A DNA stretch of 64,000 nucleotides, from contig MOYA01000001.1 of the NCBI GenBank assembly GCA_001899315.1, positions 2,558,529 through 2,622,528 on the forward strand, in the 5' to 3' direction. The DNA is from Candidatus Obscuribacter phosphatis. Lineage in GTDB: Bacteria > Cyanobacteriota > Vampirovibrionia > Obscuribacterales > Obscuribacteraceae. The notes beneath the pieces are model-generated. The model saw only the letters and a program-made list of their open reading frames with translations, was not told where the DNA came from and searched no databases. Positions 1-64,000 of the stretch are shown here, piece by piece. A program made the translations under genes and the position numbers. Positions within the stretch are counted from its first letter, which is position 1, and each line of letters begins with the position of its first letter.

Positions 1-1
1 T

Positions 2-334
2 GTCTCAAGCGGGCTAGCCCGTTTCAGCATCCCCGGCTATTCGGCTTATGCTGCCATGAAAGGCGCAGTAGAGGTCATGACCCGCTACATGGCAAAAGAA
101 CTAGCCGATAGAAAAATCGCCGTCAACACAGTCGCCCCCGGCGCCATCGAAACCGACTTCACGAAAGACCACCTGGCGCATCCTGGTGCACGCGAAATGA
201 TCGCAGGCTCCACAGCGCTCGGACGCGTCGGCGTGCCCGACGACATTGGCGGCGTCGTCGCCTTCTTGTGCAGCGATGCCGGTCGCTGGGTGAACGCCCA
301 ACGTCTCGAAGCTTCAGGCGGAATATTTATATAA
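2..334 (+). CDS. Short-chain dehydrogenase/reductase, C-terminal part
   Basis: This is the 3' end of a classical SDR-family NAD(P)-dependent oxidoreductase; the 5' part lies outside the window. The reading frame is open from base 2. The catalytic YxxxK motif is visible as YAAMK, preceded by a serine pair (SSG) at the position of the catalytic serine. It is followed by the usual VNTVAPGAIET segment that closes over the cofactor and by a C-terminal DDIGGVVAFLCSD helix typical of FabG-like enzymes. The ending ASGGIFI matches the common DGG-type C terminus. The substrate cannot be told from this fragment. Confidence 0.9.
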   Translation, partial: VSSGLARFSIPGYSAYAAMKGAVEVMTRYMAKELADRKIAVNTVAPGAIETDFTKDHLAHPGAREMIAGSTALGRVGVPDDIGGVVAFLCSDAGRWVNAQRLEASGGIFI

Positions 335-419
335 ATAGATTGGGAATCTGAAGACTTCGGTAAAAGAGATAAAAGACACAAAAGACATAAAAAAGATAGA
401 GAAGAAAGAAGAGAAAGAC

Positions 420-1091
420 TTGAAAGACTTTGAAGATTTGGAAGATTTGGAAGAAGAGATAAAAAACTCAAACCAGCAGAATGCTTCAGTAAGTGCTTTA
501 GCGCCAGTCGGTCGAAACCGTCTAGCAGCAGCGGCAGCATCGCTTGTCGTCTGCGCTTATGCCGTTGGCCTGGTTCTGCCGGTTGATCAACTTTGGCTAG
601 AGACCTATGTACAAGCCAGTCTCTACCCGGCAGCACTTGCCCAGAGAGCAAAAGAAGACGGACCACATCCAGCACCGCCAGTAGTGCAGAGCGACAAGAC
701 TGCCGCCCCCGGTACGCCAAACAAGTCAAAAGCAGACAAAGATAAAAAGTCGGGGCAAGACAATAAGACAGAACCTGCCAAAATCGACAAAGCGGCAAGT
801 GAGCGACTCTTCAAAGAAGCAATGGATGAGCGGAAGAAAGAACACTATCCCACTTCGACTCAGAAACTGCAGGAAGCTCTAGCTGCCGACCCAAAAAACG
901 AGAAAGCAAAGAGAGAAATTGCTTTCAACTATTTCAAGCTGGGTATGAACATTCAAGGCTTTACAGATGTGAAGATCAACTTTATCAAGAAAGCCATTGA
1001 ATACGACCCTAGCAAGCAAGAATACAAAGACACACTAAAGAAACTTTCGGCGGCGAACGCAACAGCCAACCCGAAGCCCAGTAATAAATGA
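420..1091 (+). CDS. Membrane-anchored TPR-like protein
   Basis: I do not recognise a named family. The 223-aa product has an acidic N terminus, one hydrophobic helix at about residues 36-56 (LAAAAASLVVCAYAVGLVLP), a long Lys/Asp/Pro-rich linker, and a C-terminal helical region (about 125-210) resembling one or two tetratricopeptide repeats (ALAADPKNEKAKREIAFNYF, then AIEYDPSKQEYKDTLKKL). It is probably anchored in the inner membrane with the TPR region in the periplasm, scaffolding a partner. The only early start in frame is TTG at 420, preceded by a purine-rich AGAAGAGAAAG stretch that could serve as ribosome binding site. The upstream 80 bases are a simple AAAAGA-type repeat. Confidence 0.6.
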   Translation: MKDFEDLEDLEEEIKNSNQQNASVSALAPVGRNRLAAAAASLVVCAYAVGLVLPVDQLWLETYVQASLYPAALAQRAKEDGPHPAPPVVQSDKTAAPGTPNKSKADKDKKSGQDNKTEPAKIDKAASERLFKEAMDERKKEHYPTSTQKLQEALAADPKNEKAKREIAFNYFKLGMNIQGFTDVKINFIKKAIEYDPSKQEYKDTLKKLSAANATANPKPSNK

Positions 1092-1214
1092 GCAACGCAG
1101 ACAAACCAGACTGTTCATCATTTAATTTAAGCCCAGGATTTTCACCGGATTCAACCTCGGGGCGTTAGGCTACTCTGGTGATAGCCGATAAATCGGCGCC
1201 AGCGAGGATGAATT

Positions 1215-1736
1215 ATGAAGTTCTGCCGACCGTTACTGGGCAAGCCAGAGAAGTCTATTGCCGCTATTTCTGTGGCAATTACCATGCCAATGTTGATTGT
1301 GCAGGCGTTCAACTGGCATTCGATAAACTCTAACGATGCATGCTCGGCAAATTTGCAAGACTTTTCAGCAAGCGAAATCGAGGCAGAGCCGGAAGTCAAA
1401 CCCAACTTAGACAAGACAGCAAGACCGCCGCGCTATAGCGACAAAGCCAGCTATCTCAAGGCACTAAAAAGAAAAATCGCCCGCAATTGGTATCCGCCAA
1501 AGATGGGCGAATGGCATACACCGGTGGCAGCATTCCGCCTTGATGCCGCAGGCAATCTTATCAATGAACCCAGAATATTAGCCAAGAACAATCGCGTAGC
1601 CCGACTTGAAGAATCATGTCTCTGCGCCATCAGCACGGCCGGACCATTCGGTCCGCTGCCCGCAGATATGCACGCCAATCAGGTAATCACTATTACTTTT
1701 GACTATGCGGGACTAATTGCCGACACCACAGACTAA
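1215..1736 (+). CDS. Exported protein with TonB C-terminal-like domain
   Basis: The 173-aa protein has an N-terminal hydrophobic segment (about residues 14-33) that could be a signal anchor, a short linker, and a C-terminal domain from about residue 75 with the TonB/TolA C-terminal pattern: YLKALKRKIARNWYPP, a VAAFRLDAAGNLINEPRI strand pair, then AISTAGPFGPLP. In the TonB family this pattern contacts outer-membrane proteins or acts as a stand-alone periplasmic module. There is no proline-rich spacer, so classical energy transduction is doubtful. GAGGATGA just upstream of the ATG is a plausible ribosome binding site. Confidence 0.6.
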   Translation: MKFCRPLLGKPEKSIAAISVAITMPMLIVQAFNWHSINSNDACSANLQDFSASEIEAEPEVKPNLDKTARPPRYSDKASYLKALKRKIARNWYPPKMGEWHTPVAAFRLDAAGNLINEPRILAKNNRVARLEESCLCAISTAGPFGPLPADMHANQVITITFDYAGLIADTTD

Positions 1737-1784
1737 TACAAAGAAAGAGAAAGAGAGAGCAAGAGAGAGCAAGAGAAAAAGACC

Positions 1785-2354
1785 ATGACTGTAGAAAAGA
1801 AAAGCAGAAGTACAAAATGGCTCTTGCCGACAATGTTAGTGGTGGCAGCTCTCTCGCCAAGCTTCGAGGCTCTTGCCCAAAATGCAGATAGCGCAGGGAA
1901 AGGCAAAACCAGCGAAGACACTGCAATAATGGAAGAAGTGACGACGCCCGCAGTCACCGGTCGATTCAACCAGGCGCTCTGGAAGAATCCGCCGCGCACA
2001 CGCCCGGGGCTGGATAGAATGGGCATCTTTCTTGACTTTTTGAAAGACTATAATCTGATTGGTATGGAACGCAGCCAGTTGGTGGGGCTGCTCGGTCCCT
2101 CACAAAGAACTGATGATGCCAACCAAGCTTTTTACTACTTAGAGATGGGCATGTGCGGCAACGACTATACGGGACTCAACATCGAAATCGCCGACGGCAA
2201 AGTTAAGCGGTGGCGAGTGGTGCAACCGATGGGCACCTTCAAACCAATAGGCACTTGGATAACTGAAAACGTCGTGTGCACGCGCAACAGCAAACGAACG
2301 CAATATCAACAAGACGAAGTCTTGATCTACACGCCAAAGAGCGCAGCGAAATAG
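1785..2354 (+). CDS. Secreted protein of unknown function, BamE-like motif
   Basis: This 189-aa protein has a good signal peptide (KK-rich start, WLLPTMLVVAALSPSFEALA, cleavage likely after ALA-Q). The mature part contains LIGMERSQLVGLLGPSQ followed by a short beta-rich segment (FYYLEMGMCGNDYTGLNIEI). That is the layout of the small SmpA/BamE-type fold, in which a GM-x3-V-x2-LLG motif precedes paired strands. Three cysteines are present but no lipobox. The similarity is by motif only and no function is assigned. The upstream 45 bases are an AGAG-rich simple repeat. Confidence 0.55.
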   Translation: MTVEKKSRSTKWLLPTMLVVAALSPSFEALAQNADSAGKGKTSEDTAIMEEVTTPAVTGRFNQALWKNPPRTRPGLDRMGIFLDFLKDYNLIGMERSQLVGLLGPSQRTDDANQAFYYLEMGMCGNDYTGLNIEIADGKVKRWRVVQPMGTFKPIGTWITENVVCTRNSKRTQYQQDEVLIYTPKSAAK

Positions 2355-2458
2355 GGAATATGCAGCAGACTTCCCCTCAAAATTCAGAGAGGAAGTCGCA
2401 TGTTAGAGGCCAGCAGGCAGTGCGGCTTAGCTATTCGGTTCACTGAATTGTTCTTAGC

Positions 2459-3040
2459 CTAATACAAAATCACTTCTCTCAACCAGTCTTGACGGTCTCT
2501 TGGTGTTCTTTCAATCCGAACTGTCTCTTTAGGCTTATGAAAAGTTCCATCGATCATAAAGTTGCGCGAATGGAAGCTAGGATCTCGCTTAGCAATTTCT
2601 TGACTGACGGCGTTTTCATAACGCTGCAAGCTTGCTGGCTTCTCAGGCATCTTGTTATAGCCAAAGGGCAGCGCACCCATCATATCGGCGCGCTTGTGGC
2701 TCTCCACTGCTTTCTCATAATCAACTCTATCTTTATGCAGTTGTCTGCGTTCTTCTGGTGTCATTCGATCTTGCACGGCCTGTTCTGCTCTGATTGCAGT
2801 TCTAGAATCTTTATCATCCAATTTAGATGAATTCAAAATCGGCAACCTCGAATCGGCGGCAAACTTGGTGCCTTCGAGTTCAAGTTTAGGCAGAGACGGA
2901 TACATATGATCGCTGGGCGCTTTCTCGTAGACTCTGCCCTTATAACCCTCAATTATCAAGTTGGCGCCATTAAGTTGATTGTCGTTGCGCTGAACTTTAT
3001 CTGTTGAGGCTTGGGACTCAACCAAGTCGAAATTCTTCAT
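2459..3040 (-). CDS. Hypothetical hydrophilic protein
   Basis: A 193-aa soluble, highly charged protein of no recognised family. I start it at the ATG whose complement lies at 3038-3040, because AGAGGT sits at the right distance upstream (complement of about 3047-3052). A longer reading to 3142 adds 34 unconvincing residues. It is rich in Lys, Arg, Asp and Glu with a central helical region (TPEERRQLHKDRVDYEKAVE) and no membrane segment or signal peptide. Confidence 0.5.
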   Translation of the reverse strand: MKNFDLVESQASTDKVQRNDNQLNGANLIIEGYKGRVYEKAPSDHMYPSLPKLELEGTKFAADSRLPILNSSKLDDKDSRTAIRAEQAVQDRMTPEERRQLHKDRVDYEKAVESHKRADMMGALPFGYNKMPEKPASLQRYENAVSQEIAKRDPSFHSRNFMIDGTFHKPKETVRIERTPRDRQDWLREVILY

Positions 3041-3259
3041 AGCAATACCTCTAGAAAGTTGGATTGCTGAAACTAGTAAAGTGGGGTGTTGCCGATTGGC
3101 ACATTGTAGTCTCAGAAAATGGTGCTCTGGGTGCATAGTCAAAGTATCAATTATTATTGGCAGCTCACGGTCTATAAGATTAATTGCGCGGGCTCAGAGT
3201 TTACTCTACGCTCGCCCCAAATCTGCCGTCACGACAAGCATTGCGACTAACATCACGAC

Positions 3260-4486
3260 CTAAAGTTTGTTGCCGCTCAAACCTGCCACCACAAAATTAA
3301 TTGCAATTGCTTGGCGCAAACTAATTCCAATCACCGGCGCCGGGTCGGGCAAACTATAACGATTAGCCGACTGGCTGCGGTCAAAGTGCGCAGTCATGTG
3401 CAGCACATAGCCGCGCCCATATTGAAAAACGCAGGCGAGAACGCCGTCGCCGTCTTCACTGGCCAAGCCGTCACTCTTTGCCAGCACCCGCACCGCATCG
3501 GGGCGCAAAATCTTGATCAGATGGCAATGCGTATCCATCTTCCAATAAGCATTAGTGGCAACATGCTGAAACAAGCTGGGGTGCTCGCCGACAATATGCG
3601 CGTCATACATGCGCTGGCGATTCATGACGCCGGTCCAGGCAATATAGCCAGGGAAGAACTTCTGATTGAGGCGGTCGAGCATCCAGTCGGTGGTAAACAA
3701 ATAGCCACCCTTGATGACAAACTCGCGCACCTTGAGACTCGACTGGTATGACAGATTGCGGGGTCCGCAGTCGATAACCAGCACTTTCACACCGGTAAGG
3801 TCAAAGCTCTGAAAATCTTTCTTGTCGACTTCGGTAAAGCGAAAGCCGGTGTCAGAGAGGGTGCGCTCAGTCTGGTCGTACTTGTCGGTGACAATAACAA
3901 GCTCACGCTCAGACATCTTACTAAGACCAAGAAAAAACTGCGGATGCGCCTGCGAAAGCCAACCCTGATAAACAGCCGGCACACTATCGGTGGTGGCAAC
4001 ACCGGCGCCAAGAGTGGTCGGTATAGGTCCAGTGATGCCGGCGCGCCCGGCAAGCCCGTCTACGGCAGAAACACCCTGAAACTTGCGATTTTCGATAACG
4101 CCGCCCTGCAAGGGTGTGGACGGGACGGGGGCGGAGCCGGAGAGGGTCGAGGTGGACGCGGAAGCGGCGCTTGACCCGGGGCTGGAGGCGGGAAGAGTCG
4201 AGGTGGACGCGGAAGCGGCGCCTCCGGCAGGCGCGGGAGAGGCTGTTCCGGCTTCGACTTCGGCTTGGGAATCTAAACTGGGCACAGACGGTTGCAAGAC
4301 CGGCTCGGGTGCGCCGCGCTTGAGGCGGAAGGTTCTAGAAGAGCTGCCGTCGTTAGTGCCAGACGCAGCGTCGCCACCTTCGGAAATAAGCTCGCCGTGG
4401 TCGTAGCCATAGCAGACAGCACTGCCACCGAATGCGCCAAAGGCAGACAGAGCTAGGCATAGAGCGATGACAGGCGATGCTTTCAA
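3260..4486 (-). CDS. Secreted protein with class I amidotransferase-like fold
   Basis: The 408-aa product starts with a signal peptide (MKASPVIALCLALSAFGAFG), followed by a low-complexity Ser/Thr/Ala linker with two STSTL-containing repeats, then a globular domain from about residue 185. That domain has the pattern of glutamine-amidotransferase-like fold proteins: LVIVTDKYDQTERTL, VKVLVIDCGPRNL, a FVIKGGYLFTTDWML strand-turn and a late YGRGYVLHMTAHFD strand. This pattern occurs in periplasmic proteins of unknown role; the catalytic triad of true amidotransferases is not evident. A 25-bp direct repeat (4146-4170 and 4197-4221) encodes the linker repeats. Confidence 0.55.
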   Translation of the reverse strand: MKASPVIALCLALSAFGAFGGSAVCYGYDHGELISEGGDAASGTNDGSSSRTFRLKRGAPEPVLQPSVPSLDSQAEVEAGTASPAPAGGAASASTSTLPASSPGSSAASASTSTLSGSAPVPSTPLQGGVIENRKFQGVSAVDGLAGRAGITGPIPTTLGAGVATTDSVPAVYQGWLSQAHPQFFLGLSKMSERELVIVTDKYDQTERTLSDTGFRFTEVDKKDFQSFDLTGVKVLVIDCGPRNLSYQSSLKVREFVIKGGYLFTTDWMLDRLNQKFFPGYIAWTGVMNRQRMYDAHIVGEHPSLFQHVATNAYWKMDTHCHLIKILRPDAVRVLAKSDGLASEDGDGVLACVFQYGRGYVLHMTAHFDRSQSANRYSLPDPAPVIGISLRQAIAINFVVAGLSGNKL

Positions 4487-4621
4487 GACAGTTCCTTTCG
4501 ATAATGACGGTCATTCTAGCCTACTTCTAATGGGGCGGCACGCCCATAATGGTGAAACCACGGATGCGCGTTCTTGGGGTTTTGCATATATTTTTCATGG
4601 AAACCCTCAGAGACCCTCTCT

Positions 4622-5029
4622 ATGAATTCAAACATATCTCATCGCCTCAGACTGATTGCGACCATCACCTTGTTCGCGTCGGCAGTGCTCGACATTATGG
4701 TGCGCATCTGGCTGGCAACAGCGCAGCAAGCCAGGCTCGAACCGGCTCCTGTCATGACAAGCGCCCTAGTCGCTCTGGTCTTGGCATTTGCTCTAAACAA
4801 AATCAGCAAAGACGAGGCAAGCAGAGCATCGGCGAGGGTGCCGATAGCGGTTAGACATTCGGCAGAAAATGCGGGAATAGATTCAAGAAAGTTGGCAGGG
4901 CAGAGCGAGTGTAGTGCTTCATCAAGCAAGACCGCCAGGTCGGCGAACGGGCAAGCAGTGTGGAGGAGCGGGCAACACTGGCTTTTGCTGCAACTAATAA
5001 TGATAGGTAGGCTTTCGTCGCTGCTTTAG
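4622..5029 (+). CDS. Small membrane protein, C terminus in repeat array
   Basis: Starting at the ATG at 4622 (MNSNISHRLRL), the 135-aa protein has two hydrophobic helices at about residues 9-28 and 42-58, followed by a polar tail. A longer reading from TTG at 4574 is possible but adds unlikely residues. The last ~14 codons are encoded by the first copies of the 45-bp tandem repeat (4990-5174). The C terminus therefore looks extended or altered by repeat expansion. Function unknown. Confidence 0.4.
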   Translation: MNSNISHRLRLIATITLFASAVLDIMVRIWLATAQQARLEPAPVMTSALVALVLAFALNKISKDEASRASARVPIAVRHSAENAGIDSRKLAGQSECSASSSKTARSANGQAVWRSGQHWLLLQLIMIGRLSSLL

Positions 5030-5174
5030 CGTTGGCGGCTAATAATTATAGATAGAATGTCGTCGCTGCTTTAGAGTCGGCAACTAATAGCTATAGATAG
5101 AATATCGTCGCTGCTTTAGAGTCGGCAGTAAATAGTTACAGGTAGAGTTTCGTCGCTGCTTTGAAGTCGTAGAG
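4990..5174. repeat. 45-bp tandem repeat array, about four copies
   Basis: The core CGTCGCTGCTTT recurs at 5016, 5061, 5106 and 5151, a period of exactly 45 bp. An earlier degenerate half copy starts near 4990 and a partial last copy ends near 5174. Each unit has a conserved CGTCGCTGCTTTAG head and a more variable TAATAnnTATAGATAG tail that carries stop codons, so it is mostly intergenic. It lies between two membrane-protein genes. Confidence 0.9.
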
Positions 5175-5244
5175 AAGGGGTGGCGCGCCATAGTAGAATT
5201 GTCGCCGGCGTCCCATTAGACACCCCAACAAGTCTGGATTTTCG

Positions 5245-6462
5245 ATGGACAAGCGACTCAACCTAGACAAGCCGATTGAGTTCAAGCGGCTTAGCAATCT
5301 GTATAACGCGGCCACATTTTTCATTCTTTTGTTTGCAGTCGAAGGCTTTATGGGCTTCACGATGTTTCAAGCAGAAGTCAACATCGCCTTGAGCATCTTG
5401 GGATTTATCGCATTGGCGCTGCCATTTGCGTTTGTCTGGCATTTTCAAACTGCCAAAATAGTCATAGACAAAGAAGGCATTTCTGCGAAGAGCATCTTCA
5501 GCAGCAAGCGTGTGCGTTGGGTTGACGCCGAGAGCTATAAATCAGTAAGAGTCAAAGGCACGACCAATTACATTATTAAAGGTAAGAAGGGCGACCTCAC
5601 TCTTACAGAAAACATAATCAATTTTCCCTATCTCTGGCAAATCTGCACAAAGACCATCGACGAGCCCCTGGGCAGACACGAAATAATTGATGTGCCACCA
5701 CCACCAGACGTGCCGCAACTGCCATCATCACCAACGATAGACAGCATGGCCATCGCCATTGCTGCGCTAATATTGGGAATATTCGCCAGCGTAGAAAATT
5801 TCGAAACCATCTCGCTAGCGTATCTTACGCCCACTGTGCCAATCAGCAAAGCAGCAGAGGTTGCAGGCAGCGGCAAAGTGGTGCTAATGAAAGGCAACCT
5901 CTATTTCGACAACGGCATTGCCTCGCGAGACGGCAAAAGTCTATACGCGATGCAGTTGGGCATCATTCACGCCACGGGCACATCGGCAGATGACTACTGC
6001 TGCATATGGACGCCGTCAAAAGCTTGGCTGCAAGACGATAAAGTAGAAGTGGCGGTGGAGATAAATGACCCCAAAAGAGATTTTCTAAGCAAAGCTGATT
6101 GGGAAGGACTGCTGGACAAAACCTGGCGCAACACCGATGTAAGCAAGCAGATTGCGCCCCAGCAAGATAAAGAAATAGAAGAACATATAAAGAAGAGCGG
6201 AAGCATAACCCTTCAGATTTACAACATTTCCCAAGATGCACCGCTCATGGTGGCAGGCAAAGTCGAAAAAGACGGCGATGGTTATATCATCAAGCCAGCC
6301 AGCAAAAGTACAACAATAATCAACAAGACCGAAAGACAACTAAAGAACATCGGCACGGCAGAGCTAGCCGTATCGGTCGGCTTGCTTGGCTGGTCGCTGA
6401 TTGGGTTTGTGTATGCGCCTATTGCTTCGAGTAGGAATAAGAAGCGTGGTGTGGTGGTTTAG
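5245..6462 (+). CDS. Multi-pass membrane protein with PH-like domain
   Basis: The 405-aa protein has two hydrophobic helices near the N terminus (about 22-41 and 48-66), then a region resembling bacterial pleckstrin-homology-like domains: TAKIVIDKEGISAKSIFSSK, RVRWVDAESYKSVRVK, YIIKGKKGDLTL. A third helix lies at about 167-183, then an extracytoplasmic beta-rich region, and a last helix near 376-395. A Pro-rich hinge (PPPPDVPQLP) separates the PH-like part from the third helix. No enzymatic motif is seen. It may sense or anchor at the membrane, but this is inference from topology. Confidence 0.6.
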   Translation: MDKRLNLDKPIEFKRLSNLYNAATFFILLFAVEGFMGFTMFQAEVNIALSILGFIALALPFAFVWHFQTAKIVIDKEGISAKSIFSSKRVRWVDAESYKSVRVKGTTNYIIKGKKGDLTLTENIINFPYLWQICTKTIDEPLGRHEIIDVPPPPDVPQLPSSPTIDSMAIAIAALILGIFASVENFETISLAYLTPTVPISKAAEVAGSGKVVLMKGNLYFDNGIASRDGKSLYAMQLGIIHATGTSADDYCCIWTPSKAWLQDDKVEVAVEINDPKRDFLSKADWEGLLDKTWRNTDVSKQIAPQQDKEIEEHIKKSGSITLQIYNISQDAPLMVAGKVEKDGDGYIIKPASKSTTIINKTERQLKNIGTAELAVSVGLLGWSLIGFVYAPIASSRNKKRGVVV

Positions 6463-6537
6463 GTGTGTGTGGGCGCTATGTGGGTTGAGCTTGTGGGTTT
6501 TGGGGGGGGGTTGGTTTAGGTTTGTAGTTTAGGGGTG

Positions 6538-6618
6538 ATGGGTTCGGTTCGTGGTTTAAGCGGTGCGGGTTAGTTTCGTGGTTTGGTGGTAATGGGTTCG
6601 GTTCGCGGTTTAAGCGGT
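6538..6618. repeat. 27-bp direct repeat in a G/T-rich spacer
   Basis: Two copies (6538-6564 and 6592-6618), differing at one base, lie 54 bp apart in the 175-bp spacer 6463-6637. A weaker third copy lies upstream. The whole spacer is strikingly G- and T-rich on the + strand, with a run of ten G near 6502-6511. Confidence 0.85.
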
Positions 6619-6640
6619 TGGTTGGGCAAGGAGATTAGTG

Positions 6641-7525
6641 GTGAAAAGATTCGAGAGAATGCATATCAGTACCGACATTGGGCTGGGCGCGCTGACCGAA
6701 CTTTTAGCTATCGGCTTGCAAGGCAATGTCACTGATGTCGGGTTTATTGAGAATCGAGGACTCTTCTTTGATATAACAGTCGATACCGCCGGTGGTTACA
6801 ATGTCACCATGCCAGACGACTGCGACCTTGAGTTCGAGAAAGAATATCTGACCATGCCCATAGCCATGATGCTAGGCGCAGCCCTCATTGGGGGCAATCC
6901 AAAGGTTGAAGGTCGCTACGCCAATTACTTTCCGTCAAAAGAGTTTTTGGAAAAGCATTTGACGCCATCAAAAATGGTGCTAGATAGAGATTCTAGTTTG
7001 TTCTACCAACTTGAACTGTCTATAAATGACCTGCAAGAAATTGCCGACACACTCTGCGGTAACACGACTGATATTGAGACTCTAGCTAGCGACAGGGAGT
7101 TTCGGGTGATATTTCCTGGGCTGGCGTATAGATTTGGCAGTTATGGACCAGCCAGACACAAGAGTGGCGTGGAAGTGAAAGCAGACTGGTCGGCAGAAGA
7201 CGACGAAAGATATCACAAACTGGAAGCGCCGATTGCTTACGAAGACTTACTGAACCTTTGGCTGGGGGAGATTGGCCTGGAGGCTTACGATCCACCGTTC
7301 GCTCAAGTGCGCAAGGCAAAATGGCAGCTTTCGAAGATGCTGAGCAAAGTGCCGGCGGCAGACCGCATGCGGGTATTCGACTGGGTTAACGATGTCAGTT
7401 TCAATATTGAAGAATTCCACAGCTATAAGGGTGGAGTGCCGATTAATAGCCCGCTGGAATGTGTGTTTGGGACCGGGATTATGACTGTGGATACCAATAT
7501 GAATTGGGAGTTGGTGGAGGTTTAG
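6641..7525 (+). CDS. Hypothetical cytoplasmic protein
   Basis: A 294-aa soluble protein of unknown family. AAGGAG at 6628-6633 places the start at GTG 6641 (7-nt spacing) rather than the adjacent GTG at 6638 (4-nt spacing); both give nearly the same protein. It has no signal peptide. One mildly hydrophobic stretch (MPIAMMLGAALIGG, about residues 70-84) is too short and interrupted for a confident membrane helix. Trp and acidic residues are frequent in the C-terminal half. Confidence 0.55.
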   Translation: MKRFERMHISTDIGLGALTELLAIGLQGNVTDVGFIENRGLFFDITVDTAGGYNVTMPDDCDLEFEKEYLTMPIAMMLGAALIGGNPKVEGRYANYFPSKEFLEKHLTPSKMVLDRDSSLFYQLELSINDLQEIADTLCGNTTDIETLASDREFRVIFPGLAYRFGSYGPARHKSGVEVKADWSAEDDERYHKLEAPIAYEDLLNLWLGEIGLEAYDPPFAQVRKAKWQLSKMLSKVPAADRMRVFDWVNDVSFNIEEFHSYKGGVPINSPLECVFGTGIMTVDTNMNWELVEV

Positions 7526-7853
7526 GGGGGGCGGAGGGGGATGGAGGTCCTTGGTAAAGGTGACGGGGGTGTTGGGGGAGTTGGGGTGGAGGAATGGAAG
7601 GTTTCGGAAGTGGCGAGATTGTTGGGGTTGTGGGGATTGGGCGGGTTCAGGAAGTTGGCATTAAGATTGCTGATAGCAGTCCTGGGTACCAAGACACAGG
7701 ATTAAAGAGACAGACTTGGCTTGAAAGATTTGCAACACAACTTAACAATCAGGACCTGTTTGGTGAGATTTAATGGGGAAGATTTGCTTGGAGGAAGAGC
7801 TGGTAGAAAGCTAGGGGGTTGATGGTGTAGGGTTTGGTGAGGACTGGCTGGAC
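7526..7853. other. G-rich non-coding spacer
   Basis: About 330 bases without a convincing gene. The + strand is very G-rich, with many GGGG runs between 7526 and 7650, suggesting G-quadruplex potential in DNA or RNA. Short open frames here lack coding character. It leads into the tRNA-like sequences. Confidence 0.6.
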
Positions 7854-7948
7854 GGACGAGGCGGAATCTAGAGAAATGAAGGGTCACGCACTAGACTTAG
7901 GCTCTAGTACAGCAATGTGTAAGAGTTCAAGTCCCTTCTCGCCCACCA
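7854..7948 (+). tRNA. tRNA-Leu(UAG)-like sequence, abnormal D arm
   Basis: The 3' two thirds fold as a leucine tRNA. The anticodon stem CTAGA/TCTAG (7891-7895, 7903-7907) encloses loop CTTAGGC with anticodon TAG at 7898-7900. A class II variable arm follows at 7908-7920 (ACA-GCAA-TGT hairpin). The T stem AAGAG/CCCTT carries loop TTCAAGT (one A-C mismatch), then acceptor strand CTCGCCC, discriminator A and encoded CCA at 7946-7948. The 5' half is wrong. GGACGAG at 7854 pairs with the acceptor except for one A-C, but positions 8-9 are missing and the D loop is roughly twice normal length. It is probably a pseudo-tRNA or recombination chimera. A terminator follows at once. Confidence 0.5.
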
Positions 7949-7956
7949 TCTACGAT

Positions 7957-7980
7957 CCAGCGAAAGCTGGGTTTTCTTTT
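7957..7980 (+). terminator. Rho-independent terminator after tRNA-Leu-like sequence
   Basis: CCAGC-GAAA-GCTGG forms a 5-bp stem with a stable GAAA tetraloop, followed by GTTTTCTTTT. It lies 9 bases after the encoded CCA of the tRNA-like sequence, as expected for a once-transcribed tRNA gene. Confidence 0.75.
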
Positions 7981-8060
7981 TGGGGGACCTTCTTAACATC
8001 GGACCAGGCATGGATCACCGGGGAAGGAATGGGAATGAGAGTGCTACACTGTACAGGACC

Positions 8061-8127
8061 AGACAACCAGCGGAAGAGCACTTCGTTTACACCGAAGGGG
8101 TTAGGAGTTCGAGTCTCTTACCGCCCA
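8061..8127 (+). tRNA. tRNA-Val(UAC)-like 3' portion, degenerate 5' half
   Basis: The anticodon stem CTTCG/CGAAG (8081-8085, 8093-8097) encloses TTTACAC with anticodon TAC at 8088-8090. A 5-base variable loop GGGTT follows, then T stem AGGAG/CTCTT with loop TTCGAGT (8108-8114), then ACCGCCC and discriminator A at 8127, with no encoded CCA. The D-arm 3' strand GAGC is present, but its 5' partner is not GCTC. No GGGCGGT acceptor strand occurs upstream. Only the 3' part is tRNA-like, so it should not be charged or processed as a normal tRNA. Confidence 0.45.
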
Positions 8128-8193
8128 AGGCTTTTCAGGATCGGGTAGTTTCTAGATGCTACTCCCGAGCGAAAATCTGGTTTGTTTCCAGGA

Positions 8194-8224
8194 ACCGAGA
8201 GAAAACGTTTTTTCTTCTCTCGGT
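8194..8224. other. Strong hairpin before S41 peptidase
   Basis: ACCGAGAGAA and TTCTCTCGGT form a perfect 10-bp stem around an 11-base T-rich loop, ending 12 bases before the peptidase start codon. It could be a transcript end of the tRNA-like region or a 5' leader structure. There is no T tract after the stem on the + strand. Confidence 0.55.
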
Positions 8225-8236
8225 GCGTAATACCGT

Positions 8237-9205
8237 ATGTGGTGCCGGGAAATGGGACGCCCAACTCCAGCCGATTATTTGAACCGTGCACTTGCAATCA
8301 TTGAGGCTAGAGCACTCCGCAGTGGCGAAGTCGATTGGAAATCTGTGCGAGCGAAAACTAGCGAGTTGGCTGCCGACGCAAAAAACTCAGCGGATACGTA
8401 CCACGCAATCAACTTCGCGCTTGAACAACTAAAGGACCAGCACAGCTTTCTCGTGGGACGAAACGGGCAAGGAACAAAGACACAAACTAAAGCTGACTCT
8501 AACGTCGACTTGCCAAAGCGATTGCATCGTCCCGATATTATTCGAAAAGACGCACAGGAATTTGGATTCTTATTGGTCGAGCAGTCGGGCGCTTCATCAC
8601 AGAGCACCAAAGCCCAATCATACGCACGTCGGCTCCAGGAAAGAATCAGCAACGCTTTGATAAGCAAACCTTCCGGGTGGATAGTAGATCTACGCGGAAA
8701 TGGTGGCGGTAACATGTGGCCGATGATTGTAGGAGTTGGGCCCGTTCTAGGCAGTGGGACGCTTGGATACTTTCAATACAGCAACGTGGCAGTCCCATGG
8801 TTCTATAGCAATGGGCAGTCGGGAGTGGACAACGCTAGGGGCAGGTGCGTCAACTTCAAAGTGTCAGATAGTCTGCCGGATTGTGCGCAGAACGTTTCAG
8901 TAGCGATCTTGATCGACAAACGAACTGCGAGCTCCGGCGAAGCGGTGGCAATTTCTTTCCGAGGCCGCTCACATTCCCGTTTCTTTGGGGAGCATACCTG
9001 CGGCTTATCAACGTCCAACGAATCCTTTCGACTATCTGATGGCGCAACTCTTTACGTAACGACGTCTGTCGAAGCTGACCGCAACCATAATATTTACGAT
9101 AGGGGTATTGCGCCTGACAACCCGGTCAAGCAAGGAAACATACCGCTGGGCGATGTGAATGATCCAGTCATTCAGAGAGCTCTTGAATGGCTTGCCAAAT
9201 GTTAG
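8237..9205 (+). CDS. S41-family (tail-specific protease-like) peptidase
   Basis: The 322-aa protein carries the S41 peptidase core. GWIVDLRGNGGGNMWPM is the conserved strand-loop near the active site, and IDKRTASSGEAVAISFRG holds the nucleophilic serine (SSGE context). RFFGEHTCGLSTSNESFRLSDGA and the closing GIAPDNPV motif are typical of S41 proteins. The N-terminal helical part (ADYLNRALAIIEARAL) is the usual prodomain, but there is no signal peptide or PDZ domain. Most relatives are exported, so the gene may have lost its 5' end at the tRNA-like junction just upstream. The first ATG is 8237; ATG 8252 is equally possible. Confidence 0.8.
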   Translation: MWCREMGRPTPADYLNRALAIIEARALRSGEVDWKSVRAKTSELAADAKNSADTYHAINFALEQLKDQHSFLVGRNGQGTKTQTKADSNVDLPKRLHRPDIIRKDAQEFGFLLVEQSGASSQSTKAQSYARRLQERISNALISKPSGWIVDLRGNGGGNMWPMIVGVGPVLGSGTLGYFQYSNVAVPWFYSNGQSGVDNARGRCVNFKVSDSLPDCAQNVSVAILIDKRTASSGEAVAISFRGRSHSRFFGEHTCGLSTSNESFRLSDGATLYVTTSVEADRNHNIYDRGIAPDNPVKQGNIPLGDVNDPVIQRALEWLAKC

Positions 9206-9275
9206 TCTTTAAGCTTGCCGTGCCCACTGGTAGGGAGGGCATAATGTACATGTTTCTCAGGTCAGGTCAAATGTC

Positions 9276-11465
9276 ATGCTCGAAGTAAAGAAGATCGAAT
9301 TGCAAGATGAGAAAAACATCGACGATTCCAAAACGCGCAGCAGCGGTAGCACCACCCTCGACGACATTGAGCAATTTGAGTCGGATCTCTGGCAGGCCGC
9401 AGACAACCTTCGAGCCAACTCGAAACTAACATCAAGCGACTATTTTATGCCGGTGTTGGGCGTGATTTTCCTGCGCCACGCTACCAATCGGTTCAACGTC
9501 GCGCATCGCCAGATCGAGGCTGACCAAGCGAACGGCAGGATGCCAAAACGCAAAGTGTTGCCCGCGGACTACATTGCGCGTCGGGCACTTTACCTTCCGG
9601 AAGATGCCCAGTATGACTGGATCATGCAGCAAGCATCTATAGGCGGTGCTGATCTTCCTAAACTCATCACTAGCGCGATGACAGCGATTGAAGAGTCTTT
9701 TGAACCTCTCGACGGCGTCCTACCGAAGGATTACGGAATTTTCGAAACCAAAGTTCTCGAAGACCTAATGCGCTTGTTCAACAGCGAGCTCATCAAAAAT
9801 GCCTCCGGTGACGTGTTCGGCCGCATTTATGAATATTTCCTCGCTAAGTTCTCTATTCAAAAGGCTCATGACAACGGTGAGTTCTTTACGCCTTCCTCGA
9901 TCGTCCAAACAATCGTGAATGTTATTGAACCGGATCATGGCACCATCCTCGATCCCGCTTGCGGCTCTGGTGGCATGTTCGTCCAATCAAGTCACTTCAT
10001 TGAACACGAAGGCGGAGATACCGCAAAGAAGGTGGTTTTCTACGGGCAAGAAAAGAATCGGGACACTATACGCATCGCGAAAATGAATCTCGCGGTGCAC
10101 GGACTGGAAGGTAAAATCGCCGAGGCAATAACTTACTACGAGGACGAACACACTCTCGTTGGCAAATGTGATTTCGTCATGGCTAATCCACCGTTCAATG
10201 TGGACCTCGTCGATGCGAAACGGGTTGAAGGCGATCCCCGCCTCCCCTTTGGTCTGCCCGGAGTAAACAAGGACAAGAAAGTCAGTAACGGAAACTATCT
10301 GTGGATCTCATATTTCTGGAGCTATCTTAACAACAAGGGCCGTGCGGGATTTGTCATGTCGTCACAAGCATCAAGTGCCGGGCACGGCGAAAAAGACGTC
10401 CGTCAAAAAATAGTTGAGACCGGCGATGTAGATGTGATGATCTCGATCCGCTCCAATTTCTTCTACACGCGTTCGGTACCCTGCGAGCTATGGTTTTTCG
10501 ACCGTGGCAGACCTTCGGAGCGCAAGAACAAGGTGCTAATGCTTGACGCACGCAATGTGTACCGCAAAGTTACTCGAAAAATATTTGATTTTTCTCCAGA
10601 GCAAATGAAAAACTTGGCGGCGATCGTTTGGCTTTACCGCGGCCAGCAAAACCGGTTTCTCATGCTGGTGAAGGAATATCTCAGCTACGTTTGTGCTGAG
10701 AGCGCATTTATTCCCCGCGCGCTCGCTTCCTTCGATTCTACGCTCTTTGACTTGCTTGGCTCGTTTGATTTGCTGGCTAAGGCTCTAGCAAAGAATACCA
10801 ATATTGATACAGAACAAAAGAAGATTCTATCTGGGGCTGTCACACAACTACGAGAAACTTCCACACTCTATAAGGCTGACGCTCAGCGCCTCTTGTCGAA
10901 TTTGGCCGCCTATAGCGAGAAGTATGGCAGTGCCCCACTTCCAGACAACAAATCTCAGCATACTGCTCGAAGGACTTTTGATCCAATTACGGAGACGATC
11001 CGGGGTCTAATGAAGCAGGTGGATTTGCTCTACAAACTAACCGCTCGTGCTGCTGATCTTGGTTCCTTACTTGCTGCGGATGAATCGATCTCGGCCAGCT
11101 ATGATCGCCGAGGCACGCTTCGGTTGGTGAAGAAGTTAGAGGAAGAACGTAAGACTGCAGTCGAGCAATTAAAGCACGCGATTTACTTCCATCGACAGGT
11201 TGCGTGGCTACAAGATCGCTTCCCGGACGCGGTGCTCGCCGATGTACCCGGACTCGTAAAGCTCGTAGATCACAAAGATATAGAAAATGCCGAATGGAGT
11301 CTCGCCCCGGGACTCTATGTGGGTGTTGCTCCTCCGGAAGTGGACGAGGATTTCGATTTCGAGCAAACTCTTCGCGATATTCACACCGAAATGGTCGATC
11401 TCAACAAGGAAGCTGCAGAGTTAGCAGCTAAGATTCAGGAGAACTTTGAGGGGATGGGAATATGA
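9276..11465 (+). CDS. hsdM: Type I restriction-modification methyltransferase subunit
   Basis: This is an N6-adenine DNA methyltransferase subunit of a type I R-M system. An N-terminal HsdM helical domain (FESDLWQAADNLRANSKLTS, about 27-46) precedes the catalytic domain with the SAM-binding motif ILDPACGSGGMFVQS (about 225-240) and the catalytic NPPF motif (MANPPFN, about 305). At 729 aa it is longer than classic HsdM (~500-550 aa). The extra C-terminal ~250 residues are helical and rich in Glu/Lys, and probably contact HsdS. Its stop overlaps the hsdS start (ATGA at 11462), so translation is coupled. Confidence 0.95.
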   Translation: MLEVKKIELQDEKNIDDSKTRSSGSTTLDDIEQFESDLWQAADNLRANSKLTSSDYFMPVLGVIFLRHATNRFNVAHRQIEADQANGRMPKRKVLPADYIARRALYLPEDAQYDWIMQQASIGGADLPKLITSAMTAIEESFEPLDGVLPKDYGIFETKVLEDLMRLFNSELIKNASGDVFGRIYEYFLAKFSIQKAHDNGEFFTPSSIVQTIVNVIEPDHGTILDPACGSGGMFVQSSHFIEHEGGDTAKKVVFYGQEKNRDTIRIAKMNLAVHGLEGKIAEAITYYEDEHTLVGKCDFVMANPPFNVDLVDAKRVEGDPRLPFGLPGVNKDKKVSNGNYLWISYFWSYLNNKGRAGFVMSSQASSAGHGEKDVRQKIVETGDVDVMISIRSNFFYTRSVPCELWFFDRGRPSERKNKVLMLDARNVYRKVTRKIFDFSPEQMKNLAAIVWLYRGQQNRFLMLVKEYLSYVCAESAFIPRALASFDSTLFDLLGSFDLLAKALAKNTNIDTEQKKILSGAVTQLRETSTLYKADAQRLLSNLAAYSEKYGSAPLPDNKSQHTARRTFDPITETIRGLMKQVDLLYKLTARAADLGSLLAADESISASYDRRGTLRLVKKLEEERKTAVEQLKHAIYFHRQVAWLQDRFPDAVLADVPGLVKLVDHKDIENAEWSLAPGLYVGVAPPEVDEDFDFEQTLRDIHTEMVDLNKEAAELAAKIQENFEGMGI

Positions 11466-12655
11466 AGTGGACCACGAAGTCCCTTGCGGAAGTGGCGGAC
11501 TTCTGTTTGGGAAAGATGTTGGACGACAAAAAGAACCGAGGAGAACCTCTTCCTTACCTGGCCAATGTCAATGTGCGTTGGGGTGAATTTCATCTCGAAA
11601 ATCTTCGAGAGATGCGGTTTGAGCATGACGAAATGGATCGCTACGGGCTGAAGTACGGCGACATCGTAATGTGTGAGGGGGGCGAACCGGGACGATGCGC
11701 AATATGGAAAGAGCCAGTGCCAGGAATGATGATCCAGAAAGCTCTTCATCGCATTCGCCCGCATGATTGCATTGATCATCGCTTCTTGTATTACACATTC
11801 TTGCATAAAGGAAAGACTGGTGAATTTGCTCCCTTATTTACAGGCGCGACTATCAAGCACCTTCCGCGTCAGCAGCTGGCCAAGCTTGAGATCGACTTCC
11901 CGCAGCTAGAAGTTCAGCGTCGCATTGCCGATTTCCTTTCCGCCTACGACAATCTGATTGAGAACAATCGGCGTCGAATGGCCTTGTTGGAAGATGCTTC
12001 GAGGCAATTGTATAAAGAGTGGTTTGTTCGGTTGCGCTTTCCCGGCCACGAACACACAAGTATAGTCCACGGTGTACCGGAGGCATGGGATCGAGTTCCT
12101 ACTCCGGATGCGATTTACGTCAATCCACCGACGCGATTATCAGATGAAGACGAGCATTGGTCCGTGGAGATGGCCGACCTGGATACAGACAGTATGGTTA
12201 TTCAACAGGCGACGCGGCGCGAAGGACGATCTGGAAGTAAGTTTCGCAACGGAGACACACTTTTTGCCCGCATAACACCATGCCTCGAAAATGGAAAGAC
12301 TGGGTTCGTCAACTTCATGGAAGATGGGGAAGTAGCTCGTGGCTCCACAGAATTTATCGTTCTTCGGTCTAAGCGCCTAACGCCCGAGTTTGTATATTGC
12401 CTTGCTCGCACCTACGAATTCCGCGAAAACGCAATCAGGAGTATGGTGGGTTCTTCTGGTCGGCAGCGTGTCCAGGAGAGCTGCTTCGACAAGTTCTTGG
12501 TCCTTGTCCCGCCAAGCACCTTGCTGGGCGTCTTTACCGAATGTGTAGAGCCTATGTTCCAGCAGATTAGAGTGCTTCATAGCATCAACCACAAACTCAA
12601 GACTGCCCGTGACCTGCTTCTGCCGCGATTGATGGGTGGGGAAATCGCTGTGTGA
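11462..12655 (+). CDS. hsdS: Type I restriction-modification specificity subunit
   Basis: The 397-aa HsdS recognises the bipartite target sequence. Two target-recognition domains are visible (about 1-150 and 200-345). Each is followed by a conserved helical spacer: LEVQRRIADFLSAYDNLIEN then RRRMALLEDASRQLYKEWF in the middle, and HKLKTARDLLLPRLMGGEI at the end. The start overlaps the hsdM stop by four bases. The specificity cannot be predicted by eye. Confidence 0.93.
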   Translation: MKWTTKSLAEVADFCLGKMLDDKKNRGEPLPYLANVNVRWGEFHLENLREMRFEHDEMDRYGLKYGDIVMCEGGEPGRCAIWKEPVPGMMIQKALHRIRPHDCIDHRFLYYTFLHKGKTGEFAPLFTGATIKHLPRQQLAKLEIDFPQLEVQRRIADFLSAYDNLIENNRRRMALLEDASRQLYKEWFVRLRFPGHEHTSIVHGVPEAWDRVPTPDAIYVNPPTRLSDEDEHWSVEMADLDTDSMVIQQATRREGRSGSKFRNGDTLFARITPCLENGKTGFVNFMEDGEVARGSTEFIVLRSKRLTPEFVYCLARTYEFRENAIRSMVGSSGRQRVQESCFDKFLVLVPPSTLLGVFTECVEPMFQQIRVLHSINHKLKTARDLLLPRLMGGEIAV

Positions 12656-12671
12656 TGGAAATGACGACGGC

Positions 12672-15600
12672 ATGATCACGGACATTAATAGCGAAGACCG
12701 GCTCGTCCAGAAGACCTTTGCGGACCATCTGGAAAAGTCTCTTGGATGGGACAGCATTTACGCTTATAATTCAGAAACCTTCGGTCCTGCTGGAACACTG
12801 GGGCGAGCGTCGGAGCGGGACGTGGTTTTAGTTCGCGACCTGCGCGCTGCCGTCGCACGGTTGAACCCCGACCTACCAGAAACCGCACGGGAACAGGCGA
12901 TCACCAAGCTGACGACGCATGACATAGCACGATCGCTCATTCAACACAATCGCGAATTTTACGGTTTCATTCGCAATGGAGTACCTGTGGAATGGCGAGA
13001 CGCATCGGGTGAAACTCGCTATGAGCATGCGCAAGTAATCGATTTTCAAAATCGCCCGGGAAACAACCGATTCCTTGCGGTTCGCGAATTAAAGATTCAG
13101 GGACTTCGGGTTCCTCACTACAATCGGCGCGCTGACTTAGTTTGTTTCATCAATGGTCTGCCAATCGTGTTCATTGAATTAAAGGCAGTCTACAGAAACA
13201 TCCGCGCTGGGTTCGACGACAATCTCACGGACTACCTAAGCGAACATAGTATCAATCACGCATTTCATCACAACGCCTTCTTAGTGGTAAGCAATGGCGA
13301 TAAGGCTCGCTATGGTTCGATCACTAGCAAATGGGATCACTTCGTTGAATGGAAGCGAAACGCGGAAACTGACAAAGCGCGGGTGGATGCTGAAGCCTTG
13401 CTAGACGGCATGTTGAAGCAAGAGAGGTTGCTCGACCTTCTCGAAAACTTTATCCTCTTCGATGATAGCCGCGCTGGCGGCACCCGCAAAGTTGTAGCTC
13501 GCAATCACCAAGTGCTCGGCGTAAACAATGCGGTCGCCTCCGTCAAGCGGCAGGAGGCACTGAAACGGGAAATTCCCCCGGAAAAGCGCTTGTTTGAATA
13601 TACCGTACCGATGCCGGAACTTCCACGAGCCGAAACGCCAGCTGTTCGGGAGGCAATACTCAAGTCCGAGATGAACAAGAGGGAGGAGTTTCTGTCTTTG
13701 ATCAAACGCTCACATCCAGACTTAGGGCGGTTGGGCGTGTTCTGGCATACGCAGGGCAGTGGAAAATCGTACTCAATGGCGTTCTTTGCCGAAAAGGTGC
13801 GCCGCGTTATCCCAGGCAATTTTACTTTCCTGGTCATGACTGATCGCGAGGATTTGGACGATCAGATCTGGCGCACTTTCATAGGTTGTGGTGTCACCGA
13901 TGAGAAGACTCCGCGCGCTGCCTCCGGTGAGAAACTCAAGGAACACCTGCACGGCAATCATCGCTTTATCTTCAGCCTGATCCACAAATTCAATAAGCCA
14001 GTAACGGAGCCTTACAGCACTCGTGACGATATCATCGTCGTTTCTGACGAGGCTCATCGCACTCAGGCGGGCAAGTTCGCCCGTAACATGCGGCTCGCAC
14101 TGCCGAACGCCTCGTTCATCGGATTTACTGGCACGCCATTGTTGAAGCATGACCAATTCACGAAACGTATCTTCGGAACTTACATTTCTAGATACGACTT
14201 CAAACGCTCCGAGGAAGATCGATCCACCGTCAAACTGATTTACGATAACCGTGGGGAGAAGCTCGGAATCGCGCGTCTCGATCTGAATGATCGGATCGCA
14301 GAAGCAATCGAGAAGGCGGAGCTAAATCCCGATCAACAGTCGTTGCTGGAGAAATTGCTTGGCAAAGACTATGAGGTTATTACTGCCGACGACCGGCTCG
14401 ACAAGCTCGCTGATGATTTCGTCGAACACTGCTCAACGAGGTGGCAGACTGGTAAGTCGATGTTTGTTTGCATAGACAAAATTACTTGCGGTCGCATGTT
14501 CACTCGCATCCAGCCCCGTTGGGAGGCTAAGCTCGCGGACTTGAAAGCGCTGATCACGATAAAGGAAGCCGAACTCAAGATCGCTACTGATTCGGATGTA
14601 CAGGAACGCCTCGGAAATGAGATCGAGTCGCTGCGCGGCCAGGCGCAGTGGATGGAAAGCACCATCATCCAAATCATCATCAGCGAGGCGCAAAACGAGG
14701 TGCGTGACTTCGCGAAATGGAAAGTCGATATTATTCCGCATCGGACGATCATGAAGACCGGATTCCATACCCCGGATGGCAGGCGGGTGGGAGTCGACGA
14801 TGCCTTTAAGGACCCGAAGCATCCATTCCGTATTGCAATCGTTTGCGCCATGTGGCTGACGGGCTTTGATGTGGAATGTCTTGCCACTTTGTACATAGAC
14901 AAGCCGATGAAGGCACATAATCTGATGCAGGCCATTGCTCGTGCTAACCGCGTTTTTCCGGGCAAAGATTGCGGCGTGATAGCGGATTACAACGGCATGC
15001 TCAAAAGTCTGCAAAAGGCGCTTGCACAATACGCGCTTGGGGATGATGACGCTGGCGGCGATGACGAAATTGTAGCCCCCATCGAGGTGCTCGTTGCCGC
15101 ACTTCTCCAGGCGATTGAGGAAAGCGAGAAACATCTTCTCGGACTTGGGTTTGATGCACTCCGGCTGCGAGGTGCAACTGGATTCACACGGATCGAAGCT
15201 TTGCGGGATGCCGTCGACGCTTTATACACCTCGGACGAAGCGAAACGCCGATTCGAAATCATGGCCCGTCAGGTCTTCATTCGTTTCAAGGCTTTGTTGA
15301 TGGAGCCTAGCGCATTCACTTACGCGGAGCGCCACGATAACATCGAGGCGATCTACAAGAAGCTTGAGGAAAAACGCGACACTGCCGACGTGACGGAAGT
15401 GCTAAAGCAACTGCACCGGATCGTTAACGAAGCTATACGTGCGGCAGCTCCTGGAGAGGATCGTGCGCAATCTTTGACTGTAGATCTCAGTCAGATTGAT
15501 TTCGAAAAGCTGCGCGAAGAATTCGCCAGCAAGGTGCGCCGCAAACATGCTGCTGTTCAAGACATTCGCGATGTCGTCGAGAAGAAGTTGGCCGATATGC

Positions 15601-16070
15601 TTGCACGCAATCCCCTGCGAATGGACTACTACAAGAAGTATCAGGAGATCATCGCTGATTACAATCGCGAAAAGGATCGCTCCACTGTCGAGCAAACATT
15701 TGCGCAGCTCGTCGCCTTAGCTGCGACACTAGATGAGGAGCAAAAGCGTGCAGCCAAAGAGGGATTGAGCGACGACGAATTGGCCCTCTTCGATCTTCTC
15801 TTTCGTGAGAGCATCACCAAGACGGATCGCGAACGCCTCAAACAAGCTAGCAAGAGCCTGCTGGATTCGCTCCGAACACTGCTTAAGCCGATGCCAACTT
15901 GGACGAAGAATAGCGCCACCCAAGCACAAGTTCGTGTGTTCATTCTGGACAGCCTCTATCAGAACCTGCCTCAGCCGCCATTCACCGATAACGACATAGA
16001 GCAGGCGACCGAGAACGTCTACAACTTCATCTGGGCAAAAAGCTTGGACGCGGATGCGACGTGGGTTTGA
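12672..16070 (+). CDS. hsdR: Type I restriction endonuclease/translocase subunit
   Basis: HsdR cleaves DNA after ATP-driven translocation. The N-terminal nuclease region contains RRADLVCFINGLPIVFIELK (about 155-175), matching the D...ExK catalytic pattern. The SF2 translocase follows: Walker A FWHTQGSGKSYSM (GSGKS about 362-366), VVSDEAHRTQ (DEAH box) and GFTGTPL. Motor 2 contains WLTGFDVECLATLYIDKPM and QAIARANRVF. The C-terminal half is helical. I use ATG 12672 (MITDINSED), 16 bases after hsdS, since the longer reading from 12636 lies inside hsdS. About 1132 aa, within the normal range of long HsdR proteins. Confidence 0.95.
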   Translation: MITDINSEDRLVQKTFADHLEKSLGWDSIYAYNSETFGPAGTLGRASERDVVLVRDLRAAVARLNPDLPETAREQAITKLTTHDIARSLIQHNREFYGFIRNGVPVEWRDASGETRYEHAQVIDFQNRPGNNRFLAVRELKIQGLRVPHYNRRADLVCFINGLPIVFIELKAVYRNIRAGFDDNLTDYLSEHSINHAFHHNAFLVVSNGDKARYGSITSKWDHFVEWKRNAETDKARVDAEALLDGMLKQERLLDLLENFILFDDSRAGGTRKVVARNHQVLGVNNAVASVKRQEALKREIPPEKRLFEYTVPMPELPRAETPAVREAILKSEMNKREEFLSLIKRSHPDLGRLGVFWHTQGSGKSYSMAFFAEKVRRVIPGNFTFLVMTDREDLDDQIWRTFIGCGVTDEKTPRAASGEKLKEHLHGNHRFIFSLIHKFNKPVTEPYSTRDDIIVVSDEAHRTQAGKFARNMRLALPNASFIGFTGTPLLKHDQFTKRIFGTYISRYDFKRSEEDRSTVKLIYDNRGEKLGIARLDLNDRIAEAIEKAELNPDQQSLLEKLLGKDYEVITADDRLDKLADDFVEHCSTRWQTGKSMFVCIDKITCGRMFTRIQPRWEAKLADLKALITIKEAELKIATDSDVQERLGNEIESLRGQAQWMESTIIQIIISEAQNEVRDFAKWKVDIIPHRTIMKTGFHTPDGRRVGVDDAFKDPKHPFRIAIVCAMWLTGFDVECLATLYIDKPMKAHNLMQAIARANRVFPGKDCGVIADYNGMLKSLQKALAQYALGDDDAGGDDEIVAPIEVLVAALLQAIEESEKHLLGLGFDALRLRGATGFTRIEALRDAVDALYTSDEAKRRFEIMARQVFIRFKALLMEPSAFTYAERHDNIEAIYKKLEEKRDTADVTEVLKQLHRIVNEAIRAAAPGEDRAQSLTVDLSQIDFEKLREEFASKVRRKHAAVQDIRDVVEKKLADMLARNPLRMDYYKKYQEIIADYNREKDRSTVEQTFAQLVALAATLDEEQKRAAKEGLSDDELALFDLLFRESITKTDRERLKQASKSLLDSLRTLLKPMPTWTKNSATQAQVRVFILDSLYQNLPQPPFTDNDIEQATENVYNFIWAKSLDADATWV

Positions 16071-16157
16071 ATCAAACCAGTCGACTTATGCTCTAGTCAC
16101 GGCGATACTACATGTGGTGCTGCTGCGAGCAGTCGACTTGGTCTGTTAATTCGGCAC

Positions 16158-16664
16158 TTACTCAGGCCGAAAAGCCGCTTCACCAGGTCGAGCATGAATC
16201 CACAGTTCTAATGGCAAGTGTCCGGCATTGAGCCCCAATATAAATTGAGCCTTTTCCTCGGCCTCTGTGCCATACACCAAGTAAATACATCGTTTGTATC
16301 CGAAGCCCAAGAATCGCTCGAATGTCTGCAAATCCTTGATGATGCCTGCTCTTCTTGCGGTGCAGGGCTTAATTTCAATGATTGCAAAATTTCGATGAGT
16401 TCCGGGCTCATGAACCAAGAGGTCAGGCTGAAGACCGCCTTCAGGAAAGTATGGATGGCCTTGCTTGTCAATTTCACCGTTCAGCGCATACGGTGTCTCG
16501 ATCTTATCCCACTCTACTCTAAGCTGGTGATATAGCTCGTAACAGTAGACGCGCTCTCGGTAGATAGTACGCGCGCGGCCATTCTCGGTTACGACAGGAA
16601 GCAAGAAGAATTTCCCGGGAATTGCTTGGGTCGCAGTTTGAAGTAATTCTTCGAATTCTTGCAC
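16158..16664 (-). CDS. Small PD-(D/E)XK nuclease-like protein
   Basis: This 168-aa protein has the pattern of a PD-(D/E)XK fold: GGLQPDLLVHEPG (the PD half-site, about 78-90) and FAIIEIKPCTA (the ExK half-site, about 93-104), then helices and an IYLVYGTEAEE strand. The fold is common in restriction and defence nucleases. It lies 16 bases downstream of the large ATPase gene on the same strand and is convergent to hsdR, so it probably belongs with the ATPase. Whether it is an active nuclease is inference. Confidence 0.65.
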   Translation of the reverse strand: MQEFEELLQTATQAIPGKFFLLPVVTENGRARTIYRERVYCYELYHQLRVEWDKIETPYALNGEIDKQGHPYFPEGGLQPDLLVHEPGTHRNFAIIEIKPCTARRAGIIKDLQTFERFLGFGYKRCIYLVYGTEAEEKAQFILGLNAGHLPLELWIHARPGEAAFRPE

Positions 16665-16680
16665 GCTCTATAGCTCCGGC

Positions 16681-19278
16681 TTAACTGACAGGGCACTTGG
16701 ACAAGAACTCCTCATACTTCTTCAGATCCGCATCTGCCTCGGCTACAGTCGCGCAACCACGATTAACAGCTGAACTTTCGTCATGGCAGCGAGCAGAAGT
16801 AGAGGTCATGCCCTCGTTTACCAACTTGAGTTTTTCTTCCGTGACGTTGACGTTCTTCAAACGCTGCGTCTCTATGCCATATCTGAATCTCTCTACGACA
16901 CCACCAAAGAGTCTTTCCTCAATGGCTCTCTCCCATGCCTCACGCAGCAGCTCATACCACGACTTCATATCGCGCTCAAGCCTATCGGGATCAGATCCAG
17001 TCCTTTCCAACTTTTCCAAACGTTGAAGGTCATTCTTTAGATAACCCTTGCGTTCCTTGCAGGTTTGCGCTATCCAAGGCAAGTCTTTGCTCGCAATGCC
17101 ACTGGTTTTGCCAACCTTCCGCACACTTATTGCGGTGGACTGTGCGTCCAATTTTTTGACAGCGCTTTGTAAATCGAGCAGAAAAACGATGTCGTGCGTA
17201 AAGACAATGACTTGTCTGTTTTTTGATTCTTCGACCAAGCGTTCAGCGACGTACTTCCTTCTTAAGTGATCCAATGAAGAGACTGGATCATCCAGAATGA
17301 TTGGACCGTTGTTCCGAGACGAGCCGACTTCTGCCAAGAAAAACGCCAGGGCGAGCGCACGCTGTTCGCCTTGGCTCAAAATCTCTGACAATGCCGCCTG
17401 ATCCACGCTCTTTAATGCGATATGGCATTTAGTCTTTCCCTTCTCTCCCCTGCTGCCGACCTTGATCGGGATGTCGTTGCAGTTCAATGCTTTCAACTCA
17501 TGTTCCAGACACTTGTTCAATTCGGCTGTCACTGCTTTCTCGACAAAATCTGAGATTTTTGTTGTCATACTTGTAGTCGACAGCGCACGCACTGATGCTT
17601 CCATGACGCTGATTTCTTTGTGTTTCGATATAGCGGCCAACACATCCCCTATTCGCTTTGCCAGAAGCTGTCGCGCTTTGAATTCAGCAACCTGTTTTTC
17701 GAGTTGCTCCTTGCGTCCAGGTTGCAGTAATAGCTCCTTTTCAGCAACAAACGCATTTAGACCTTCCAGCCACTTTTCAACCTTTGGCAAGGGACTCGTA
17801 GTCATGGCCGCGACTGACTTTGAGGAATCCCCACACAACGCTTCCAAATCATCGCGCCGTTTCTTCCACTCTGCGCAAAACGTCTCAATGATCTTCCAGA
17901 CGTCGTCGGCATCTTCTTTCAAGTAAACACAAATTGAATGCGTTTCGACTGCTGTAATGCTAGCTCCGGTAACTTCACCTTTCGCCTTTTCCACTGCTGA
18001 CTGCGCATCTCGCAAATGTGATTCAGTCTTATCTGAAACGAATTCCTCGAATCGCTTCAGTCGACGACTTGCCTCGTCGCTAATTTCCTGATGACAGAAG
18101 GGACAACGTTCGTGCTTTTCACTGTCGGGAGGAAACGTAGACTCTGGGTAAGCTTCCTGGCAAAAGTATTCGCGGGCAGCCAGCCAAAGCGTCTTCCAAG
18201 AATCGCTACCCACACCTGCAACTAATTCCGAGCCGAAATGTTTACCTCGAGCCAGTTCATACGCTTCCTGAGCCATCTTGAGTTTTTGCAACAGCTGATT
18301 GATTTGTTGCGCCTTTTCGTCGCTAACCTTAGCCAATGCCAGTTTGACTTTCGAAATAAACTCAGCGCACTCTGTGATCCGCCGTTTGGTTTGAGCAATC
18401 GACTTCGTTGGATCTGCTTGCTTCAGCTCAATAAGCTCTTTCTCAAGCTTGACAAAATTTTCGTTTTCCTCTTCCGAGAGCACCGAAAGCTTAGTGAATT
18501 CCTCTGGTTTGCTCTGGGCCGATAAGTCCCGCAGCTTTTGCTTAATAGAAGTATCCTCAACAAACTCAGCAAAATTCGGGAGCTGTGATTTAAGTGTCTT
18601 TGCCCTTTCTTGCAAAACCGCCTTTAGGCGATCTTGATTGACCGCCAAGCGCTGTAGAATTACCAGGTCATGCGGTACATAAGCCACATCATTTTCCGTG
18701 GTCAGATACAGTGAGCCGCACCTGGAGTCAAAGATGCTAATAGTACGAAGCTTTGGTTCTGGTGGCGTGTTCACGGTGCGCGTGATTGTTTCAGAGGCGC
18801 CACCATATGCGATATCAATCTTCGCAATGCCCGTAGTTTGTTGCCCATTCTGACTTTCATAAATGTTTGGAAGGATCTTTACCTTCTCGTCAACGGTCCT
18901 GCATGACTGCTTTAAGACGCGCGCATAGCTGGATTTACCTGCGGCATTATTGCCAAAGACAATTGTTAAGCCAGTCTCTGCAAACTCAAGCGCTTGGCCC
19001 TTTTGAACGGCACTTACGTTTTCCAATTCGTAGAGTCTGAGAATGCTGGGCGCCTCTTGCTGGTCATCCTTTACACCCAGAAACTGGTCTTTCGAAATCG
19101 GCTCCGGCGTCCGCGCTCCATCTATTTTCAGACCGCCCACTGCCAAGAGCATGTCTATAGCTTCATTCTGGTGCTTCTCGTCCAACGCTGGTGTATGTAG
19201 CAACTGCCTTACTAAATCCAACTGCCAGTTCTTGAGCCCATCCAGCCAGCTCCATACTTCAAGCCTTAACTCGCTCAC
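16681..19278 (-). CDS. Zinc-hook ABC-type ATPase, RloC/PrrC-like anticodon nuclease candidate
   Basis: The 865-aa protein has an SMC/Rad50-like plan. Walker A is GNNAAGKSS (109-117). A first coiled coil leads to a zinc hook CPFC at about 392-395, then a returning coiled coil. The ABC signature LSQGEQRALALAFFLAEV and Walker B/D-loop IILDDPVSSLDH follow, then a switch histidine VIVFTHD. RloC and PrrC anticodon nucleases share this DDPxSSxD-type head, RloC adds a zinc hook, and both carry a C-terminal R-x3-E...H nuclease triad. Here RYGIE (R about 798, E about 802) is followed by a histidine about 29 residues later (RCHDE), close to the PrrC spacing. Linkage to a type I R-M operon also fits. The nuclease assignment rests on motif pattern only. 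Confidence 0.7.
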   Translation of the reverse strand: MSELRLEVWSWLDGLKNWQLDLVRQLLHTPALDEKHQNEAIDMLLAVGGLKIDGARTPEPISKDQFLGVKDDQQEAPSILRLYELENVSAVQKGQALEFAETGLTIVFGNNAAGKSSYARVLKQSCRTVDEKVKILPNIYESQNGQQTTGIAKIDIAYGGASETITRTVNTPPEPKLRTISIFDSRCGSLYLTTENDVAYVPHDLVILQRLAVNQDRLKAVLQERAKTLKSQLPNFAEFVEDTSIKQKLRDLSAQSKPEEFTKLSVLSEEENENFVKLEKELIELKQADPTKSIAQTKRRITECAEFISKVKLALAKVSDEKAQQINQLLQKLKMAQEAYELARGKHFGSELVAGVGSDSWKTLWLAAREYFCQEAYPESTFPPDSEKHERCPFCHQEISDEASRRLKRFEEFVSDKTESHLRDAQSAVEKAKGEVTGASITAVETHSICVYLKEDADDVWKIIETFCAEWKKRRDDLEALCGDSSKSVAAMTTSPLPKVEKWLEGLNAFVAEKELLLQPGRKEQLEKQVAEFKARQLLAKRIGDVLAAISKHKEISVMEASVRALSTTSMTTKISDFVEKAVTAELNKCLEHELKALNCNDIPIKVGSRGEKGKTKCHIALKSVDQAALSEILSQGEQRALALAFFLAEVGSSRNNGPIILDDPVSSLDHLRRKYVAERLVEESKNRQVIVFTHDIVFLLDLQSAVKKLDAQSTAISVRKVGKTSGIASKDLPWIAQTCKERKGYLKNDLQRLEKLERTGSDPDRLERDMKSWYELLREAWERAIEERLFGGVVERFRYGIETQRLKNVNVTEEKLKLVNEGMTSTSARCHDESSAVNRGCATVAEADADLKKYEEFLSKCPVS

Positions 19279-19658
19279 TGTTCCTCCTCAGCCACCACTT
19301 CGCGCCCATAACTCCTGGGCAGCGTGTGACAATCATGCGGAGCGTTAGTTTATCACGGACGTCATTGCATATCTTCAGCATATCCAGAGCGATGCACGCA
19401 TGCAGCTGCAAGATATCGAGATTTGATCGCGGTTTATGGCTGCACTCGATGCCAGTCATTTCCTAATACGATTGGTTTTGATTCTTTGGTCACCGCCGTT
19501 CGTGCTTTTGACGGCGAGAACATTGACACGACTTTCCGCCGCTTCCAATGGCAACCCTAACGGGCGCTTCGCGTCCATTGGGCGTCGTAAAGCCGCATGT
19601 CGGGCTGACGCTCGTGTCTTTTGTGACGCACTTAACGCACATACGGAGGTGCCAAATT
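19279..19658. other. Divergent intergenic region
   Basis: This 380-base region separates the leftward ATPase gene from the rightward ssb gene and must hold both promoters. A short inverted repeat, GCCGT...ACGGC, lies near 19496-19516. I see no convincing gene. ACGGAGGT (19643-19650) at the right end is the ssb ribosome binding site. Confidence 0.6.
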
Positions 19659-20060
19659 ATGAACGATTCAATCACTATCGTTGGACATGTCGGCAAAGAT
19701 CCCTTAAGCAAGTCCTTCGGTCATAACAAAGTCGTCAAATTCTCGGTTGCAGTGAAAGAATATTCTTCCAACACGGAAGAAGAAAAAACAATGTGGATCG
19801 ACGTTGACGCCTGGAACGGACTAGGTGACCGCGTCGTGAAGACTGTCACAAAAGGCAGGGAAGTGGTGGTTAATGGCAGGCTCGCGATGTCCACATATTC
19901 CAAGGACATTGAAGGCACTTCTGTACAGATAACCAAGCCTGTCATCAAGCTCACGAGCTTTCACTTGTGTGGTCCGAAGCCAGCGGCTAAAGACGAGACG
20001 CAGACGGAAGATTCACAACCGCAAGCGTCCAGGAAAAAACTGGCGGCAGTAAAAGCATAG
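19659..20060 (+). CDS. ssb: Single-stranded DNA-binding protein
   Basis: The 133-aa product has a single OB-fold of the SSB family: ITIVGHVGKDPLSKSFGHNK, KVVKFSVAVKEYS, MWIDVDAWNGLGDRVVKTV, KGREVVVNGRLAMSTY. It has a short, charged C-terminal tail. The acidic DDDIPF tip typical of housekeeping SSB is absent (it ends KKLAAVKA), as in many plasmid- or phage-borne SSBs. GGAGGT 9 bases upstream fixes the start at 19659. It heads the mobilisation region. Confidence 0.9.
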   Translation: MNDSITIVGHVGKDPLSKSFGHNKVVKFSVAVKEYSSNTEEEKTMWIDVDAWNGLGDRVVKTVTKGREVVVNGRLAMSTYSKDIEGTSVQITKPVIKLTSFHLCGPKPAAKDETQTEDSQPQASRKKLAAVKA

Positions 20061-20066
20061 TTAGCA

Positions 20067-20099
20067 GGGCAGGAGCAAACGCTCCTGCCCTTTCCTTTT
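20067..20099 (+). terminator. Rho-independent terminator after ssb
   Basis: GGGCAGGAGC and GCTCCTGCCC form a perfect 10-bp stem with an AAAC loop (20067-20090), followed by TTTCCTTTT. It starts 7 bases after the ssb stop codon. Confidence 0.9.
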
Positions 20100-20240
20100 G
20101 TCTCGTCGAGAATTGTTTTTAGTATCGAACGAATTTTCCCACCGCCTCATTAACTGACTTCAACCCGTTTTTTAGAGCATCTTGCGACACTGCATCACGC
20201 GTGGTATCACACGCTCTTTGCCCCGCACTAACTCTTTACG

Positions 20241-20789
20241 CTATCTGCGCTCCCTTTCACTCCTCGTTGTTTCCAACCATTGCCGAGAATACAGCCATCG
20301 AGTTCGTGGAGTGTAGTCGCGGTAGATTCTGCGGATCACGTCGAAATTCTCGTCATAGTTGTGAGCAAAATATCGTTCAAGGTCCTTGTGAAATTTTTCC
20401 TTTGCTCGTCTTATGGCACTTTGTTCTTGAACGCGCTGCGCATACTCAGAGATTGACATGCCGATTACTTCCGATTCCTCATCGCATTTCTCTTCTGCCT
20501 TTCTACGCCGCTCTCTGGCGATGACATTCTCAGGGTGTTTGTATACCGCCCAATACATGCAGCTTCGTTTCCTGGTTGTGTTTGTTTGCCAGTGGTGGTA
20601 GTCGATGAGTTGCTCATCCTTCATTCTGTGCAACAGGTCCTTTAGAAACGCGGCTCTTACGCTGGCTTTTCCGACGACATAATTCAATTCTGACTGCTTT
20701 AATCTCGTCGGCTTGCCATCGACTTTTTGTTTCAGGGCCCTAAGAAGTTTTTGCCTGCTCCGCTTCTCATTGGGTTCTTTGACTGTCAT
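20241..20789 (-). CDS. Plasmid-type protein, possible winged-helix DNA binder
   Basis: Function not recognised. I start the 182-aa product at ATG 20789 (MTVKEPNEKR) because AAAGGA lies 8 bases upstream; a longer reading adds 22 residues. It is very basic. The segment LNYVVGKASVRAAFLKDLLHRM followed by EQLIDYHHWQTNTTRKRSCM resembles a winged-helix with a hairpin wing, as in replication-control or relaxosome proteins. The C terminus is highly charged and probably helical. Position among ssb, radC and mobilisation genes supports an element-borne role. Confidence 0.5.
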   Translation of the reverse strand: MTVKEPNEKRSRQKLLRALKQKVDGKPTRLKQSELNYVVGKASVRAAFLKDLLHRMKDEQLIDYHHWQTNTTRKRSCMYWAVYKHPENVIARERRRKAEEKCDEESEVIGMSISEYAQRVQEQSAIRRAKEKFHKDLERYFAHNYDENFDVIRRIYRDYTPRTRWLYSRQWLETTRSERERR

Positions 20790-20929
20790 TTTGATCATCC
20801 TTTCTGAAAAAACACTTTGCCAAAAGGTTTTACAGCAAAAAACCGACTGCGACAAAACTCGAAGATTTACAAGCCGGGCTGCTTGCTTCCTCCCATGCCC
20901 GGCACATAGAGCCTAACCCGCGCCACCCA

Positions 20930-20980
20930 GTGTCAATGCCCAAGCCATTCGGTCCTTCCTGCGGTCGGAGGCATTGACAC
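20930..20980. repeat. 11-bp perfect inverted repeat upstream of radC
   Basis: GTGTCAATGCC (20930-20940) and GGCATTGACAC (20970-20980) are perfect inverted copies 29 bases apart, in the 270-base spacer between two divergent genes. They could be a protein-binding site or an extruded hairpin controlling both. Confidence 0.75.
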
Positions 20981-21059
20981 CAGGGCCCGTGGCTGCGGGT
21001 TTACCGGCATGTGCTGCATGGGATGCGCTGCGCAGCCCTAACACATGGAGGAAACGAGC

Positions 21060-21527
21060 ATGAATAGCCGGACACTGAAGAAGCATCTTAAATACATCGT
21101 GCCTGAAATGCGCTTAGCGCTCATAAAGGAGCCAGGCGGGAAGCCCCTACCAATAGGATGTCCTGAAGATTTGGAAAAGTTTGTTGCACCGCTCAAGATG
21201 TACTCGGAAGAACATTTCGTTGCGTTCCACCTTGACGCAAAGAACGCGGTAACCGGGTATCACGTCGTTAGCCATGGTACCGTCAGCGCGTCGCTGGTTC
21301 ATCCTAGAGAAGTTTTCAAAGCTGCCCTCCTTGCTAATTCGCACGCTCTTATAGTGGCGCATAACCATCCGGCGGGCTCGCTCACGCCCAGCAGCGAAGA
21401 TATCGAAGTGACCGAAACGCTCATAAAGGCTGGTGATTTGATGGGTGTCAGGGTGATAGATCACATCATTGTCAGCTCCAACGGTCTATGCAGCCTCCGA
21501 GAAACGCGCCCGCATTTGTGGCCTTAA
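21060..21527 (+). CDS. RadC-family JAMM-domain protein
   Basis: The 155-aa protein carries the RadC/JAB (MPN) metal-binding motif HNHPAGSLTPSSEDIEVTE (about 99-117). The H-x-H and downstream S..D are the zinc ligands of JAMM proteins. The preceding HGTVSASLVHPREVFKAALL segment and the following GVRVIDHIIVS are typical of plasmid- and phage-borne RadC relatives. It lacks the HhH part of chromosomal RadC. GGAGG 9 bases before ATG 21060 selects this start over ATG 21045. The biochemical role of this family is unsettled. Confidence 0.9.
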   Translation: MNSRTLKKHLKYIVPEMRLALIKEPGGKPLPIGCPEDLEKFVAPLKMYSEEHFVAFHLDAKNAVTGYHVVSHGTVSASLVHPREVFKAALLANSHALIVAHNHPAGSLTPSSEDIEVTETLIKAGDLMGVRVIDHIIVSSNGLCSLRETRPHLWP

Positions 21528-21553
21528 AGATCGCGCAAAACTTGGTCGACGGA

Positions 21554-21586
21554 AAGAAGCGCTTACAAGCGCTTCTTTTCTTTTCC
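21554..21586 (+). terminator. Rho-independent terminator after radC
   Basis: AAGAAGCGC...GCGCTTCTT forms a 9-bp stem with a TTACAA loop, running straight into TTTTCTTTTCC. It lies 27 bases after the stop codon. Confidence 0.85.
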
Positions 21587-21744
21587 TTGGTTTCCCGGTC
21601 CTTATATATAGTCAGGGCACCTATCCTTTACCCTATTGTCAAGTTATACAATTTCCCATTTCCAACGAACCGGGAACAACGATATACTGTTATCGTCGAC
21701 TATCAATGGTAGCGATTGCCGCAGATGCGCAACCTACCATTAAT

Positions 21745-21763
21745 AAGATCAGTGACTGATCTT
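21745..21763. promoter_or_regulatory. 19-bp palindrome, candidate operator
   Basis: AAGATCAGT-G-ACTGATCTT is a perfect 9-bp palindrome around one base. The inner ACTGATC half-site recurs in the second palindrome at 21923-21941, which suggests one regulator binds both. A terminator role is less likely because no long T tract follows. Confidence 0.6.
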
Positions 21764-21879
21764 CTTCCCCCTTCATTTTTCGCTGTTACTTCCATTACAG
21801 CGTGTCAAACCAAATTCTTCTTTTAGCTCTGAGTTTCGTGAACCGGCGCCCGGAAGGCAGCCGATTAGAAACCAGACCA

Positions 21880-21955
21880 AACCGAAAAGGAAAATCACTC
21901 AAGAGCGATTAATCAATACTCCTGATCAGCAGTACTGATCACTCGATTTTCGGTT
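21880..21955. promoter_or_regulatory. Nested inverted repeats upstream of excisionase-like gene
   Basis: An outer pair, AACCGAAAA (21880-21888) and TTTTCGGTT (21947-21955), encloses TGATCAG-CAGTA-CTGATCA (21923-21941). The inner element shares ACTGATC with the palindrome at 21745. The region lies 100 bases upstream of the small HTH gene, in a 524-base gap without a gene (21528-22051). It may be the control or recombination site of the element. Confidence 0.55.
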
Positions 21956-22051
21956 GTTAGCTGCAATCCGCGGCCATCAACTTTTCCAAGTTCAGCACCG
22001 TCAGCGCGTCACAAAAATGCTGGCGAGTATCAAAAGCAATAGGAAAAATAC

Positions 22052-22267
22052 ATGACACAAGAAACTCCCGCTGGAGCTGCTTATGGGCGCTCCGAGCTTC
22101 TCAGTCGTAGAGAAGCTGCTGCTTATCTCGGAGTCGCAGAACAGACTCTGGCAATATGGAAATGTACGAAAAGACAAGAACTTCCATACGTAAAAATCGG
22201 AAAACTGGTTAAATACCGTAAGTCCGATCTCGACGAATTCATAGCCAAGAATCTTCGAAGCGCATAA
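22052..22267 (+). CDS. Excisionase-like helix-turn-helix protein
   Basis: The 71-aa product matches the MerR-type/excisionase HTH family: SRREAAAYLGVAEQTLAIWK is the helix-turn-helix (about 19-38), followed by the beta wing LPYVKIGKLVKYRKSDLDEFI. Such proteins act as recombination directionality factors or small regulators on integrative elements. The palindromes at 21745 and 21923 are candidate targets. No integrase is found nearby, so the pairing cannot be confirmed. Confidence 0.85.
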   Translation: MTQETPAGAAYGRSELLSRREAAAYLGVAEQTLAIWKCTKRQELPYVKIGKLVKYRKSDLDEFIAKNLRSA

Positions 22268-22539
22268 GAAACCAAAGACCCAAGAACAGTTACGAATCCC
22301 TTCCGGGGGACGAACCCTGAAAACAGGGCTATGACATATTCGATGGCTGGCTTCTTGGGCTAACCCTGCTACGGTAAATCTAGGAAACATAGACGCACCA
22401 CTGCCGGTGTTACCCAGTCTTCGGACCTGTCTTGCCCAAATATACAAAACAACATTTAGTCACTTGGTGAGTTCGCGAGATGACTTGGATGGCTTCGCGC
22501 CCTCTTACTCAACACTCACCGGTGACAGGAGGTGAAACA
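22268..22539 (+). other. Possibly structured non-coding stretch
   Basis: No convincing gene before the GTG at 22540. CCCAAGAA near 22281 and TTCTTGGG near 22353 are perfect inverted copies that could close a ~80-base structure. A short hairpin, CCCTG-AAAA-CAGGG, lies between them. The fold could be an RNA leader or an antisense-type regulator. It ends with the AGGAGGTGAAACA ribosome binding site of the next gene. Confidence 0.4.
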
Positions 22540-22812
22540 GTGGCACCGACCTCATCGCCGTTTGGCGGAATTGAGCAGGTTCTTTTACTTCTGTTCGTGT
22601 TGATGGTTCTTGTCGGTATAGCCGGAGGTAATTCGAGCATGGTTCTGAATCCAGTGTTCGACATTGTCGGGCAAATGGTAAAGGTTCTTCTAAGCCTTCT
22701 CAGCACGCTTCTAATAACTCTGTTCAGAGTCTTGGGTAATGTTCTCGTGTCTGGAATAAAACTCCTCGCAGAGACGCTCACAAATGGCTCTGGAAGACAG
22801 AACAAGAGGTAG
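22540..22812 (+). CDS. Small integral membrane protein of the mobilisation region
   Basis: Starting at GTG 22540, 8 bases after a strong AGGAGG, the product is about 90 aa. It has two long hydrophobic segments: about 11-30 (VLLLLFVLMVLVGIAGG) and about 40-70 (IVGQMVKVLLSLLSTLLITL). A short basic tail follows. The earlier in-frame ATG at 22480 has no ribosome binding site. It precedes the relaxase and a coupling protein that lacks its own membrane helices, so a membrane-anchor role in DNA transfer is plausible but unproven. Confidence 0.6.
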   Translation: MAPTSSPFGGIEQVLLLLFVLMVLVGIAGGNSSMVLNPVFDIVGQMVKVLLSLLSTLLITLFRVLGNVLVSGIKLLAETLTNGSGRQNKR

Positions 22813-23114
22813 AAATCACAAGAACAGTCCGCAACAACATCACGAACGGAAGAAACCATCAGGAAACTACAGTTACCATATACGGTGTCGCCGCGAGGAG
22901 GTGGCACCGACGCGCAACAAGCATCGAGCGAAGCGAGCCATTACCGGGAGGCTTGACCGTACGGTAATGCAAGATACAGAGCGCACGGTCGCGCTCGCAA
23001 GATGCCCACTACAAGAGGGCTGAATGGGACGGTACGTTCACAGAGAATTTCGTCTCTGACATGGTCGTAACCACTATCCCAAGTATCACCTGCATTGAAT
23101 AGGCCGGTACAGCG
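22813..23114. other. Intergenic region, candidate origin of transfer
   Basis: This 300-base gap lies directly upstream of the mobilisation accessory gene and relaxase, where oriT usually sits. It contains the inverted repeat CATTACCG...CGGTAATG (around 22939-22970), the palindrome ACCGTACGGT inside it, and a GAGCGAAGCGAG motif just before. No known nic consensus is recognised, so the call is positional. Confidence 0.35.
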
Positions 23115-23556
23115 ATGAGAATGAAAAAACAATATCAAGATATGAGCGTCGGGCTGAACGAACGCGACCGCGCTCGATTAATACAGCTAGCAAGAGAAAA
23201 GGGGGGTAACCAAAACAGAATTCGCCCGAGAGGCAATCCGCTGGTACATCACAAACTACGAGGAGATCAAAGGACAAACAAGAGACGGAGAAATCGCAGC
23301 AGCGATGCGATACGCAACAGAACAAATAGTAAAAGCAATCAATGGAGGAGTAGACAGAATATGCAAAATGCTTGCCAGACAGGGACGAGCGATAGGGACG
23401 TTATATGAGCTCAGCTGGATGTCCCTACCGGACGATGAAGACGCGCGCAAAGCGTTTGAAGCCGCGGCAACCAAAGCCAAACAAAAAATGGCACGGCATG
23501 TCGAGAACGATGAAAAAGAATTCGCAGAACGGCTGAAGAAGGTTGTGAATAGCTAA
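23115..23556 (+). pseudogene. MobC-like ribbon-helix-helix protein, frameshifted at G6
   Basis: Two overlapping frames together encode one protein. Frame one gives MRMKKQYQDMSVGLNERDRA then RLIQLAREKG. Dropping one G from the six-G run at 23201-23206 continues as GVTKTEFAREAIRWYITNYE and on to the stop at 23556. Joined, LNERDRARLIQLAREKG-VTKTEF is the ribbon-helix-helix pattern of relaxosome accessory proteins (MobC-like), about 147 aa, followed by a helical C-terminal half. The second frame has no good start before 23305. The cause may be a mutation, a sequencing error in the homopolymer, or programmed frameshifting. The stop abuts the relaxase start. Confidence 0.75.
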
Positions 23557-25110
23557 ATGGGCGTAGTCATCCATGGTTATATATCGGCAAGAGAAAGACG
23601 AAGCCGGGTAAAAGGCCGGTCTGCCAAGCGAGTCGCAGTGGAGAGAGCTCTGGCGCATGTGAAGTACATTCAGCACCGTCCAGGTGAAGACCGAGAGCCT
23701 AATGGTAGAAAATTCTTTACCGAAAGCGAAGAGAATCTCGACGGACGTTCACTTCGGATCGCAATCAAAGAGCTCGAAGAAAGCAACGTCGTTATCCACA
23801 AGCTGACCCTCGCCCCGGAAGTATCTCCCGACGATAAGCGAGCGTTTACCCGTGAGGTCATGCAGAAGCTATCAGAGGAGAAGGGACAGAATCTGCGCTG
23901 GATGGCAGTCGAACACAACAATACCGCGCACCATCACATACATGTAGTCATTCTCGGGAAGGATAAGCAAGGAAACAATGTCCGCCTCGATAAAACTGAC
24001 TATCCAAGGCTGCGCGAATGGGGTGATCAGTATCTTGAGCGTGTACAGCCCTTTGAGATGGAGCGAGCAAGAGAAGAGCGCAATCGCAAAGAAAAGGAGC
24101 GAATTGAAGCACACAAGAGAGAAAAGGAACTGCAACGTCAGGAAAGAATTCGAGAGGGACTCGAACTGCCCTGGATGCACAAGAAAATCATCAGAGAACA
24201 ATACGAGCCCTATAGCAAATGGAAACAGGAACCTGAGAACAAGCAGAAAGAACGAAACGCTGAGAAAGGCAGAGAAAGCAAGGTCGAAAAGCCTTACTTC
24301 AATGACACCATTTTCGCCGCCGGCAAGGAATGGTCTCGCCAAAATACAGCGGCCGAACTCAGAGAACTGAACTCTTATCTGTGGGACAACCCAGATGAGC
24401 GGATTCCGCGAGGAGAATACAAAAAGCTTGTTTCCTGGATAAAAGACTATGAGCAGCAGAGAGTGCCAGAGCGCTCTGATGAACTCAAGGGAGCAGAACG
24501 GGCGCAAAGGAACCGCAAAGACGATTCCTTTGAATACCAGGGTAAGCGTTACAGCAAAGATAGCTCCTACGACCAGTTAACCGGACTCGCTAGCAAACTT
24601 CGGGGCAAGGGCTCGGATCGCCTGCCGATCGAACAGTATCAGAACCTGAGAGGTTGGATAGAAAATGCTGACCGCGCCAGATGGGCCAGAGTGACCGAGC
24701 GCCAGCTAGAGATTTCAAAACAACGGTACGCGCAAGAAGGCGCTGCAAAGACATCGCCAGGTGCGCACCGCGCACAAAAGCCATTGCAACAGCAGATGAT
24801 GTCCAACCCGGTTGTCGGACTATTCATGCAAGGCGCATCTCTGGCAAACGAGTTAGTTCGCTGGGTCGACTTGCGAGACAACCGAGACCGGCTGAAGGAG
24901 GCAAAGGACGGTCTTGAAGACGCTAAGAAAGACAAGCACCAGGACTATGTCAAATCTGACCGGACGCATGAGCAGCGAGAGCGCGACCAAGCGGCAATCG
25001 AAGAAATCGACAAGGCTATTGACGAAAACAAAGAGAGCCGCAAGCAGCGTCGGAAAGACAAAGAAAACGAGCGCGAGAAACGCGATCGCGGACTTGATTA
25101 CATGAGGTAG
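23557..25110 (+). CDS. Relaxase / mobilisation nuclease
   Basis: The 517-aa protein is a VirD2/MobA-type relaxase that would nick oriT and lead the strand into a recipient. The three-histidine metal motif is WMAVEHNNTAHHHIHVVILG (about 110-129). The N-terminal segment VKYIQHRPGEDREPNGRKFF contains a tyrosine at the position expected for the catalytic residue, though this is a guess. The C-terminal two thirds are highly charged and helical, with long Glu/Arg/Lys runs, as in MOBP/MOBV relaxases. It starts immediately after the stop of the accessory gene (TAA-ATG) and ends 4 bases before the coupling protein gene. Confidence 0.9.
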   Translation: MGVVIHGYISARERRSRVKGRSAKRVAVERALAHVKYIQHRPGEDREPNGRKFFTESEENLDGRSLRIAIKELEESNVVIHKLTLAPEVSPDDKRAFTREVMQKLSEEKGQNLRWMAVEHNNTAHHHIHVVILGKDKQGNNVRLDKTDYPRLREWGDQYLERVQPFEMERAREERNRKEKERIEAHKREKELQRQERIREGLELPWMHKKIIREQYEPYSKWKQEPENKQKERNAEKGRESKVEKPYFNDTIFAAGKEWSRQNTAAELRELNSYLWDNPDERIPRGEYKKLVSWIKDYEQQRVPERSDELKGAERAQRNRKDDSFEYQGKRYSKDSSYDQLTGLASKLRGKGSDRLPIEQYQNLRGWIENADRARWARVTERQLEISKQRYAQEGAAKTSPGAHRAQKPLQQQMMSNPVVGLFMQGASLANELVRWVDLRDNRDRLKEAKDGLEDAKKDKHQDYVKSDRTHEQRERDQAAIEEIDKAIDENKESRKQRRKDKENEREKRDRGLDYMR

Positions 25111-25114
25111 AAAC

Positions 25115-27223
25115 GTGAAAGCAAATGATTCCGGCATCGTACAAACCAATGCCCAAGACTTTCCGGTCCTCGCAGTAAACGTGCTCGACAGACTTGGCTA
25201 TCAGGTTTCAAGAGCGAGCAAGCAGCTAGACCAAATACTTGCAGTCGAGCGCCTCGATGAACAAATCGGACGCGACTGGCGGCGGCATGAGTACCGAGTA
25301 GTGGTGCGCTGGAGGAGCACCTCTGAAGGTGACATGCTAGTAACAATAGAAATCGATGAAAAGAAGGGAGCAGGAACACAGAGCGATTGTCTGAAACGAT
25401 GCGACCAGATCCTACTGGAAATGCAGAACGACGCTGGCCGAGTAGTGGAGGCAAAGCGCAGGAGAGAGAAGAGCACCATTTATGGCGCTGCCAGGTGGGG
25501 CACCATCGATGACTTGAGGACAGCTGGCTATATCCAGCCAAAAGCTGATCCCAAAAGACTAATCATCGGAAGAACGAGCGATAACAAATATATTCAAGTG
25601 CCAGAACTCTGGACCCATGCGCACGCACTAGTGTGCGGCAGAACTGGGGTTGGCAAATCGCGCGGTTTCTTCATCCCACAGCTCATCGAGCGCCTTGGCA
25701 CCAGCATGGTTGTTACCGAAGCGACTCCGGGGTACGAAGCAGGCGAACTCTACAAACTGACTTCCGGCTGGCGCAAACTTGCAGGACACAAAATCTACTG
25801 CTTCAACGCCTCGGACATGACTTCGCACAGAATCAATCCGATTGACCGAATAAGACGAGCGCCGGAAGAGCTAAAAGCACAGCTAGCAGAAAAGTTAGCC
25901 GACCTGGTGATTCTGAACGGAGAGCCAAGCGAAGCCAGACACGAGCAGACTTGGATCCGCTCAGAAAAGCTTTTGCTTGTGCCGCTCATATTGCATGCAG
26001 CCGCTAGCGCTCCTGAATACGGACACTTCGGAGCTCTGCGATGGCTGTTACTTAAGGGACCGGACCGCCTAGCCCGGGTTCTAGCGACTAGCCCATCTGA
26101 AGTCGCACAGATGGAATTCGAAGGTTGGCTGCGCCTGAGCGGCGAAACTGACTTTCGATACGGAGTCTTCTCCGGACTCATCACAAAACTGAATCCGTGG
26201 ATGACCGATCAAATGGTGGCACTGACTGAAACCACCGATATCGAGCTCGATGATATGAAAAATGAACTATTTACGTTTTACCTGGCGGTACCCAGCCGAA
26301 GCCGAGACAGCAAGTTAATCGGGTCACTCATGGTCAACTTTCTCCTCGATCACATCCTGGAGACGCGAGAGCAAATGAAATATCCAGTGACGATGCTTCT
26401 AGATGAATTCACCAACTTCGGCAAAATTTCGGGCATCGGCGACACTTTGTCTATCATCCGCAAGAACAAGGTCGGGCTGGTTCTCGGCTTCCAAAACCAC
26501 TTCCAGCTAGAGCAAGTCTACAGCCGAAAGGAGGCGCAAATAATCATCGATATGCCTGCAACACAGGTGTACTTCAAGCAGAAAACCTTTACCGAGGCGC
26601 GAGAACTCAGTGAAGCAATCGGACGCACCACTATCGAGGAGGCGACAGTAAGCGACAACGGCAGGGTGCAAGAAATGATTCAGGGGCGGGCACTGATAAC
26701 GCCGGATGAGCTAATCGGACTGAAAAACGAAGTCATCGTCTTCGCACCGGACACCAGCCCGCTAAAACTTCCTTTCACCTCGCCGACTGCTTACGAACAA
26801 GCGCTTGCATACGACCCGCCCGAAAGACCCAGGCATGCTGTGAGCGAGTTCATTCGCAGACGCGGGCGCACAGCGAGCGAGCCTACCAGTACGGCAGAAG
26901 AAGAGCCTTTCGAGAGAAGAGATACCTGGAAGTCTAAGAAATCGAAGAAGCACCAAGCCAGCACCAGGTACCCAGGCGAACCGCCCCGCGCCTCTGCCGA
27001 AGACAACGCCATCAATGCTGGTTCGCGAGCATCGCAAAACGATGATCGCTCCATTCAACCGAACTCTGAACACGGCAACAACAAAAACACTTCCGAAAGG
27101 CGAGGTGACTACCGAAGAGACCAGAACAATAAAGGCACCACAGGTAATCCAGAGCAACATTCCGACAACTGTCGAACCCATGGTCAAAGCGCAGACATCG
27201 CTCCGCCTGACTATGGCGACTAA
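25115..27223 (+). CDS. VirD4/TraG-like coupling ATPase without N-terminal membrane helices
   Basis: The 702-aa protein couples relaxase-bound DNA to a secretion channel. Walker A is CGRTGVGKSRGFF (about 173-185). The NPIDR strand, Walker B TMLLDEFTNFGKISGIG and the downstream GLVLGFQNHFQLEQVYS and MPATQVYFKQKT motifs are characteristic of type IV coupling proteins. Unlike classical VirD4 there are no transmembrane helices. The first ~130 residues form a separate alpha/beta domain (EYRVVVRWRS, MLVTIEIDEKKG). The last ~120 residues are low-complexity. No other type IV secretion genes are present, so a helper system would be required. Confidence 0.9.
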   Translation: MKANDSGIVQTNAQDFPVLAVNVLDRLGYQVSRASKQLDQILAVERLDEQIGRDWRRHEYRVVVRWRSTSEGDMLVTIEIDEKKGAGTQSDCLKRCDQILLEMQNDAGRVVEAKRRREKSTIYGAARWGTIDDLRTAGYIQPKADPKRLIIGRTSDNKYIQVPELWTHAHALVCGRTGVGKSRGFFIPQLIERLGTSMVVTEATPGYEAGELYKLTSGWRKLAGHKIYCFNASDMTSHRINPIDRIRRAPEELKAQLAEKLADLVILNGEPSEARHEQTWIRSEKLLLVPLILHAAASAPEYGHFGALRWLLLKGPDRLARVLATSPSEVAQMEFEGWLRLSGETDFRYGVFSGLITKLNPWMTDQMVALTETTDIELDDMKNELFTFYLAVPSRSRDSKLIGSLMVNFLLDHILETREQMKYPVTMLLDEFTNFGKISGIGDTLSIIRKNKVGLVLGFQNHFQLEQVYSRKEAQIIIDMPATQVYFKQKTFTEARELSEAIGRTTIEEATVSDNGRVQEMIQGRALITPDELIGLKNEVIVFAPDTSPLKLPFTSPTAYEQALAYDPPERPRHAVSEFIRRRGRTASEPTSTAEEEPFERRDTWKSKKSKKHQASTRYPGEPPRASAEDNAINAGSRASQNDDRSIQPNSEHGNNKNTSERRGDYRRDQNNKGTTGNPEQHSDNCRTHGQSADIAPPDYGD

Positions 27224-27249
27224 CCACCCCTAAAAGGAGAAACTTCAAT

Positions 27250-27783
27250 ATGCATCCAGACACAGTACTTCTATTGCAGAGAATGCATTCAGTAGCCTCA
27301 ACCAAGAAGGAATTGAATATTGTACTCACCAGATTCGGTGAAGTTTATAAATGCCTCCACAAAAGCCAAGACCCAAAAGAGCGCTTTGAGGCTGCATGGG
27401 CGATGGCGTGTATCGGTGATCTTTATGCAAGGCTCAATGAACCATACGAGGCAGAAAGCGCTTACAAGAAGTCGATTGCCCTCTTCGAGAAAGAGGGACA
27501 CTTGCTCAATTGCGCGATGGTCTGCCTTGAGACAGCAGCGTTCTTCAGGAAGGTACTGCTTGCCGTTGAAGCCGAGGATATGCTCAAACGCAGAATCGTC
27601 TACCGGATACGGCGACTTGGCGCTGGACACCCGGACGTGCTAGCGGCTGGGGAAGAACTAATTCACTTCCAGCGAACAGATGAAATCATCAACGCCGCCA
27701 CGCACCGCTGGTGTAAAGCCTGCAACATCGATGATTATGGCATCGGTTTTGACCTGGAAAACAGTGATAGGGCAGAGAAATAA
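27250..27783 (+). CDS. TPR-type helical repeat protein
   Basis: The 177-aa protein has a strong ribosome binding site (AAAAGGAGAAAC) and is helical throughout. RFEAAWAMACIGDLYARLNE and PYEAESAYKKSIALFEKEGH have the spacing of tetratricopeptide repeats, and MVCLETAAFFRKVLLAVEAE continues it. Its last base is the first base of the next gene (TAATG), so expression is coupled. It is the first gene of a three-gene cassette with a membrane protein and a J-domain protein. The role is unknown; a peptide-binding adaptor is plausible. Confidence 0.65.
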   Translation: MHPDTVLLLQRMHSVASTKKELNIVLTRFGEVYKCLHKSQDPKERFEAAWAMACIGDLYARLNEPYEAESAYKKSIALFEKEGHLLNCAMVCLETAAFFRKVLLAVEAEDMLKRRIVYRIRRLGAGHPDVLAAGEELIHFQRTDEIINAATHRWCKACNIDDYGIGFDLENSDRAEK

Positions 27784-28454
27784 TGGCAGCGGGAATAGCG
27801 GTAGGTATATTTGTTTTCCTGTTCACGGCAGCGTTCCTCGGACAGAATGTGCTTCACAACAATGAAGCGGGCAGTTTTCCCGGACTTCTGGCAGGAATCT
27901 GGGCGGCATGGCCGCTGATTCATAAGGCTCGGGTTCAAAGACATAACTTCTTGCACCCCGCAGCGACAGAGTATCAGGTTCCCGTAAAACAAGCCTTTGC
28001 CACCATTCGGGATCTACTTGCAGACATATCGTATAACTTCGGCGACAAGTGGCATATTGCCAGCGCAGACACTATTAGCGGACGAATAACCGCAGATCTA
28101 AGATTTGTCGATGAAGAGGTGCATCACGACATCGACTCAAGAGGACAGATTCACACGCGCCGGGAGAGGCGACAGAGATACATCGGGCTTGAAATTTCAA
28201 TTCGAGATAGTGGCGCAGGCACAGCGGTTGTGAAAATGGACTTCACTCCAAAGATTGAAGGGCTGCAATTCTACGCATGCGCTCCGATCATAGTCGGGAT
28301 GATTGCCTCTATTGAGAGTCGCATCGGTCCAGGACTGCAAGCCGAAGACCCAGTCTCATCAAAACTTCCGGCGCCACCATGGTGGCTAATCGCAGCAAGC
28401 GCTCTGGCTCTGCTTGCAATGTTCGGCGACGTCCAGAAGGCAATATTCCAATGA
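27783..28454 (+). CDS. Membrane protein with soluble alpha/beta domain
   Basis: The 223-aa product has hydrophobic helices at about 2-22 and 32-45, a soluble domain at about 58-190 (VKQAFATIRDLLADISYNFG, then GRITADLRF, YIGLEISIRD, AVVKMDFTPK strands), and a final helix at about 200-217 (WWLIAASALALLAMFG). The soluble part resembles in layout the N-terminal domain of the coupling ATPase encoded upstream: helix, paired strands, then helix. It overlaps its neighbours by one and four bases (TAATG, ATGA). Function unknown. Confidence 0.6.
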   Translation: MAAGIAVGIFVFLFTAAFLGQNVLHNNEAGSFPGLLAGIWAAWPLIHKARVQRHNFLHPAATEYQVPVKQAFATIRDLLADISYNFGDKWHIASADTISGRITADLRFVDEEVHHDIDSRGQIHTRRERRQRYIGLEISIRDSGAGTAVVKMDFTPKIEGLQFYACAPIIVGMIASIESRIGPGLQAEDPVSSKLPAPPWWLIAASALALLAMFGDVQKAIFQ

Positions 28455-28936
28455 ACGAAATACATAAGGCCTATAACATCCTCGGGCTTGAACCTGGCAC
28501 TGGGTTTGACACCATCAAACGCCGTTATCGAATACTTGCGCTCGCATGGCACCCCGACCGGATGACCAAGCCAGACGCAAAGAAAGAAGCAGAGGAAGAA
28601 CTCAAGAAAATCAACCAAAATTTCGAGAAACTCAAGAAACACTTTGAGTCTAAACACCAATCTGGACCGAGCTGCCGCTGCCAACCAGCGGCGGCCGGCC
28701 CGCCGCCGAATCATGCCAACGGTGCTGGTGGCAGCGGTAGCACCGGCAGAAACGGCAGCAACGCAAACGGCAACTCCGCGGCAGGCGATTCTGGATCTGC
28801 TCGCGACAATCAGAAATCCGGCTCTCGCTCGTCATCTGGACCAACCACCGGTTCGAATGCGGGACAAAGTGACGCCGAGAGAAAAAGGAACGAAGAACAA
28901 GTCGCGCGAAAGCGCTCTGAAGAGCGTGAGCGCTAG
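28451..28936 (+). CDS. J-domain (DnaJ-type) protein, ends at an in-frame amber
   Basis: The 161-aa product begins with a J domain (residues 1-65): YNILGLEPGTGFDTIKRRYR, then LALAWHPDRMTK with the HPD motif that stimulates Hsp70 ATPase, then a third helix KKINQNFEKLKKHF. A Gly/Ser/Asn-rich linker (about 80-140) and a charged coiled-coil start (RKRNEEQVARKRSEERER) follow, and the frame stops at TAG 28934-28936. The same frame continues without another stop to 29296, encoding more coiled coil and two membrane helices. The original gene was therefore probably 281 aa. Start ATG 28451 overlaps the previous stop (ATGA). Confidence 0.8.
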   Translation: MNEIHKAYNILGLEPGTGFDTIKRRYRILALAWHPDRMTKPDAKKEAEEELKKINQNFEKLKKHFESKHQSGPSCRCQPAAAGPPPNHANGAGGSGSTGRNGSNANGNSAAGDSGSARDNQKSGSRSSSGPTTGSNAGQSDAERKRNEEQVARKRSEERER

Positions 28937-29296
28937 GCAGCAGAAGAGGAGGCGGCTCGTCGAGCCGCCTCTGCCGCCAAGCGCGCAACTGAAAAGCAAC
29001 AGCTCGCAGAAAATTCTCTGAAGGAGCAATCTCTCAACAAAGACGAAATGCTCCGCTGGAATTGTGCCCTGCTTATTGGGGTGACGTTTTTAAGCTTGAT
29101 CGGGTACTGTTGGGTCGGCTGCGCGATGTGCAGCTTAGTGACTCAGGCCAAAGCTGCTGTGTTTAAGCGATCGCTTCTCTTGGCAAGCTTCGGGTTCTGC
29201 ACTCTGTTGACGATGATTTTACTTGCCAAAGCGAGCTTATATAATCAACATAGACATTATGACGCCTATCGCACATCTTCGTCGGTTTTGAATTAA
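28937..29296 (+). pseudogene. Membrane-anchored C-terminal part of the J-domain gene
   Basis: After the amber codon the J-domain frame reads on for 119 codons. AAEEEAARRAASAAKRATEK completes the coiled coil begun before the stop. Two hydrophobic helices follow (LLIGVTFLSLIGYCWVGC and LLLASFGFCTLLTMILLA), then a short tail. An internal ATG at 29048 could express the membrane part alone, but no good ribosome binding site precedes it. It is either a nonsense-mutated remnant or reached by amber readthrough. Confidence 0.6.
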
Positions 29297-29380
29297 CGAT
29301 AAGCTCCGAAACCATGCGTTGCATGTTTCTATTACCCTTATAATCATCAACTATCAGAATTCGCCTGGGACAAAATTGAA

Positions 29381-30448
29381 ATGAAAGTCTCAACTGCTAA
29401 CCCACATACTCAAACGAGCTCTTTACCGAAGATAGTGAGCTTGTTTTGTGGTGCCGGCGGACTTGATCTCGGATTTGTTGAGGAAGGATTTCAGATTCCA
29501 TTAGCTGTTGACATATCTGCAGCAGCCATAGAGACTCACTTGGATAATTTTCCATCCTCTGCAGCCATTGCAGCCGACCTAAATGCGCTCGGTCCTACAG
29601 GAGTACTAGAACAAGTAAGAAAATACATTCCAAAACAGTCAAGCATTGGCGTTATTGGTGGCCCCCCGTGTCAAGGCTTCTCGCGCGCAAACACTCGTGC
29701 AACAGCTGACGATCCAAGAAACAAGCTCCCGAAACTGTATTTGAAAATCATAAAAGCACTGCAAAGTGAGTATTCTGTTGAATTTGTTGTTCTCGAGAAC
29801 GTTCTCGGTATTAGGGACTGTAAACACGCTAAAACTTTCTTCTCCGTAAAGGATGGGCTTAAGCGGCTAGGATTTCGTGTCGATGACAACGAACTGTGCG
29901 CCCTAGATTTTGGGGTTCCGCAAATGCGCAGACGAGTTGTTCTGATAGGAATGCGTAAAGATCGAGATTATCCGACCGTTGTCGTTCGCAGACAAAAAGG
30001 CAAACGCACGGTGCGAGAGGCTATTTACGGTCTCTGTGCACCTGCATTCTTCGCTCCAAAGCTTGCGAAGGATGATATACCTGAACATCCAAACCATTGG
30101 ACGATGAAGCCAAAGTCAGCAAGATTTAGCAATCCTGATGCGATGACTAAAAACACACGAAGCTTCAAGCGCCTCACGTGGGACGAACCAAGTCCAACTA
30201 TTGCGTTTGGCAACCGGGAGATCCATGTTCATCCGAACGGACATCGGCGATTAAGTATCTATGAGGCAATGCTTATTCAGGGATTTCCCGAGTACTTCCA
30301 ACTCAACGGAAATTTGTCACAGCAGGTTGAGCAAATTTCGAATGCTGTTCCACCGCCTTTAGCTCGCGGCATTGCCTCTGGAATTCGTCTCTCAATAGTA
30401 GCGCATACTGAGATCAAAATTGAGTCAGCCGTTTCCGAGCCCCTGTGA
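29381..30448 (+). CDS. DNA cytosine-C5 methyltransferase, DruM-like
   Basis: The 355-aa enzyme has the ordered C5-MTase motifs: motif I VSLFCGAGGLDLGF (about 19-32), motif IV GGPPCQGFSRAN with catalytic Cys97, motif VI VVLENVLG (about 140), motif VIII region QMRRRVVLIGM, and motif X NAVPPPLARGIA near the C terminus. Its gene converges with a nuclease-helicase operon that includes a DruE-like giant helicase. Type II Druantia systems are known to carry a cytosine methylase (DruM), so this enzyme may mark self DNA for that system. A solitary methylase is the alternative. Confidence 0.9.
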   Translation: MKVSTANPHTQTSSLPKIVSLFCGAGGLDLGFVEEGFQIPLAVDISAAAIETHLDNFPSSAAIAADLNALGPTGVLEQVRKYIPKQSSIGVIGGPPCQGFSRANTRATADDPRNKLPKLYLKIIKALQSEYSVEFVVLENVLGIRDCKHAKTFFSVKDGLKRLGFRVDDNELCALDFGVPQMRRRVVLIGMRKDRDYPTVVVRRQKGKRTVREAIYGLCAPAFFAPKLAKDDIPEHPNHWTMKPKSARFSNPDAMTKNTRSFKRLTWDEPSPTIAFGNREIHVHPNGHRRLSIYEAMLIQGFPEYFQLNGNLSQQVEQISNAVPPPLARGIASGIRLSIVAHTEIKIESAVSEPL

Positions 30449-30470
30449 TTTCTCGGCAATTTGTGAATAA

Positions 30471-30507
30471 CGACAACTAGAATTGCGTTCCTCAATACTA
30501 GTTGTCG
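30471..30507. terminator. Convergent hairpin between methylase and nuclease genes
   Basis: CGACAACTAG (30471-30480) and CTAGTTGTCG (30498-30507) form a perfect 10-bp stem around 17 bases. It overlaps the stop codon of the leftward gene and follows the stop of the rightward one by 22 bases. T tracts are poor, so terminator function is only likely by position. Confidence 0.5.
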
Positions 30508-31586
30508 AATCGCCACAAGTCTACTTCCGGTATTTGGTCCAAACGCCAAATTACCGTTCTAAGAGAGCCAGATAGCGCATTCCCCGATGAAGTTTTCTTC
30601 AAGCCGCTGATGCGCACCGCCATGCCAGCTTCAAGTGGTTCTGCCGAGCTTAGTTGCGTCCGACCAAGTCTAACGGTATAGTCATCTGTTGCTACCGTGC
30701 CGCTGCCTGAGATTGATAGTGTGAAATCGCTCGTACTCCTAATCGGAAATGGTTTTCTCGTGACCGTCCCCTCAATGCTTTGAACTTCTAAACTATCGGA
30801 CCAACTCTCATTTACGTTCTTCCAAAAAGCCGGACAAATAATCTGGTAACTGCAACGAGCGCATTCAGTGATTGATGGATTGGCTTTCACAGCTCCATTA
30901 CCAATAGCATTATTGTAATCGTTCAATCTTTCAACAGCAGCTGCAGCTTCGGCATCACATTCCTCAGGTTCAATGTCAATGACTACCGATTGTCCGGACA
31001 CGGGCAGCAGAACAGCCTTCTTGACCCAATAACCCTTCACCGCGTGCACCATCGCTGCATAAAGTTTCAGCTGGCGAGAGTAGGATTCCTTGGCTATGGC
31101 GCTTTGTTCATCAGTGATTACGCCTGTCTTGTAATCGACCAGTTGTTCTGAATCAAAATAATCCGGTCGCCCCTTCAGCTTATTGTCATAACATCTAAGC
31201 TCTAACTCCCTCGAACCTGACGAGTTGCTAGTTCCACGACTGGTGCAGGTAGGCTCGTATTTGCGAACGAAATAACGTAATCCTGAATATAGCAGGTGAT
31301 ATCCAGGCCATCGTTCAGCATCCGCGAATCTCTGGTTCAGCGGGTGTTGCTTTGCTCGTTCGACCTGATACCTGATCCTTGTTGACCAGGCTAATTCAAC
31401 ATCAATAGGCGCTTTAGAAGCATCATAAATTATCTCGTGAATAATGGCTCCCATCCAGCTTTTAGGATGTGCAAGAACAAATTCATTGGTCTCTCTAACT
31501 CTGCTGAATCCTGCCTTTAATTGGCATGCTCGCAGTAGCTCATTTGTAGATGGGCTAGACGCCTCTATTGATGGAAGCGTTAGCAT
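30498..31586 (-). CDS. RecB-type PD-(D/E)XK nuclease with cysteine cluster
   Basis: About 362 aa. The catalytic motifs are LKGRPDYFDSEQLVDYKTG (RPD, then D-Y-K, around residues 145-163), as in RecB/Cas4-type nucleases, followed by YSRQLKLYAAMVHAVKG (motif QxxxY-like helix). A cysteine cluster, CARCSYQIICPAFW, near residue 245 resembles the C-terminal Fe-S site of Cas4/AddB-type nucleases. The start at 31586 overlaps the helicase stop (TAATG) and has GCGGAG upstream; a longer reading starts at 31625. It is the last gene of the four-gene leftward operon. Confidence 0.8.
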   Translation of the reverse strand: MLTLPSIEASSPSTNELLRACQLKAGFSRVRETNEFVLAHPKSWMGAIIHEIIYDASKAPIDVELAWSTRIRYQVERAKQHPLNQRFADAERWPGYHLLYSGLRYFVRKYEPTCTSRGTSNSSGSRELELRCYDNKLKGRPDYFDSEQLVDYKTGVITDEQSAIAKESYSRQLKLYAAMVHAVKGYWVKKAVLLPVSGQSVVIDIEPEECDAEAAAAVERLNDYNNAIGNGAVKANPSITECARCSYQIICPAFWKNVNESWSDSLEVQSIEGTVTRKPFPIRSTSDFTLSISGSGTVATDDYTVRLGRTQLSSAEPLEAGMAVRISGLKKTSSGNALSGSLRTVIWRLDQIPEVDLWRFDN

Positions 31587-34500
31587 TAAAATGGTCTCCG
31601 CAGTAACTCGAAAATTGAGCGACACTTAATTGACAATTCCTTGTCTCTGGCTTCTACAAAAGCTTCAGATAAGGCAGCGCCTATGTAGTCTGGGTGCGTT
31701 TGATACAGGGGATGAACAATCAGCTCGACTTTAGAGTCGCGCACCCCTCCCGGAATGCCTGCGAATTTAGAGAATTTCCAACCAGGCAGAGCACTTAGAT
31801 ACGTCTCAACTACATCATCAGCAAAATCCCAGTAATCAACGCCAAAACCTATTTCAGCCGTAGGGGCAAGCGCCAGTCTGACTAAATCTAATGCCAATCG
31901 CCAATCTAGAAGATTGTGATAAGCCATATTTCCGTAATCCCGCAGGCAATCGTAGCAGGAGGTTTTACATTCGCTAGCGTGCTCACTTGCCTTCAACGGA
32001 CTGATGAATTTTCCATGCCCTTCGTCCAGTACAAACTTCAGCAGTTCGTGCATGTAGTTGCCGGAACCTAAAACAGAACAGTAGCCGGCTCCGTTTTCCA
32101 AATTATCCGAAAGAAATACCTCGCCTTTGATTTCGCCGTTACTCACTCTCATTCCGCGAAGTCCCACTTTTAGCTCTCTCTCATCGATGTCTAGCAAGTC
32201 AGCGGCAGCACTGCGCATCAGGAATCCAAGCGAATACAGAGCGGCTTTACCTTCAACCGAAAGTGGTGACAGATTCAGTCCTACAGGAATTTCATGAAGA
32301 GAAAATAGCAAAAGATCCGTCGGCTTGATTGATGCAAGGGCGCGGCGATCCGGGTTACCGGTGAATCGTGCTTGAACTCCAATTTGTCTGAGCGCAGTGC
32401 GTGTCGCCCAAGTGTTACTGTTGGCTCCGTCCACGCGCTCGAAATTGAAATAATTGCCATCATTGTCATTTATGACACATACAGTCTCTTTGCCAGACCA
32501 TATGTCAAAATTCGCGACTGTGCGCAACGGTTGAACGTTTATACCTGTCTTCGTTCGTGATGCCCGAGCGGCCCATTCAAAAACGCCATCAAAATCTCGG
32601 GTACCTTGCCCAAACCATGTGCAAAAGCCCTTTGGCTCTGAAATCGGAACAATTTCGTACGGATGCTGACTGTGCCCGTCAGAGTCACAAACCGGACATC
32701 GCTCCGCCGGATCATCAGAAAGATCTACGGAGCTGCAAGATTTACAAATTCCAACGTCTATGGGTTGTCCTAGCGGATCAGGTTCCTGGACAACGATATT
32801 GCCGACGGGTCTGAAGTCGACAACACCAACTGATGTGTGAATAAGTCCATCTTTGACGGTCTCAGACCCAGGAGCAAACTGACTTATTGCGACGTCCAGA
32901 TCTCGATCAACCACCTCGTCGGGAGGCCAAGGGCGAACGGATTGCGGTCGTCTATGAAACAGATATCTCACCCTCGTAGGTAGACCGAACATTGGTAGGA
33001 TACCGCGATTGGCTAACCGATCGCTAAGCGAGGTCTGTCCCATACGTCGATCCTTCGCTATCGAAGTAACATGACGAATAAGGTCATGGAAAACATAGCC
33101 AATGAGAGAATCTCTCTTCTCCTGCAGGGTAGGATCCGTCTGAGTTAGCAGTATATCTACTATTTCTTCTATGTCTGACCCGTGATTCGCAATCCACCGC
33201 TCAATCACGTCAGCAACCGTACATTTAGCCGATGCCGCGCGCACGCCAGGAGGTGCCAGTGACAGCCAATCAGCTGCATCGCCAAACTCGCCATGGACGT
33301 TGTCTCCGCCCTCCCCCTGGAAGAGACCAGATTCACTAAATGAACGCCTAAGAACTTCTTTGCACAGCATTCGTTTGAGAATTTCTTCCCTCCGCACATC
33401 GACGTATGGCTGCGGTGGTTTTTCGCATGTTATGCGCTCTGGGCGCAAAAAATAATGATCGTCATGACTGCGTCCGCGACACAATGTCAAAGCAACCGAA
33501 AGGCTTGACTTGCGTCGTCCAGCCCGACCTACTCTTTGCTGATAATTGAAACGCATCGGAGGCATGTTTGCCATCATCACCGCGAGCAGCGAACCAATAT
33601 CGACTCCAGCCTCCATTGTTGTTGTGACACTAAGGAGATCAACGGTGTCAAGCAGCTGATTCTCAACGACCGGCAAGCAAATATTTTGGAACAATCGCTG
33701 CCGTTTCCTGGCATCGGAACTATTAGTTTGTCCTGTGAGTTCTTCACAATTCAATCTAAATGCTGGACCAGATGCCCTTGCCAAATACGCATAGTAATCC
33801 GCGGCTTCACCAGAAATTTCCGTTTTTGGTTTGTATGATAGGTTTCCCTGACAGTCGGTACAAACCCCGCCTGCCTCGTGTAAATGCTTTCTGCGGCAAT
33901 CCTCACACTCGAATACGCCTTCACTAGCTGTGGATACATAAAGTTGCTGACTTTGCAGAACGTTTTGTAATAAAGCGCCACTGTTAGTCAGGTGTGTAAT
34001 GACCGCGGACCGAAATACAGATGGAGGTTGGCGCTTATTCTTACTCGCAACCGCAAGAACATATCTTTCTACGTAGGGTGGAGTATTTACTCTGCTACTC
34101 GCCCCACGAGTATCAATTAGTCTTCGTTCGCCGAGCAAACGAATCACACCGTCTGCTGTCTGCCTAACAAGCACATCATCGCACTGATCCCCGGCACATG
34201 TGGCATAAGCTATGCCGAGTGACTCTAGAGAGCGCCGTCCCGATGCAAATATTATCGACATTAATTCATCGGCACTTGTCGCCTCAATTCTTTGAAGGTG
34301 CCGCCGTTGCGCTGAATCTAAATCTGCGTCCGACTTTACAGACGCCCCGGAGCTTGACCAGTTGTATAGGTCTTTCCACGAGCGCCTACGAGTATCAGGG
34401 TCTGACCACATCACTTCTTGAGCGAATCCGGCGGGATTGATACCCAAATCCAAAAGTTTCTTGGCCGCGGTATTGGATAGACGCACGACCGCGATGGTTC

Positions 34501-37090
34501 CAGAGACGGCTCGCTGAATTATGAGTTCCGCCTCTGCCGCATAGGTGCTACCGCTTGGTGTTTTCGAGTTCGCCATCGATGGTGTTTCTGCAAGCGCCAA
34601 GACCATTGCATCATGCTGATTGCTTAATTCGAATGCTTCTGCGGCAGTTGTTTCAGCCGAAGTTAGCTTATGCCCCTTTAGACGCTTGTGAAATGCAATA
34701 GCTCCATTCGCCTCGCTTTCAAGAGATTCGCATATCAGCTGACGCAACACATCTCGATAGTGTGAGAATCGCATGCCAGCAGATAATTTTGCCGCATCCT
34801 GACGGCTGTCCGAAAAAACCACTACCTTCTTCTCGTTTCCTGATCCGGCTGGCGCTATCTCCCGCAAGAGCCCATCAGTCAGGAGCTGAGCGACCTTCTG
34901 AAAGCCTGTTCGCAGCGTTCGAATCGGAGAACCAATGTCTCTTCGATGCCAGTCCGCATCGCATCTTGGACATTTTGATGGATATGCCGTATTAGATTCG
35001 TCAGCTAGATCTGGGCGAGGTTCGCTATGCATATCCCTAATGTAATACAGATAGCCATCTGTTCCAGCCAAAGCAACTCTCGCCTCAGCAGGAATGAATG
35101 TTGCTTCTCTCCACTCGCGACTGACACCATTTAGATTCCAACTTGCATCTTGCGGCACTAATGTTGTAGGCCAGTAAACACAATAAGACAAATAATTGCG
35201 GTCAAGGGATGCGAGTTCCGGGGAGGATTCAAGGTCTGGATGATCTGGACTGAGAATCCACTCCTCTGGATTATCAGGATCTTCTCTTCTGTATCCGCCG
35301 AGGAAGGTTTCGCCGCACGGCTCGCAATAGAGAAGCTCTAGTACTCTAGAGCCGCAAGAACATAATGGAGTGGGCACAAAATGAAGTTTGCCGATACGAC
35401 TTCGATCTACCTTTCTGTCTAACGCTGAACAATTCGGGTTCGTGCAAGCCCAGAGTCCCTGGAGATTCCGAAAGAACATGTGTACTCGGATAGGACATAA
35501 TGCTCCGGCCCGCTCATCATGCGCATTCCCGAGGCAAACCAAAAGCGACTCAACCCAGGACTCTTGAATTTGAACTGATTCTTCCGGAAATAGAGATTTA
35601 CCCAATTCCTTTAGTGTCAAAGGCATGATGTCATTGCCTTGTCCATCTATAGAACACGCGCTCCGCACGGCATCAGCGGCACCAATTGCCTTTAGCAAAT
35701 CGAACAGTGATTGCTGCTGAGTCGCATATGCTGGGAAGGTACTACCAACACGTTTAGCCAATCTGTTGATAGCCTCATCAACATCACCCGACGGAGAGGA
35801 TAAGGTCTTCGAAAGATCATGCAACTCGCTACCGAACTGCGATATTGCTGATACCTTGCTGCAGTCAATCGGAACCTTCGAGCCCGTTAGCACGGTGAAC
35901 CGATCAGCAGACCTTCCAAAGAATCCTTCTAGGTATTCTCTTCCTTTTGTGTCGTCCTCAAGCGAAGCGCTTGAAGCCACAATCCGCAGCTTGTCGGAAT
36001 TAAGTGACAGACCGAGGCGCGAGAATAGCAGCCTAAGTAGGTAAGCGACCTCAGTGCCAGGGGTCCCTCTGTAGGAGTGCAGCTCATCAACAACCAAATA
36101 AAAGACATTCTCTCTGGATTCGGAAAGCCAGTTTTTTGTCGTCTCGAAAATACTCCGCTCAAAGTCTCGCATTAACATGATATTCAGCATTGAGTAGTTT
36201 GTGATTAGAATGTCCGGAGGCTTCTCTTGCATATCCCAACGGGACCACATCTCGGCTCCATCCAGTCGCTGAAAGAATCGGGAAGCGTCGGTACCGGCAA
36301 CGCGAGACGCATCTCTGTCTATGCTCTGCAGCTCCTCGCGCAGCTTGCTCCTATTTGAGCCTGTAATCGCACCCGAGATTGGAGTTCGTCCGGTGTATCG
36401 ACCAAAGTAAAATGGATTCCCGTTGTTTCGGTTCTGGTACCAACTCCTGGCTTCTGCGCTATCAAGCGCATCTCTCAATCGCGCTACTTGATCCTCAACT
36501 AGAGCGTTGAGAGGATACAGTATGAGCGCTCTTACGCCGGCAGATCTAGTTTCATGGCTTCGCTGGCTTATGCGTGGAGCGAAAGATCTTCTACCGCCTC
36601 TAAGACTTGAATGCCTCTCACTCCACCAGTCCCATGCTGGACTTTTTGCACTCGGCGCTGACCAACTCTGAGACTCCTTAACTAACGACGACACTATGGG
36701 CAGAAAAAATGATTCAGTCTTTCCTGAGCCTGTTCCAGTTGTAACGATGACATCCTTACTTCGCTTTATGCAATTAACGAATGCTTCCGTCTGGTGCTCG
36801 TACATAAGGCGTTCGGCAGGAAAAAGTCCCGCGGTTACGAAGCCTATAAGCCTATCTATTTGTTGGGAACTCCAACCATCCAACTCTCGTCTTGCCATCT
36901 GCTCAAACGTCTCATGCGAAACATATGCTGGCACCGGCTCGATTATTGGGTCCCTGTATAAACGTTTATCGGAGTCTAGTAAGACTCGACGCTCGGACTT
37001 CAGATCCTCGTACCGCAATTCAAACGGACTATCTAGATATCGGAGGTAAACATCTCTTAGCGAATTGAAAATTGCGTTTGGGTACGTCAC
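31586..37090 (-). CDS. Giant DEAD/DEAH helicase with DUF1998, DruE-like
   Basis: This 1834-aa protein is the hallmark of the locus. Walker A TTGTGSGKT lies at about 117-125. LVVDELHSYRGTPG (DExH box) follows at about 335, then VVVFSDSRQDAAKLSAGMRF. In motor 2, TTTMEAGVDIGSLLAVMMAN and QQRVGRAGRRKSS (motif VI) are near residue 1200. Several CxxC pairs punctuate the middle (CEPCGETF, CEDCRRKH, CTDCQGN). The C-terminal DUF1998-like region has SECKTSCYDCLRDYGNMAYH. Its size, helicase order and DUF1998 end match DruE of Druantia defence systems. GTGA overlap with the upstream gene shows coupling. A GTG start codon at 37090 is used. Confidence 0.85.
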   Translation of the reverse strand: MTYPNAIFNSLRDVYLRYLDSPFELRYEDLKSERRVLLDSDKRLYRDPIIEPVPAYVSHETFEQMARRELDGWSSQQIDRLIGFVTAGLFPAERLMYEHQTEAFVNCIKRSKDVIVTTGTGSGKTESFFLPIVSSLVKESQSWSAPSAKSPAWDWWSERHSSLRGGRRSFAPRISQRSHETRSAGVRALILYPLNALVEDQVARLRDALDSAEARSWYQNRNNGNPFYFGRYTGRTPISGAITGSNRSKLREELQSIDRDASRVAGTDASRFFQRLDGAEMWSRWDMQEKPPDILITNYSMLNIMLMRDFERSIFETTKNWLSESRENVFYLVVDELHSYRGTPGTEVAYLLRLLFSRLGLSLNSDKLRIVASSASLEDDTKGREYLEGFFGRSADRFTVLTGSKVPIDCSKVSAISQFGSELHDLSKTLSSPSGDVDEAINRLAKRVGSTFPAYATQQQSLFDLLKAIGAADAVRSACSIDGQGNDIMPLTLKELGKSLFPEESVQIQESWVESLLVCLGNAHDERAGALCPIRVHMFFRNLQGLWACTNPNCSALDRKVDRSRIGKLHFVPTPLCSCGSRVLELLYCEPCGETFLGGYRREDPDNPEEWILSPDHPDLESSPELASLDRNYLSYCVYWPTTLVPQDASWNLNGVSREWREATFIPAEARVALAGTDGYLYYIRDMHSEPRPDLADESNTAYPSKCPRCDADWHRRDIGSPIRTLRTGFQKVAQLLTDGLLREIAPAGSGNEKKVVVFSDSRQDAAKLSAGMRFSHYRDVLRQLICESLESEANGAIAFHKRLKGHKLTSAETTAAEAFELSNQHDAMVLALAETPSMANSKTPSGSTYAAEAELIIQRAVSGTIAVVRLSNTAAKKLLDLGINPAGFAQEVMWSDPDTRRRSWKDLYNWSSSGASVKSDADLDSAQRRHLQRIEATSADELMSIIFASGRRSLESLGIAYATCAGDQCDDVLVRQTADGVIRLLGERRLIDTRGASSRVNTPPYVERYVLAVASKNKRQPPSVFRSAVITHLTNSGALLQNVLQSQQLYVSTASEGVFECEDCRRKHLHEAGGVCTDCQGNLSYKPKTEISGEAADYYAYLARASGPAFRLNCEELTGQTNSSDARKRQRLFQNICLPVVENQLLDTVDLLSVTTTMEAGVDIGSLLAVMMANMPPMRFNYQQRVGRAGRRKSSLSVALTLCRGRSHDDHYFLRPERITCEKPPQPYVDVRREEILKRMLCKEVLRRSFSESGLFQGEGGDNVHGEFGDAADWLSLAPPGVRAASAKCTVADVIERWIANHGSDIEEIVDILLTQTDPTLQEKRDSLIGYVFHDLIRHVTSIAKDRRMGQTSLSDRLANRGILPMFGLPTRVRYLFHRRPQSVRPWPPDEVVDRDLDVAISQFAPGSETVKDGLIHTSVGVVDFRPVGNIVVQEPDPLGQPIDVGICKSCSSVDLSDDPAERCPVCDSDGHSQHPYEIVPISEPKGFCTWFGQGTRDFDGVFEWAARASRTKTGINVQPLRTVANFDIWSGKETVCVINDNDGNYFNFERVDGANSNTWATRTALRQIGVQARFTGNPDRRALASIKPTDLLLFSLHEIPVGLNLSPLSVEGKAALYSLGFLMRSAAADLLDIDERELKVGLRGMRVSNGEIKGEVFLSDNLENGAGYCSVLGSGNYMHELLKFVLDEGHGKFISPLKASEHASECKTSCYDCLRDYGNMAYHNLLDWRLALDLVRLALAPTAEIGFGVDYWDFADDVVETYLSALPGWKFSKFAGIPGGVRDSKVELIVHPLYQTHPDYIGAALSEAFVEARDKELSIKCRSIFELLRRPF

Positions 37091-38037
37091 GAAATTACTA
37101 GTTCCTGCTCGAGAATAATTGACAACATTTTCGCACCTTCAATGGGAATGTGGTAATACTCCAACAAACCCGCACCCTCTTGATATCCGGGTGGTTCTCC
37201 CGAATACAAAAGCAACGCACGCTCCACAAGCAAGGGCGGGCGATAAATTCTTGGGACCGCCAAAATGTTGTTATCCTTGCGGTAGTCAAGAACGGATACT
37301 GAATTTGCAGATAGAATCTGATACTTTGCTGTGGCTTGATCTTCCATCAGAACGGCTTGTCTATTTCTGACTGCATAGAGCAGAGTTTCGTACAAACCTG
37401 AAAATCGATACAGTTGAGCACCAGTAAGATCCGCATAGATGGACTCGCTAGGCTCCCATCTATGACTAACATAGTTAAGGCGCTCGATTTTCCAATCCTG
37501 GCCAAAGGGAATTGCAGCTCCCCTCTCCCTAAACGTTAACCTCGATAATCGGGGGAGTGCTCTAAGTAACGACTCTGGTGCGACCCTTTGAATTCGAAAC
37601 CCTAAGTCTTTGCATTCGCTCTCAATCACATCGCTATCGATACCACGAATAAGAATTCGGTCTGGACAGTTCTTAAATGCAGCGAGTTCAATATTAGCTC
37701 CAAACGAGCAATCAAGAAGCTGGTAAATTAGAGCGTCTGCTCTAGCTCCTGTTAAGATGGCTCTTGATTCTCCATTATGCTCATGCACAGCTATCACTGG
37801 CGGTGTGACACGCCATCCTCGCTCGCAACCAGACTCAAAGAATTCAACATGAGATAGACGCTGCAAGTTAGAACGCAGTGCACGATAGACAGATGAATCA
37901 TCACCTGAGTCTTCCGTGGACTCTGTTGGCCTGTTACCCCGACAATTTAAATCTGAGGCATTCACAAATTGCCGAAACTGATACCAAGAACCGCGCTTCA
38001 TTGCGGATAGTGCAAGTAGTAGTTCATTTCCGTCCAT
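37087..38037 (-). CDS. Druantia-operon protein of unknown fold
   Basis: The 316-aa product is soluble with no motif I can name. It has two likely parts: an N-terminal region with acidic stretches, and a C-terminal region LYETLLYAVRNRQAVLMED then IYRPPLLVERALLLYSGEPP. Its stop overlaps the helicase start (GTGA) and its start overlaps the upstream gene by 14 bases, so it is tightly co-expressed. By position it could be a DruF/DruG-type partner of type II Druantia; I cannot assign which. Confidence 0.6.
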   Translation of the reverse strand: MDGNELLLALSAMKRGSWYQFRQFVNASDLNCRGNRPTESTEDSGDDSSVYRALRSNLQRLSHVEFFESGCERGWRVTPPVIAVHEHNGESRAILTGARADALIYQLLDCSFGANIELAAFKNCPDRILIRGIDSDVIESECKDLGFRIQRVAPESLLRALPRLSRLTFRERGAAIPFGQDWKIERLNYVSHRWEPSESIYADLTGAQLYRFSGLYETLLYAVRNRQAVLMEDQATAKYQILSANSVSVLDYRKDNNILAVPRIYRPPLLVERALLLYSGEPPGYQEGAGLLEYYHIPIEGAKMLSIILEQELVIS

Positions 38038-40006
38038 TTTTTAAACTCTTCCATAGTCGTCGAGCGAGTTTCTTATAGGAAAGCCACAACTCTTCCCGCC
38101 CCCCTTCCCCGCTAACAATCAGACCCTTGCGTGATGCATCCATTATTGCCTGGATCCATCGAAGCACCATCTTGCTCCGAACCAAATTGCCTTCCACTTG
38201 TACCGATTTTGGCTCTAGCAGCTCGATTGCTGATACTCTCTTGTCGCAATGGATTGGATCATCCGGAATAGACCACACTGGCTCGAATGAAATGTTCAAA
38301 GGCTTGCTTTGATTTCCGCTATCTCGCTCAATGAATATGTCACCAGGCCGTCTTCCTAAAAGTAATCTATTGGTTGGAAAAATTCCTGTAATTGCATGCA
38401 ACTCCCCCAACTCATCGACTGTCCATAGCGAGCTACCGCAGATTACATACTCCGAATTACCGTTTTGAACTCTGTGGCAAATCCAGGGCTTCCAATTGCA
38501 GTCCGGTTCGACAATCTCGTAACGTTTGCTAATTCGCCCGAATCTTACAATATGTTTTCCGGGGCTGTATGCAAAAGCTGATGAAAAACTTCCTGAACTA
38601 TCGGTTATTACCGCAGTCTCGTCTATAGTCACACCGTTTTCGAGCGGAGGATGAATTCGGATTTCCGGGGGGTAACCATGAAGCCACACTCCATTACCGA
38701 GTCTCACTCCAGACGAAAATGAAATCTCAACTATCGGGGCGACGTTAAACACCTCAAGCTCGCCTGTGAACTCTTCCCCTGGAACTACAGTTGGTACTAC
38801 GCCTTTATAGCAAACGAACCCCTCTGGTATTCCATCGTTACTGGAATAAATGTCCTTCGGCTTAGCGCCTATTATCTGCAAAGCAGCTTCGATTTCCGCA
38901 GATGCCTCGTCACAACAAAGAACGCTGTAAGTTTGGCCGATCTCTAATCGTCCGAAGTTTTGAATGAATCCGCTGATCTGTTCTCCGGACTTTAGAACTA
39001 TGATTTTTCGACCACGTAATCTCCATCTATATTCAATGTCCTCGTCCTCGGAAAAGCCAGTCCCTCCAAATTTCAACAAATTCCCTAGGTAGTCCGGACG
39101 GATATCGGAATACCAACAGGGGTGGATTCTCCTAATGTTATATGCCATTCCATCGCTAAGAGAGATGGATAATTCCCTGGGCATTCTTTCATATCTTCTG
39201 GCAACAAGAGTAACTGAGCTACGCTGTCCTGGAAGGAACCGAAGACGAGGCACCAGCCTTAACGCCCGCTCAAGCGATCTTTGGACTAGGTTCACTCTAG
39301 TGTTTTCAAAACTGCTATCTTCATGATTGTTGCCGGTGAATTTTTTCCAACTCACTGCACGGCAGGAACGGCACCAGCTCTGTGGCACCCGCTTTCCATT
39401 CATGGTTCTTCGCCCGAAGTCACGGTCTAGAGGCTTCACCTCTCCGCAGTGAGGACACTGTCGGTAGAGATCAGACATCACTGCTGCTGCTAGATATTGT
39501 TCGCGAGGAATTCCAACATGAATATGATTGCCAGCGAAACTGTACTTAAATAAGCCTAAATCACCGTTCCTATCCACTCTAGACCAGCGTTCAAGATCAT
39601 CCCAAAGTTCGATCATTCTATCGAACCTTGGATAAGGCCTATTTACTTCAGCGGGTTCTCCCAGGACCTTACGGAGATGGTAGTAGTATGCAAGAGGTCC
39701 ACGCTCAGGAGACTCCTCCTCCACCGCGATGACGAACAGACTCAGATAGCCTATCGACGGTGGAAACTCAAGCCGTCGTTCTCTCCATCCGTTCCATGCT
39801 TTTAGGGCCTTATCACAAACCGTCATACTGCCTGAAGCCCAGGAAGGACCAGATTTAAGCGCCAGAATGAAGTCCTTAAAATCGCCCTCTTCTCCACCCA
39901 GCTGCTCAATCAGCTGTCTCGATACGGCTAGATATACGGGCATACCTGATCTTTGTTTATTGAAAAAATGTTTTGCGATTCGTTCATTCCATTGCAGGTA
40001 ATGCAT
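38024..40006 (-). CDS. Zinc-finger-containing first gene of the Druantia-like operon
   Basis: The 660-aa protein opens the leftward operon. Residues about 1-150 are helical. A zinc ribbon-like motif, CPHCGEVKPLDRDFGRR then WCRSCRAVSWKKF, lies at about 185-220. The C-terminal half is beta-rich with repeated immunoglobulin-like segments (for example YSPGKHIVRFGRISKRYEIV). No catalytic motif is seen. By position and context it could be a DruF/DruG counterpart. The distribution of CxxC pairs suggests DNA contact. Confidence 0.6.
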   Translation of the reverse strand: MHYLQWNERIAKHFFNKQRSGMPVYLAVSRQLIEQLGGEEGDFKDFILALKSGPSWASGSMTVCDKALKAWNGWRERRLEFPPSIGYLSLFVIAVEEESPERGPLAYYYHLRKVLGEPAEVNRPYPRFDRMIELWDDLERWSRVDRNGDLGLFKYSFAGNHIHVGIPREQYLAAAVMSDLYRQCPHCGEVKPLDRDFGRRTMNGKRVPQSWCRSCRAVSWKKFTGNNHEDSSFENTRVNLVQRSLERALRLVPRLRFLPGQRSSVTLVARRYERMPRELSISLSDGMAYNIRRIHPCWYSDIRPDYLGNLLKFGGTGFSEDEDIEYRWRLRGRKIIVLKSGEQISGFIQNFGRLEIGQTYSVLCCDEASAEIEAALQIIGAKPKDIYSSNDGIPEGFVCYKGVVPTVVPGEEFTGELEVFNVAPIVEISFSSGVRLGNGVWLHGYPPEIRIHPPLENGVTIDETAVITDSSGSFSSAFAYSPGKHIVRFGRISKRYEIVEPDCNWKPWICHRVQNGNSEYVICGSSLWTVDELGELHAITGIFPTNRLLLGRRPGDIFIERDSGNQSKPLNISFEPVWSIPDDPIHCDKRVSAIELLEPKSVQVEGNLVRSKMVLRWIQAIMDASRKGLIVSGEGGREELWLSYKKLARRLWKSLKNGRK

Positions 40007-40280
40007 AGTTGTATACCAGCGTCATCATCATCTCAATATTGCCGCAAGGACTTCTTCGCCCTATCATGCCATTTACAATACTACGTTTTTTACTCCGCTT
40101 GACTAAACACGCTCATATTATGGCAACAAAAGGACTAGCCTTGTTGGAGTAAGTTTCGCGGTTTGCCACTGCAATGGTTTCGCGTCCCATAAGGACACGA
40201 AAATAAGACAGGATTAACCGTTCGTTTCGTCCTTGCCGAACCACCCAGTTCAAGCAGTCCTTCCGCGTTGGTCGAATCGC
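40007..40280. other. Intergenic region with promoter of the leftward operon
   Basis: The spacer between the Fic gene end and the 660-aa gene start. It must hold the promoter of the leftward Druantia-like operon, but I see no clear -35/-10 pair. No gene or repeat is evident. Confidence 0.4.
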
Positions 40281-41462
40281 CTATCGTCCTCCTGGACGTG
40301 GCTCTGTTCCTCGCTCCAGTATTTTGAGGTATGCGGCGTACACAAAAACTCGGCCTCTCAGTCTGCCAGTAACCTCCCTTACAATTCCAATTCGCTCCAG
40401 ATTTTGAAGAGCGGCGGTAACAGTTGGCGTAGTCAGTCCGAGCGCTTTCACCATTTCCGGTATCACTGCCAGTGGCTTTCTCTCAAGATATCTATGCACC
40501 TGAAGGGCTGATCCGGCGCTCCGTCCGACATCAGCGATCCTCTCGCGGTCAGTCTGAATGAGAGCAAGAATTTCACGGGCAGCGCCAGTGGCTTGTATCG
40601 CTATATCGCTGACACCAACAAGAAAGAACTTGAGCCAACTTTCCCAATCTCCGGTCTCGCGAACATGCTGAAGATGTGCATAGTATTCCTTGCGGTGCGT
40701 CTTAAAATACAAGCTGAGATACAGAATTGGTTCGGAGAGAACACCCTCGGTGCAAAGCATTAGGGTGATAAGAAGACGACCGAGCCGGCCATTACCGTCC
40801 AAGAACGGGTGAATGGTTTCAAACTGATGATGAACAAGCGCTGCTCTAATTAGTAGCGGCAGCTTGTCTTCTTTTTTGTGCAAGTACTTCTCCAAGTCAC
40901 TCATGCATTCAACAACGCGATCTGGCGGAGGCGGCACATAAATGGCATTGCCCGGTCTAGTTCCACCGACCCAATTTTGACTATGGCGAAATTCGCCTGG
41001 TGCTTTGGTGCCACCACGAGCACCGGTCATAAGCACCTCGTGAATCTCCCGTATCAATCTCATGGACATGGGGAAACCTTCTCTTAGCCGCTTCAGTCCA
41101 TGATTCATGGCGGCTACGTAATTTGAGACTTCTTGAACATCGTCCAATGGCACGCCAGGAGCCTCTTCGCTTTCATAGAGAAGCAGGTCTGACAGAGAGG
41201 ATTGCGTTCCCTCGATCTGAGACGACAATACCGCTTCCTTGCGTACGTACATGTAGAGAAACAGTTGCGTATCCGGAAGAACAGTAGCAAGACCGTCTAA
41301 GCGTCCGAGTGATTGGCTCGCCTTCTCGACCAGCCCCTGAAGGTCGTCGAGTTGAAGCCCTGGCGGCGGCAGCGGGCGTGGGACCAAAGCCCAGTAGGGT
41401 TCCTCGCTGTTTGCTGAACAGCGTACTCTTTCTCCCAGTCTAGCTTTCCGGTCAATTTCCAT
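40281..41462 (-). CDS. Fic-domain AMPylator with winged-helix C terminus
   Basis: The 393-aa protein transfers AMP (or a related group) to a target hydroxyl. The Fic motif HPFLDGNGRLGRLL is complete, with catalytic His and the phosphate-binding GNGR. The inhibitory helix motif (S/T)xxxE(G/N) is present as SSQIEG (E84), placing it in the self-inhibited class with the inhibitory helix N-terminal to the Fic core. A C-terminal winged-helix region (KPLAVIPEMVKALGLTTPTV and TAALQNLERIGIVREVTGRL) suggests DNA binding. Inverted repeats at 41466-41528 overlap its promoter, pointing to autoregulation. Confidence 0.92.
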   Translation of the reverse strand: MEIDRKARLGERVRCSANSEEPYWALVPRPLPPPGLQLDDLQGLVEKASQSLGRLDGLATVLPDTQLFLYMYVRKEAVLSSQIEGTQSSLSDLLLYESEEAPGVPLDDVQEVSNYVAAMNHGLKRLREGFPMSMRLIREIHEVLMTGARGGTKAPGEFRHSQNWVGGTRPGNAIYVPPPPDRVVECMSDLEKYLHKKEDKLPLLIRAALVHHQFETIHPFLDGNGRLGRLLITLMLCTEGVLSEPILYLSLYFKTHRKEYYAHLQHVRETGDWESWLKFFLVGVSDIAIQATGAAREILALIQTDRERIADVGRSAGSALQVHRYLERKPLAVIPEMVKALGLTTPTVTAALQNLERIGIVREVTGRLRGRVFVYAAYLKILERGTEPRPGGR

Positions 41463-41465
41463 GTC

Positions 41466-41528
41466 TTATTAAAGGTGCCTTTAATAACGAGAGTCCTTAT
41501 TAAAGGATACCGCACTTTCCTTTAATAA
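41466..41528. promoter_or_regulatory. Paired operators upstream of fic
   Basis: TTATTAAAGG and CCTTTAATAA occur as two inverted pairs: 41466-41475 with 41478-41487 (2-bp gap), and 41497-41506 with 41519-41528 (12-bp gap). All four half-sites are identical 10-mers. The first pair begins 4 bases upstream of the fic start codon, so binding would block transcription or initiation. The winged helix at the end of Fic is the natural candidate binder. Confidence 0.85.
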
Positions 41529-41912
41529 GGGCGCTGTAGACGGATAGCGGCGCCGGACGCTTGGCAGCCGTGTCGGGAAATTTGGAGTTCGGGAGCCCGA
41601 TTCTCTAATTGCGACACTTCTCCCGACAATTTGTCGGGATTCCGAAAGAAAAGCAGTCCGATAATAGAATCTAAATTCTGCCTAGTTCTGGGTGTCGACA
41701 CTCACCTCGTAAATTTCGAATAAGCGAGTCACTATTAAACCTCTAAAATCAAAACTTTTGCCATAGGACCAGTGTTTCCATTCCCAAACTTTTCGCCATG
41801 CATCAAACTCTGAAGCTCTTTAGGCGAAACCGTTGCACAAAGTACACCCTAGAAACGGGCGCGCGAGCAAGAGATTATTGAGAGCGCAGTTTTTGCTTGA
41901 AGGAGAGAAAAG
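41529..41912. other. Non-coding spacer between fic operators and IS66 remnant
   Basis: About 380 bases without a supported gene. CCCGACAA-TTTG-TCGGG near 41622-41640 is a small inverted repeat that could end transcription. The far end probably holds the decayed terminus of the IS66-type element, but no inverted terminal repeat is recognised. Confidence 0.4.
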
Positions 41913-42430
41913 TTACTGGTGCTTAGTCTGTCTAAGAGCGAGCCATCGATCAGGAAGGAAGTCATCGAGGTCTCGCATGTTCGCATTCGGGAAGCGAGTG
42001 AGAACATCTTTGAAATATTCGAAGGAGTTGATATTCAGCCTTTCGCAATTTTGCCAGTCGGAGTCGCATGTCTTTGCGCTGTTCTTCAGTGAGGTTCTTC
42101 GCCACACGCTCGATATAAAAGAGACTTTTGATTACGCCCATGGGAAATTCGACAGTTGTCTTGTCGTCGAGCCAGGCTTCTTCGAAGCGGCAGTGTACAT
42201 GAGCCCAGCAATTGGCAGAAGTAGCACCAGCTGCGATTATCCCGTTGAATTTGTTTGTGCCGTCAGAGAGATGAACGCCCTTGAAGCCTTTGAGAATTTT
42301 CTCCGGGTACATGGCGTGTTCCGTTTCAGAGAAATCGTAGATGGTGTAGGGATTAGAGCTATCGCCGAGCATGGACCAGATGATGCCGCGGTGAGTTTTA
42401 CCGAGACCTTTTTTGGACAGGCAGGCAGGC
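41913..42430 (-). pseudogene. IS66 transposase (TnpC) fragment, frameshifted
   Basis: From about 42430 leftward one frame encodes GKTHRGIIWSMLGDSSNPYT, GVHLSDGTNKFNG and CWAHVHCRFEEAW, matching the C-terminal DDE region of IS66 transposases. Near 42000-42080 the reading shifts frame: the first frame ends in unrelated residues, while another gives FEYFKDVLTRFPNANMRDLD and FLPDRW, the usual IS66 C terminus. The N-terminal domains are deleted, since only about 70 bases separate it from tnpB. Confidence 0.85.
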
Positions 42431-42443
42431 GAAAAGATTTCGA

Positions 42444-42800
42444 TTAAATCAGAGAGGACATTTTGAATCGTTTTTGGCGACGTACATGACGCAAATCGAT
42501 GCCATCCAGAATCATCATGAGAGTCGGGTGATCAATCTCGATACTATTGCCCACGACGTGCGGCGGGAACTTGAATGTGCCCTTGGACAGAAGCTTGTAC
42601 CAAAGCACGAAGCCATCGCCGTCCCATGCAAGGATCTTAAGCCTGTCACCTCGGCGATTGCGGAAGACGAAGAGGTTGCCAGAGAGGGGATTTCCCTGCA
42701 TGAAGGATCGCACCTGACCGGATAGTCCGCAGATACCCATTCTCATATCGGTGGGTCTGCTACAAACATAGATCTTCAGATTGCCTGTGGGAACAAGCAT
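42444..42800 (-). CDS. tnpB: IS66 family protein TnpB (Orf2)
   Basis: The 118-aa product is a complete TnpB: MLVPTGNLKIYVCSRPTDMR, GLSGQVRSFMQGNPLSGNLF, VFRNRRGDRLKILAWDGDGF, VLWYKLLSKGTFKFP. It starts at ATG 42800. Upstream the same frame stays open and encodes a TnpA-like tail. TnpB is needed for IS66 transposition but has no known catalytic activity. Confidence 0.88.
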   Translation of the reverse strand: MLVPTGNLKIYVCSRPTDMRMGICGLSGQVRSFMQGNPLSGNLFVFRNRRGDRLKILAWDGDGFVLWYKLLSKGTFKFPPHVVGNSIEIDHPTLMMILDGIDLRHVRRQKRFKMSSLI

Positions 42801-43106
42801 TGCGTTATCGGAGCGCTTGTAGAACGGGGAAGAGCAAAGCGCTATTCGATGCAGCCGGAAGCTCAATAAAAGACCTTGTTGCGTGGAGATCTCGATTCCT
42901 TCTGTCTCAGCCTGAGGCGCCTCAAGCCGCTGGAGGCGAATGGAACATTTTGCCTCGACAAATTCCATTGAAGTTTTCTTTTCTTGCCTCTCGTTGGTCT
43001 CATTCGCTAGACGACTCTTTCTGGCAGCTCTTACTGACTCATTGCGTTGTTCCGCGTCGCGACTCTCAATCACAGAGACCCAGCTGCAGAGAGTACTGAG
43101 CTTCAA
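42801..43106 (-). pseudogene. IS66 TnpA remnant fused in frame to tnpB
   Basis: The 102 codons upstream of tnpB encode a basic stretch followed by MEFVEAKCSIRLQRL and TEGIEISTQQGL, which resembles the C-terminal part of IS66 TnpA. The N-terminal helix-turn-helix of TnpA is not visible. The fusion to tnpB without a stop suggests decay. Confidence 0.5.
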
Positions 43107-43661
43107 ACCTCGCTCTCGGCAGAACCGAGCCTTACTGAGGCCACTTGCCTGTCAGCTTGAAAGTACTTTTCTCCAATGCTTCTCTTTCTCTAACTCTCTC
43201 TTGCTAGTTGACACTGTGCTGACTGCTCCGAATTGCTAAGCCGCAAGTCTAAGCACTGAGCCATGCCACTGAGCGGGTGTAGTCCCTGCAACGCTCTCCC
43301 ACAAGGTAATAGTGGCGACTGAGCGCTTCAATTTCTCGCTGGCCAAGCCCTTGAAGGGTTGAATTGTCCAAAATAATAGAGCTGCCTTCAATGCCCGTAC
43401 GGCCTGCGACCTTTTTGGTTTCAGCGAATTAACTCACGATAGGTTTGCTTCATCAAGGACCGGTGCTCCGACAAAGGCACCGATGCCATAGACCTAATCC
43501 AGCATAGGTCAAATGGTAAAGCTGGGCAAGCTTTGCCTGGCTACCCCATAATAAGCAGCCCAATTATTGGTTCCATTCGACTGTCGAGGCTGTACGCTTG
43601 ACGTATGCACGGCATATACGCTATATTGAGTGCATGAAACTTCAATGAGAATTCAGGCATT
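43107..43661. other. Non-coding region with AbiE promoter
   Basis: About 550 bases without a supported gene, between the IS66 remnant and the AbiE pair. GACCTA...TAGGTC (43491-43510) is a short inverted repeat. The right end contains the probable promoter of the toxin-antitoxin operon. Confidence 0.5.
43598..43627 (+). promoter_or_regulatory. Probable sigma-70-type promoter of abiE operon
   Basis: TTGACG (43598-43603) and TATATT (43622-43627) are separated by 18 bases, and lie 34 bases upstream of the antitoxin ATG. AbiEi-type antitoxins bind inverted repeats at their own promoters, so autoregulation is expected from the family. Confidence 0.6.
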
Positions 43662-44264
43662 ATGCACGCCCTCGCTACACCGACAAAACCTACTGGCGCG
43701 GCTCTTCTGTCTCGTCGGCTTCGAGCAGGCGGAGTATACCGGCGTGAAGATCTTGCTCCGGACTCTAATGCTGTTGACCGTCATTTGAAACAGCTACAAG
43801 AAACAGGCCGGCTCAAAAAGCTATCTCAAGGACTCTACTACGTGCCTCGACAGTCGGCCTATGGCGCGTTGCCGCCAGATGACAGAGAACTCGTTGCTGC
43901 ATTTCTGCGTGATGACAATTTCTTGCTGCTTTCACCGGCCAGCTACAACACACTTGAGCTAGGCGGCACGCAACTCTACAACCGTACCGTTGTCTACAAT
44001 CACAAGCGACACGGACGGTTTACTTTCGGAAACCGGACATTCGATTTTCGAATGAAGCCGCGATTTCCGCGCAGACTTTCCCATGAGTTCCTCATTGTTG
44101 ATTTACTCAACAATCTGGATGAACTTGCAGAAGAGCGCGAAGATCTCTTGCGTAATGCTCAGCTTAAAGCTCCGACATTGGACCGCCGCAAGCTAATGCA
44201 AGCAGCATCAAATTTCGGAACTGTAGCGACAAAGCAATTGGTCAAGAAGTGGCTTGATGTCTGA
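43662..44264 (+). CDS. AbiEi-type antitoxin/transcriptional regulator
   Basis: The 200-aa protein has the AbiEi layout: an N-terminal winged-helix (GAALLSRRLRAGGVYRREDL and HLKQLQETGRLKKLSQGLYY) and a C-terminal domain (LVAAFLRDDNFLLLSPASYN, FLIVDLLNNLDEL). In AbiE systems it represses its operon and counteracts the nucleotidyltransferase toxin. It overlaps the toxin gene by 8 bases. Confidence 0.85.
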   Translation: MHALATPTKPTGAALLSRRLRAGGVYRREDLAPDSNAVDRHLKQLQETGRLKKLSQGLYYVPRQSAYGALPPDDRELVAAFLRDDNFLLLSPASYNTLELGGTQLYNRTVVYNHKRHGRFTFGNRTFDFRMKPRFPRRLSHEFLIVDLLNNLDELAEEREDLLRNAQLKAPTLDRRKLMQAASNFGTVATKQLVKKWLDV

Positions 44265-45198
44265 ATACTTGCATAAGAGAGCAGATTTTGCAGCTCTGCT
44301 GAATCTCATTGCGAGCAGAGATGGCATCACGCCTACCTTGGTCGAAAAAGATTACTGGATCATGCACAGCCTTCACGGGCTCAAGCAACAAGGATTTCAA
44401 TTCGAATTGAAGGGCGGCACCTCACTGTCCAAAGGGTTTGGAATCATCAAACGGTTTTCAGAAGATATAGACATCCGCTTTGAACCTCCTGCGGAGATGG
44501 AGGTAAAAACTGGAAAGAATCACGATAAGGAGATTCATATTGAATCCCGCAGGAAATTTTACGACTGGCTCGCCGGTGAAATTGACATTGCGGATGTCAC
44601 AGCTTCACGTGCCACCGAATATGACGATGAGCGCCTGCGAAATGGTGGCATACGCCTCAGTTATGAAACCAAGACCGCAGAACTTAAGGGAGTAAAGCCA
44701 GGTATCCTACTTGAAGTCGGCTTCGATGACACCGCGCCAAACACCTCTGTGGACATTTCATCTTGGGCTTTGGAAACGGCTCGCACAAATAAGGTTGATG
44801 TCATCGATAACCGGGCGATTGCCGTTCTCTGCTACAACCCCGAATACACATTCGTTGAGAAATTGCAGACAATCTCTACCAAATTCCGTCAATTCCGATC
44901 TTCTGGCAAAATGCCCTCCAATTTTCTCCGACACTACAACGATGTTCATTCGTTGCTGGACGTTGAGGCTGTGCAGCGCTTCATCGGCACCGAACAATAT
45001 GAACTACGAAAGAAACAACGCTTTCCAAGCCAAGACGAATTGCGCATATCCAAGAATCCGGCATTCCTCTTCGAAAACCCTGAGGAATACAAGCAATTCG
45101 AGAGGGAGTATAAGGGAACTGAAGCTCTTTACTATGCTGGACAACCGTCCCTTGCTGACATTGCAGCAAAGATCAAACAACACATCGACAAGCTGTAG
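44257..45198 (+). CDS. AbiEii/AbiGii-type nucleotidyltransferase toxin
   Basis: The 313-aa product carries the nucleotidyltransferase signature KGGTSLSKGFGIIKRFSEDI then DIRF (GGTS followed by D-x-D) near residue 50, plus YTFVEKLQTISTKFR and HYNDVHSLLD typical of AbiEii proteins. Known members transfer nucleotides to tRNA or other acceptors and stop growth, which limits phage. ATG 44257 is chosen over TTG 44254. Confidence 0.93.
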   Translation: MSEYLHKRADFAALLNLIASRDGITPTLVEKDYWIMHSLHGLKQQGFQFELKGGTSLSKGFGIIKRFSEDIDIRFEPPAEMEVKTGKNHDKEIHIESRRKFYDWLAGEIDIADVTASRATEYDDERLRNGGIRLSYETKTAELKGVKPGILLEVGFDDTAPNTSVDISSWALETARTNKVDVIDNRAIAVLCYNPEYTFVEKLQTISTKFRQFRSSGKMPSNFLRHYNDVHSLLDVEAVQRFIGTEQYELRKKQRFPSQDELRISKNPAFLFENPEEYKQFEREYKGTEALYYAGQPSLADIAAKIKQHIDKL

Positions 45199-45229
45199 TG
45201 CGACAGCTAGACGCGAGGAATTGCAGCGA

Positions 45230-45508
45230 ATGACCTTGATTTATGCTCGCTTGTCCAACGTATGCACCGTGCACGCGACAGATTCATTACTCACTAGATT
45301 AACTCCCGAGGGACAGCGTGAGGCAATCCCGGAAAGGCGTCCCAAGATCATCGCCATACCCCGATTTCTGGGAGCAATGCCGTGGTGGGCAGCGACACAG
45401 CGGCCTATGATACGCGGCGGCTGGGATGCAATCGACTGGTTAATCGAACGTGCAGCCGAAGCGAAGAAACCGAGCTTTCTGCGGACAACCCCTCTTTGGC
45501 AACATTGA
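45230..45508 (+). CDS. Possible small protein between AbiE and Wadjet
   Basis: A 92-codon open frame (MTLIYARLSNVCTVHATDSL and on) in the 480-base gap. It has Trp- and Arg-rich segments (GAMPWWAATQRPMIRGGWDA) and no recognised domain. Its start has only a weak AGCGA-like site. It could be a gene remnant. Confidence 0.25.
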   Translation: MTLIYARLSNVCTVHATDSLLTRLTPEGQREAIPERRPKIIAIPRFLGAMPWWAATQRPMIRGGWDAIDWLIERAAEAKKPSFLRTTPLWQH

Positions 45509-45679
45509 TTGAGACAGATTCCGCTGCGCGCCGTCAGCGCCAAGGTTACCCATGTCTCGTTGTAGAATCACGCCATTAGAGACCGCTACAATATAAGTAA
45601 TAGTTTATAGAATCATCAAAAAACGCAGCTGCAGGACGAAAGAGGGGTTGCTAAGATATATTTCGAATATCGCCCCGGT

Positions 45680-47155
45680 ATGTCTATGAAAGTAGCCCGC
45701 CAAATTGCCGTCTATGAACGTCTGCGTGACAAGCCTCTCTGGAGCCTGCTTGCATCTCGCAATGCTCCTATTATCTTGGCCTTGCTGCAGGCTCATTTAC
45801 TAGACAACGAGAGGCGTGTTCCGCAATCCATTCTGTATGAGCGAATTGAACGAGAGCTTGAAGAACTTCGCGCTGCGGGCGTTGACGTGCCACAGCGCGC
45901 GCAGGCTTATGTAGCCGATTGGCTCTCAGCCGGCTACCTAGAGCGGTACTTTCCCGTAGGCGCCACAGAAGAAGAATACGAAATTTCCGCAGCCGCAGCG
46001 CAAGCAATTAGATTCTTAGAAAGTAGTATCGACAGGCGAGCGACAGCAACAGAAAGTCGTTTATCTGCGGTCATTCAACAACTAGTGAGACTTATAGAAG
46101 AGACAGACAGAAATAAGAGCTCTCGTATCTCAACACTGCTGCAAGAACGAGACCGCATCGACAAAGAAATCGCACGCGTTGAAGGCGGTGATATCCACGT
46201 CCTCAATGACCTTCAAGCCCTAGAAAGGGTTAGAGAAGTGATCACGTTGACGAAGGAACTGGTGGCTGACTTCAGACGTGTAAGAGATGAGTTCGATATA
46301 CTGAATCGCAGCTTGCGCGAGAAGCTTCTCGAAGAGACCGATAGTCGAGGCGACGTACTCGAAGCTCTATTTGCTGGTGTCGATCTCATCGGAGAGAGTA
46401 ACGCCGGACGAACCTTCGCTGCCTTCTGGCGACTATTGACAGATCCTCAGCAGAATCAAGTATTTGAAGACGCCCTCGAAACCCTTGCCGAACGAGAGTT
46501 CTTCAAGAGACTGACACCCGATGAACGTCAATTTCTGCGCCGTATGACACGAACCCTCTTGGAACACGGCGGCATTGTGCATGACGTTCTACAGAACTTC
46601 GCTCGAAGCCTCAAGGCCTTCGTGCAAAGTCGTGAATATTTAGAGCAACGAAGAATAAACCAATTGTTGAATGAAGCCCAACTCGCTGCGCTCAATCTCA
46701 AAGACGTCCTAGGACTCACAGAGAAGCTTGAATACGATTTACCACTAACTAGCTGCCGCATCCGCAGCCTATCGCAGATGACCCTGCATGACCCATCTCT
46801 CGGGCTATCTGACACTACGATTTCCGATGCTCCACCGGCTGACATCAAGCTTGAGGCGATCAGCGAATTAGTCGCGCAGTCCGAGATCGATTTCCGCACT
46901 TTGAAAAGTAACATCCTCGCGTGTCTCTCTGATCACCAGGTGCAACAGGTATCGATTGGCGAAGTAATTAGAATTTATCCAGTTCTACAAGGCTTAGGCT
47001 CTGTCATTGGTTATATTTCGCTTGGGACTCGCCATGGCATTGTTGTCCCTGATCAGAATGAAAAGGTTGTTTGGGAGGGGGCTGATGGCGAACGGCGATC
47101 GGCAAGAATACCGATGATTTTCTTCCAAAGGGAAACGGTGAATGATCTTGGATAA
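45680..47155 (+). CDS. jetA: Wadjet subunit JetA (MukF-like kleisin)
   Basis: The 491-aa protein matches DUF3375-type JetA of Wadjet type I. It has an N-terminal winged-helix region (LWSLLASRNAPIILALLQAH and LDNERRVPQSILYERIEREL), a long helical middle with coiled coil (around 130-230), and a C-terminal winged-helix. JetA is the kleisin-like subunit that links JetC ATPase heads. It overlaps jetB by 14 bases. Wadjet loads on and cleaves small circular DNA such as plasmids. Confidence 0.92.
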   Translation: MSMKVARQIAVYERLRDKPLWSLLASRNAPIILALLQAHLLDNERRVPQSILYERIERELEELRAAGVDVPQRAQAYVADWLSAGYLERYFPVGATEEEYEISAAAAQAIRFLESSIDRRATATESRLSAVIQQLVRLIEETDRNKSSRISTLLQERDRIDKEIARVEGGDIHVLNDLQALERVREVITLTKELVADFRRVRDEFDILNRSLREKLLEETDSRGDVLEALFAGVDLIGESNAGRTFAAFWRLLTDPQQNQVFEDALETLAEREFFKRLTPDERQFLRRMTRTLLEHGGIVHDVLQNFARSLKAFVQSREYLEQRRINQLLNEAQLAALNLKDVLGLTEKLEYDLPLTSCRIRSLSQMTLHDPSLGLSDTTISDAPPADIKLEAISELVAQSEIDFRTLKSNILACLSDHQVQQVSIGEVIRIYPVLQGLGSVIGYISLGTRHGIVVPDQNEKVVWEGADGERRSARIPMIFFQRETVNDLG

Positions 47156-47891
47156 CGATGCTTCAGATTTGAGCCAAATGGATTGCAATTCGTACTCGCT
47201 CGGAAATGAGGATCAACCGGAGGGTGCAAATGCTTTATTCTTTGGTGACACTGGTGCTCTACCATTGGATACACGCCGAACAATGATGCATTTGCTCGCG
47301 GGACCATTTGTCTCCGGTAAGAAACATTCAAAACTATGGACAGCTCTCATAAGAGATGAGCGAATCATTAAGAGTAGGCTTTCCGAGTTCTTTCTCGATA
47401 TCGTTATTGATCGCGAGCAGCAAGTAGCTTTCGTCAAACAGTTTGACAGTCAAGGAGTCGAAGTGCCGACTTTGTTACGCCGGTCTCAACTGACTTTCGT
47501 AGATTCGGTACTAATTCTCCATCTTCGCAGACGATTAACCGCTGCAGACGCACATGGAGAACGAGCGGTTGTGTCGGAGAGTGAACTAATCGATCATCTA
47601 TCAGTTTACGAACGCGCGGCAAGCACCGACCGCGCCGGCTTCATCAAACGCGTGAAGGCCTCTGTTGAGAAGTGCAAGAAGAATAACATTCTTCAGTTAA
47701 TTCGGGGGAGTAAAGATCGATTTGAGGTATCACCAACACTCAAACTACTCTTTTCTGCAGAGGAAATAGTCTCACTCACAAAACTGTACTCAGATATCGC
47801 CGCGGCTGAGGGACAACCACGGCAAAAATGCCACATCAAACAAAGTGAAGCTGATTACGGCGCAGAATTGGGTGAAGAAGATGACGACTGA
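47142..47891 (+). CDS. jetB: Wadjet subunit JetB (MukE-like)
   Basis: The 249-aa DUF4194-type protein has the features of JetB, a MukE-like winged-helix subunit. LPLDTRRTMMHLLAGPFVSG and HSKLWTALIRDERIIKSRL open the domain, followed by VPTLLRRSQLTFVDSVLILH and LRRRLTAADAHGE. It overlaps jetA and jetC at its ends, so the operon is translationally coupled. Confidence 0.9.
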   Translation: MILDNDASDLSQMDCNSYSLGNEDQPEGANALFFGDTGALPLDTRRTMMHLLAGPFVSGKKHSKLWTALIRDERIIKSRLSEFFLDIVIDREQQVAFVKQFDSQGVEVPTLLRRSQLTFVDSVLILHLRRRLTAADAHGERAVVSESELIDHLSVYERAASTDRAGFIKRVKASVEKCKKNNILQLIRGSKDRFEVSPTLKLLFSAEEIVSLTKLYSDIAAAEGQPRQKCHIKQSEADYGAELGEEDDD

Positions 47892-50800
47892 AGAAACCTC
47901 GGACTCAAAGATAGAAGTACCACCAAATCAGTTCCGCATGCGTCGACTTCAAGTGCTAAATTGGGGAACATTTTCTCAGTTACATGACATGCCCATCGCG
48001 GAAAAAGGTTTCCTAATTACGGGACCATCTGGAGCGGGAAAGTCTACACTGCTTGATGCGATTGCCGCGCTCCTAGTCCCACCAAAGTGGCACGACTTTA
48101 ACGCCGCAGCAAGGGAAGGAGACCGCGCCAGAAAGAATGATAGAAATCTTCTCAGCTACCTAAGAGGTGCCTATGCTGAGCAGAAAGACAGTGAATCAGG
48201 TGAATACGTAGTACGCTATCTAAGGGAAAACACAACACGCTCCGCACTTGCTTTGTCATATCGAAATACACTTGGACGAACTGTTACCATTGCACAATTC
48301 CTATACATCAAGGGCGCAAGCAATAATCCTCAAGATGTGAAACGACTTTATATGATTTTCGAACGCGAGTTCGACCTTAAGGAACTCGATGGAATCGACA
48401 TCGACATTCGTAAGATCAAGCATGCGTTTGATGGGCAGGCTCATATAAACGATGAGTTTAGACCTCATGCTGAGCGTTTTAGAAGGTTGTTAGGTATTGA
48501 ACATGAAATGGCTTTGCGCCTTCTTCAAAAAACGCAGTCAGCAAAGAATCTTGGCGATCTTAATCTATTTCTTCGTGAATTTATGCTAGATCCACCTGAT
48601 ACCTTCGAAGTCGCTGACCGCCTCGTAAAGGAATTTGGTGAACTTGATCAGGCTCACCAATCGGTAATAACGGCACGCCTGCAAATAGAGACGCTGAAAC
48701 CAGCGCGAGAGCTATTCGAAGAACGCAAAACCTTGAATGAGCAATACCTGGCTTTGTCGCGCCTGCAGCAAGACCTCGAAGCATTCACAGAACAGCTACG
48801 ATGCAAATTATTTAGTGAGCGAATTGCTGAGCTTAGCCTAAAGGTTCAGCAGACTCGCGCGGTCATCGAACAGAAGGAATCGGCAAAGCTTGCAGAAAAA
48901 GAAAAGCTTTCCGTACTAGAGCAGCTGCACCAAGAAAAGGGTGGAGGTCTTATCGAACGCCTAAAATACGATAGGGTTCAGTCAGAACAATCAAAAACAG
49001 AGAAGCTCTTGAAGCTCAGGCAGGTTCAACAGGCTTGCGGGGCTTTAGGATGGGAAACACCGGCATCTGCAGAGAGCTTCGTTGCCATGGTAACCGAAGC
49101 ACGCGGGCTCCTGTCAGATCTGCAATCTCGTGGTGACGCTATGCTTCAAAAGCTGCTAGACGTTCGAACTCTGAAGCGGGCATTGGAAGAGCGTCTTACA
49201 GAGTGTCGCCGTGAAGTTGAATCGTTAAGACGACAGCCATCCAATATTCCCTCACACATGCTCCGACTGAGAAAGCAGATTTGCACTGCGATATCCGTGC
49301 ATGAAGATTCACTTCCGTTTGTCGGTGAACTGCTTGAGGTGCGAGCGGAAGAATCAGAATGGCGCGGTGCAATTGAGCGTGTCTTGCACGGATTTGCTTT
49401 ATCAGTTCTTGTCGAAGACCGTCATTACAACGCATTGACCAACTACGTCAACTCCACCAATCTCGGCATGCGACTGGTTTACTACAAAACATCTTCAACG
49501 ACTAGTCGAACAGATCGAACTGCACCGCTAAACTCTCTTGTAAGCAAACTTACATTCAAAGGGCATGCATGCAGCCCATGGCTCAAATCTGACTTGATTG
49601 AGCGTTTCAATTTTGACTGTGTCTCATCCCCTCAAGCGCTACGCGCTTCGGAGAGACCGGCAGTAACAATTGAAGGTTTGATTAAGTCAAGCAAGGCTCG
49701 CCACGAAAAGGACGATCGCCGGGATATTAACGATAAGCGTTTCTGGGTTCTGGGCTTCGATAACAGAGCAAAATTGGCTATCTTCGAGGGAGAAGAGCAA
49801 CAGTTAACAGCACAGCTAAAGGCTAAAGATAATGAAATAGAATCTATAGAGTCTGAAAACAAGAAGCTGAGTGCCGACGGACTCCGTTGGCAAACATTAG
49901 CAAACCTGTCATGGAAGGACATTGATGCTACTCCTTCTATAGATAGAATTCGTGACCTGAACGAACAGATAAAGCTATTGGAGAGCACTAACTCTAATCT
50001 GCAGAGTTTAGGTGAACAGATGGAAAATAAACGGAAGAAAGTCCGCGAGATAGAGGATTACATTGCAGAACTTAGTGGCGAAGAACGTGAGCATAAGCGT
50101 GCGCTGGACAAATGCAATGCCGATCTTTCGGAGAAATTCGAGCAATGGGGACAAGCTGAAATTGCCAGCGAACATAGAGAGGAGCTAAAGCGCAGATTCG
50201 ACTGGGAGGCCAATACTGTCGGCTTGAATAACCTAGACAAAACCGGTCACAGAGTTGACAAGCTAATCGAAGAAGAGTTGAAAGAATTAACTGCCTCAAT
50301 GGCGCAACAAAAACAAAAGATTGAAACTACATTTGCAACATTCAAACGCGAGTGGTCGACAGAAAGCGCCAACATGGACGAAACACTTGCCAGCGCTGGT
50401 GACTACTTTCAGCTTCTAGTGCGCCTTGAGAACGATAATCTACCAAAGTACGAAGATAAATTCTTTGACTTACTTCACAACCAGAGTAACCAAAACTTAG
50501 CCGCCTTAAACACTCATATCACCAATGGTCGCAAGATGATTTATGAGCGGATGGAGATGGTGAACTTTAGTCTGAGCCGGGCTCCTTTCAATCCAGAGAC
50601 TTTCTTGCGTATCCACACCCAGGATCGCAACTTAGAGCAGGTAAGAGAGTTCAGACAGGAGATTTCCAATGCCTTAAGCCATGCGTGGTCCTCTGGTGAT
50701 CGGGAGCAGGCTGAAAGTAGGTTTAACGTCCTACGCAAACTTGTTAAGCGATTATCGAGTCAGGAGACTGAGGACAAGAATTGGAAAAAAATGGTCTTGG

Positions 50801-51258
50801 ATGTGCGCGAGCATGTCGAATTTGTTGGTCTTGAAATCGATGCGGATGGGTGCGAGATTGAAAGCTACAGAAGTGGCGCAGGAAAGTCTGGTGGACAAAG
50901 GCAAAAGCTTGCCACCACCTGTTTGGCTGCCGCGCTGAATTATCAATTGAGTCGAGATGAGGAACTAAAGCCCACATATGCAGCAATCGTCCTTGACGAA
51001 GCATTTGACAAAGCCGACAACGAGTTCACGGCTGCCGCGATGAATATTTTCAAGGAGTTCGGTTTTCAAATGATTGTTGCGACACCTTTAAAGTCAGTGA
51101 TGACCCTAGAGCCATTTATCGGCGGAGCTGCCTTTGTTGATATTCGTGATCGACGCGTTTCGATGCAGCTTCCACTCGAGTATGACAACATAGGCAAGCG
51201 CCTTAAACTCACTGAGGAAATGAGACGAGATGTCGAATCAGCGATTGCTACTTCCTGA
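47881..51258 (+). CDS. jetC: Wadjet subunit JetC (MukB-like SMC ATPase)
   Basis: This SMC-type motor has its Walker A at ITGPSGAGKSTLLDAIAAL (about 43-61). Two long coiled-coil regions flank a hinge near residues 470-590. The C-terminal head has YRSGAGKSGGQRQKLATTCL as signature and AAIVLDEAFDKADNEF as Walker B/D-loop. ATG 47881 lies at the end of jetB (overlap of 11 bases); a longer reading from 47845 lies fully inside jetB. About 1125 aa, in the usual JetC range. Confidence 0.94.
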   Translation: MTTEETSDSKIEVPPNQFRMRRLQVLNWGTFSQLHDMPIAEKGFLITGPSGAGKSTLLDAIAALLVPPKWHDFNAAAREGDRARKNDRNLLSYLRGAYAEQKDSESGEYVVRYLRENTTRSALALSYRNTLGRTVTIAQFLYIKGASNNPQDVKRLYMIFEREFDLKELDGIDIDIRKIKHAFDGQAHINDEFRPHAERFRRLLGIEHEMALRLLQKTQSAKNLGDLNLFLREFMLDPPDTFEVADRLVKEFGELDQAHQSVITARLQIETLKPARELFEERKTLNEQYLALSRLQQDLEAFTEQLRCKLFSERIAELSLKVQQTRAVIEQKESAKLAEKEKLSVLEQLHQEKGGGLIERLKYDRVQSEQSKTEKLLKLRQVQQACGALGWETPASAESFVAMVTEARGLLSDLQSRGDAMLQKLLDVRTLKRALEERLTECRREVESLRRQPSNIPSHMLRLRKQICTAISVHEDSLPFVGELLEVRAEESEWRGAIERVLHGFALSVLVEDRHYNALTNYVNSTNLGMRLVYYKTSSTTSRTDRTAPLNSLVSKLTFKGHACSPWLKSDLIERFNFDCVSSPQALRASERPAVTIEGLIKSSKARHEKDDRRDINDKRFWVLGFDNRAKLAIFEGEEQQLTAQLKAKDNEIESIESENKKLSADGLRWQTLANLSWKDIDATPSIDRIRDLNEQIKLLESTNSNLQSLGEQMENKRKKVREIEDYIAELSGEEREHKRALDKCNADLSEKFEQWGQAEIASEHREELKRRFDWEANTVGLNNLDKTGHRVDKLIEEELKELTASMAQQKQKIETTFATFKREWSTESANMDETLASAGDYFQLLVRLENDNLPKYEDKFFDLLHNQSNQNLAALNTHITNGRKMIYERMEMVNFSLSRAPFNPETFLRIHTQDRNLEQVREFRQEISNALSHAWSSGDREQAESRFNVLRKLVKRLSSQETEDKNWKKMVLDVREHVEFVGLEIDADGCEIESYRSGAGKSGGQRQKLATTCLAAALNYQLSRDEELKPTYAAIVLDEAFDKADNEFTAAAMNIFKEFGFQMIVATPLKSVMTLEPFIGGAAFVDIRDRRVSMQLPLEYDNIGKRLKLTEEMRRDVESAIATS

Positions 51259-52486
51259 AGGTGTAAAAGAGAAGCTAACGCGCCTCTATGCTAGCAAGCA
51301 TCAAAGCTGGCTTAGCAGCACTGACTCAAATGCTTGGCCCCTGCGCATCAAACTGGGAACACCCACTGAAAAAGAAGCAGCAGCCAACCCTTCAGCAGTC
51401 AAAGATTGGATTATAGCCTGGAGTTCTTGGCAAGGGACAGGCACTCTCTCGTGGAGCGACAAACGTTGGCACATTCTTGGCACTCAGAGTTTACCTCAAG
51501 AAATTTCGTTCACTGATGCGGCGCAAGTTGCTCTATTGATTGGAGAGCGCTCTCGATGGGAGAGAGCCAAGCAGAGATTTCTGGACTTAAGTGAAAAATG
51601 GCCTATTTTGCTTCACACGTTGCCACGCTTTTTCTATGCTCTAGCAGATTATTCAGACTCGGATATTGCAAGGCTTACGTCATTGCTGGAGTGGTTTGAA
51701 AAGAAAACTCCAGTCAATTTATATCCAAGACAGATACCAGTTTCTGGTGTTGACACAAAATGGCTGGAAAGACACTCCGGCATCATCACAAAACTACTGT
51801 CAGTAATCCAAGATAAAGATGAAGATAATCTATACAAACTTACTGGTCTAACTGTTCCTCCTCGACTGGTGCGTTTTAGAGTTTTAGATAGCGAGCTAAG
51901 AAACCACTTCTCAGGACTTTCCGACATAACCTGCCCAGTAGATGAATTTGCTCGACTTAACTTGCCTATCAGAAGAGCGTTCATTGTAGAAAACGACCAA
52001 ACCGCCCTCTGCTTTCGGGATCTTCCGGGTGCTATCGCCATATTCGGTCGGGGCTACTCTGTTGAAATTGTCGAAGCCGTGACATGGTTGCTTAAGATTA
52101 AATGCTACTACTGGGGTGATCTCGATACGCACGGATTCAACATCTTAAATTCCGCGAGATCACATTTGCCACAACTGGAGTCATTGCTGATGGACGAGGA
52201 AACGCTGACATTGCATAGGGACCTTTGGGTCATGGAAGAGAAACCCATTCTCGCCGCTAATCTAAGAACGTTATCGGTGGAGGAACAGAACCTTTATCTC
52301 GCACTAAGGGACAATACTTTTGGAACAAGAGTGAGGCTAGAACAAGAACGCATTAACTGGGAGTTTGCCTGGGATTGCATTTGTAAGGTATATCACAGCA
52401 GATCTCTATCTGGGAAACCAACTGCAATGCAAAGCACAACTCTTGAGGACAGTACTCAATTGAGAATTAAAGCTTCGAATTTGTAA
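51230..52486 (+). CDS. jetD: Wadjet subunit JetD (Toprim-like nuclease)
   Basis: The 418-aa product combines a DUF3322-like N-terminal region with a C-terminal DUF2220/Toprim-like domain. AFIVENDQTALCF supplies the glutamate and YYWGDLDTHGFNILN supplies the DxD of the Toprim-type active site, which in JetD cleaves DNA. It starts 29 bases before the jetC stop and ends the operon. Confidence 0.93.
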   Translation: MSNQRLLLPEGVKEKLTRLYASKHQSWLSSTDSNAWPLRIKLGTPTEKEAAANPSAVKDWIIAWSSWQGTGTLSWSDKRWHILGTQSLPQEISFTDAAQVALLIGERSRWERAKQRFLDLSEKWPILLHTLPRFFYALADYSDSDIARLTSLLEWFEKKTPVNLYPRQIPVSGVDTKWLERHSGIITKLLSVIQDKDEDNLYKLTGLTVPPRLVRFRVLDSELRNHFSGLSDITCPVDEFARLNLPIRRAFIVENDQTALCFRDLPGAIAIFGRGYSVEIVEAVTWLLKIKCYYWGDLDTHGFNILNSARSHLPQLESLLMDEETLTLHRDLWVMEEKPILAANLRTLSVEEQNLYLALRDNTFGTRVRLEQERINWEFAWDCICKVYHSRSLSGKPTAMQSTTLEDSTQLRIKASNL

Positions 52487-52682
52487 ACTACCTGTAATCA
52501 ATCACCTTGGCGCCTCTTTCAGTGCAATATTCGAGGACCCCAAGATGCGAAGACCAAAGAAGCGCCCATCACCCACCCGCACCAACATCGCAATCGAAAC
52601 CTATGCTAATCTAGAAACAGCGCTAATTTGAGAAAACTCAGCTTGCAAGCGCTTTATAAATTCAGCTAAAGCGAGGTAAAAA

Positions 52683-53291
52683 ATGAGTATTGTTTCGTGC
52701 GGTTATAAAGCTTCTCCCAAGCAAAATGCTGAAGAGGACTTCTTCCTTTTCACAGAAAACCTTGACCTGTTGCGAGCCAACGAAAAGACCATTCTGGAAT
52801 GCGCCGAATACTTCTTCTGTGATATTCCATTTTCTTTCTGCTCTTGGCCATATGTCGACGGCGATGGTCCCTTATGCCTAGGCTTTCTGCTGCTGGGCTG
52901 GAGAGGCAAACAATTAGTCGAGCCTTGCCCAGACTGCGCCGGGCACTGCCTCGTCACGTCCTTTGCCGGCTCGCCCTTATCTGGTGGCAATAGTTGGACA
53001 GGCTTTTGCAGCCATTGCAACAAGAAGCACCGTAAGAACAATTCTGCCCACATGCCATTCGTCGAAAGACTTCGCTTCATCGTCAATCAAAGAAAGCAAT
53101 ACCCGCAAACGATAACGCGCCTTGAAGAGTATGACGCCATGAAGTTCACCTTTGCCGGACACGGTCTTGAGCCAGCAAAGAAAGTGCGACCCGTCACGAT
53201 TGACCTCTATCAGCCTGTGCCTCTGGCTGAACTAATCAAAGAACTAAGGAATGGCACAATCAGACCAAAGAACCCGCCAAAAGCCAAATAG
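52683..53291 (+). CDS. Hypothetical protein with zinc-binding CxxC pairs
   Basis: The 202-aa soluble protein has an AGCGAGGT ribosome binding site. Two CxxC pairs, CPDCAGHC and FCSHCNKK (about 81 and 115), could bind one zinc ion. The N terminus is acidic and the C terminus basic and Pro/Lys-rich. Family not recognised. Confidence 0.55.
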   Translation: MSIVSCGYKASPKQNAEEDFFLFTENLDLLRANEKTILECAEYFFCDIPFSFCSWPYVDGDGPLCLGFLLLGWRGKQLVEPCPDCAGHCLVTSFAGSPLSGGNSWTGFCSHCNKKHRKNNSAHMPFVERLRFIVNQRKQYPQTITRLEEYDAMKFTFAGHGLEPAKKVRPVTIDLYQPVPLAELIKELRNGTIRPKNPPKAK

Positions 53292-53449
53292 GACTTAATT
53301 GGCAACATAACCGCCACAACTACAATCATTCTGCCTCAAAGAAAAAGAAAGCAGAACCGAACTCACATGCCTAGATGATTCAATACAGACTTGCAGAACT
53401 CTGCGCGCACTATCTGAGGTCTGAATATTAAGTCGCCACTTCATTCGAA

Positions 53450-53776
53450 TCAGACTGACGTACCCCAGCCATCATAAATCGCCTTATAGAGCGTTGCGAG
53501 TTGACCTAGGTTACCAGTTCGTTTTGTCACTTCGGCAGGACTGCGCATCTCAACAGAACAAACAAGGTAATTCCCGGCTTCTCCGTCATATTCGCTGATG
53601 TGCTTTAATTCGTGCCCAATTTTAGGAAAAGCTTGAAGTAGCAGTGCAACAGAATTCTTATCAGGTGCAATAAAGTAATGCTCAATCTCTAGTACTTCAT
53701 CTAAGTTACATCCAAGACTAATAAGAGATTCCATTAGCTGAACGTCGCTTGGATGCCAATCACTTCTGTCAGTCAT
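53450..53776 (-). CDS. RraB-like regulator of RNase E
   Basis: The 108-aa product has the pattern of the RraB family. SDVQLMESLISLGCNLDEVL and EIEHYFIAPDKNSVALLLQA are followed by a strand pair, and the C-terminal motif LYKAIYDGWGTSV closely follows the conserved YDGWE ending. In Escherichia coli RraB binds RNase E and alters its activity. In other bacteria the domain occurs in unrelated contexts. Confidence 0.75.
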   Translation of the reverse strand: MTDRSDWHPSDVQLMESLISLGCNLDEVLEIEHYFIAPDKNSVALLLQAFPKIGHELKHISEYDGEAGNYLVCSVEMRSPAEVTKRTGNLGQLATLYKAIYDGWGTSV

Positions 53777-54071
53777 TATCAGCTCCGCTTAAGGCGTATT
53801 CCAGATTTTCCCTGAATCCACAGAGTCTAAATGGTATCAAAGGCCTAACAAAAGTCTCAATACCCAGTCGCTCGTTCCGCCGCCTGTTCTATCGTCTTTT
53901 CTACCTTCCCTTGCACTCGCCTCAACCGCAAAGCACTCTACGCCCCGCTGAAAGTACTTCCCGAGGTAGTCATGACATCAGCACTCTCTCAATGAAATTA
54001 ATGACTCAGACCAACTAACTAAATCAAGCACCAAAATACCCTCTAGAAAGTTGTAGAATACTCACCAATCC
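53777..54071. other. Intergenic region, no gene seen
   Basis: About 295 bases between divergent genes. Short open frames lack ribosome binding sites. No repeat or hairpin stands out. Confidence 0.5.
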
Positions 54072-54761
54072 ATGAACATCCTGCAAGACGACCTGACCCT
54101 TCTCACCAAACCCGACCACTTTCTTGGCTGGCTTGGCGAAGACCCAGCTGCCGTTATTAGAGATCAACTGGAAGAAGTCTTCAAACAGCAGATTCCCACA
54201 GCCTGGCTGGGGCAGCTTATCGTGACCGCTCCACCGCGCTTTCTCACCGGTGCCCGCCGCTATCAAGATAGCGACGACGACATTCCGCAAATTAATATCA
54301 AAGCTAACCCCCACGCACCTGCGCTAGCAGAAACAGGCAGCCCCAAAGGCAGAGATACTGCCAACACTACCCAGGGCGAATTCAAAACCGCTGCTGATAC
54401 CGAAGCCGATCCCGAAAGCGAAACCGAATCCGAATCTGAAGAATCATACACCTTCGTATTGGTGCGCGCGGCACTGGCTATGCCCTTCAAAGCAATAGTC
54501 TGCCAGCCGGGCGGCATCGTGCATGAAATCAACGGCGTTCTATCGTGGATTGCCACCGGACTCGATACCGAAGACTCTAGAAAAGACAACGTCTTTCTAG
54601 ACCTAGACGACGCGGCAGATTCTGCCATGGACCTCTTAGAAGAGCGCCTCTACGAAGACGAAGGCGAAGACCAAGACGAAGCTGACAACGAGCAAGATAG
54701 TGAAGCAGCCGACCAAGAAAAAGGCGGCAACATCGAAAATCTAGCCCAAGATATCGAATAA
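54072..54761 (+). CDS. Acidic hypothetical protein
   Basis: The 229-aa product has an N-terminal globular part (LTLLTKPDHFLGWLGEDPAA), a Glu/Ser/Asp-rich linker (about 115-130), a central beta-rich segment (TFVLVRAALAMPFKAIVCQP), and a strongly acidic C-terminal tail from about 200. No known domain. Acidic tails of this type often mediate weak protein contacts. Confidence 0.5.
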   Translation: MNILQDDLTLLTKPDHFLGWLGEDPAAVIRDQLEEVFKQQIPTAWLGQLIVTAPPRFLTGARRYQDSDDDIPQINIKANPHAPALAETGSPKGRDTANTTQGEFKTAADTEADPESETESESEESYTFVLVRAALAMPFKAIVCQPGGIVHEINGVLSWIATGLDTEDSRKDNVFLDLDDAADSAMDLLEERLYEDEGEDQDEADNEQDSEAADQEKGGNIENLAQDIE

Positions 54762-54774
54762 CTCAAACTCGCGC

Positions 54775-54850
54775 CAACACAACACATCACAACACATCAA
54801 ATCACATCAAAGCACAGCTCATCACAGCTAAACCCATCACACAGCCCTCA
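54775..54850. repeat. CACATCA-type degenerate short repeat
   Basis: The spacer before the acyltransferase gene end contains about ten loose copies of CA(C/A)ATCA or CATCACA. It separates convergent genes. Confidence 0.7.
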
Positions 54851-54864
54851 TCACACCGCCCGCA

Positions 54865-56139
54865 TCACCCTGCATCGCTTGTCGAGGGCACGTGAAACTC
54901 GGCATCAACCCCGTCTATCAAACTCTGAATTGTTTCGTGCATCTGCTCTGTCACCACGCGCCGGGTCTTGCGCGGGTCTTGTTCATAGTCTTGCAGAAAA
55001 ACCCCGAGATCTATCGGCTTAGCGATGCGCACAAAAGCACTGCGCGGCGCCACTTGCAACGGACGCTTGACGCCGCAGACTTCGCGCTCTAGCTTTAGCA
55101 CCATCTCGGCAAGTCGATCTTCCGAGGGATTATCGGCAATATAATGGGGCTGCCAGCTATCCATTTCAGCAATATGTTTGAGCTCAGACAAATCAGAGCG
55201 CAGTCTATTCATCACCAACGATGTGCGATTTTTAGCTTGCACCACCAGCTGGCGCAAGTGAGAACTGAGACGCCAACTGCGATCTATCGCGGCAGCACCT
55301 TCATCGGGGGCAGCTTGACCATATCTATCTTCAAGCTCATGCAATAAACTTTTCTGCACATCTTTCACTCTGTCGCTCAGTTCACTCAGGCGCTCAGAGC
55401 CGGCAGAGAGTTTCAGCATAATCTCTTTGCGGTGCAACACCTCGGCAACTATTGCACCGATGCGCTCTTTCAGAGCCTGTTTCTTGGCGAAATAAGAAAG
55501 CTTCTTTTCTAGCTGCTGCACGCGCCGCTCTAAGATATCTGCTATTGAATGGCGATAGTGATACTTAATAGCCATGGGCACCACAAAGACAGACCAGGCG
55601 GCATCACGCTCGCGCTTCTGCGTCAGCGCCTGCATCGCCACATCGATTGCACCACTCTTAAAATGCTGCACCGTGTCATTGAGGTAATAGATTTCGCCTT
55701 CCGGAAAGACGACAAGCACATCGCGACCGCCCGCCACAACATCGACTGCATAGCGCTTCGACTTGGCGGTGTCGCCCCCTCGTTCCACCGAGAATGCGCC
55801 TAGCCGCTGAAAAAGCCAACCGGCAAGCCCCGAGACTTCATCAAAAGCTTCGCGATTCATCATATAGAAAAATCGTCTATTGCAGCGACGCGAGACCTCT
55901 ACGCAAACTTTAAAATCATTCTCGTCGGCATGATTAGAAAGCAAGAGCACACCGCAACCCGGCGGCAGGTTCCTAATCTGCTGCAAGTCTTTCTCTTGAA
56001 TGCGCAGCCTATTGTTGAAAAACAGATCTACTCTAAAGATAGTCTGAACTATGGCAATAACCCAGTTCCAAGGGGTTGCGGGACGAAACGCCTGCCGCGA
56101 AATAAGCTCTCTGATGCTCCCCTTGTCACTTATCGTCAT
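54865..56139 (-). CDS. PlsC-family acyltransferase with helical C-terminal extension
   Basis: The 424-aa protein has the acyltransferase block I NHADEND (the H-x4-D catalytic motif, about residue 67) and block III VVFPEGEIYY, as in 1-acylglycerol-3-phosphate acyltransferases. The PlsC core is followed by ~200 residues of helical, charged sequence with coiled-coil character, which is unusual for plain PlsC. I start at ATG 56139 (MTISDKGSIREL), because a longer reading to 56250 would run into the upstream membrane-protein gene. The substrate is not predictable. Confidence 0.75.
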   Translation of the reverse strand: MTISDKGSIRELISRQAFRPATPWNWVIAIVQTIFRVDLFFNNRLRIQEKDLQQIRNLPPGCGVLLLSNHADENDFKVCVEVSRRCNRRFFYMMNREAFDEVSGLAGWLFQRLGAFSVERGGDTAKSKRYAVDVVAGGRDVLVVFPEGEIYYLNDTVQHFKSGAIDVAMQALTQKRERDAAWSVFVVPMAIKYHYRHSIADILERRVQQLEKKLSYFAKKQALKERIGAIVAEVLHRKEIMLKLSAGSERLSELSDRVKDVQKSLLHELEDRYGQAAPDEGAAAIDRSWRLSSHLRQLVVQAKNRTSLVMNRLRSDLSELKHIAEMDSWQPHYIADNPSEDRLAEMVLKLEREVCGVKRPLQVAPRSAFVRIAKPIDLGVFLQDYEQDPRKTRRVVTEQMHETIQSLIDGVDAEFHVPSTSDAG

Positions 56140-56182
56140 GCGTTCATTCGAAACTCGGCAACTTGCAATATCAGCCTCGCGC

Positions 56183-56599
56183 TCAAGATTGGCGAATGAT
56201 CTTGATGTCGCGGCGCATCTTCTTATGCGTGTCTCCACTTGTGGCAACACCGATAATCATCATTATCAAGCCGCCGCCTATAGCCGGCAGCCAGCCTGTG
56301 ATAGAGAGCGTGGCGGGCATGACTCCGGCAAGCACCTTGAGAGTTACGGCAGGCAAAAGCCAAAATCCGAAAAGCCAAGCCGGTACGAGTATCAAGAGCG
56401 CCATACCCCAGGTGCCGATTGTCAGCATGGCACTGATGGCTATGGCTATTAATTCCACCAACCAACCAAAGAAAGCAAACAAAATACCGGCGGCAAGGGC
56501 GTGCATGAAGTTGCCATGAAACTCTACTCCTGGAAGCATCGGCAAAAGGAAGTAAAAGGCGCTGGCGGTGAGTAAAAGCCTGATTATGCTGCGGACCAT
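56183..56599 (-). CDS. Four-helix holin-like membrane protein
   Basis: The 138-aa product has four hydrophobic helices. MVRSIIRLLLTASAFYFLLP, then AAGILFAFFGWLVELIAIAI, match the pattern of the four-TMS holin superfamily proteins (PF04020-like). AAGGAGG precedes ATG 56599. These proteins are common in bacterial chromosomes and are not necessarily phage holins. It lies just upstream of the acyltransferase gene on the same strand. Confidence 0.7.
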   Translation of the reverse strand: MVRSIIRLLLTASAFYFLLPMLPGVEFHGNFMHALAAGILFAFFGWLVELIAIAISAMLTIGTWGMALLILVPAWLFGFWLLPAVTLKVLAGVMPATLSITGWLPAIGGGLIMMIIGVATSGDTHKKMRRDIKIIRQS

Positions 56600-56743
56600 A
56601 TGCAAGACCTCCTTACAAGTGCCCTATTCATAAGAATAACTGAATTTGGAGTTCTGCACATCATTCTCTTGACTGAATCGCGCTCTGTCAAAAATTGCAC
56701 CGCCGAGTGGTAGCTTACAAAGCGACCATCTCACCTGCGCACA

Positions 56744-56762
56744 ATGTCAATGGGCTAAAATT
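56744..56762 (+). promoter_or_regulatory. Shared 19-bp promoter element, copy upstream of oxdC
   Basis: ATGTCAATGGGCTAAAATT, 26 bases before the oxalate decarboxylase ATG, is identical to the sequence at 58067-58085 upstream of fdhF. It contains TAAAAT, which could be a -10 hexamer, inside a longer conserved block. Confidence 0.6.
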
Positions 56763-56788
56763 CAATTCCCTTCGATAGATTTGAGCAT

Positions 56789-57994
56789 ATGGAAAAAAGA
56801 AACATCGGTGCTATTGCCCTGGCGGTGGCTTTTGTCTTGCAGTTGAACCCGCTTGCGGCGTCGGCGCGCAGCGAAGCACCTTGGGTGGCTAGACACGGCG
56901 TGCCGAAGTTGGCGCAAACACCCGACGGCAAGATTGCCACAAACGACGGCGATCAGATGCCTGAGATTAAGTATGAGCTCGGCAAACAGCCGCTCAAAGA
57001 GCATCCCGGCGGGGCATCCAACGAGGCGACCGCCAGAAACTTTCCGATATCAAAAGGGCTTGCCGGGGTTTCGATGTTTCTCAAGCCGGGTGGGCTGCGC
57101 GAAATGCACTGGCACGCAAATGCCGCCGAATGGGCTTATGTGGTGAAAGGACATTGTCGCATCACTGTTATCGACCCTGAAGGTCATCACGAAATCAAAG
57201 ATTTTGGACCTGGCGATGTTTGGTATTTCCCCCGCGGTCATGGACATTCGATTCAAGGCTTGGGCGACGAAGAGTGTCACTTCATCTTGGTTTTCGACAG
57301 TGGCTATTTCTCTGAGTTTTCTACTTTCAGCGTAAGCGACTGGTTGGCACAGACACCACCAGAGGTGCTCAGCAAAAACTTCGGTTTGCCGGCCAGCACT
57401 TTCGCCGGCTTCCCCAAGAAAGAAGTCTATATCAGCCAGGGACCAGTGCCCGCGCCTTTGCCATTAGATCCGGCGCCGGGCAGTGAAAACCCGCCGCCCC
57501 TGACGCATAAGTTCAGCTTGGGTGGAAAGACACCGGTGTCGACACCGGGCGGTTCTTTCAATGTTGTCGACCAAAAACAGTTTCCGATTTCTACCACCAT
57601 GACCGGTGCCATCTTGAAGATGAAACCATATGCGATGCGCCTCTTGCACTGGCACCCAAATGCCGATGAATGGCAGTATTACATCAAAGGTCGGGCGCGC
57701 ATGACTGTTTTCGGCTCGCAAGGGCGCAGCATCACCCGCGAATTTGGACCGGGCGACGTCGGTTATGTGCCTATGGGCTGCGGTCACTATCTAGAGACCG
57801 TCGGCGATGAAGAGTGCGAAGTGCTGGCTGTATTCAACTCAGGCAACTATGAAGAGATCACCCTGACTGAATGGCTGGCGAAAACACCCGAGCGCTTGCT
57901 TGAGACAAACCTCAGTGTTTCGCCCAAGATTATCGAGGCGATTAGAAAAGGTCAGATGCTCTTTAGCTTGCCCCAACCGCCAGAAAAGAAATAG
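56789..57994 (+). CDS. oxdC: Bicupin oxalate decarboxylase, exported
   Basis: The 401-aa protein has a signal peptide (MEKRNIGAIALAVAFVLQLN, cleavage near SARS) and two cupin domains. Domain 1 metal ligands are in HWHANAAEWAYVVKG and FPRGHGHSIQG. Domain 2 has HWHPNADEWQYYIKG and PMGCGHYLE. The mobile lid equivalent to SENST of OxdC reads SEFST, keeping the glutamate that donates the proton in decarboxylation. The reaction yields formate and CO2. The next gene encodes an FdhF-type molybdoenzyme, consistent with formate use. Periplasmic or extracellular location is inferred from the signal peptide. Confidence 0.85.
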   Translation: MEKRNIGAIALAVAFVLQLNPLAASARSEAPWVARHGVPKLAQTPDGKIATNDGDQMPEIKYELGKQPLKEHPGGASNEATARNFPISKGLAGVSMFLKPGGLREMHWHANAAEWAYVVKGHCRITVIDPEGHHEIKDFGPGDVWYFPRGHGHSIQGLGDEECHFILVFDSGYFSEFSTFSVSDWLAQTPPEVLSKNFGLPASTFAGFPKKEVYISQGPVPAPLPLDPAPGSENPPPLTHKFSLGGKTPVSTPGGSFNVVDQKQFPISTTMTGAILKMKPYAMRLLHWHPNADEWQYYIKGRARMTVFGSQGRSITREFGPGDVGYVPMGCGHYLETVGDEECEVLAVFNSGNYEEITLTEWLAKTPERLLETNLSVSPKIIEAIRKGQMLFSLPQPPEKK

Positions 57995-58016
57995 CGAGCA
58001 CTCACCTAAACACCCG

Positions 58017-58051
58017 AAATAAAGCCCCGGCGGTTGTCTGGGGCTTTATTT
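58017..58051 (+). terminator. Rho-independent terminator after oxdC
   Basis: AAATAAAGCCCC and GGGGCTTTATTT form a perfect 12-bp stem (58017-58028 and 58040-58051) with an 11-base loop. The T-rich 3' arm acts as the tail, and the A-rich 5' arm would allow termination in both directions. Confidence 0.9.
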
Positions 58052-58066
58052 ATAGCGCCCAGCAGC

Positions 58067-58085
58067 ATGTCAATGGGCTAAAATT
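58067..58085 (+). promoter_or_regulatory. Shared 19-bp promoter element, copy upstream of fdhF
   Basis: This is identical to 56744-56762. It lies directly after the oxdC terminator and 137 bases before the fdhF ATG. The identity in an otherwise unrelated spacer suggests a common regulator or promoter class. Confidence 0.6.
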
Positions 58086-58222
58086 GAAAGAGTCAATACC
58101 TTCTTTTGCCACATAGTTTTGCAGCAGGCAGTTAGATTCATTCCGCTAGTTTTTGTATTCGTTCGCTAATTCGCAAACCAGTCACTTATCTAAATTGTCA
58201 CCCAATCAAATTTGAGAGCCCC

Positions 58223-60538
58223 ATGCCTAAGAAGAAAAACTCAAAGCAGCCCAAAAACTTCTCTCAAAAAGACTATGAACACCCAGCTGCCGCCTGGGGC
58301 GCGGCCATGAGCGTCGGGCGTATCTTGCTTGAGCAAAACGAAATTGTGGAAGGGGTTCAGGCTGTCTTTCAGATGAACCACGAAAATGAAAGTTATGACT
58401 GCCCCGGTTGCGCCTGGCCGGACGACCAGCATGGTCTAAAGATGGACATCTGCGAAAACGGCATCAAGCATGTCACCTGGGAGATGACCAAGAAGCGCAC
58501 CGACCGCCAGTTTTTTGCCGAGCACACAGTCACCGAGCTTTTAGATTGGTCTGACTTTGAGTTGGAAGACCAGGGCAGACTTACCGAGCCCATGGTCTAT
58601 AACGCCAAAACAGACAAGTACGAACCGATTAGCTGGGAAGACGCTTTTGCCCTCATCGCCAAGCATATAAAGGCTCTGCCCTCACCCAACAATGCCAGCT
58701 TTTACACCTCAGGCAGACTCTCTAACGAAGCCACTTTCCTTTATCAGCTCTTTGCCCGCGAACTGGGCACCAACAACTTGCCCGACTGTTCAAATATGTG
58801 CCACGAGGCAAGTGGACGCGCTCTCAAAGCCTCTATCGGCACAGGCAAAGGCACCTGCGATCTAAACGACTGGCATAATTCTGATGCCATTTTTGTCATC
58901 GGCGTAAACGCTGCCACCAATGCGCCGCGCATGCTCACCGCGCTCACCGAAGGCGTCAAGCAGCGCAACATGAAAATAGTGCATATCAACCCGCTTATCG
59001 AAGTGGCGGCCAAAAGTGCTATCACCCCGCATGAAATTATGGATATGCTCACCTATAAGGTGACCCCCACAAGCGACCTCAATTTGCAGCCGCGGGTGGG
59101 CGGCGACATGGCTATCATGCGCGGCATGGCTAAATATCTTATTGAGCTGGCTGAAACCAATAGTGGTGCCCCCGACCGCACTTATATAGACAAAGCTTTT
59201 ATTGAAAAGCACACTGCCGGTTTTGCTGAGTATAAGAAAGCTTGCCAGTCTGTGAGCTGGGAAGAACTGGAAAAACAGTCGGGCGTCACTAAAGACGAGA
59301 TTATCAAAGCAGCAGAAATTTATCGCCAGGCAGACCGTTGCATAATGAGCTGGTGCCTGGGCATCACCCAACATGAATACGGTGTCGATACCATTCGCGA
59401 AATTATGAATGTGCTATTGCTGCGCGGCAATATCGGCAGACTAGGGGCAGGACCGACACCAATTCGCGGTCATAGCAATGTGCAGGGCAACCGCACCTGC
59501 GGGGTCGACCACAAACCATCAGAAGAATGGCTGGCTAAACTTGACGCCGCCTGCGGTATCAAATCACCTATACAACATGGGCTTGATACTGTTAGAACAA
59601 TTAACGGCATGTACAACGGCGACGTAAATGTCTTTCTTTGTATGGGCGGCAACTTTGCCATCGCCACCCCTGACACCGAGCGCACTTTCGAAGCTTTGCG
59701 CCGTTGCGGCTTGACCGTTCAAGTTAGCACCAAACTTAACCGCAGCCATATAGTGCACGGCAAAGAAGCACTAATTTTGCCATGCCTGGGCCGCACCGAA
59801 ATAGACATGCAAAAGACTGGCGAGCAGTCCGTGTCGGTGGAAGACTCGATGAGCATGGTGCACCTGTCGCGCGGCAAAAGAACGCCCGCCTCGCCCCAGC
59901 TCAAGTCTGAAATAGCCATCTTGTGTGGTATCGCCCGCGCAGTCATGCCCCAGTCTAAGACCCCTTGGGAAGACTATTGCGGCAACTACGACCTGATTAG
60001 AGACAAAATGGCAGAAGCATTGGTTGGCTTCCAAGATTTCAACAAAAGAGTGCGGCAGCCCCATGGCTTTAGACTGGAGCAACCGGCGCGCGAGCTAGAC
60101 TTTAGAACCCCGACCAGCAAAGCCAACTTTTCCACCGCCGCTATGCACGACGCGCTGCCGCCGGCAGGCAAGCTGATGATGTGCACTGTGCGCAGCCATG
60201 ATCAGTTTAATACCACCATATACTCTGATAACGACCGCTATCGCGGCGTCAAAAATCTGCGCACACTCTTGTTTATGAACGAGAAAGACATGCAAGCCCT
60301 AGGGCTTAAACAGTTTGACCTCATCGACATCACAAGCTATGCCAAAGACGGCAGCGAGCGCACAGTGAAAGAATTCCGCGCCGTCAAATACAATATTCCC
60401 CAAGGCAGTGCAGCCGGCTATATGCCCGAATGCAACATGCTTTGCCCCATAGGCGACTTTAGCCCGCAAAGCGACCAGCCTATGATGAAACAAATAGTGA
60501 TAAGCGTTAAGAAGTCACCGGCAGCGGTGACCACCTGA
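58223..60538 (+). CDS. FdhF/YdeP-type molybdopterin oxidoreductase
   Basis: The 771-aa protein matches the oxidoreductase alpha (molybdopterin) family that includes E. coli YdeP, distinct from selenocysteine FdhF. CPGCAWPDD (about 54) is the family Cys motif near the N terminus. FYTSGRLSNEATFLYQLFAR, NLPDCSNMCHEASGRAL, NRTCGVDHKPSEEW and the C-terminal domain (FRTPTSKANFS, HDQFNTTIYSD) follow the family order. It probably binds bis-MGD and one Fe-S cluster. Formate is a likely substrate given oxdC and FdhD next door, but the family's true substrates are largely untested; YdeP is linked to acid resistance. Confidence 0.88.
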   Translation: MPKKKNSKQPKNFSQKDYEHPAAAWGAAMSVGRILLEQNEIVEGVQAVFQMNHENESYDCPGCAWPDDQHGLKMDICENGIKHVTWEMTKKRTDRQFFAEHTVTELLDWSDFELEDQGRLTEPMVYNAKTDKYEPISWEDAFALIAKHIKALPSPNNASFYTSGRLSNEATFLYQLFARELGTNNLPDCSNMCHEASGRALKASIGTGKGTCDLNDWHNSDAIFVIGVNAATNAPRMLTALTEGVKQRNMKIVHINPLIEVAAKSAITPHEIMDMLTYKVTPTSDLNLQPRVGGDMAIMRGMAKYLIELAETNSGAPDRTYIDKAFIEKHTAGFAEYKKACQSVSWEELEKQSGVTKDEIIKAAEIYRQADRCIMSWCLGITQHEYGVDTIREIMNVLLLRGNIGRLGAGPTPIRGHSNVQGNRTCGVDHKPSEEWLAKLDAACGIKSPIQHGLDTVRTINGMYNGDVNVFLCMGGNFAIATPDTERTFEALRRCGLTVQVSTKLNRSHIVHGKEALILPCLGRTEIDMQKTGEQSVSVEDSMSMVHLSRGKRTPASPQLKSEIAILCGIARAVMPQSKTPWEDYCGNYDLIRDKMAEALVGFQDFNKRVRQPHGFRLEQPARELDFRTPTSKANFSTAAMHDALPPAGKLMMCTVRSHDQFNTTIYSDNDRYRGVKNLRTLLFMNEKDMQALGLKQFDLIDITSYAKDGSERTVKEFRAVKYNIPQGSAAGYMPECNMLCPIGDFSPQSDQPMMKQIVISVKKSPAAVTT

Positions 60539-60542
60539 GCCA

Positions 60543-61643
60543 ATGCCAGATTATATATCAGAGCATTTATCAGGGCAGCCATCAGGTAAGACGCCAGAGC
60601 AGACGTCAGGTCAGAGATCAAGTCATTCATCAAGTCATTCATCAAGTCAGATGCCAGACCAGCCATCAAGTCATACATCATGTCAGTCATCAAGTCATAA
60701 ATCAAGTCAGATGCCAGACCAGACAGCAGAGCAAGCATCAGGCTCTAAAGGGTCCAAGAAAAGCCGCAGCATAATGTCGGTGCAAACTTTGCGAGTCGGC
60801 AAATCAAGTGATCTGCCCTCAAGTGATATACCCTTAAGCGAAATCCCCTTAAATGAAGCGCATTTTGAAGATTGGCTGTCTGTTGAAGCACCTTTAGAAA
60901 TCTATCTGCGCGAGCCAGCCAAGACCATAGCTGTCACCATGCGCACCCCGGGCAATGACGAAGATCTCGCCCTGGGTTTTCTCTATAGCGAAGGCGTTAT
61001 TAGCAGTATTGACCAGGTTTTACATGTGGAAAGCCTTGGACAAGACGCTATCGCCGTTAGCCTAAAAGACCCAGATAAAGTCAACCTTGATGCACTCAGC
61101 CTAGAAAGACACAGCTATGTCAGCTCTAGCTGTGGTGTCTGCGGCAAGAAATCTATCGACACAGCCAAGACTCAGTCTTTGGTGCAGCCCCTCAGCAAGA
61201 AACTGCCTGCCGAGCTTTTGTACGAACTGCCCAAAAACTTGCAAGCACAGCAGCCCGACTTTGGCTCGACAGGCGGCATTCACGCCTCGGCTTTGTTTGA
61301 CCTTGACGGTCGACTTTTGACGGTAAGAGAAGACGTGGGCAGACACAACGCCCTCGACAAGCTTATCGGCGACAGGCTAAAGCAAGATCTTTTGCCTATG
61401 GAAGACACCATATTGCTGCTAAGCGGCAGAGCCAGCTTTGAGCTTTTACAAAAAGCTGCCAAAGCGGGCATCGCCATGGTGGCATCGGTGGGGGCACCAA
61501 GCAGCCTCGCCTATGAAACAGCCCAGGCTTGCAATATCACCTTAGTGGGCTTTCTGCGCCAGTCTCGCTTTAACGTCTATTGCGGCGATGGTCTTGCACC
61601 CCAGACAAAAACAAATGCTGCCTCTGATGGTCTAACAGAGTAA
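60543..61643 (+). CDS. fdhD: Formate dehydrogenase accessory sulfurtransferase FdhD
   Basis: FdhD transfers sulfur to the molybdenum cofactor of formate dehydrogenases. The core (from about residue 78) has [31 protein letters not shown] with the CxxC sulfur-carrying motif, [29 protein letters not shown] and [16 protein letters not shown]. Residues 1-75 form an unusual Ser/His/Gln repeat (SSHSSSHSS and QMPDQ) encoded by tandem repeats. Start ATG 60774 would remove this part and give a normal-length FdhD. It follows fdhF by 4 bases. Confidence 0.92.
60582..60722 (+). repeat. Tandem repeats in the fdhD 5' region
   Basis: ATCAAGTCA-type 12-bp motifs recur many times. A 22-bp block is repeated exactly at 60641-60662 and 60701-60722, a period of 60 bp (20 codons). 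All repeats are in phase with the fdhD frame. Confidence 0.85.
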
Positions 61644-61648
61644 GTCCC

Positions 61649-63874
61649 ATGCCCCCAGAACTAAAGCGACCAGAACCCAAAATCGAAGGCGAAAAGCTTA
61701 GCGGCTCAGTCGAGCGCGTTACTTTTCATAGCGAAGAAAGCGGCTTTTGTGTACTGCGAGTGAAAGTGCGCGGACAGAAAGACCTGGTTACAGTCACAGG
61801 CAGCGCCGCCTCGATATCACCAGGCGAGTTTATTGACTGCATCGGCAATTGGTTTAACGACAAAAACTATGGTATGCAGTTTAAGGCAATCAAACTGACC
61901 GTGGTGCAGCCAAGCACCATTGACGGTATCGAGAAATATCTAGGGTCTGGCATGATCAAAGGTATCGGACCACATTTTGCCAAAAAGCTGGTGAAAGCCT
62001 TTGGCGAAAAGGTCTTTGAAGTGATTGAAAACGAACCGGAAAAACTGCTTAGCCTGCCTGGTATCGGACAAATGCGCAAAGATAGGGTAGTGGCTGCCTG
62101 GGGCGAGCAAAAGATTATTAGAGAGATAATGGTCTTTCTGCAATCATACGGTGTCGGTACATCGCGGGCGGTGCGCATCTACCGCACTTACGGCAACGAA
62201 GCCATCGCGAAAGTTTCAGAAAATCCATATCGCCTCGCCCTCGATATACATGGAATTGGTTTCAAAACAGCCGACACCATCGCACAAAACCTAGGCATAC
62301 CAAAAGACTCTTTGATGCGGGCGCAAGCCGGTGTTAGGCATGCTCTGCAAGAATATTCGGGGGATGGTCACTGTGCCGCTCTGCGCTCAAATCTTGTAGA
62401 AGAATCTGCCAATTTGCTCGAGATTTCGCAAGACCTTGCCAGCACCGCCATTGATGCCGAAATCAAAGCGCAGAATCTAACCATCGACCATGCCGGTACT
62501 GAGGACGAAGCCCTTGTCTATTTAACCTCGCTGTACAAAGCCGAAGTTGGCGTCGCCGAGAGCTTGATGCGCCTGCACACAGGCTTTCCGGCTTGGTCAA
62601 ATATAGATATTGAAAAGGCGATACCATGGGTGGAAGAGAAAGCCAAGATTGAACTCTCGCAGTCGCAAAAGAAAGCGGTCGCTTTGGCTTTGCAAAACAA
62701 GCTTTTGGTAATCACCGGCGGTCCCGGTGTTGGTAAGACCACCCTGGTCAATAGCATTTTGCAGATCATCGCTGCCAAGAAAGCCCGCATTTTGCTATGC
62801 GCCCCCACCGGTCGCGCCGCCAAAAGACTCTCAGAATCGACCGCGCTGGAAGCCAAAACAATTCACCGCCTGCTTGAGTTTGATCCTAAAGCCTTTGCCT
62901 TTAAGCGCAACAAAGAAAACCCGCTTGAGGCAGACATAGTGGTGGTCGACGAAGCCTCGATGATTGATGTCATCTTGATGAACCAATTGCTCAAAGCCAT
63001 ACCCGACCACGCCTGCCTGCTGTTGGTGGGCGATGTCGACCAGCTGCCTTCGGTTGGACCAGGCGCCGTACTGGCAGATATTATTCAATCACAGGCACTG
63101 CCAGTGGTGAGACTGACCGAAATCTTCCGCCAAGCCGCCACCAGCAAAATCATAGTCAACGCCCACCGCATCAACCAAGGCGAAATGCCCCTAAAAGGGG
63201 AATCTCAAGAACTATCAGACTTTTACTTTATAAAAGGCGAAACACCAGAAGACATTAGCGAAAAACTGCTGCATGTGGTATCAAAGCGTATACCTGAGCG
63301 TTTTGGACTTGACCCTATAAAAGACGTGCAAGTGCTGACACCGATGAACAGAGGCGGTCTGGGCAGCCGCTCGCTAAACGCCGAATTGCAGAAGATATTA
63401 AACCCGAAAGAAGGCCCGCAGATTAGCAAGTTTGGCTGGCAATATAAGGTCGGCGATAAAGTATTGCAGACAGTCAATAACTATGACAAAGAAGTCTTTA
63501 ATGGCGATATCGGCACAATAAACGCCATCGACACAGAAGAAGGCGAGCTATTGATTGAATTTGACGGACGCGAGGTCAAGTATGACAGCAATGAACTTGA
63601 CGAAGTAATGCTTGCCTACGCCGCCTCGATACACAAATCGCAGGGCTCGGAGTATGCGGCGGTGGTGATACCGCTGGCGATGCAGCACTATATGATGCTT
63701 GAGCGCAATTTGCTTTATACAGGTGTGACTAGGGGCAAGAAACTAGTGGTAATAATCGGGCAAGCCAAGGCGCTTGCCATGGCTGTGAAAAACAAGCGCT
63801 CGGCTAGAAGAACCACAGCTTTGGCTTATAGACTGCAGAGAGCGAAAGAGACAATCAGGACAATAATGGGATAA
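61649..63874 (+). CDS. recD2: RecD2-type ATP-dependent DNA helicase
   Basis: The 741-aa protein is a RecD-like 5'-3' helicase of the stand-alone RecD2 class. An N-terminal OB-like region ([20 protein letters not shown]) precedes helix-hairpin-helix repeats ([20 protein letters not shown] and [17 protein letters not shown]). SF1 motifs follow: Walker [19 protein letters not shown] (about 355-372), [18 protein letters not shown] and [18 protein letters not shown]. Near the end [20 protein letters not shown] is motif V/VI. It starts 5 bases after fdhD. Confidence 0.94.
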
Positions 63875-64000
63875 AATTGTGAGACGCAAAGGGTAACCAG
63901 TTATATTTTCAACCAATAGACCGAAGACAGACGGGTCGAGGACAAGTTACACAAGAGCTCAGCGCAGGACGTAGCGAATTGGCAGTGCAGTGTTCTAAAT

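Follow-up and report, generated by a model that had tools for sequence, protein, structure and literature searches.

In Escherichia coli, defense systems are found on mobile elements that include integrative mobilizable elements (IMEs), often at tRNA genes and with a changing cargo that includes Wadjet and AbiEii, according to the available portion of PMC10121019. Druantia type II is defined by DruM, DruF, DruG, and DruE together, and type IV is described in the accessible text of PMC8565338 as being without DruM. For Wadjet, published models hold that large chromosomal DNA evades the system (PMC10586767, text available in part). The locus described here lies in a 64,000-nucleotide stretch of the Candidatus Obscuribacter phosphatis genome (contig MOYA01000001.1, positions 2,558,529 to 2,622,528), referred to below as the window. 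PADLOC profiles identified six known or candidate anti-phage and anti-plasmid systems between positions 9,276 and 52,486, and the same island encodes its own relaxase and coupling protein (Table 1). The initial annotation had proposed a multi-system defense island around a mobilization module, and this reading held, with all of the named systems present and the backbone found in related genomes beside other defense genes. The profile E values, together with this recurrence in relatives, suggest that the finding goes beyond chance.

Table 1. Features of the island and its borders (positions are those of the window; numbers in the last column are E values unless stated otherwise)
Feature	Position	Strand	Evidence
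tRNA-Leu(tag) 3' fragment, element-type terminator downstream; left island border	7886..7948	+	Sequence comparison
tRNA-Val(tac) 3' fragment	8076..8127	+	Alignment
S41-peptidase-like ORF, between tRNA fragments and R-M operon	8237..9205	+	Pfam Peptidase_S41 2.4e-20
Type I restriction-modification (R-M) operon hsdM-hsdS-hsdR	9276..16070	+	PADLOC HsdM 1.1e-238, HsdS 9.5e-75, HsdR 3e-154; Pfam for HsdR
Small PD-(D/E)XK-like ORF adjoining RloC-like gene	16158..16664	-	PD-Lambda-3_A, weak, 1.2e-4; motif in translation
RloC-like AAA ATPase (PDC-S06), Walker A, CPFC motif	16681..19278	-	PADLOC 3.9e-222; motifs
Backbone: single-strand binding protein (SSB)	19548..20060	+	Pfam SSB 7.6e-17; relatives
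Backbone: RadC-like JAB protein	21045..21527	+	Pfam RadC 7.8e-39; relatives
Backbone: small HTH excisionase/regulator-like protein	22052..22267	+	phrog_66 excisionase 7.7e-8
Backbone: conserved small protein	22480..22812	+	45-86% identity in relatives
Backbone: conserved 83-aa protein ahead of relaxase	23305..23556	+	Present in 57/61 named loci
MobA/VirD2-type relaxase, HHHIH	23557..25110	+	Pfam Relaxase 1e-6; family alignment
Type IV coupling protein (VirD4/TraG)	25115..27223	+	Pfam T4SS-DNA_transf 2.2e-44
Backbone: TPR-like (weak), conserved 223-aa, and DnaJ-domain proteins	27250..28936	+	Pfam (TPR_10 below cut-off); relatives
DruM-like DNA cytosine methylase	29381..30448	+	PADLOC 8.8e-92; GGPPCQG, ENV, QxRxR
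DruK (PD-(D/E)XK superfamily)	30498..31625	-	PADLOC 1e-26
DruE4 helicase	31586..37090	-	PADLOC 0; TGTGSGKT and DELH
DruL4 and DruF4	37087..40006	-	PADLOC 1.1e-16 and 1e-61
SoFic-type Fic protein, HPFLDGNGR	40281..41462	-	PADLOC 7.9e-124
Transposase-related ORF	42444..43106	-	phrog_623 transposase 2.7e-32
AbiEi-AbiEii pair	43662..45198	+	PADLOC AbiEi 2.5e-81, AbiEii 2.7e-66
Wadjet type I operon jetABCD	45680..52486	+	PADLOC JetA1 4.2e-184, JetB1 4e-87, JetC1 0, JetD1 4.8e-128
Right border zone	52487..52599	.	DNA from 52600 rightwards common to G002:C36

Defense systems of the island

All three subunits of the type I R-M operon were matched, and the NPPF motif is present in HsdM. The RloC-like protein resembles RloC/PrrC-like ATPases in being an AAA_13-type ATPase with Walker A and CPFC motifs, the latter presumably a zinc hook, but differs in that the top-scoring PADLOC profile is that of the candidate family PDC-S06. 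Toward its C terminus it carries REAWE and later a His, which we take to be a putative RloC anticodon-nuclease triad; a PDB search with this protein returned two weak ATPase matches. The ORF beside it had been called a nuclease-like partner. The PD-(D/E)XK-like motif in its translation, PDLLVHEPGTHRNFAIIEIK, agrees with the first half of that description, whereas the partnership had no parallel in the neighborhoods compared: no relative of the ORF (tblastn, E ≤ 1) was detected in five plasmid neighborhoods of RloC-like homologues, drawn from 1,055 matching plasmid records. One of the five, in S. epidermidis, has a nuclease-related-domain gene approximately 1.2 kb from the RloC-like homologue. 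A conserved two-gene system of RloC plus nuclease, unsupported by these neighborhoods, was set aside.

The Druantia genes had been likened to type II, and Druantia is indeed present, but PADLOC type IV fits better. The type IV trio of DruE, DruF, and DruL is complete in the window, although DruL4 and DruF4 align as well to C-terminal and N-terminal regions of long DruF2 models; because DruL is present and none of the window ORFs scanned with PADLOC matched DruG, type II was set aside for a type IV-like assignment. The set is therefore like type IV (PADLOC; PMC8565338, accessible text) in having the trio together with no DruG match, and differs in its neighboring genes for DruK and a DruM-like methylase. 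The methylase gene adjoins the Druantia operon in divergent orientation.

The Fic protein and the AbiE pair named previously were both recovered, AbiEi and AbiEii lying side by side and AbiEii containing GGTSLSK...EDIDI, presumably its nucleotidyltransferase motif. The Wadjet operon is complete, with all four Jet subunits matched and a Walker A sequence, GPSGAGKS, in JetC. This predicted system is like Wadjet type I in having JetABCD in one operon and differs in lying beside a mobilization module. That juxtaposition had been singled out as notable, since Wadjet attacks circular plasmids and the element carries plasmid-type genes. The apparent paradox is weak, because the island sits integrated in a 3.2-Mb contig and large chromosomal DNA is modeled to evade Wadjet (PMC10586767, as available). 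A circular relative of the element in the same Wadjet-bearing bin, contig C7, is more curious than Wadjet on an integrated element.

Borders and flanks

The island begins further left than position 9,276, where its start had been placed, namely, at two tRNA 3'-end fragments. The tRNA-Leu fragment is 84% identical to the 3' end of a tRNA-Leu in the related genome G001 and 80% to the host's own, and the terminator downstream of it resembles its counterpart at the left-end tRNA-Leu of the G008 element, unlike the terminator of the host's own tRNA-Leu. The tRNA-Val fragment is identical at 52/52 nt to the tRNA-Val that ends the G022:C94 element, against 91% for the host's own tRNA-Val, and the match extends 17 nt past the tRNA (97% over 70 nt). 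Both fragments are truncated, and ARAGORN predicted no tRNA gene anywhere in the window. Two other tRNA signals were rejected: a "tRNA array" at 6.4 to 7.9 kb was discarded on reading the sequence, and tRNA-Thr matches within the coupling protein gene, including window positions 25700 to 25755, were judged to be a false ARAGORN model. The two unlike fragments are neighbors and neither retains a 5' half; the island may therefore be composite or have been moved.

No right-hand att copy was found in the window by Smith-Waterman comparison against 40 shuffles, by searches with 12-mers, or by searches allowing up to 4 mismatches. In G002:C36, a borderline match (45974 to 45999; score, 25 versus a shuffle maximum of 23) to the end with tRNA-Val was taken as chance, given dozens of comparisons. 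Phage_integrase matches were absent from the window and from all DNA less than 230 kb away from the island, and on its contig (G000:C1) none was listed between 1,888,230 and 2,854,440; tblastn with the relatives' integrases, serine recombinases aside, likewise found none in the window. Because no integrase was found, the locus is termed IME derived rather than an intact IME.

Among the relatives compared, no genome was found with both flanks joined and the island missing. In G002, the right flank (54072 to 102974) is present along with a homologue of orf52683, but DNA matches to the left flank are all short. G001 shares the left flank, yet upstream of recD2 its sequence is another one. As this upstream DNA differs in both G001:C80 and G007, the right flank is a variable region in its own right. 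Scatter of the systems at unrelated loci in relatives had been named as grounds against a single island, and the outcome was mixed. Where the relaxase was sought along with Wadjet and Druantia, in G006, G033, and G034 (but not in the Wadjet genomes G065, G072, and G073), homologues of these two systems occurred off the relaxase contig or in a genome with no relaxase match, although the draft contigs are short. R-M of other families, SoFic, and AbiE, in contrast, recur with the backbone.

Mobilization backbone and its relatives

The relaxase and coupling protein block lies in mid-island, as originally noted. The 83-aa protein ahead of the relaxase may be an accessory mobilization protein. No mating-pair genes were detected among the window ORFs scanned (small ORFs only in part), and 8 of 10 window proteins had no PHROGs match. 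Relaxase matches (E ≤ 0.001) were obtained in 28 of 60 genomes, all within the host's family (28/36, versus 0/24 outside it), and were strong (best E ≤ 1e-130) in 18 of the 28. Sixty-one relaxase loci were named, 49 of them titled Obscuribacterales, Obscuribacter, Melainabacteria, or Cyanobacteria; the coupling protein was absent in 18, of which 10 have at least 2.5 kb after the relaxase.

In three elements from two related genomes, a complete tRNA gene (Leu, Val, or Met) marks one side of the backbone and a 3' tRNA fragment the other, and a tyrosine integrase adjoins the fragment. These are G008:C9 (tRNA-Leu, 407519 to 407601, to fragment, 437979 to 438029; 30 kb), G022:C94 (tRNA-Val, 46647 to 46718, to fragment, 8 to 58, at the contig edge; 46.6 kb), and G022:C149 (tRNA-Met, 57837 to 57913, to fragments at 83899 and 88991). 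The integrase beside the fragment was recognized by Pfam in G022:C94, G018:C18, and G008 and by homology in G022:C149. In G001:C35, one end carries a Leu fragment, and the other, 35 kb away, has a Leu core of 20 nt together with an integrase homologue. The window island is collinear with the tRNA-bounded elements in synteny maps from which weaker overlapping tblastn matches had been removed, and the order of tRNA fragment, R-M, SSB, RadC, and relaxase is identical in the window and G001:C35. Judged by sequence, the best-documented backbone relatives are thus predicted IMEs at tRNA genes.

The cargo of these elements varies. G001:C35 carries Avs2, RmrA, type I R-M, and a SoFic homologue 85% identical to that of the window; G022:C94 carries MkoA-like, NERD-UvrD, ZorA-like, and SIR2 plus HerA genes; G008 carries HmaA, HmaC, and a Fic-domain protein; and G022:C149 carries R-M and, in a second unit between two tRNA-Met fragments, AbiEi and AbiEii homologues with 82% and 77% identity. 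PADLOC matched 13 of 30 large ORFs of relatives (4/10, 7/10, and 2/10), 3 of the 30 being outside a bounded element or integrases; the six of these ORFs that came from G024:C12, G031:C26, and G020:C16 had no match. As R-M of other families, SoFic, and AbiE recur with the backbone and other members carry other R-M, Hma, Avs2, SIR2-HerA, or AbiE, we read the cargo as swappable.

The relaxase family spans more than IMEs. C7 is a 35,639-bp circular contig with a relaxase frame of 548 codons spanning the contig ends; it shares relaxase, coupling protein, SSB, RadC, and DnaJ homologues with the window and has a TOTE-type primase domain. In each of two contigs of 9 to 10 kb with relaxase relatives, the sequence at one end is repeated at the other (99 and 119 bp). 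The earlier description of the backbone as plasmid-type genes thus captures the circular contigs but not the best-documented relatives.

Origin of the island

The island is likely to be an integrated, decayed IME of a tRNA-inserting Obscuribacterales family in which defense systems fill the flanks of the backbone. After excision, the element would be nicked by the backbone proteins (SSB, RadC, the HTH protein, relaxase, and coupling protein) and passed to a mating pore from another element. The window retains the backbone, the cargo, and the left end with its fragments of tRNA-Leu and tRNA-Val, and the right end would have been lost; with neither an integrase nor a right-hand att copy found, the element is probably stranded. 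The defense systems would act independently, with R-M, Druantia, the RloC-like protein, AbiE, and Fic directed against phages and Wadjet against small circular DNA. We infer past mobility, right-end loss, the mode of transfer, and the activity of every system. Several observations count against this reading: the lack of an empty site or right att core in the searches, the variable right flank, the two unlike tRNA fragments missing their 5' halves, the relaxase relatives on circular contigs or at loci lacking the coupling protein, and the large ORFs of relatives that had no PADLOC match.

It is quite possible, at somewhat short of even chances, that only the part from the tRNA fragments to SoFic is one IME and that AbiE and Wadjet arrived separately, for instance in a unit with a transposase or on a second element inserted in tandem. 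The transposase-related ORF, which we take to be IS66 Orf2-like, lies between SoFic and AbiE, the separate AbiE unit of G022:C149 offers a parallel, and JetC of the window shares 29 to 32% identity with its six homologues elsewhere in the family. The GC content of 0.45 to 0.49 at 46 to 52 kb also points this way, though the Druantia part at 37 to 40 kb is equally low. However, the AbiE copy of 77 to 82% identity adjoins coupling protein fragments of the same family, which argues that AbiE came from the same gene pool as the backbone, and no att-like border is evident at 41.4 to 45.7 kb.

An integrated plasmid, formed by fusion of a C7-like circular replicon with the chromosome, appears unlikely: the circularity of C7, its shared backbone homologues and primase domain, and the two small circular contigs are consistent with it, but no replication protein was found among the scanned window ORFs, the relatives with a full backbone are tRNA-bounded integrated elements, and the window's island starts with sequence resembling the ends of such elements. 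We consider it decidedly improbable that a chromosomal defense island also caught a mobilization block by chance. Few genomes of the family have Druantia or Wadjet (DruE in 2 and JetC in 7 of 50 genomes, own included), and Dru, Jet, and RloC homologues (E ≤ 1e-8) occur at 0 of 61 relaxase loci within the at most 10 kb examined on each side; yet R-M, Fic, and AbiE accompany the backbone in other genomes, and G001:C35 has the same order from tRNA fragment to relaxase.

Within the preferred reading of a decayed IME, Wadjet on the stranded element might destroy small circular forms of relatives from the same family, a contest that we regard as very improbable. If it did, C7 would be an escapee, through a counter-measure or a silent Wadjet, and the handling of self and non-self by Wadjet on mobile elements would become testable. 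In any case, C7, which shares its bin with Wadjet genes, offers a tangible instance in which to study the coexistence of this system with circular elements.

Comparison with known systems

In titles and the opening lines of abstracts, no literature on Obscuribacter defense systems or Obscuribacterales mobile elements was found, and none of 168 plasmid records with a match to the window relaxase covered 80% of it. Defense islands at tRNA sites are a known kind; the family of the window's element appears to be undescribed. The findings place a tRNA-targeting mobilizable family with swappable defense cargo in non-photosynthetic relatives of cyanobacteria and offer natural examples of mobilizable elements collecting, exchanging, and stranding defense systems. 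Compared with the IMEs and defense hotspots of E. coli, as covered by the available portion of PMC10121019, the likeness lies in the tRNA gene sites and the varied defense cargo, Wadjet and AbiEii included, whereas the window element belongs to another phylum, has its own relaxase family, and is probably stranded.

Defence systems of the island

Every defence system named in the initial annotation was recovered by hmmscan against PADLOC, and its observation of a multi-system defence island with a mobilisation block was right. The Druantia set, annotated as type II, proved type IV-like instead, with DruE, DruF and DruL present and DruG unmatched in the PADLOC hmmscan. As defined in the excerpted text of the PADLOC paper, type IV comprises DruE and DruF with DruL, without DruM and DruG (PMC8565338). 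The window set shares the three components and gave no DruG match, but a DruM-like methylase (8.8e-92) adjoins it on the opposite strand, which leaves the assignment imperfect. DruF aligns to the N-terminal part of the long DruF2 models and DruL to the C-terminal part, as if a single long protein had been divided in two. The RloC-like ATPase corresponds to PDC-S06 (3.9e-222). A conserved pairing with its small PD-(D/E)XK-like neighbour was not supported: no relative of that neighbour turned up around the ATPase homologues at the five plasmid loci compared.

A mobilisation backbone shared with relatives

The backbone, which recurs in relatives, encodes SSB, RadC, a small HTH protein, two small proteins, a relaxase, a coupling protein (T4CP), and TPR-like, 223-aa and DnaJ-domain proteins. 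The relaxase was matched in 28 of 60 genomes, all within the 36 of the same family, and in none of the 24 outside it; the best E value was ≤1e-130 in 18 of the 28, the remainder being more distant. Forty-nine of 61 relaxase loci were labelled as Obscuribacterales, Obscuribacter, Melainabacteria or Cyanobacteria, and the other 12 as other taxa or "uncultured bacterium." Across these 61 loci, the 83-aa protein was the most frequent (57), followed by T4CP (43), the 223-aa protein (39), DnaJ (32), SSB and HTH (21 each), RadC (20), the 110-aa protein (14) and the TPR-like protein (7). Of the 25 loci that were at least 17 kb long, 24 had T4CP and 21 had SSB or RadC.

T4CP was missing from 18 loci, 10 of which have at least 2.5 kb past the relaxase. 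Two of the 18, the contigs L136 (9,980 bp) and L142 (9,398 bp) with a relaxase relative, begin and end with the same sequence (99 and 119 bp) and are therefore circular. They are probably small plasmids belonging to this relaxase family, part of which thus resides on plasmids or circles without T4CP. Among the 168 matching records of the plasmid collection, none reached 80% coverage of the relaxase.

Defence genes adjoin the backbone in G001:C35, G022:C94, G022:C149, G008 (HmaA, HmaC) and C7, a circular contig of the same bin as the window (IetS). PADLOC matches were obtained for 13 of 30 large ORFs of relatives (4/10, 7/10 and 2/10), which, the ORFs having been chosen by size, gives no frequency estimate; the six among them from G024:C12, G031:C26 and G020:C16 had none. 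JetC homologues occurred in 7 of 50 family genomes including the host (the other six 29 to 32% identical) and DruE in 2 of 50. JetC and the relaxase lie on different contigs in G006 and G033, and G034, with JetC, had no relaxase match. Homologues of Dru, Jet or RloC were found at 0 of the 61 relaxase loci, within at most 10 kb on each side.

tRNA boundaries and the ends of the island

Features of the window, its flanks and tRNA-bounded relatives (G, genome compared; G000, host; C, contig; L, fetched stretch)
Sequence	Feature	Position	Remark
G000:C1:2558529-2622528 (window)	tRNA-Leu fragment	7886-7948	just left of R-M operon
Window	tRNA-Val fragment	8076-8127	just left of R-M operon
Window	backbone	19548-28936	
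Window	SAM_alpha (SAM-II) riboswitch-like match	52610-52686 (+)	28.7 bits
Window	95% identity to G002:C36	54072-57981	
L003	stretch missing from corresponding place in G002	10.4-14.1 kb	window coordinates 74357-78109
L055	SAM_alpha-like match	4681-4761 (-)	27.2 bits
G001:C35 (JACRFZ010000054.1)	20-nt Leu core		far end, with integrase homologue
G008:C9 (JAIEOQ010000004.1)	intact tRNA-Leu	407519	
G008:C9	3' tRNA fragment	437979	tyrosine recombinase adjoins
G022:C94 (JAGVKB010000103.1)	tRNA-Val	46647-46718	contig of 65,579 bp
G022:C94	tRNA-Val fragment	8-58	
G022:C94	integrase	294-1547	
G022:C149 (JAGVKB010000139.1)	tRNA-Met	57837	
G022:C149	tRNA-Met fragments	83899; 88991	
G022:C149	tRNA-Met to last fragment	57837-89030	3' fragments identical to tRNA-Met end over 40-45 nt
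G022:C149	PDC-S24 Fic protein	89290-90858	directly past last fragment

With two fragments for one tRNA-Met, G022:C149 holds two tandem units, a clear case of accretion; the PDC-S24 Fic protein, from its position, falls outside them. The second unit carries coupling-protein fragments and AbiE genes 77 to 82% identical to those of the window. In G001:C35 the order is Leu fragment, R-M, backbone, Avs2 and SoFic, and its succession of R-M, SSB, RadC, relaxase and T4CP is that found rightwards from the window tRNA fragments.

The terminator behind the G008 tRNA-Leu, at the left end of that element, resembles the sequence behind the window Leu fragment. The host has its own tRNA-Leu, situated 10.9 kb to the left of the window, and the terminator there is a different one. 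The Val fragment is identical over 52 nt to its G022 counterpart, the match extending 17 nt beyond, and 91% identical to the host's own tRNA-Val. This closer resemblance to G008 and G022 than to the host tRNAs suggests that the left end probably derives from another lineage. The block between the intact tRNA-Leu and the Leu fragment, from L002 position 9114, left of the window, to window position 7886, shows partial synteny with G001:C17 and may represent either an earlier element or chromosomal DNA that was rearranged.

The right end of the element is probably lost. No right att-like sequence stood out in the window. On C1 (3.23 Mb, in a genome of 5.49 Mb and 8 contigs), the closest Phage_integrase matches were at 1.89 and 2.85 Mb. 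DNA right of 52,600 is common to G002:C36, with gaps. SAM_alpha-like matches, below the gathering score of 36, directly precede the window's orf52683 as well as the G002 homologue of that ORF, with a conserved core. The segment of 95% identity, against about 80 to 87% for most of the flank further right, is a possible patch of recent exchange. Within the L003 stretch lies an ORF homologous to the transposase-related 42444, and partial relatives of the stretch adjoin the orf52683 homologue in G002.

Wadjet, a circular relative and the reading of the island

The initial annotation considered Wadjet beside a mobilisable backbone notable. For an integrated island the tension is weak: a review, in its excerpted text, models small circles as cut while the large chromosome evades Wadjet (PMC10586767), and the accessible part of another source sets an apparent plasmid-size cut-off of ~40 kb against 50 to 100 kb from biochemistry (PMC12287153), so an integrated island is compatible with Wadjet. 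More curious is C7 (35,639 bp; L049, L050, L091), a circular contig in the same Wadjet-bearing bin with the same backbone and relaxase family, which also encodes cytochrome c assembly proteins, IetS, a TOTE-type primase domain and a ThiF protein. Contamination of the bin is estimated at 4.53%, and the same partial text deems small plasmids alongside Wadjet in impure cultures questionable (PMC12287153). C7 may come from a different strain, or Wadjet may be silent.

The initial interpretation thus stands in part, as a defence island with a mobilisation backbone; the island is most likely derived from an integrative mobilisable element (IME) and probably stranded. The element family seems undescribed among the literature matches listed (for one of the queries, 10 of 398). 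In E. coli, defence islands are known on tRNA-integrated mobile elements, including IMEs, according to excerpts of one study (PMC10121019), and the window island, as read here, is of the same kind.

What the first reader, a model, noticed from the sequence alone, without database searches (positions are those of the whole stretch)
16158..19278. Candidate RloC-like anticodon nuclease with a PD-(D/E)XK partner
The 865-aa ATPase has a zinc hook CPFC at its centre and a PrrC/RloC-like head with DDPVSSLDH. A C-terminal R-x3-E (RYGIE) precedes a His about 29 residues later. Its neighbour downstream, 16 bases away, has PD...ExK half-sites. A two-gene RloC plus nuclease-like pair is not a textbook arrangement.
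Basis: partly seen in the sequence, partly recalled or inferred. Interest (0 to 1): 0.7.

Follow-up and report, generated by a model that had tools for sequence, protein, structure and literature searches.

The report
RloC-type tRNA-cutter beside orphan DNA nuclease
A bacterial anti-phage gene that probably shuts down protein synthesis by cutting tRNA sits in one likely operon with a small DNA-cutting enzyme; each belongs to, or near, a known kind of defence gene, and the two are only rarely found together.

Summary
In detail: an 865-aa Rad50-like ATPase with a CPFC zinc hook, a 16-base gap, then a 168-aa protein with PD...ExK half-sites, on one strand, beside a complete type I restriction-modification locus. 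The ATPase is best read as an RloC-type ABC-HEPN ribonuclease of a subfamily with about 80 extra N-terminal residues. Only the His was right. The C-terminal domain is a predicted helical bundle, nearest to HEPN toxins but weakly; its sequence alone is not detectably similar to canonical proteins. The neighbour has a PD-(D/E)XK fold (pLDDT 93.7; best matches BglII/BstYI/BamHI) and belongs to a widespread family that moves alone. The pair is not a conserved system: an RloC-type gene lies near 1 of 80 other nuclease loci (Cupriavidus, opposite order), and 3 of 79 nuclease-bearing genomes carry one, against 16 of 658 in two background samples. Probable reading: two defence genes stacked in a mobile defence island. 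A DNA-break relay from nuclease to RloC is possible but unproven.

The parts
16681..19278 (-). rloC-type gene, 865 aa, GTG start with AGGAGG 4 bases upstream
19042..19278 (-). N-terminal extension, about residues 1-79, relative to canonical AAA_13 proteins, whose P-loop lies at residue 30-39 (here 109)
18928..18954 (-). Walker A GNNAAGKSS, residues 109-117
   Evidence: K115 in 27 of 27
18094..18105 (-). zinc hook C392-P-F-C395
   Evidence: both Cys in 27 of 27
17365..17379 (-). ABC signature LSQGE, residues 634-638
   Evidence: S635 and E638 in 27 of 27
17266..17298 (-). Walker B / D-loop ILDDPVSSLDH, residues 661-671
   Evidence: D663, D664 in 27 of 27; D670 in 24 of 27
17194..17196 (-). switch His H695
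   Evidence: 27 of 27
16930..16944 (-). R779-x3-E783, probable ACNase/HEPN residues
   Evidence: R and E in 27 of 27
16870..16884 (-).
   Evidence: R in 11 of 27, E in 4 of 27
16783..16785 (-). H832, probable catalytic His
   Evidence: 27 of 27; 48-51 residues between Glu and His
16158..16664 (-). PD-(D/E)XK nuclease-fold protein, 168 aa, GTG start, 16 bases after rloC
16422..16427 (-). P80-D81 half-site
   Evidence: invariant in 56 of 56
16368..16376 (-). E97-x-K99 half-site
   Evidence: 90% or more of 56
9276..11465 (+). type I R-M, HsdM
   Evidence: N6_Mtase 2.8e-70
11462..12655 (+). type I R-M, HsdS
   Evidence: Methylase_S 1.3e-15; PADLOC Specificity_I 9.5e-75
12636..16070 (+). type I R-M, HsdR, convergent with the pair
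   Evidence: HSDR_N 7e-37, SWI2_SNF2 2.9e-63; TIGR00348 1e-131

Best explanation
The ATPase is an RloC-type abortive-infection ribonuclease: a Rad50-like ABC head with a zinc-hook insert, carrying a C-terminal HEPN-like RNase domain with the residues R779, E783 and H832. By analogy with studied RloC proteins it stays silent until the head meets linear DNA ends, then uses ATP to switch on the RNase, which cuts tRNA anticodons and stops translation. In its island it would be a back-stop for the adjacent type I restriction system: ends made by HsdR, by the phage, or possibly by the neighbouring nuclease arm it. The 168-aa neighbour is an independent PD-(D/E)XK defence nuclease that travels between genomic contexts as a single gene and here landed in the same operon. 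Shown here: gene layout, conserved motifs, predicted nuclease fold, genomic distribution. Inferred: RNase activity, tRNA target, DNA-end trigger, DNA cutting by the neighbour, transcription as one operon.
For: ABC and hook motifs and R779/E783/H832 conserved in 27 of 27. Spacing (x48; 48-51 across the 27) and length (865 aa) fit the published RloC rule R-x3-E-x36-52-H, 658-897 aa (passages of PMC2610378). R-M linkage: window hsdMSR; hsd homologues beside the ATPase in 3 of 46 loci searched, L031 (between hsdS and hsdR), L127 and L142. The PrrC/RloC class is described as often found in R-M operons and with RhuM-like genes (passages of PMC3710099), as L031 appears to be. DNA-end triggering and tRNA cleavage are published for Geobacillus and Acinetobacter RloC (passages of PMC3874168). 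Best Foldseek matches of the C-terminal model are mostly HEPN toxins, weakly. Neighbour: PD and ExK conserved in 56 aligned members, restriction-endonuclease-like fold, varied contexts. No co-inheritance.
Against: Profile comparison of the C-terminal domain alone with 11 canonical AAA_13 proteins is not significant (E 0.051 over 18 columns, probability 1%). Foldseek E-values for the C-terminal model are 0.32 or worse, and VIA Z of HEPN rows (7.0-7.6) is below unrelated bundles (up to 9.3) and below the level that counts for helical bundles. No named, assayed RloC sequence was available to align. A different RNA target, or an inactive domain, is not excluded. The two families recur once in another tight operon (L037), which argues somewhat for a functional link.
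Confidence: 0.7

Rival explanations
1. A true two-gene relay: the PD-(D/E)XK protein nicks or cuts foreign DNA, and the ends it leaves are the signal that the RloC head senses, so DNA cutting and tRNA cutting are coupled in one operon. (Not exclusive with the RloC identity above.)
For: 16-base gap with a ribosome-binding site, same strand. A second tight operon in Cupriavidus necator holds the same two families, downstream of genes read by eye as methylase, McrB and McrC and of a Vsr gene. [quoted passage not shown]
Against: 1 of 80 loci outside the window, in the opposite order; the closest ATPase relatives lack the nuclease and the closest nuclease relatives lack the ATPase; 3 of 79 nuclease genomes have the ATPase against 16 of 658 in background samples.
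Confidence: 0.18
2. The ATPase is an ABC-HEPN ribonuclease of the RloC architecture whose target is not the tRNA anticodon (for instance mRNA or rRNA).
For: The C-terminal domain shares motif and position but no detectable sequence similarity with canonical proteins; HEPN domains cut various RNAs (passages).
Against: The motif and spacing match the published RloC rule.
Confidence: 0.2
3. The ATPase is a DNA-repair or SMC-like protein without RNase activity.
For: Rad50/RecF/SMC-like head.
Against: [quoted passage not shown] an invariant R/E/H motif lies in such a C-terminal domain here; R-M and mobile-island context.
Confidence: 0.08

Closest known systems
RloC anticodon nuclease (Geobacillus kaustophilus, Acinetobacter baylyi; passages of PMC2610378 and PMC3874168)
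   Same: ABC head split by a CxxC zinc-hook insert, C-terminal R-x3-E...H, length class, occasional R-M linkage, GTG start (also seen in 13 of 70 published RloC genes)
   Different: about 80 extra N-terminal residues; hook at C392 against C291 (Gka) and C314 (Aba); 48 residues between Glu and His against 40 in Gka; His not preceded by Ser; activity untested; Gka and Aba sequences themselves not aligned
PADLOC candidate PDC-S06
   Same: full-length match, 3.9e-222
   Different: a candidate label; other models of the same label match only in part
PrrC
   Same: R-M linkage and R-x3-E...H logic
   Different: PrrC is 341-416 aa without a zinc-hook insert
PD-lambda-3 component A (PADLOC model)
   Same: 37 of 56 neighbour-family members match at E 0.1 or better, best 3.4e-8; PD-lambda-3 is reported as an abortive-infection system with a PD-(D/E)XK part (passages)
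   Different: the window protein matches weakly (1.2e-4) over 58 residues only
BglII/BstYI/BamHI restriction endonuclease fold
   Same: VIA Z 9.2-10.0 over 126-145 residues
   Different: 9-15% identity; no methylase seen to pair with the family; specificity unknown

Membership tests
RloC | ABC-ATPase head motifs (Walker A, signature, Walker B/D-loop, switch His) | tested here: met
RloC | CxxC zinc hook within a split head domain | tested here: met
   C392/C395 in 27 of 27; the coiled coil itself was not modelled
RloC | C-terminal R-x3-E-x36-52-H | tested here: met
   R779-x3-E783-x48-H832; 27 of 27 with spacing 48-51; rule
RloC | length 658-897 aa | tested here: met
   865 aa; range
RloC | C-terminal domain homologous to canonical RloC/PrrC by sequence profile | tested here: inconclusive
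   alone: E 0.051 over 18 columns. Forced alignments: R-x3-E coincides and His is 4 columns off (whole length), or both motifs are one column off (C-terminus only)
RloC | HEPN fold of the C-terminal domain | tested here: inconclusive
   five of the six best Foldseek chains are HEPN-type (2hsb and 6m6u by their titles, 7bxo twice and 5yep by recall), E 0.32-0.45; VIA Z 7.0-7.6 for HEPN rows
RloC | tRNA anticodon cleavage with wobble excision, switched on by linear DNA | not testable with these tools
   -
PrrC | 341-416 aa, no zinc-hook insert | tested here: not met
   865 aa with hook
PD-(D/E)XK nuclease superfamily (neighbour) | PD...ExK residues conserved | tested here: met
   E37, E43, E64, P80, D81 invariant, E97 and K99 at 90% or more of 56
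PD-(D/E)XK nuclease superfamily (neighbour) | restriction-endonuclease-like core fold | tested here: met
   model pLDDT 93.7; Foldseek PaqCI 5.4e-4, the only match under 0.001; VIA Z 10.0 BglII
PD-lambda-3 | full-length match to component A and presence of any further component | tested here: inconclusive
   partial match only; further components not looked for
Type I R-M system (adjacent) | HsdM, HsdS and HsdR encoded together | tested here: met

The most novel reading that the evidence does not exclude
A DNA-break relay in one operon: a small PD-(D/E)XK nuclease makes ends in invading DNA, and the next-door RloC senses those ends through its Rad50-like head and answers by cutting tRNA. This would join direct DNA defence and suicide in two genes, with the type I system beside them as a further source of ends.
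Probability: 0.18. Interest if true: 0.7.

Novelty: new member of a known kind. Interest (0 to 1): 0.35.

Why it matters
If the relay were real it would suggest what supplies the DNA ends that arm RloC during infection.

Tried and rejected
PrrC: rejected by length and hook. A conserved two-gene system: rejected by distribution. Solved RloC/PrrC relatives: sequence searches of the PDB gave ABC/Rad50/RecF/AriA-type heads and no credible relative of the neighbour. Phage records: no relative of the ATPase at 1e-5. Plasmid records: the ATPase matches 1055 records, 164 of them over 80% of its length, the neighbour 4; the two neighbour contexts opened there show no RloC-type gene. A first genome scan with the single ATPase sequence found no relative. 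An E. coli plasmid AAA ATPase (L153) was translated but not classified, because the family scan failed, and was not used. HEPN was not confirmed by VIA, whose top rows are bundles such as vinculin tail, Z 9.3. Neighbour-family scans give tallies, not per-protein tables, so the share of neighbours that are defence genes was not computed. Promoter scan: none found against 2.8 expected by shuffling, which says nothing. Literature: searches; only listings, abstract starts and the passages cited were seen, and nothing seen there described an RloC/PD-(D/E)XK pair.

Rows dropped: of 26 profile hits in fetched loci, 20 of 750 aa or more joined the 27-row alignment; 5 fragments and one weak hit that looks like another ABC protein (L086) were left out. 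55 of the 80 nuclease loci, plus the window, entered A3. 64 neighbour proteins, a hand-picked part of the 90 listed, were scanned. 11 of the 12 AAA_13 loci were used (a fragment was left out). The 44 loci and the 46 contain some places twice (for instance L011/L026, L012/L027, L013/L031, L014/L032; L037/L137/L149). Background genomes count at E 1e-60 or better; there the tool scored only the best 2 or 3 candidates per genome, whereas all candidates were scored, so the background may be undercounted. The 16 of 658 include G099, itself the Cupriavidus genome with the pair; without the two centre genomes it is 15 of 656.

Full report
The ATPase gene runs 16681-19278 on the minus strand (865 aa, GTG) and the small gene 16158-16664 on the same strand (168 aa, GTG). 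The gap of 16 bases holds a GGAG 9 bases before the second GTG, and AGGAGG stands 4 bases before the first, so both starts are plausible and co-transcription likely, though not shown. The pair faces, tail to tail, a complete hsdM-hsdS-hsdR locus (9276-16070). G+C of the two genes (0.485 neighbour, 0.483 ATPase) is near that of the window (0.496).

The ATPase matches Pfam AAA_13 from residue 388 to 729 (6.2e-18) and the PADLOC candidate PDC-S06 over its whole length (3.9e-222). In an alignment of 27 proteins (the window, 6 first homologues and 20 further full-length ones) the Walker A Lys, both hook Cys, the signature Ser and Glu, the Walker B Asp pair and the switch His are invariant. The Glu-His spacing is 48-51. 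Davidov and Kaufmann describe RloC by R-x3-E-x36-52-H, a CxxC hook, 658-897 aa and rare R-M linkage, and report that R692, E696 and H737 of Geobacillus RloC are needed for activity (passages of PMC2610378). The window protein meets the sequence criteria.

Two results temper this. Canonical AAA_13 proteins from a class-wide search have the hook at residue 257-300 in 11 of 11 and the P-loop at residue 30-39 in the 9 where the pattern was found, so the window protein carries about 80 extra N-terminal residues. Profile alignment of the whole length in global mode gives probability 100 and E 4.8e-46. In that forced alignment the R-x3-E motifs of the two groups coincide but the His is 4 columns off; with the C-termini only, forced, both motifs are one column off; and without forcing, the C-terminal domain gives no significant similarity (E 0.051 over 18 columns, probability 1%). 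The AlphaFold2 model of residues 700-865 (pLDDT 84.4) is a helical bundle. Of its six best Foldseek chains five are HEPN-type (2hsb and 6m6u by title; 7bxo, twice, and 5yep by recall), all at E 0.32-0.45, with no match under 0.001. VIA places HEPN rows at Z 7.0-7.6, below unrelated bundles at up to 9.3. HEPN identity, which the literature assigns to RloC and PrrC (passages of PMC3710099), is thus likely but not proven here.

R-M linkage of this subfamily is real but uncommon. Among 46 loci searched (some places twice; flanks from almost none at contig ends to about 10 kb), hsd homologues lie beside the ATPase in 3: L031 (hsdM, a RhuM-like gene by eye, hsdS, ATPase, hsdR in this order), L127 and L142. 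With short flanks this is a lower bound.

The window neighbour has no Pfam or NCBIfam match at E 1 and no PHROG match at 0.01. A pattern scan of species genomes found 85 relatives, of which 80 were kept, across many bacterial groups and several archaea by record title. In 56 aligned members (window and 55 of the 80) E37, E43, E64, K67, P80 and D81 are invariant and E97 and K99 are at 90% or more. The model is confident (pLDDT 93.7); Foldseek's best match is the restriction enzyme PaqCI (5.4e-4) and VIA's are BglII, BstYI and BamHI (Z 9.2-10.0; best Z of 7-8 is common for models without a clear match). 37 of 56 members match the PADLOC model PD-Lambda-3_A, best 3.4e-8; PD-lambda-3 is reported as an abortive-infection system with a PD-(D/E)XK part (passages). 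Among 64 adjacent proteins scanned, single members match BrxL, a retron-type reverse transcriptase, MjaI endonuclease, GmrSD, Vsr and UvrD, two match SIR2, and others are ordinary genes such as GatB or fumarase. The family behaves as a gene that moves alone.

Is the pair a system? Within 8 kb (less at contig ends) an RloC-type ATPase was found at 1 of 80 nuclease loci: Cupriavidus necator UYPR2.512 (L037), where genes read by eye as a C5 methylase, McrB and McrC, then Vsr, the nuclease and the ATPase follow each other on one strand, nuclease first. In the window the ATPase comes first. Genome-wide, 3 of 79 genomes behind those loci carry the ATPase (one genome appears twice), against 11 of 369 and 5 of 289 in two classes sampled evenly, the 11 including the Cupriavidus genome itself and the background searches scoring fewer candidates per genome. 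The nuclease was found in 1 of 369 and 2 of 289, each count including the chosen centre. In 98 relatives of the window genome, 3 have the nuclease and 4 others have a clear ATPase (E 1.1e-35 or better), with no overlap; further weak ABC matches there are not counted. 43 of 44 ATPase-search loci in hand, some of them the same place twice, lack the nuclease; the exception is the Cupriavidus locus again. The pair is therefore rare and not co-inherited. Two independent tight operons in opposite order are compatible with island stacking or with a loose functional benefit.

Mechanism. Published work reports that RloC is switched on by linear DNA and by double-strand breaks, needs its ATPase, is restrained by its zinc hook and cuts tRNA; in Acinetobacter the R-M protein was not needed for this activation (passages of PMC2610378 and PMC3874168). 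By analogy the window protein is a last line of defence beside the type I enzyme. The nuclease next to it could feed it ends, which is the boldest reading not excluded, but distribution gives it little support.

Host.

Noticed in passing
window 30498-40006 (-): Druantia-like block: DruK-like PD-(D/E)XK protein, full-length DruE (E 0), DruL-like and DruF-like proteins.
   Followed up: partly
window 40281-41462 (-): Fic/DOC protein matching PADLOC SoFic at 7.9e-124.
   Followed up: no
window 45680-52486 (+): Probable Wadjet operon: DUF3375 protein (1.4e-145) and an SbcC/Rad50-type ATPase, with a gene between and one after them that were not scanned (the name JetABCD is recalled).
   Followed up: no
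window 19548-27223 (+): Mobile-element genes beside the pair: SSB, RadC, MobA/VirD2 relaxase, T4SS coupling protein, so the island is probably on a conjugative or mobilisable element.
   Followed up: partly
window 29381-30448 (+): C5 cytosine methylase (1.3e-49) next to the Druantia-like block.
   Followed up: no
G152:C1 34083-41795 (L144, L161): One genome carries the N-extended ATPase and a canonical AAA_13 protein about 3 kb apart on the same strand.
   Followed up: no
L031 2229-12256: RloC-type gene between hsdS and hsdR with a RhuM-like gene (by eye), the position that prrC has in EcoprrI (recalled).
   Followed up: partly
L024 1560-6140, L038: Nuclease-family gene a few kb from a gene that by eye looks like a SNIPE relative (C-terminal GIY-YIG-like stretch).
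   Followed up: no
L168 (G610:C89): ATPase homologue with one in-frame TAA, perhaps a pseudogene.
   Followed up: no
L004 5001-5537: RefSeq names a relative of the neighbour 'methionyl-tRNA formyltransferase-like protein', which the fold result does not support.
   Followed up: partly

What the first reader, a model, noticed from the sequence alone, without database searches (positions are those of the whole stretch)
29381..40006. Druantia type II-like locus with an added RecB-type nuclease
A C5 methyltransferase next to an 1834-aa helicase ending in DUF1998, with two unknown partners, fits the gene content published for type II Druantia (DruM, DruF, DruG, DruE). Here a 362-aa PD-(D/E)XK nuclease with a Cys cluster is co-translated with the helicase (TAATG overlap), and the methylase is on the opposite strand. 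The nuclease could be the missing effector of this poorly understood system.
Basis: partly seen in the sequence, partly recalled or inferred. Interest (0 to 1): 0.7.

Follow-up and report, generated by a model that had tools for sequence, protein, structure and literature searches.

The report
Druantia type IV with DruK nuclease
This is a known kind of bacterial anti-phage system (Druantia type IV) that carries a DNA-cutting enzyme already listed in a defence-gene database as DruK; comparing about 100 related loci suggests that enzyme works as a unit with the system's helicase, which no held paper discusses and which could now be tested.

Summary
All five genes are real and placed as described. 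Three co-directional genes (druF, druL, druE) plus the nuclease form a tightly coupled operon, with a C5 methyltransferase convergent to it. By profile scores and gene content this is Druantia type IV (Payne 2021), not type II: DruE4 beats DruE2, DruL4 is present and DruG is absent.

New here: (1) intact DruK directly follows druE in 24 of 79 scorable relatives (3 more have fragments) and co-evolves with DruE (Mantel r 0.83) about as tightly as DruL and DruF; the methyltransferase does so weakly (0.33). (2) DruK has four invariant cysteines, an intact PD-(D/E)XK site and a predicted SSB-like OB fold. (3) DruE's C-terminal domain shows no PD-(D/E)XK residues, so DruK is a plausible nuclease supplied in trans. 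(4) DruL equals the C-terminal part of long, fused DruF proteins. (5) In related loci the DruF N-domain is replaced by a membrane anchor.

Most likely DruE unwinds phage DNA and DruK degrades it; this is inferred, not shown. Two thirds of relatives lack DruK, so it is not a universal effector.

The parts
29381..30448 (+). C5 cytosine DNA methyltransferase (DruM-like), motifs FCGAGG, PPCQGFS and ENV intact; convergent with the operon
   Evidence: Pfam DNA_methylase 1.3e-49; PADLOC best DruM2 PDLC00030 8.8e-92; closest relatives found here (46-48% identity) are also Druantia-linked: L040, L048; motifs
30498..31586 (-). druK: Cas4/AddB-like PD-(D/E)XK nuclease with 4-Cys (Fe-S type) cluster and C-terminal OB fold; ATG overlaps the druE stop (TAATG)
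   Evidence: PADLOC DruK PDLC00060 9.3e-27; PDDEXK_1 1.9e-16; invariant C21, H50, E127, D142, C242, C245, C251; AlphaFold pLDDT 88.4; Foldseek AdnA, ACE1, Cas4, Dna2 and SSB
30816..31556 (-). druK nuclease domain (about residues 11-257)
   Evidence: Pfam PDDEXK_1 11-252; model elements
30537..30791 (-). druK C-terminal OB fold (about residues 266-350)
   Evidence: strand order E269-281 E288-296 E302-307 H309-312 E323-331 E338-348; SSB matches with TM-score up to 0.61 normalised by target
31586..37090 (-). druE: YprA-family SF2 helicase, Walker A GTGSGKT (119), DELH (335), motif VI QRVGRAGR (1185)
   Evidence: PADLOC DruE4 PDLC00051 E=0, 1792 bits over 4-1833; motifs; closest solved relatives 9wae and the YprA/MrfA entry 6znp
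31589..31918 (-). druE C-terminal domain (about residues 1725-1834) after the DUF1998-type cysteines; no PD-(D/E)XK residues, conserved HPLW/HPLY instead
   Evidence: alignment of 94 DruE; predicted inactivated Vsr domain in Druantia I/II (PMC12458937)
37087..38037 (-). druL: likely winged-helix N-terminus; homologous to the C-terminal part of long DruF
   Evidence: PADLOC DruL4 PDLC00057 1.1e-16; DruF2 PDLC00023 positions 748-1006, 1.3e-11; fold order from the fused homologue L083
38024..40006 (-). druF: soluble form with intact N-terminal domain
   Evidence: PADLOC DruF4 PDLC00054 1e-61; full-length family profile match 1-662

Best explanation
This is a Druantia type IV operon, druF-druL-druE, followed by the accessory nuclease druK, with a linked C5 methyltransferase. 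Shown by sequence: identity of the genes, translational coupling, co-inheritance of DruK with DruE, an intact nuclease site and a complete cysteine quartet. Inferred: DruE (ATP-driven SF2 helicase) and DruK (Cas4/AddB/Dna2-like nuclease with a single-strand-binding OB fold) form a helicase-nuclease unit. DruE opens phage DNA and passes single strands to DruK, which degrades them. DruF plus DruL (two halves of what is one protein in other bacteria) act as recognition or loading factor, with DruL perhaps touching DNA through its winged helix. The methyltransferase probably marks host DNA. DruK supplies a nuclease activity that the C-terminal domain of DruE appears to have lost.
For: PADLOC, Pfam and NCBIfam scans. 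DruK start within -8 to +17 nt of the DruE stop in 24/24 loci. Mantel r vs DruE: DruK 0.83, DruL 0.89, DruF 0.88, methyltransferase 0.33; no permutation of 999 reached any of these, largest permuted value for DruK 0.39. Key residues: four Cys, H50, E127, D142 and (D/E)151 in 24/24, K153 in 23/24. In 386 genomes of the phylum only the own DruK matches strongly (1e-107); the next is 4e-21, and the four best others have no DruE nearby. AlphaFold/Foldseek: nuclease core like AdnA, ACE1, Cas4, Dna2, AddA; OB fold like SSB. DruE C-terminal domain without nuclease motif in all readable relatives, in line with PMC12458937. Fused DruF-DruL ORFs in 8 loci, confirmed with PADLOC DruF4+DruL4 on L108. Methyltransferase within -7/+5 kb in 18/22 DruK+ vs 20/46 DruK- loci (Fisher p 0.004).
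Against: Two thirds of scorable relatives lack DruK, so the core can presumably act without it. DruK is seen decaying (fragments in L032, L060, L103), and one DruK (L054) has lost the catalytic Lys. The DruK-methyltransferase link is not significant once relatedness is allowed for (independent pairs 4.0 vs 0.2, median p 0.125). No interaction was predicted or measured; roles of DruF and DruL are guesses (no fold match below E 0.1). The type IV description says such systems lack DruM (PMC8565338), yet a methyltransferase is here.
Confidence: 0.62

Rival explanations
1. DruK is not the antiviral cutter but an accessory processing or repair enzyme (for example trimming ends made by DruE, or limiting self-damage); the core DruF-DruL-DruE blocks phage replication by helicase action alone.
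For: Core without DruK in 52 of 79 loci; DruE C-terminal domain also lacks nuclease residues in those; decay of DruK in three loci.
Against: DruK co-evolves with DruE as tightly as the core genes and is strictly coupled in translation; the other fused or adjacent nucleases of YprA-family systems are regarded as effectors (PMC12458937, PMC13192584).
Confidence: 0.25
2. Methyltransferase and DruK form a restriction-modification-like pair: DruK cuts DNA lacking the methylation mark, with DruE-DruF-DruL as translocation/recognition machinery.
For: Methyltransferase in 82% of DruK+ vs 43% of DruK- loci (Fisher p 0.004); closest methyltransferase relatives found are Druantia-linked.
Against: Methyltransferase co-evolves only weakly with DruE (r 0.33), changes position and strand, and the association is not significant after pairing for relatedness.
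Confidence: 0.3
3. A Druantia type II locus with an extra nuclease.
For: DruM-like methyltransferase present; DruE2 scores 1634 bits.
Against: DruE4, DruF4 and DruL4 score best, no DruG in the locus, nuclease already a Dru family.
Confidence: 0.05
4. DISARM, Dpd or an MrfA-type repair helicase locus.
For: Shared YprA-family helicase core; weak DrmA, DpdJ and MrfA matches.
Against: DruE4 1792 bits vs DpdJ 71 and DrmA 31 bits; DruF and DruL partners.
Confidence: 0.01

Closest known systems
Druantia type IV (Payne et al. 2021, PMC8565338; PADLOC-DB)
   Same: DruE4 + DruF4 + DruL4 gene set; no DruG
   Different: Has a linked DruM-like C5 methyltransferase, said to be lacking in type IV, and the accessory DruK nuclease, which is in PADLOC-DB but named in no held paper
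Druantia type II (DruM, DruF, DruG, DruE)
   Same: DruE and DruF homologous; methyltransferase present
   Different: No DruG; DruL encoded apart, where some long DruF proteins carry it fused; DruE4/DruF4 score better
DruK (PADLOC PDLC00058-60)
   Same: Whole nuclease family matches
   Different: Window protein is a diverged member (92 bits; relatives reach 8e-115)
AdnA/AddB, Dna2, Cas4, Argonaute-associated Cas4 (ACE1)
   Same: Fe-S-type PD-(D/E)XK nuclease core; helicase partnership in AdnAB/AddAB/Dna2
   Different: DruK is a separate small protein with its own C-terminal OB fold, coupled to a YprA-family SF2 helicase
Druantia type III DruE (helicase plus active PLD nuclease; PMC13192584)
   Same: YprA-family helicase with a nuclease activity in the system
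   Different: In type III the nuclease is fused to DruE; here it is a separate subunit

Membership tests
Druantia type IV | DruE homologue (type IV-like) | tested here: met
   PDLC00051 DruE4, E=0, 1792 bits, 4-1833; DruE2 1634
Druantia type IV | DruF homologue | tested here: met
   PDLC00054 DruF4 1e-61
Druantia type IV | DruL homologue | tested here: met
   PDLC00057 DruL4 1.1e-16; family alignment of 68
Druantia type IV | lacks DruG | tested here: met
   no DruG match in the five genes or the neighbours scanned
Druantia type IV | lacks DruM (as described in 2021) | tested here: not met
   DruM-like methyltransferase 50 bp from druK. It is only weakly co-inherited with DruE (r 0.33), so it may be a linked cassette, and a methyltransferase recurs near 38 of 68 scored loci of the family. 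This is a negative clause; the positive gene content is met, so the filing as type IV rests on DruE4+DruF4+DruL4 and carries this exception
Druantia type IV | anti-phage activity | not testable with these tools
   no assay; in PMC8565338 the variants reported as cloned were Zorya III, Hachiman II and Lamassu II
Druantia type II | DruG present | tested here: not met
Druantia type II | DruM, DruF, DruE present | tested here: met
   but the type IV profiles score higher for DruE and DruF
DruK (PADLOC) | profile match, adjacent to DruE | tested here: met
   PDLC00060 9.3e-27; overlap with the druE stop
DISARM / Dpd / MrfA | helicase scores best with DrmA, DpdJ or MrfA | tested here: not met
   DrmA 31, DpdJ 71 bits vs 1792
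Cas4-type Fe-S PD-(D/E)XK nuclease | one N-terminal plus three C-terminal Cys, D...(D/E)xK, Q | tested here: met
   C21, C242, C245, C251, D142, D151-K153, Q172
Cas4-type Fe-S PD-(D/E)XK nuclease | bound iron-sulphur cluster and nuclease activity | not testable with these tools
   needs purified protein

The most novel reading that the evidence does not exclude
Druantia type IV exists as a nuclease-armed subfamily in which DruK replaces a nuclease domain lost from DruE, the methyltransferase gives self-protection, and DruF/DruL are the split halves of one recognition protein that in some lineages is anchored in the membrane: a helicase-nuclease defence complex resembling AddAB/Dna2 but assembled from separate parts.
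Probability: 0.3. Interest if true: 0.62.

Novelty: new member of a known kind. Interest (0 to 1): 0.4.

Why it matters
To my knowledge Druantia types I, II and IV have no established mechanism, and their DruE carries no intact nuclease motif, unlike type III. The data name a concrete nuclease subunit (DruK) that co-evolves with DruE, give its predicted catalytic residues, and show that DruL is part of long DruF. That makes the question 'what destroys the phage DNA in Druantia II/IV?' directly testable with one operon and one point mutant, and it simplifies the type II/type IV boundary.

Tried and rejected
Type II with an unnamed nuclease (rejected). DISARM/Dpd/MrfA (rejected). Idea that DruK occurs only where the DruE C-terminal Vsr-like domain is dead: untestable, because the domain lacks catalytic residues in both DruK+ and DruK- relatives. 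Chance neighbour: rejected by coupling and co-evolution. DruK as a stray AddB/Cas4: rejected, its profile separates it from other Fe-S nucleases in 386 genomes. DruK-methyltransferase dependence: suggestive only. DruF-DruL fold (L083, pLDDT 81.5): no significant PDB or viral match. Plasmid tblastn with DruK alone: no hit. No held paper mentions the PDB entries 9wae or 9wds, the closest solved DruE relative. First MAFFT/tree attempt timed out, redone with FastTree. Searches failed on search-term format.
Full report
Observation. Three genes, druF (38024-40006), druL (37087-38037) and druE (31586-37090), run on the minus strand with overlapping ends. The nuclease gene (30498-31586) starts with an ATG that overlaps the druE stop (TTTTAATG). 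The C5 methyltransferase (29381-30448) is on the plus strand and ends 50 bp from the nuclease stop. Pfam confirms methylase, PD-(D/E)XK and helicase domains. The Pfam DUF1998/MZB model itself does not match, although the conserved C-terminal cysteines are present and the protein aligns end to end with DruE profiles.

Identity. PADLOC-DB gives DruE4 (1792 bits; DruE2 1634), DruF4 (207; DruF2 188), DruL4 and DruK. Type IV was defined in 2021 as DruE+DruF+DruL without DruM and DruG (PMC8565338). The window meets the positive clauses and lacks DruG, but it has a DruM-like methyltransferase. DISARM, Dpd and MrfA scores are negligible beside this. The nuclease is PADLOC's DruK, and all 22 family members scanned match two DruK models. 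A full-text search found no paper that names DruK as a Druantia protein, so the family exists as a database model without a published account in the held library.

Census. A conserved-motif scan of 84,980 species genomes gave at least 558 relatives; the best 80 were kept, to which plasmid and viral loci were added. With family profiles built here, intact DruK follows DruE in 24 of 79 loci (the window included) where the downstream side can be scored; 3 more hold fragments and 52 lack it. The presence pattern needs 16 changes on the DruE tree. The best-80 sample is biased towards relatives of the query alignment, so 24/79 is not a population frequency.

Co-inheritance. Pairwise distances in the DruK tree follow those in the DruE tree (Mantel r 0.83, n=24; largest of 999 permutations 0.39), nearly as well as DruL (0.89) and DruF (0.88). 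The methyltransferase follows far less (0.33, n=43). DruK starts can be placed within -8 to +17 nt of the DruE stop in all 24 loci (the nearest possible start was chosen, so the figure is somewhat favourable). In 386 genomes of the same phylum the DruK profile finds the window protein at 1e-107 and nothing else better than 4e-21; the four best of those others have no DruE nearby. DruK therefore behaves as a dedicated DruE partner.

Nuclease anatomy. C21, H50, E127, D142, C242, C245 and C251 are invariant in 24 sequences, position 151 is D or E, and K153 is present in 23. The AlphaFold model (pLDDT 88.4) matches AdnA, Argonaute-associated Cas4, Cas4, Dna2 and AddA, and its C-terminal part matches SSB-type OB folds. 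The sequence profile independently hits the nuclease domains of AdnAB, Dna2 and Cas4 in the PDB. The cysteine pattern predicts an iron-sulphur cluster, which is not shown.

DruE. Helicase motifs are intact. The C-terminal domain after the last cysteine pair keeps an HPLW/HPLY motif but shows no PD-(D/E)XK residues in DruK+ or DruK- relatives, which agrees with the prediction of an inactivated Vsr domain in Druantia I/II (PMC12458937). In type III, DruE carries its own active PLD nuclease (PMC12458937, PMC13192584). A separate nuclease is therefore a sensible complement here, but loci without DruK show that it is not obligatory. Some of those have other nucleases immediately downstream (HNH in L041, an HNH plus ATPase pair in L072).

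DruF and DruL. DruL matches positions 748-1006 of a 1011-aa DruF2 model. Eight loci encode both parts as one ORF (L025, L026, L083, L086, L087, L101, L108, L115); on L108 PADLOC scores DruF4 at 3-663 (1e-159) and DruL4 at 694-1007 (2.5e-86). So the gene that defines type IV corresponds to the C-terminal part of long DruF. In the model of the fused L083 protein the start of the DruL part has the helix-strand order of a winged helix and the DruF middle is beta-rich, but no fold match is significant. In the lineage nearest to the window's DruE, 14 DruF proteins lack the N-terminal domain of about 200 residues and carry a strong N-terminal transmembrane segment instead (hydropathy scan); two of these barely match PADLOC DruF (L048, L073). 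The window's DruF is of the soluble form.

Methyltransferase. It is found within 7 kb upstream or 5 kb downstream of druE in 18 of 22 DruK+ and 20 of 46 DruK- loci (fragments counted as DruK+; Fisher p 0.004, the widest of three window sizes tried; p 0.07 and 0.04 for the narrower ones). Pairs of independent changes point the same way (4.0 vs 0.2) but are too few for significance. Self-protection is thus a hypothesis.

Mechanism. Best guess: recognition by DruF-DruL, unwinding by DruE, degradation of single strands by DruK, host marking by the methyltransferase. Identity of the system is near certain (about 0.95); the helicase-nuclease step is about 0.6; the roles of DruF, DruL and the methyltransferase are lower.

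Setting. The locus sits in a defence island with a relaxase and coupling protein, type I restriction-modification, PDC-S06, AbiE, Fic and Wadjet I.

Verdict. A new member of a known kind, with testable additions.

Noticed in passing
L033, L069, L034, L073, L039, L041, L057, L044, L049, L040, L047, L032, L092, L048 (druF genes): The DruF N-terminal domain (~200 aa) is missing and replaced by a strong N-terminal transmembrane helix plus linker in 14 loci of the lineage nearest the window's DruE; L031 is a weaker 15th case. PADLOC DruF models barely detect the two tested. A membrane-anchored Druantia variant?
   Followed up: partly
L025, L026, L083, L086, L087, L101, L108, L115: DruF and DruL encoded as one fused ORF, so the type IV marker DruL corresponds to a part of long DruF.
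   Followed up: yes
L032 15900-16262; L060 15399-16493; L103 15582-16629: DruK present only as fragments after an intact druE: apparent recent loss.
   Followed up: partly
L029 13409-14554: A DruK homologue directly follows the DruE of a locus with a gene annotated DruA (type I) in Meiothermus, so DruK may cross Druantia types.
   Followed up: no
window 9276-16070: Complete type I restriction-modification system (HsdM, HsdS, HsdR).
   Followed up: partly
window 16681-19278: 865-aa ATPase matching the PADLOC candidate defence family PDC-S06.
   Followed up: no
window 23557-27223: MobA/VirD2-type relaxase and VirD4/TraG-type coupling protein next to the Druantia locus: the island may be mobilisable.
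   Followed up: no
window 40281-41462: Fic-family protein matching PADLOC SoFic (7.9e-124), directly upstream of druF on the same strand.
   Followed up: no
window 43662-52486: AbiEi/AbiEii pair followed by a complete Wadjet type I operon JetABCD.
   Followed up: partly
L041 15480-16616; L072 15522-17917: Loci without DruK can have other nucleases in the same slot: an HNH protein (L041), an ATPase plus HNH pair (L072).
   Followed up: partly
PDB 9wae and 6 further entries: A solved 1970-aa helicase is the closest structural relative of this DruE by sequence (1281 bits with the family profile); no held paper describes it.
   Followed up: partly
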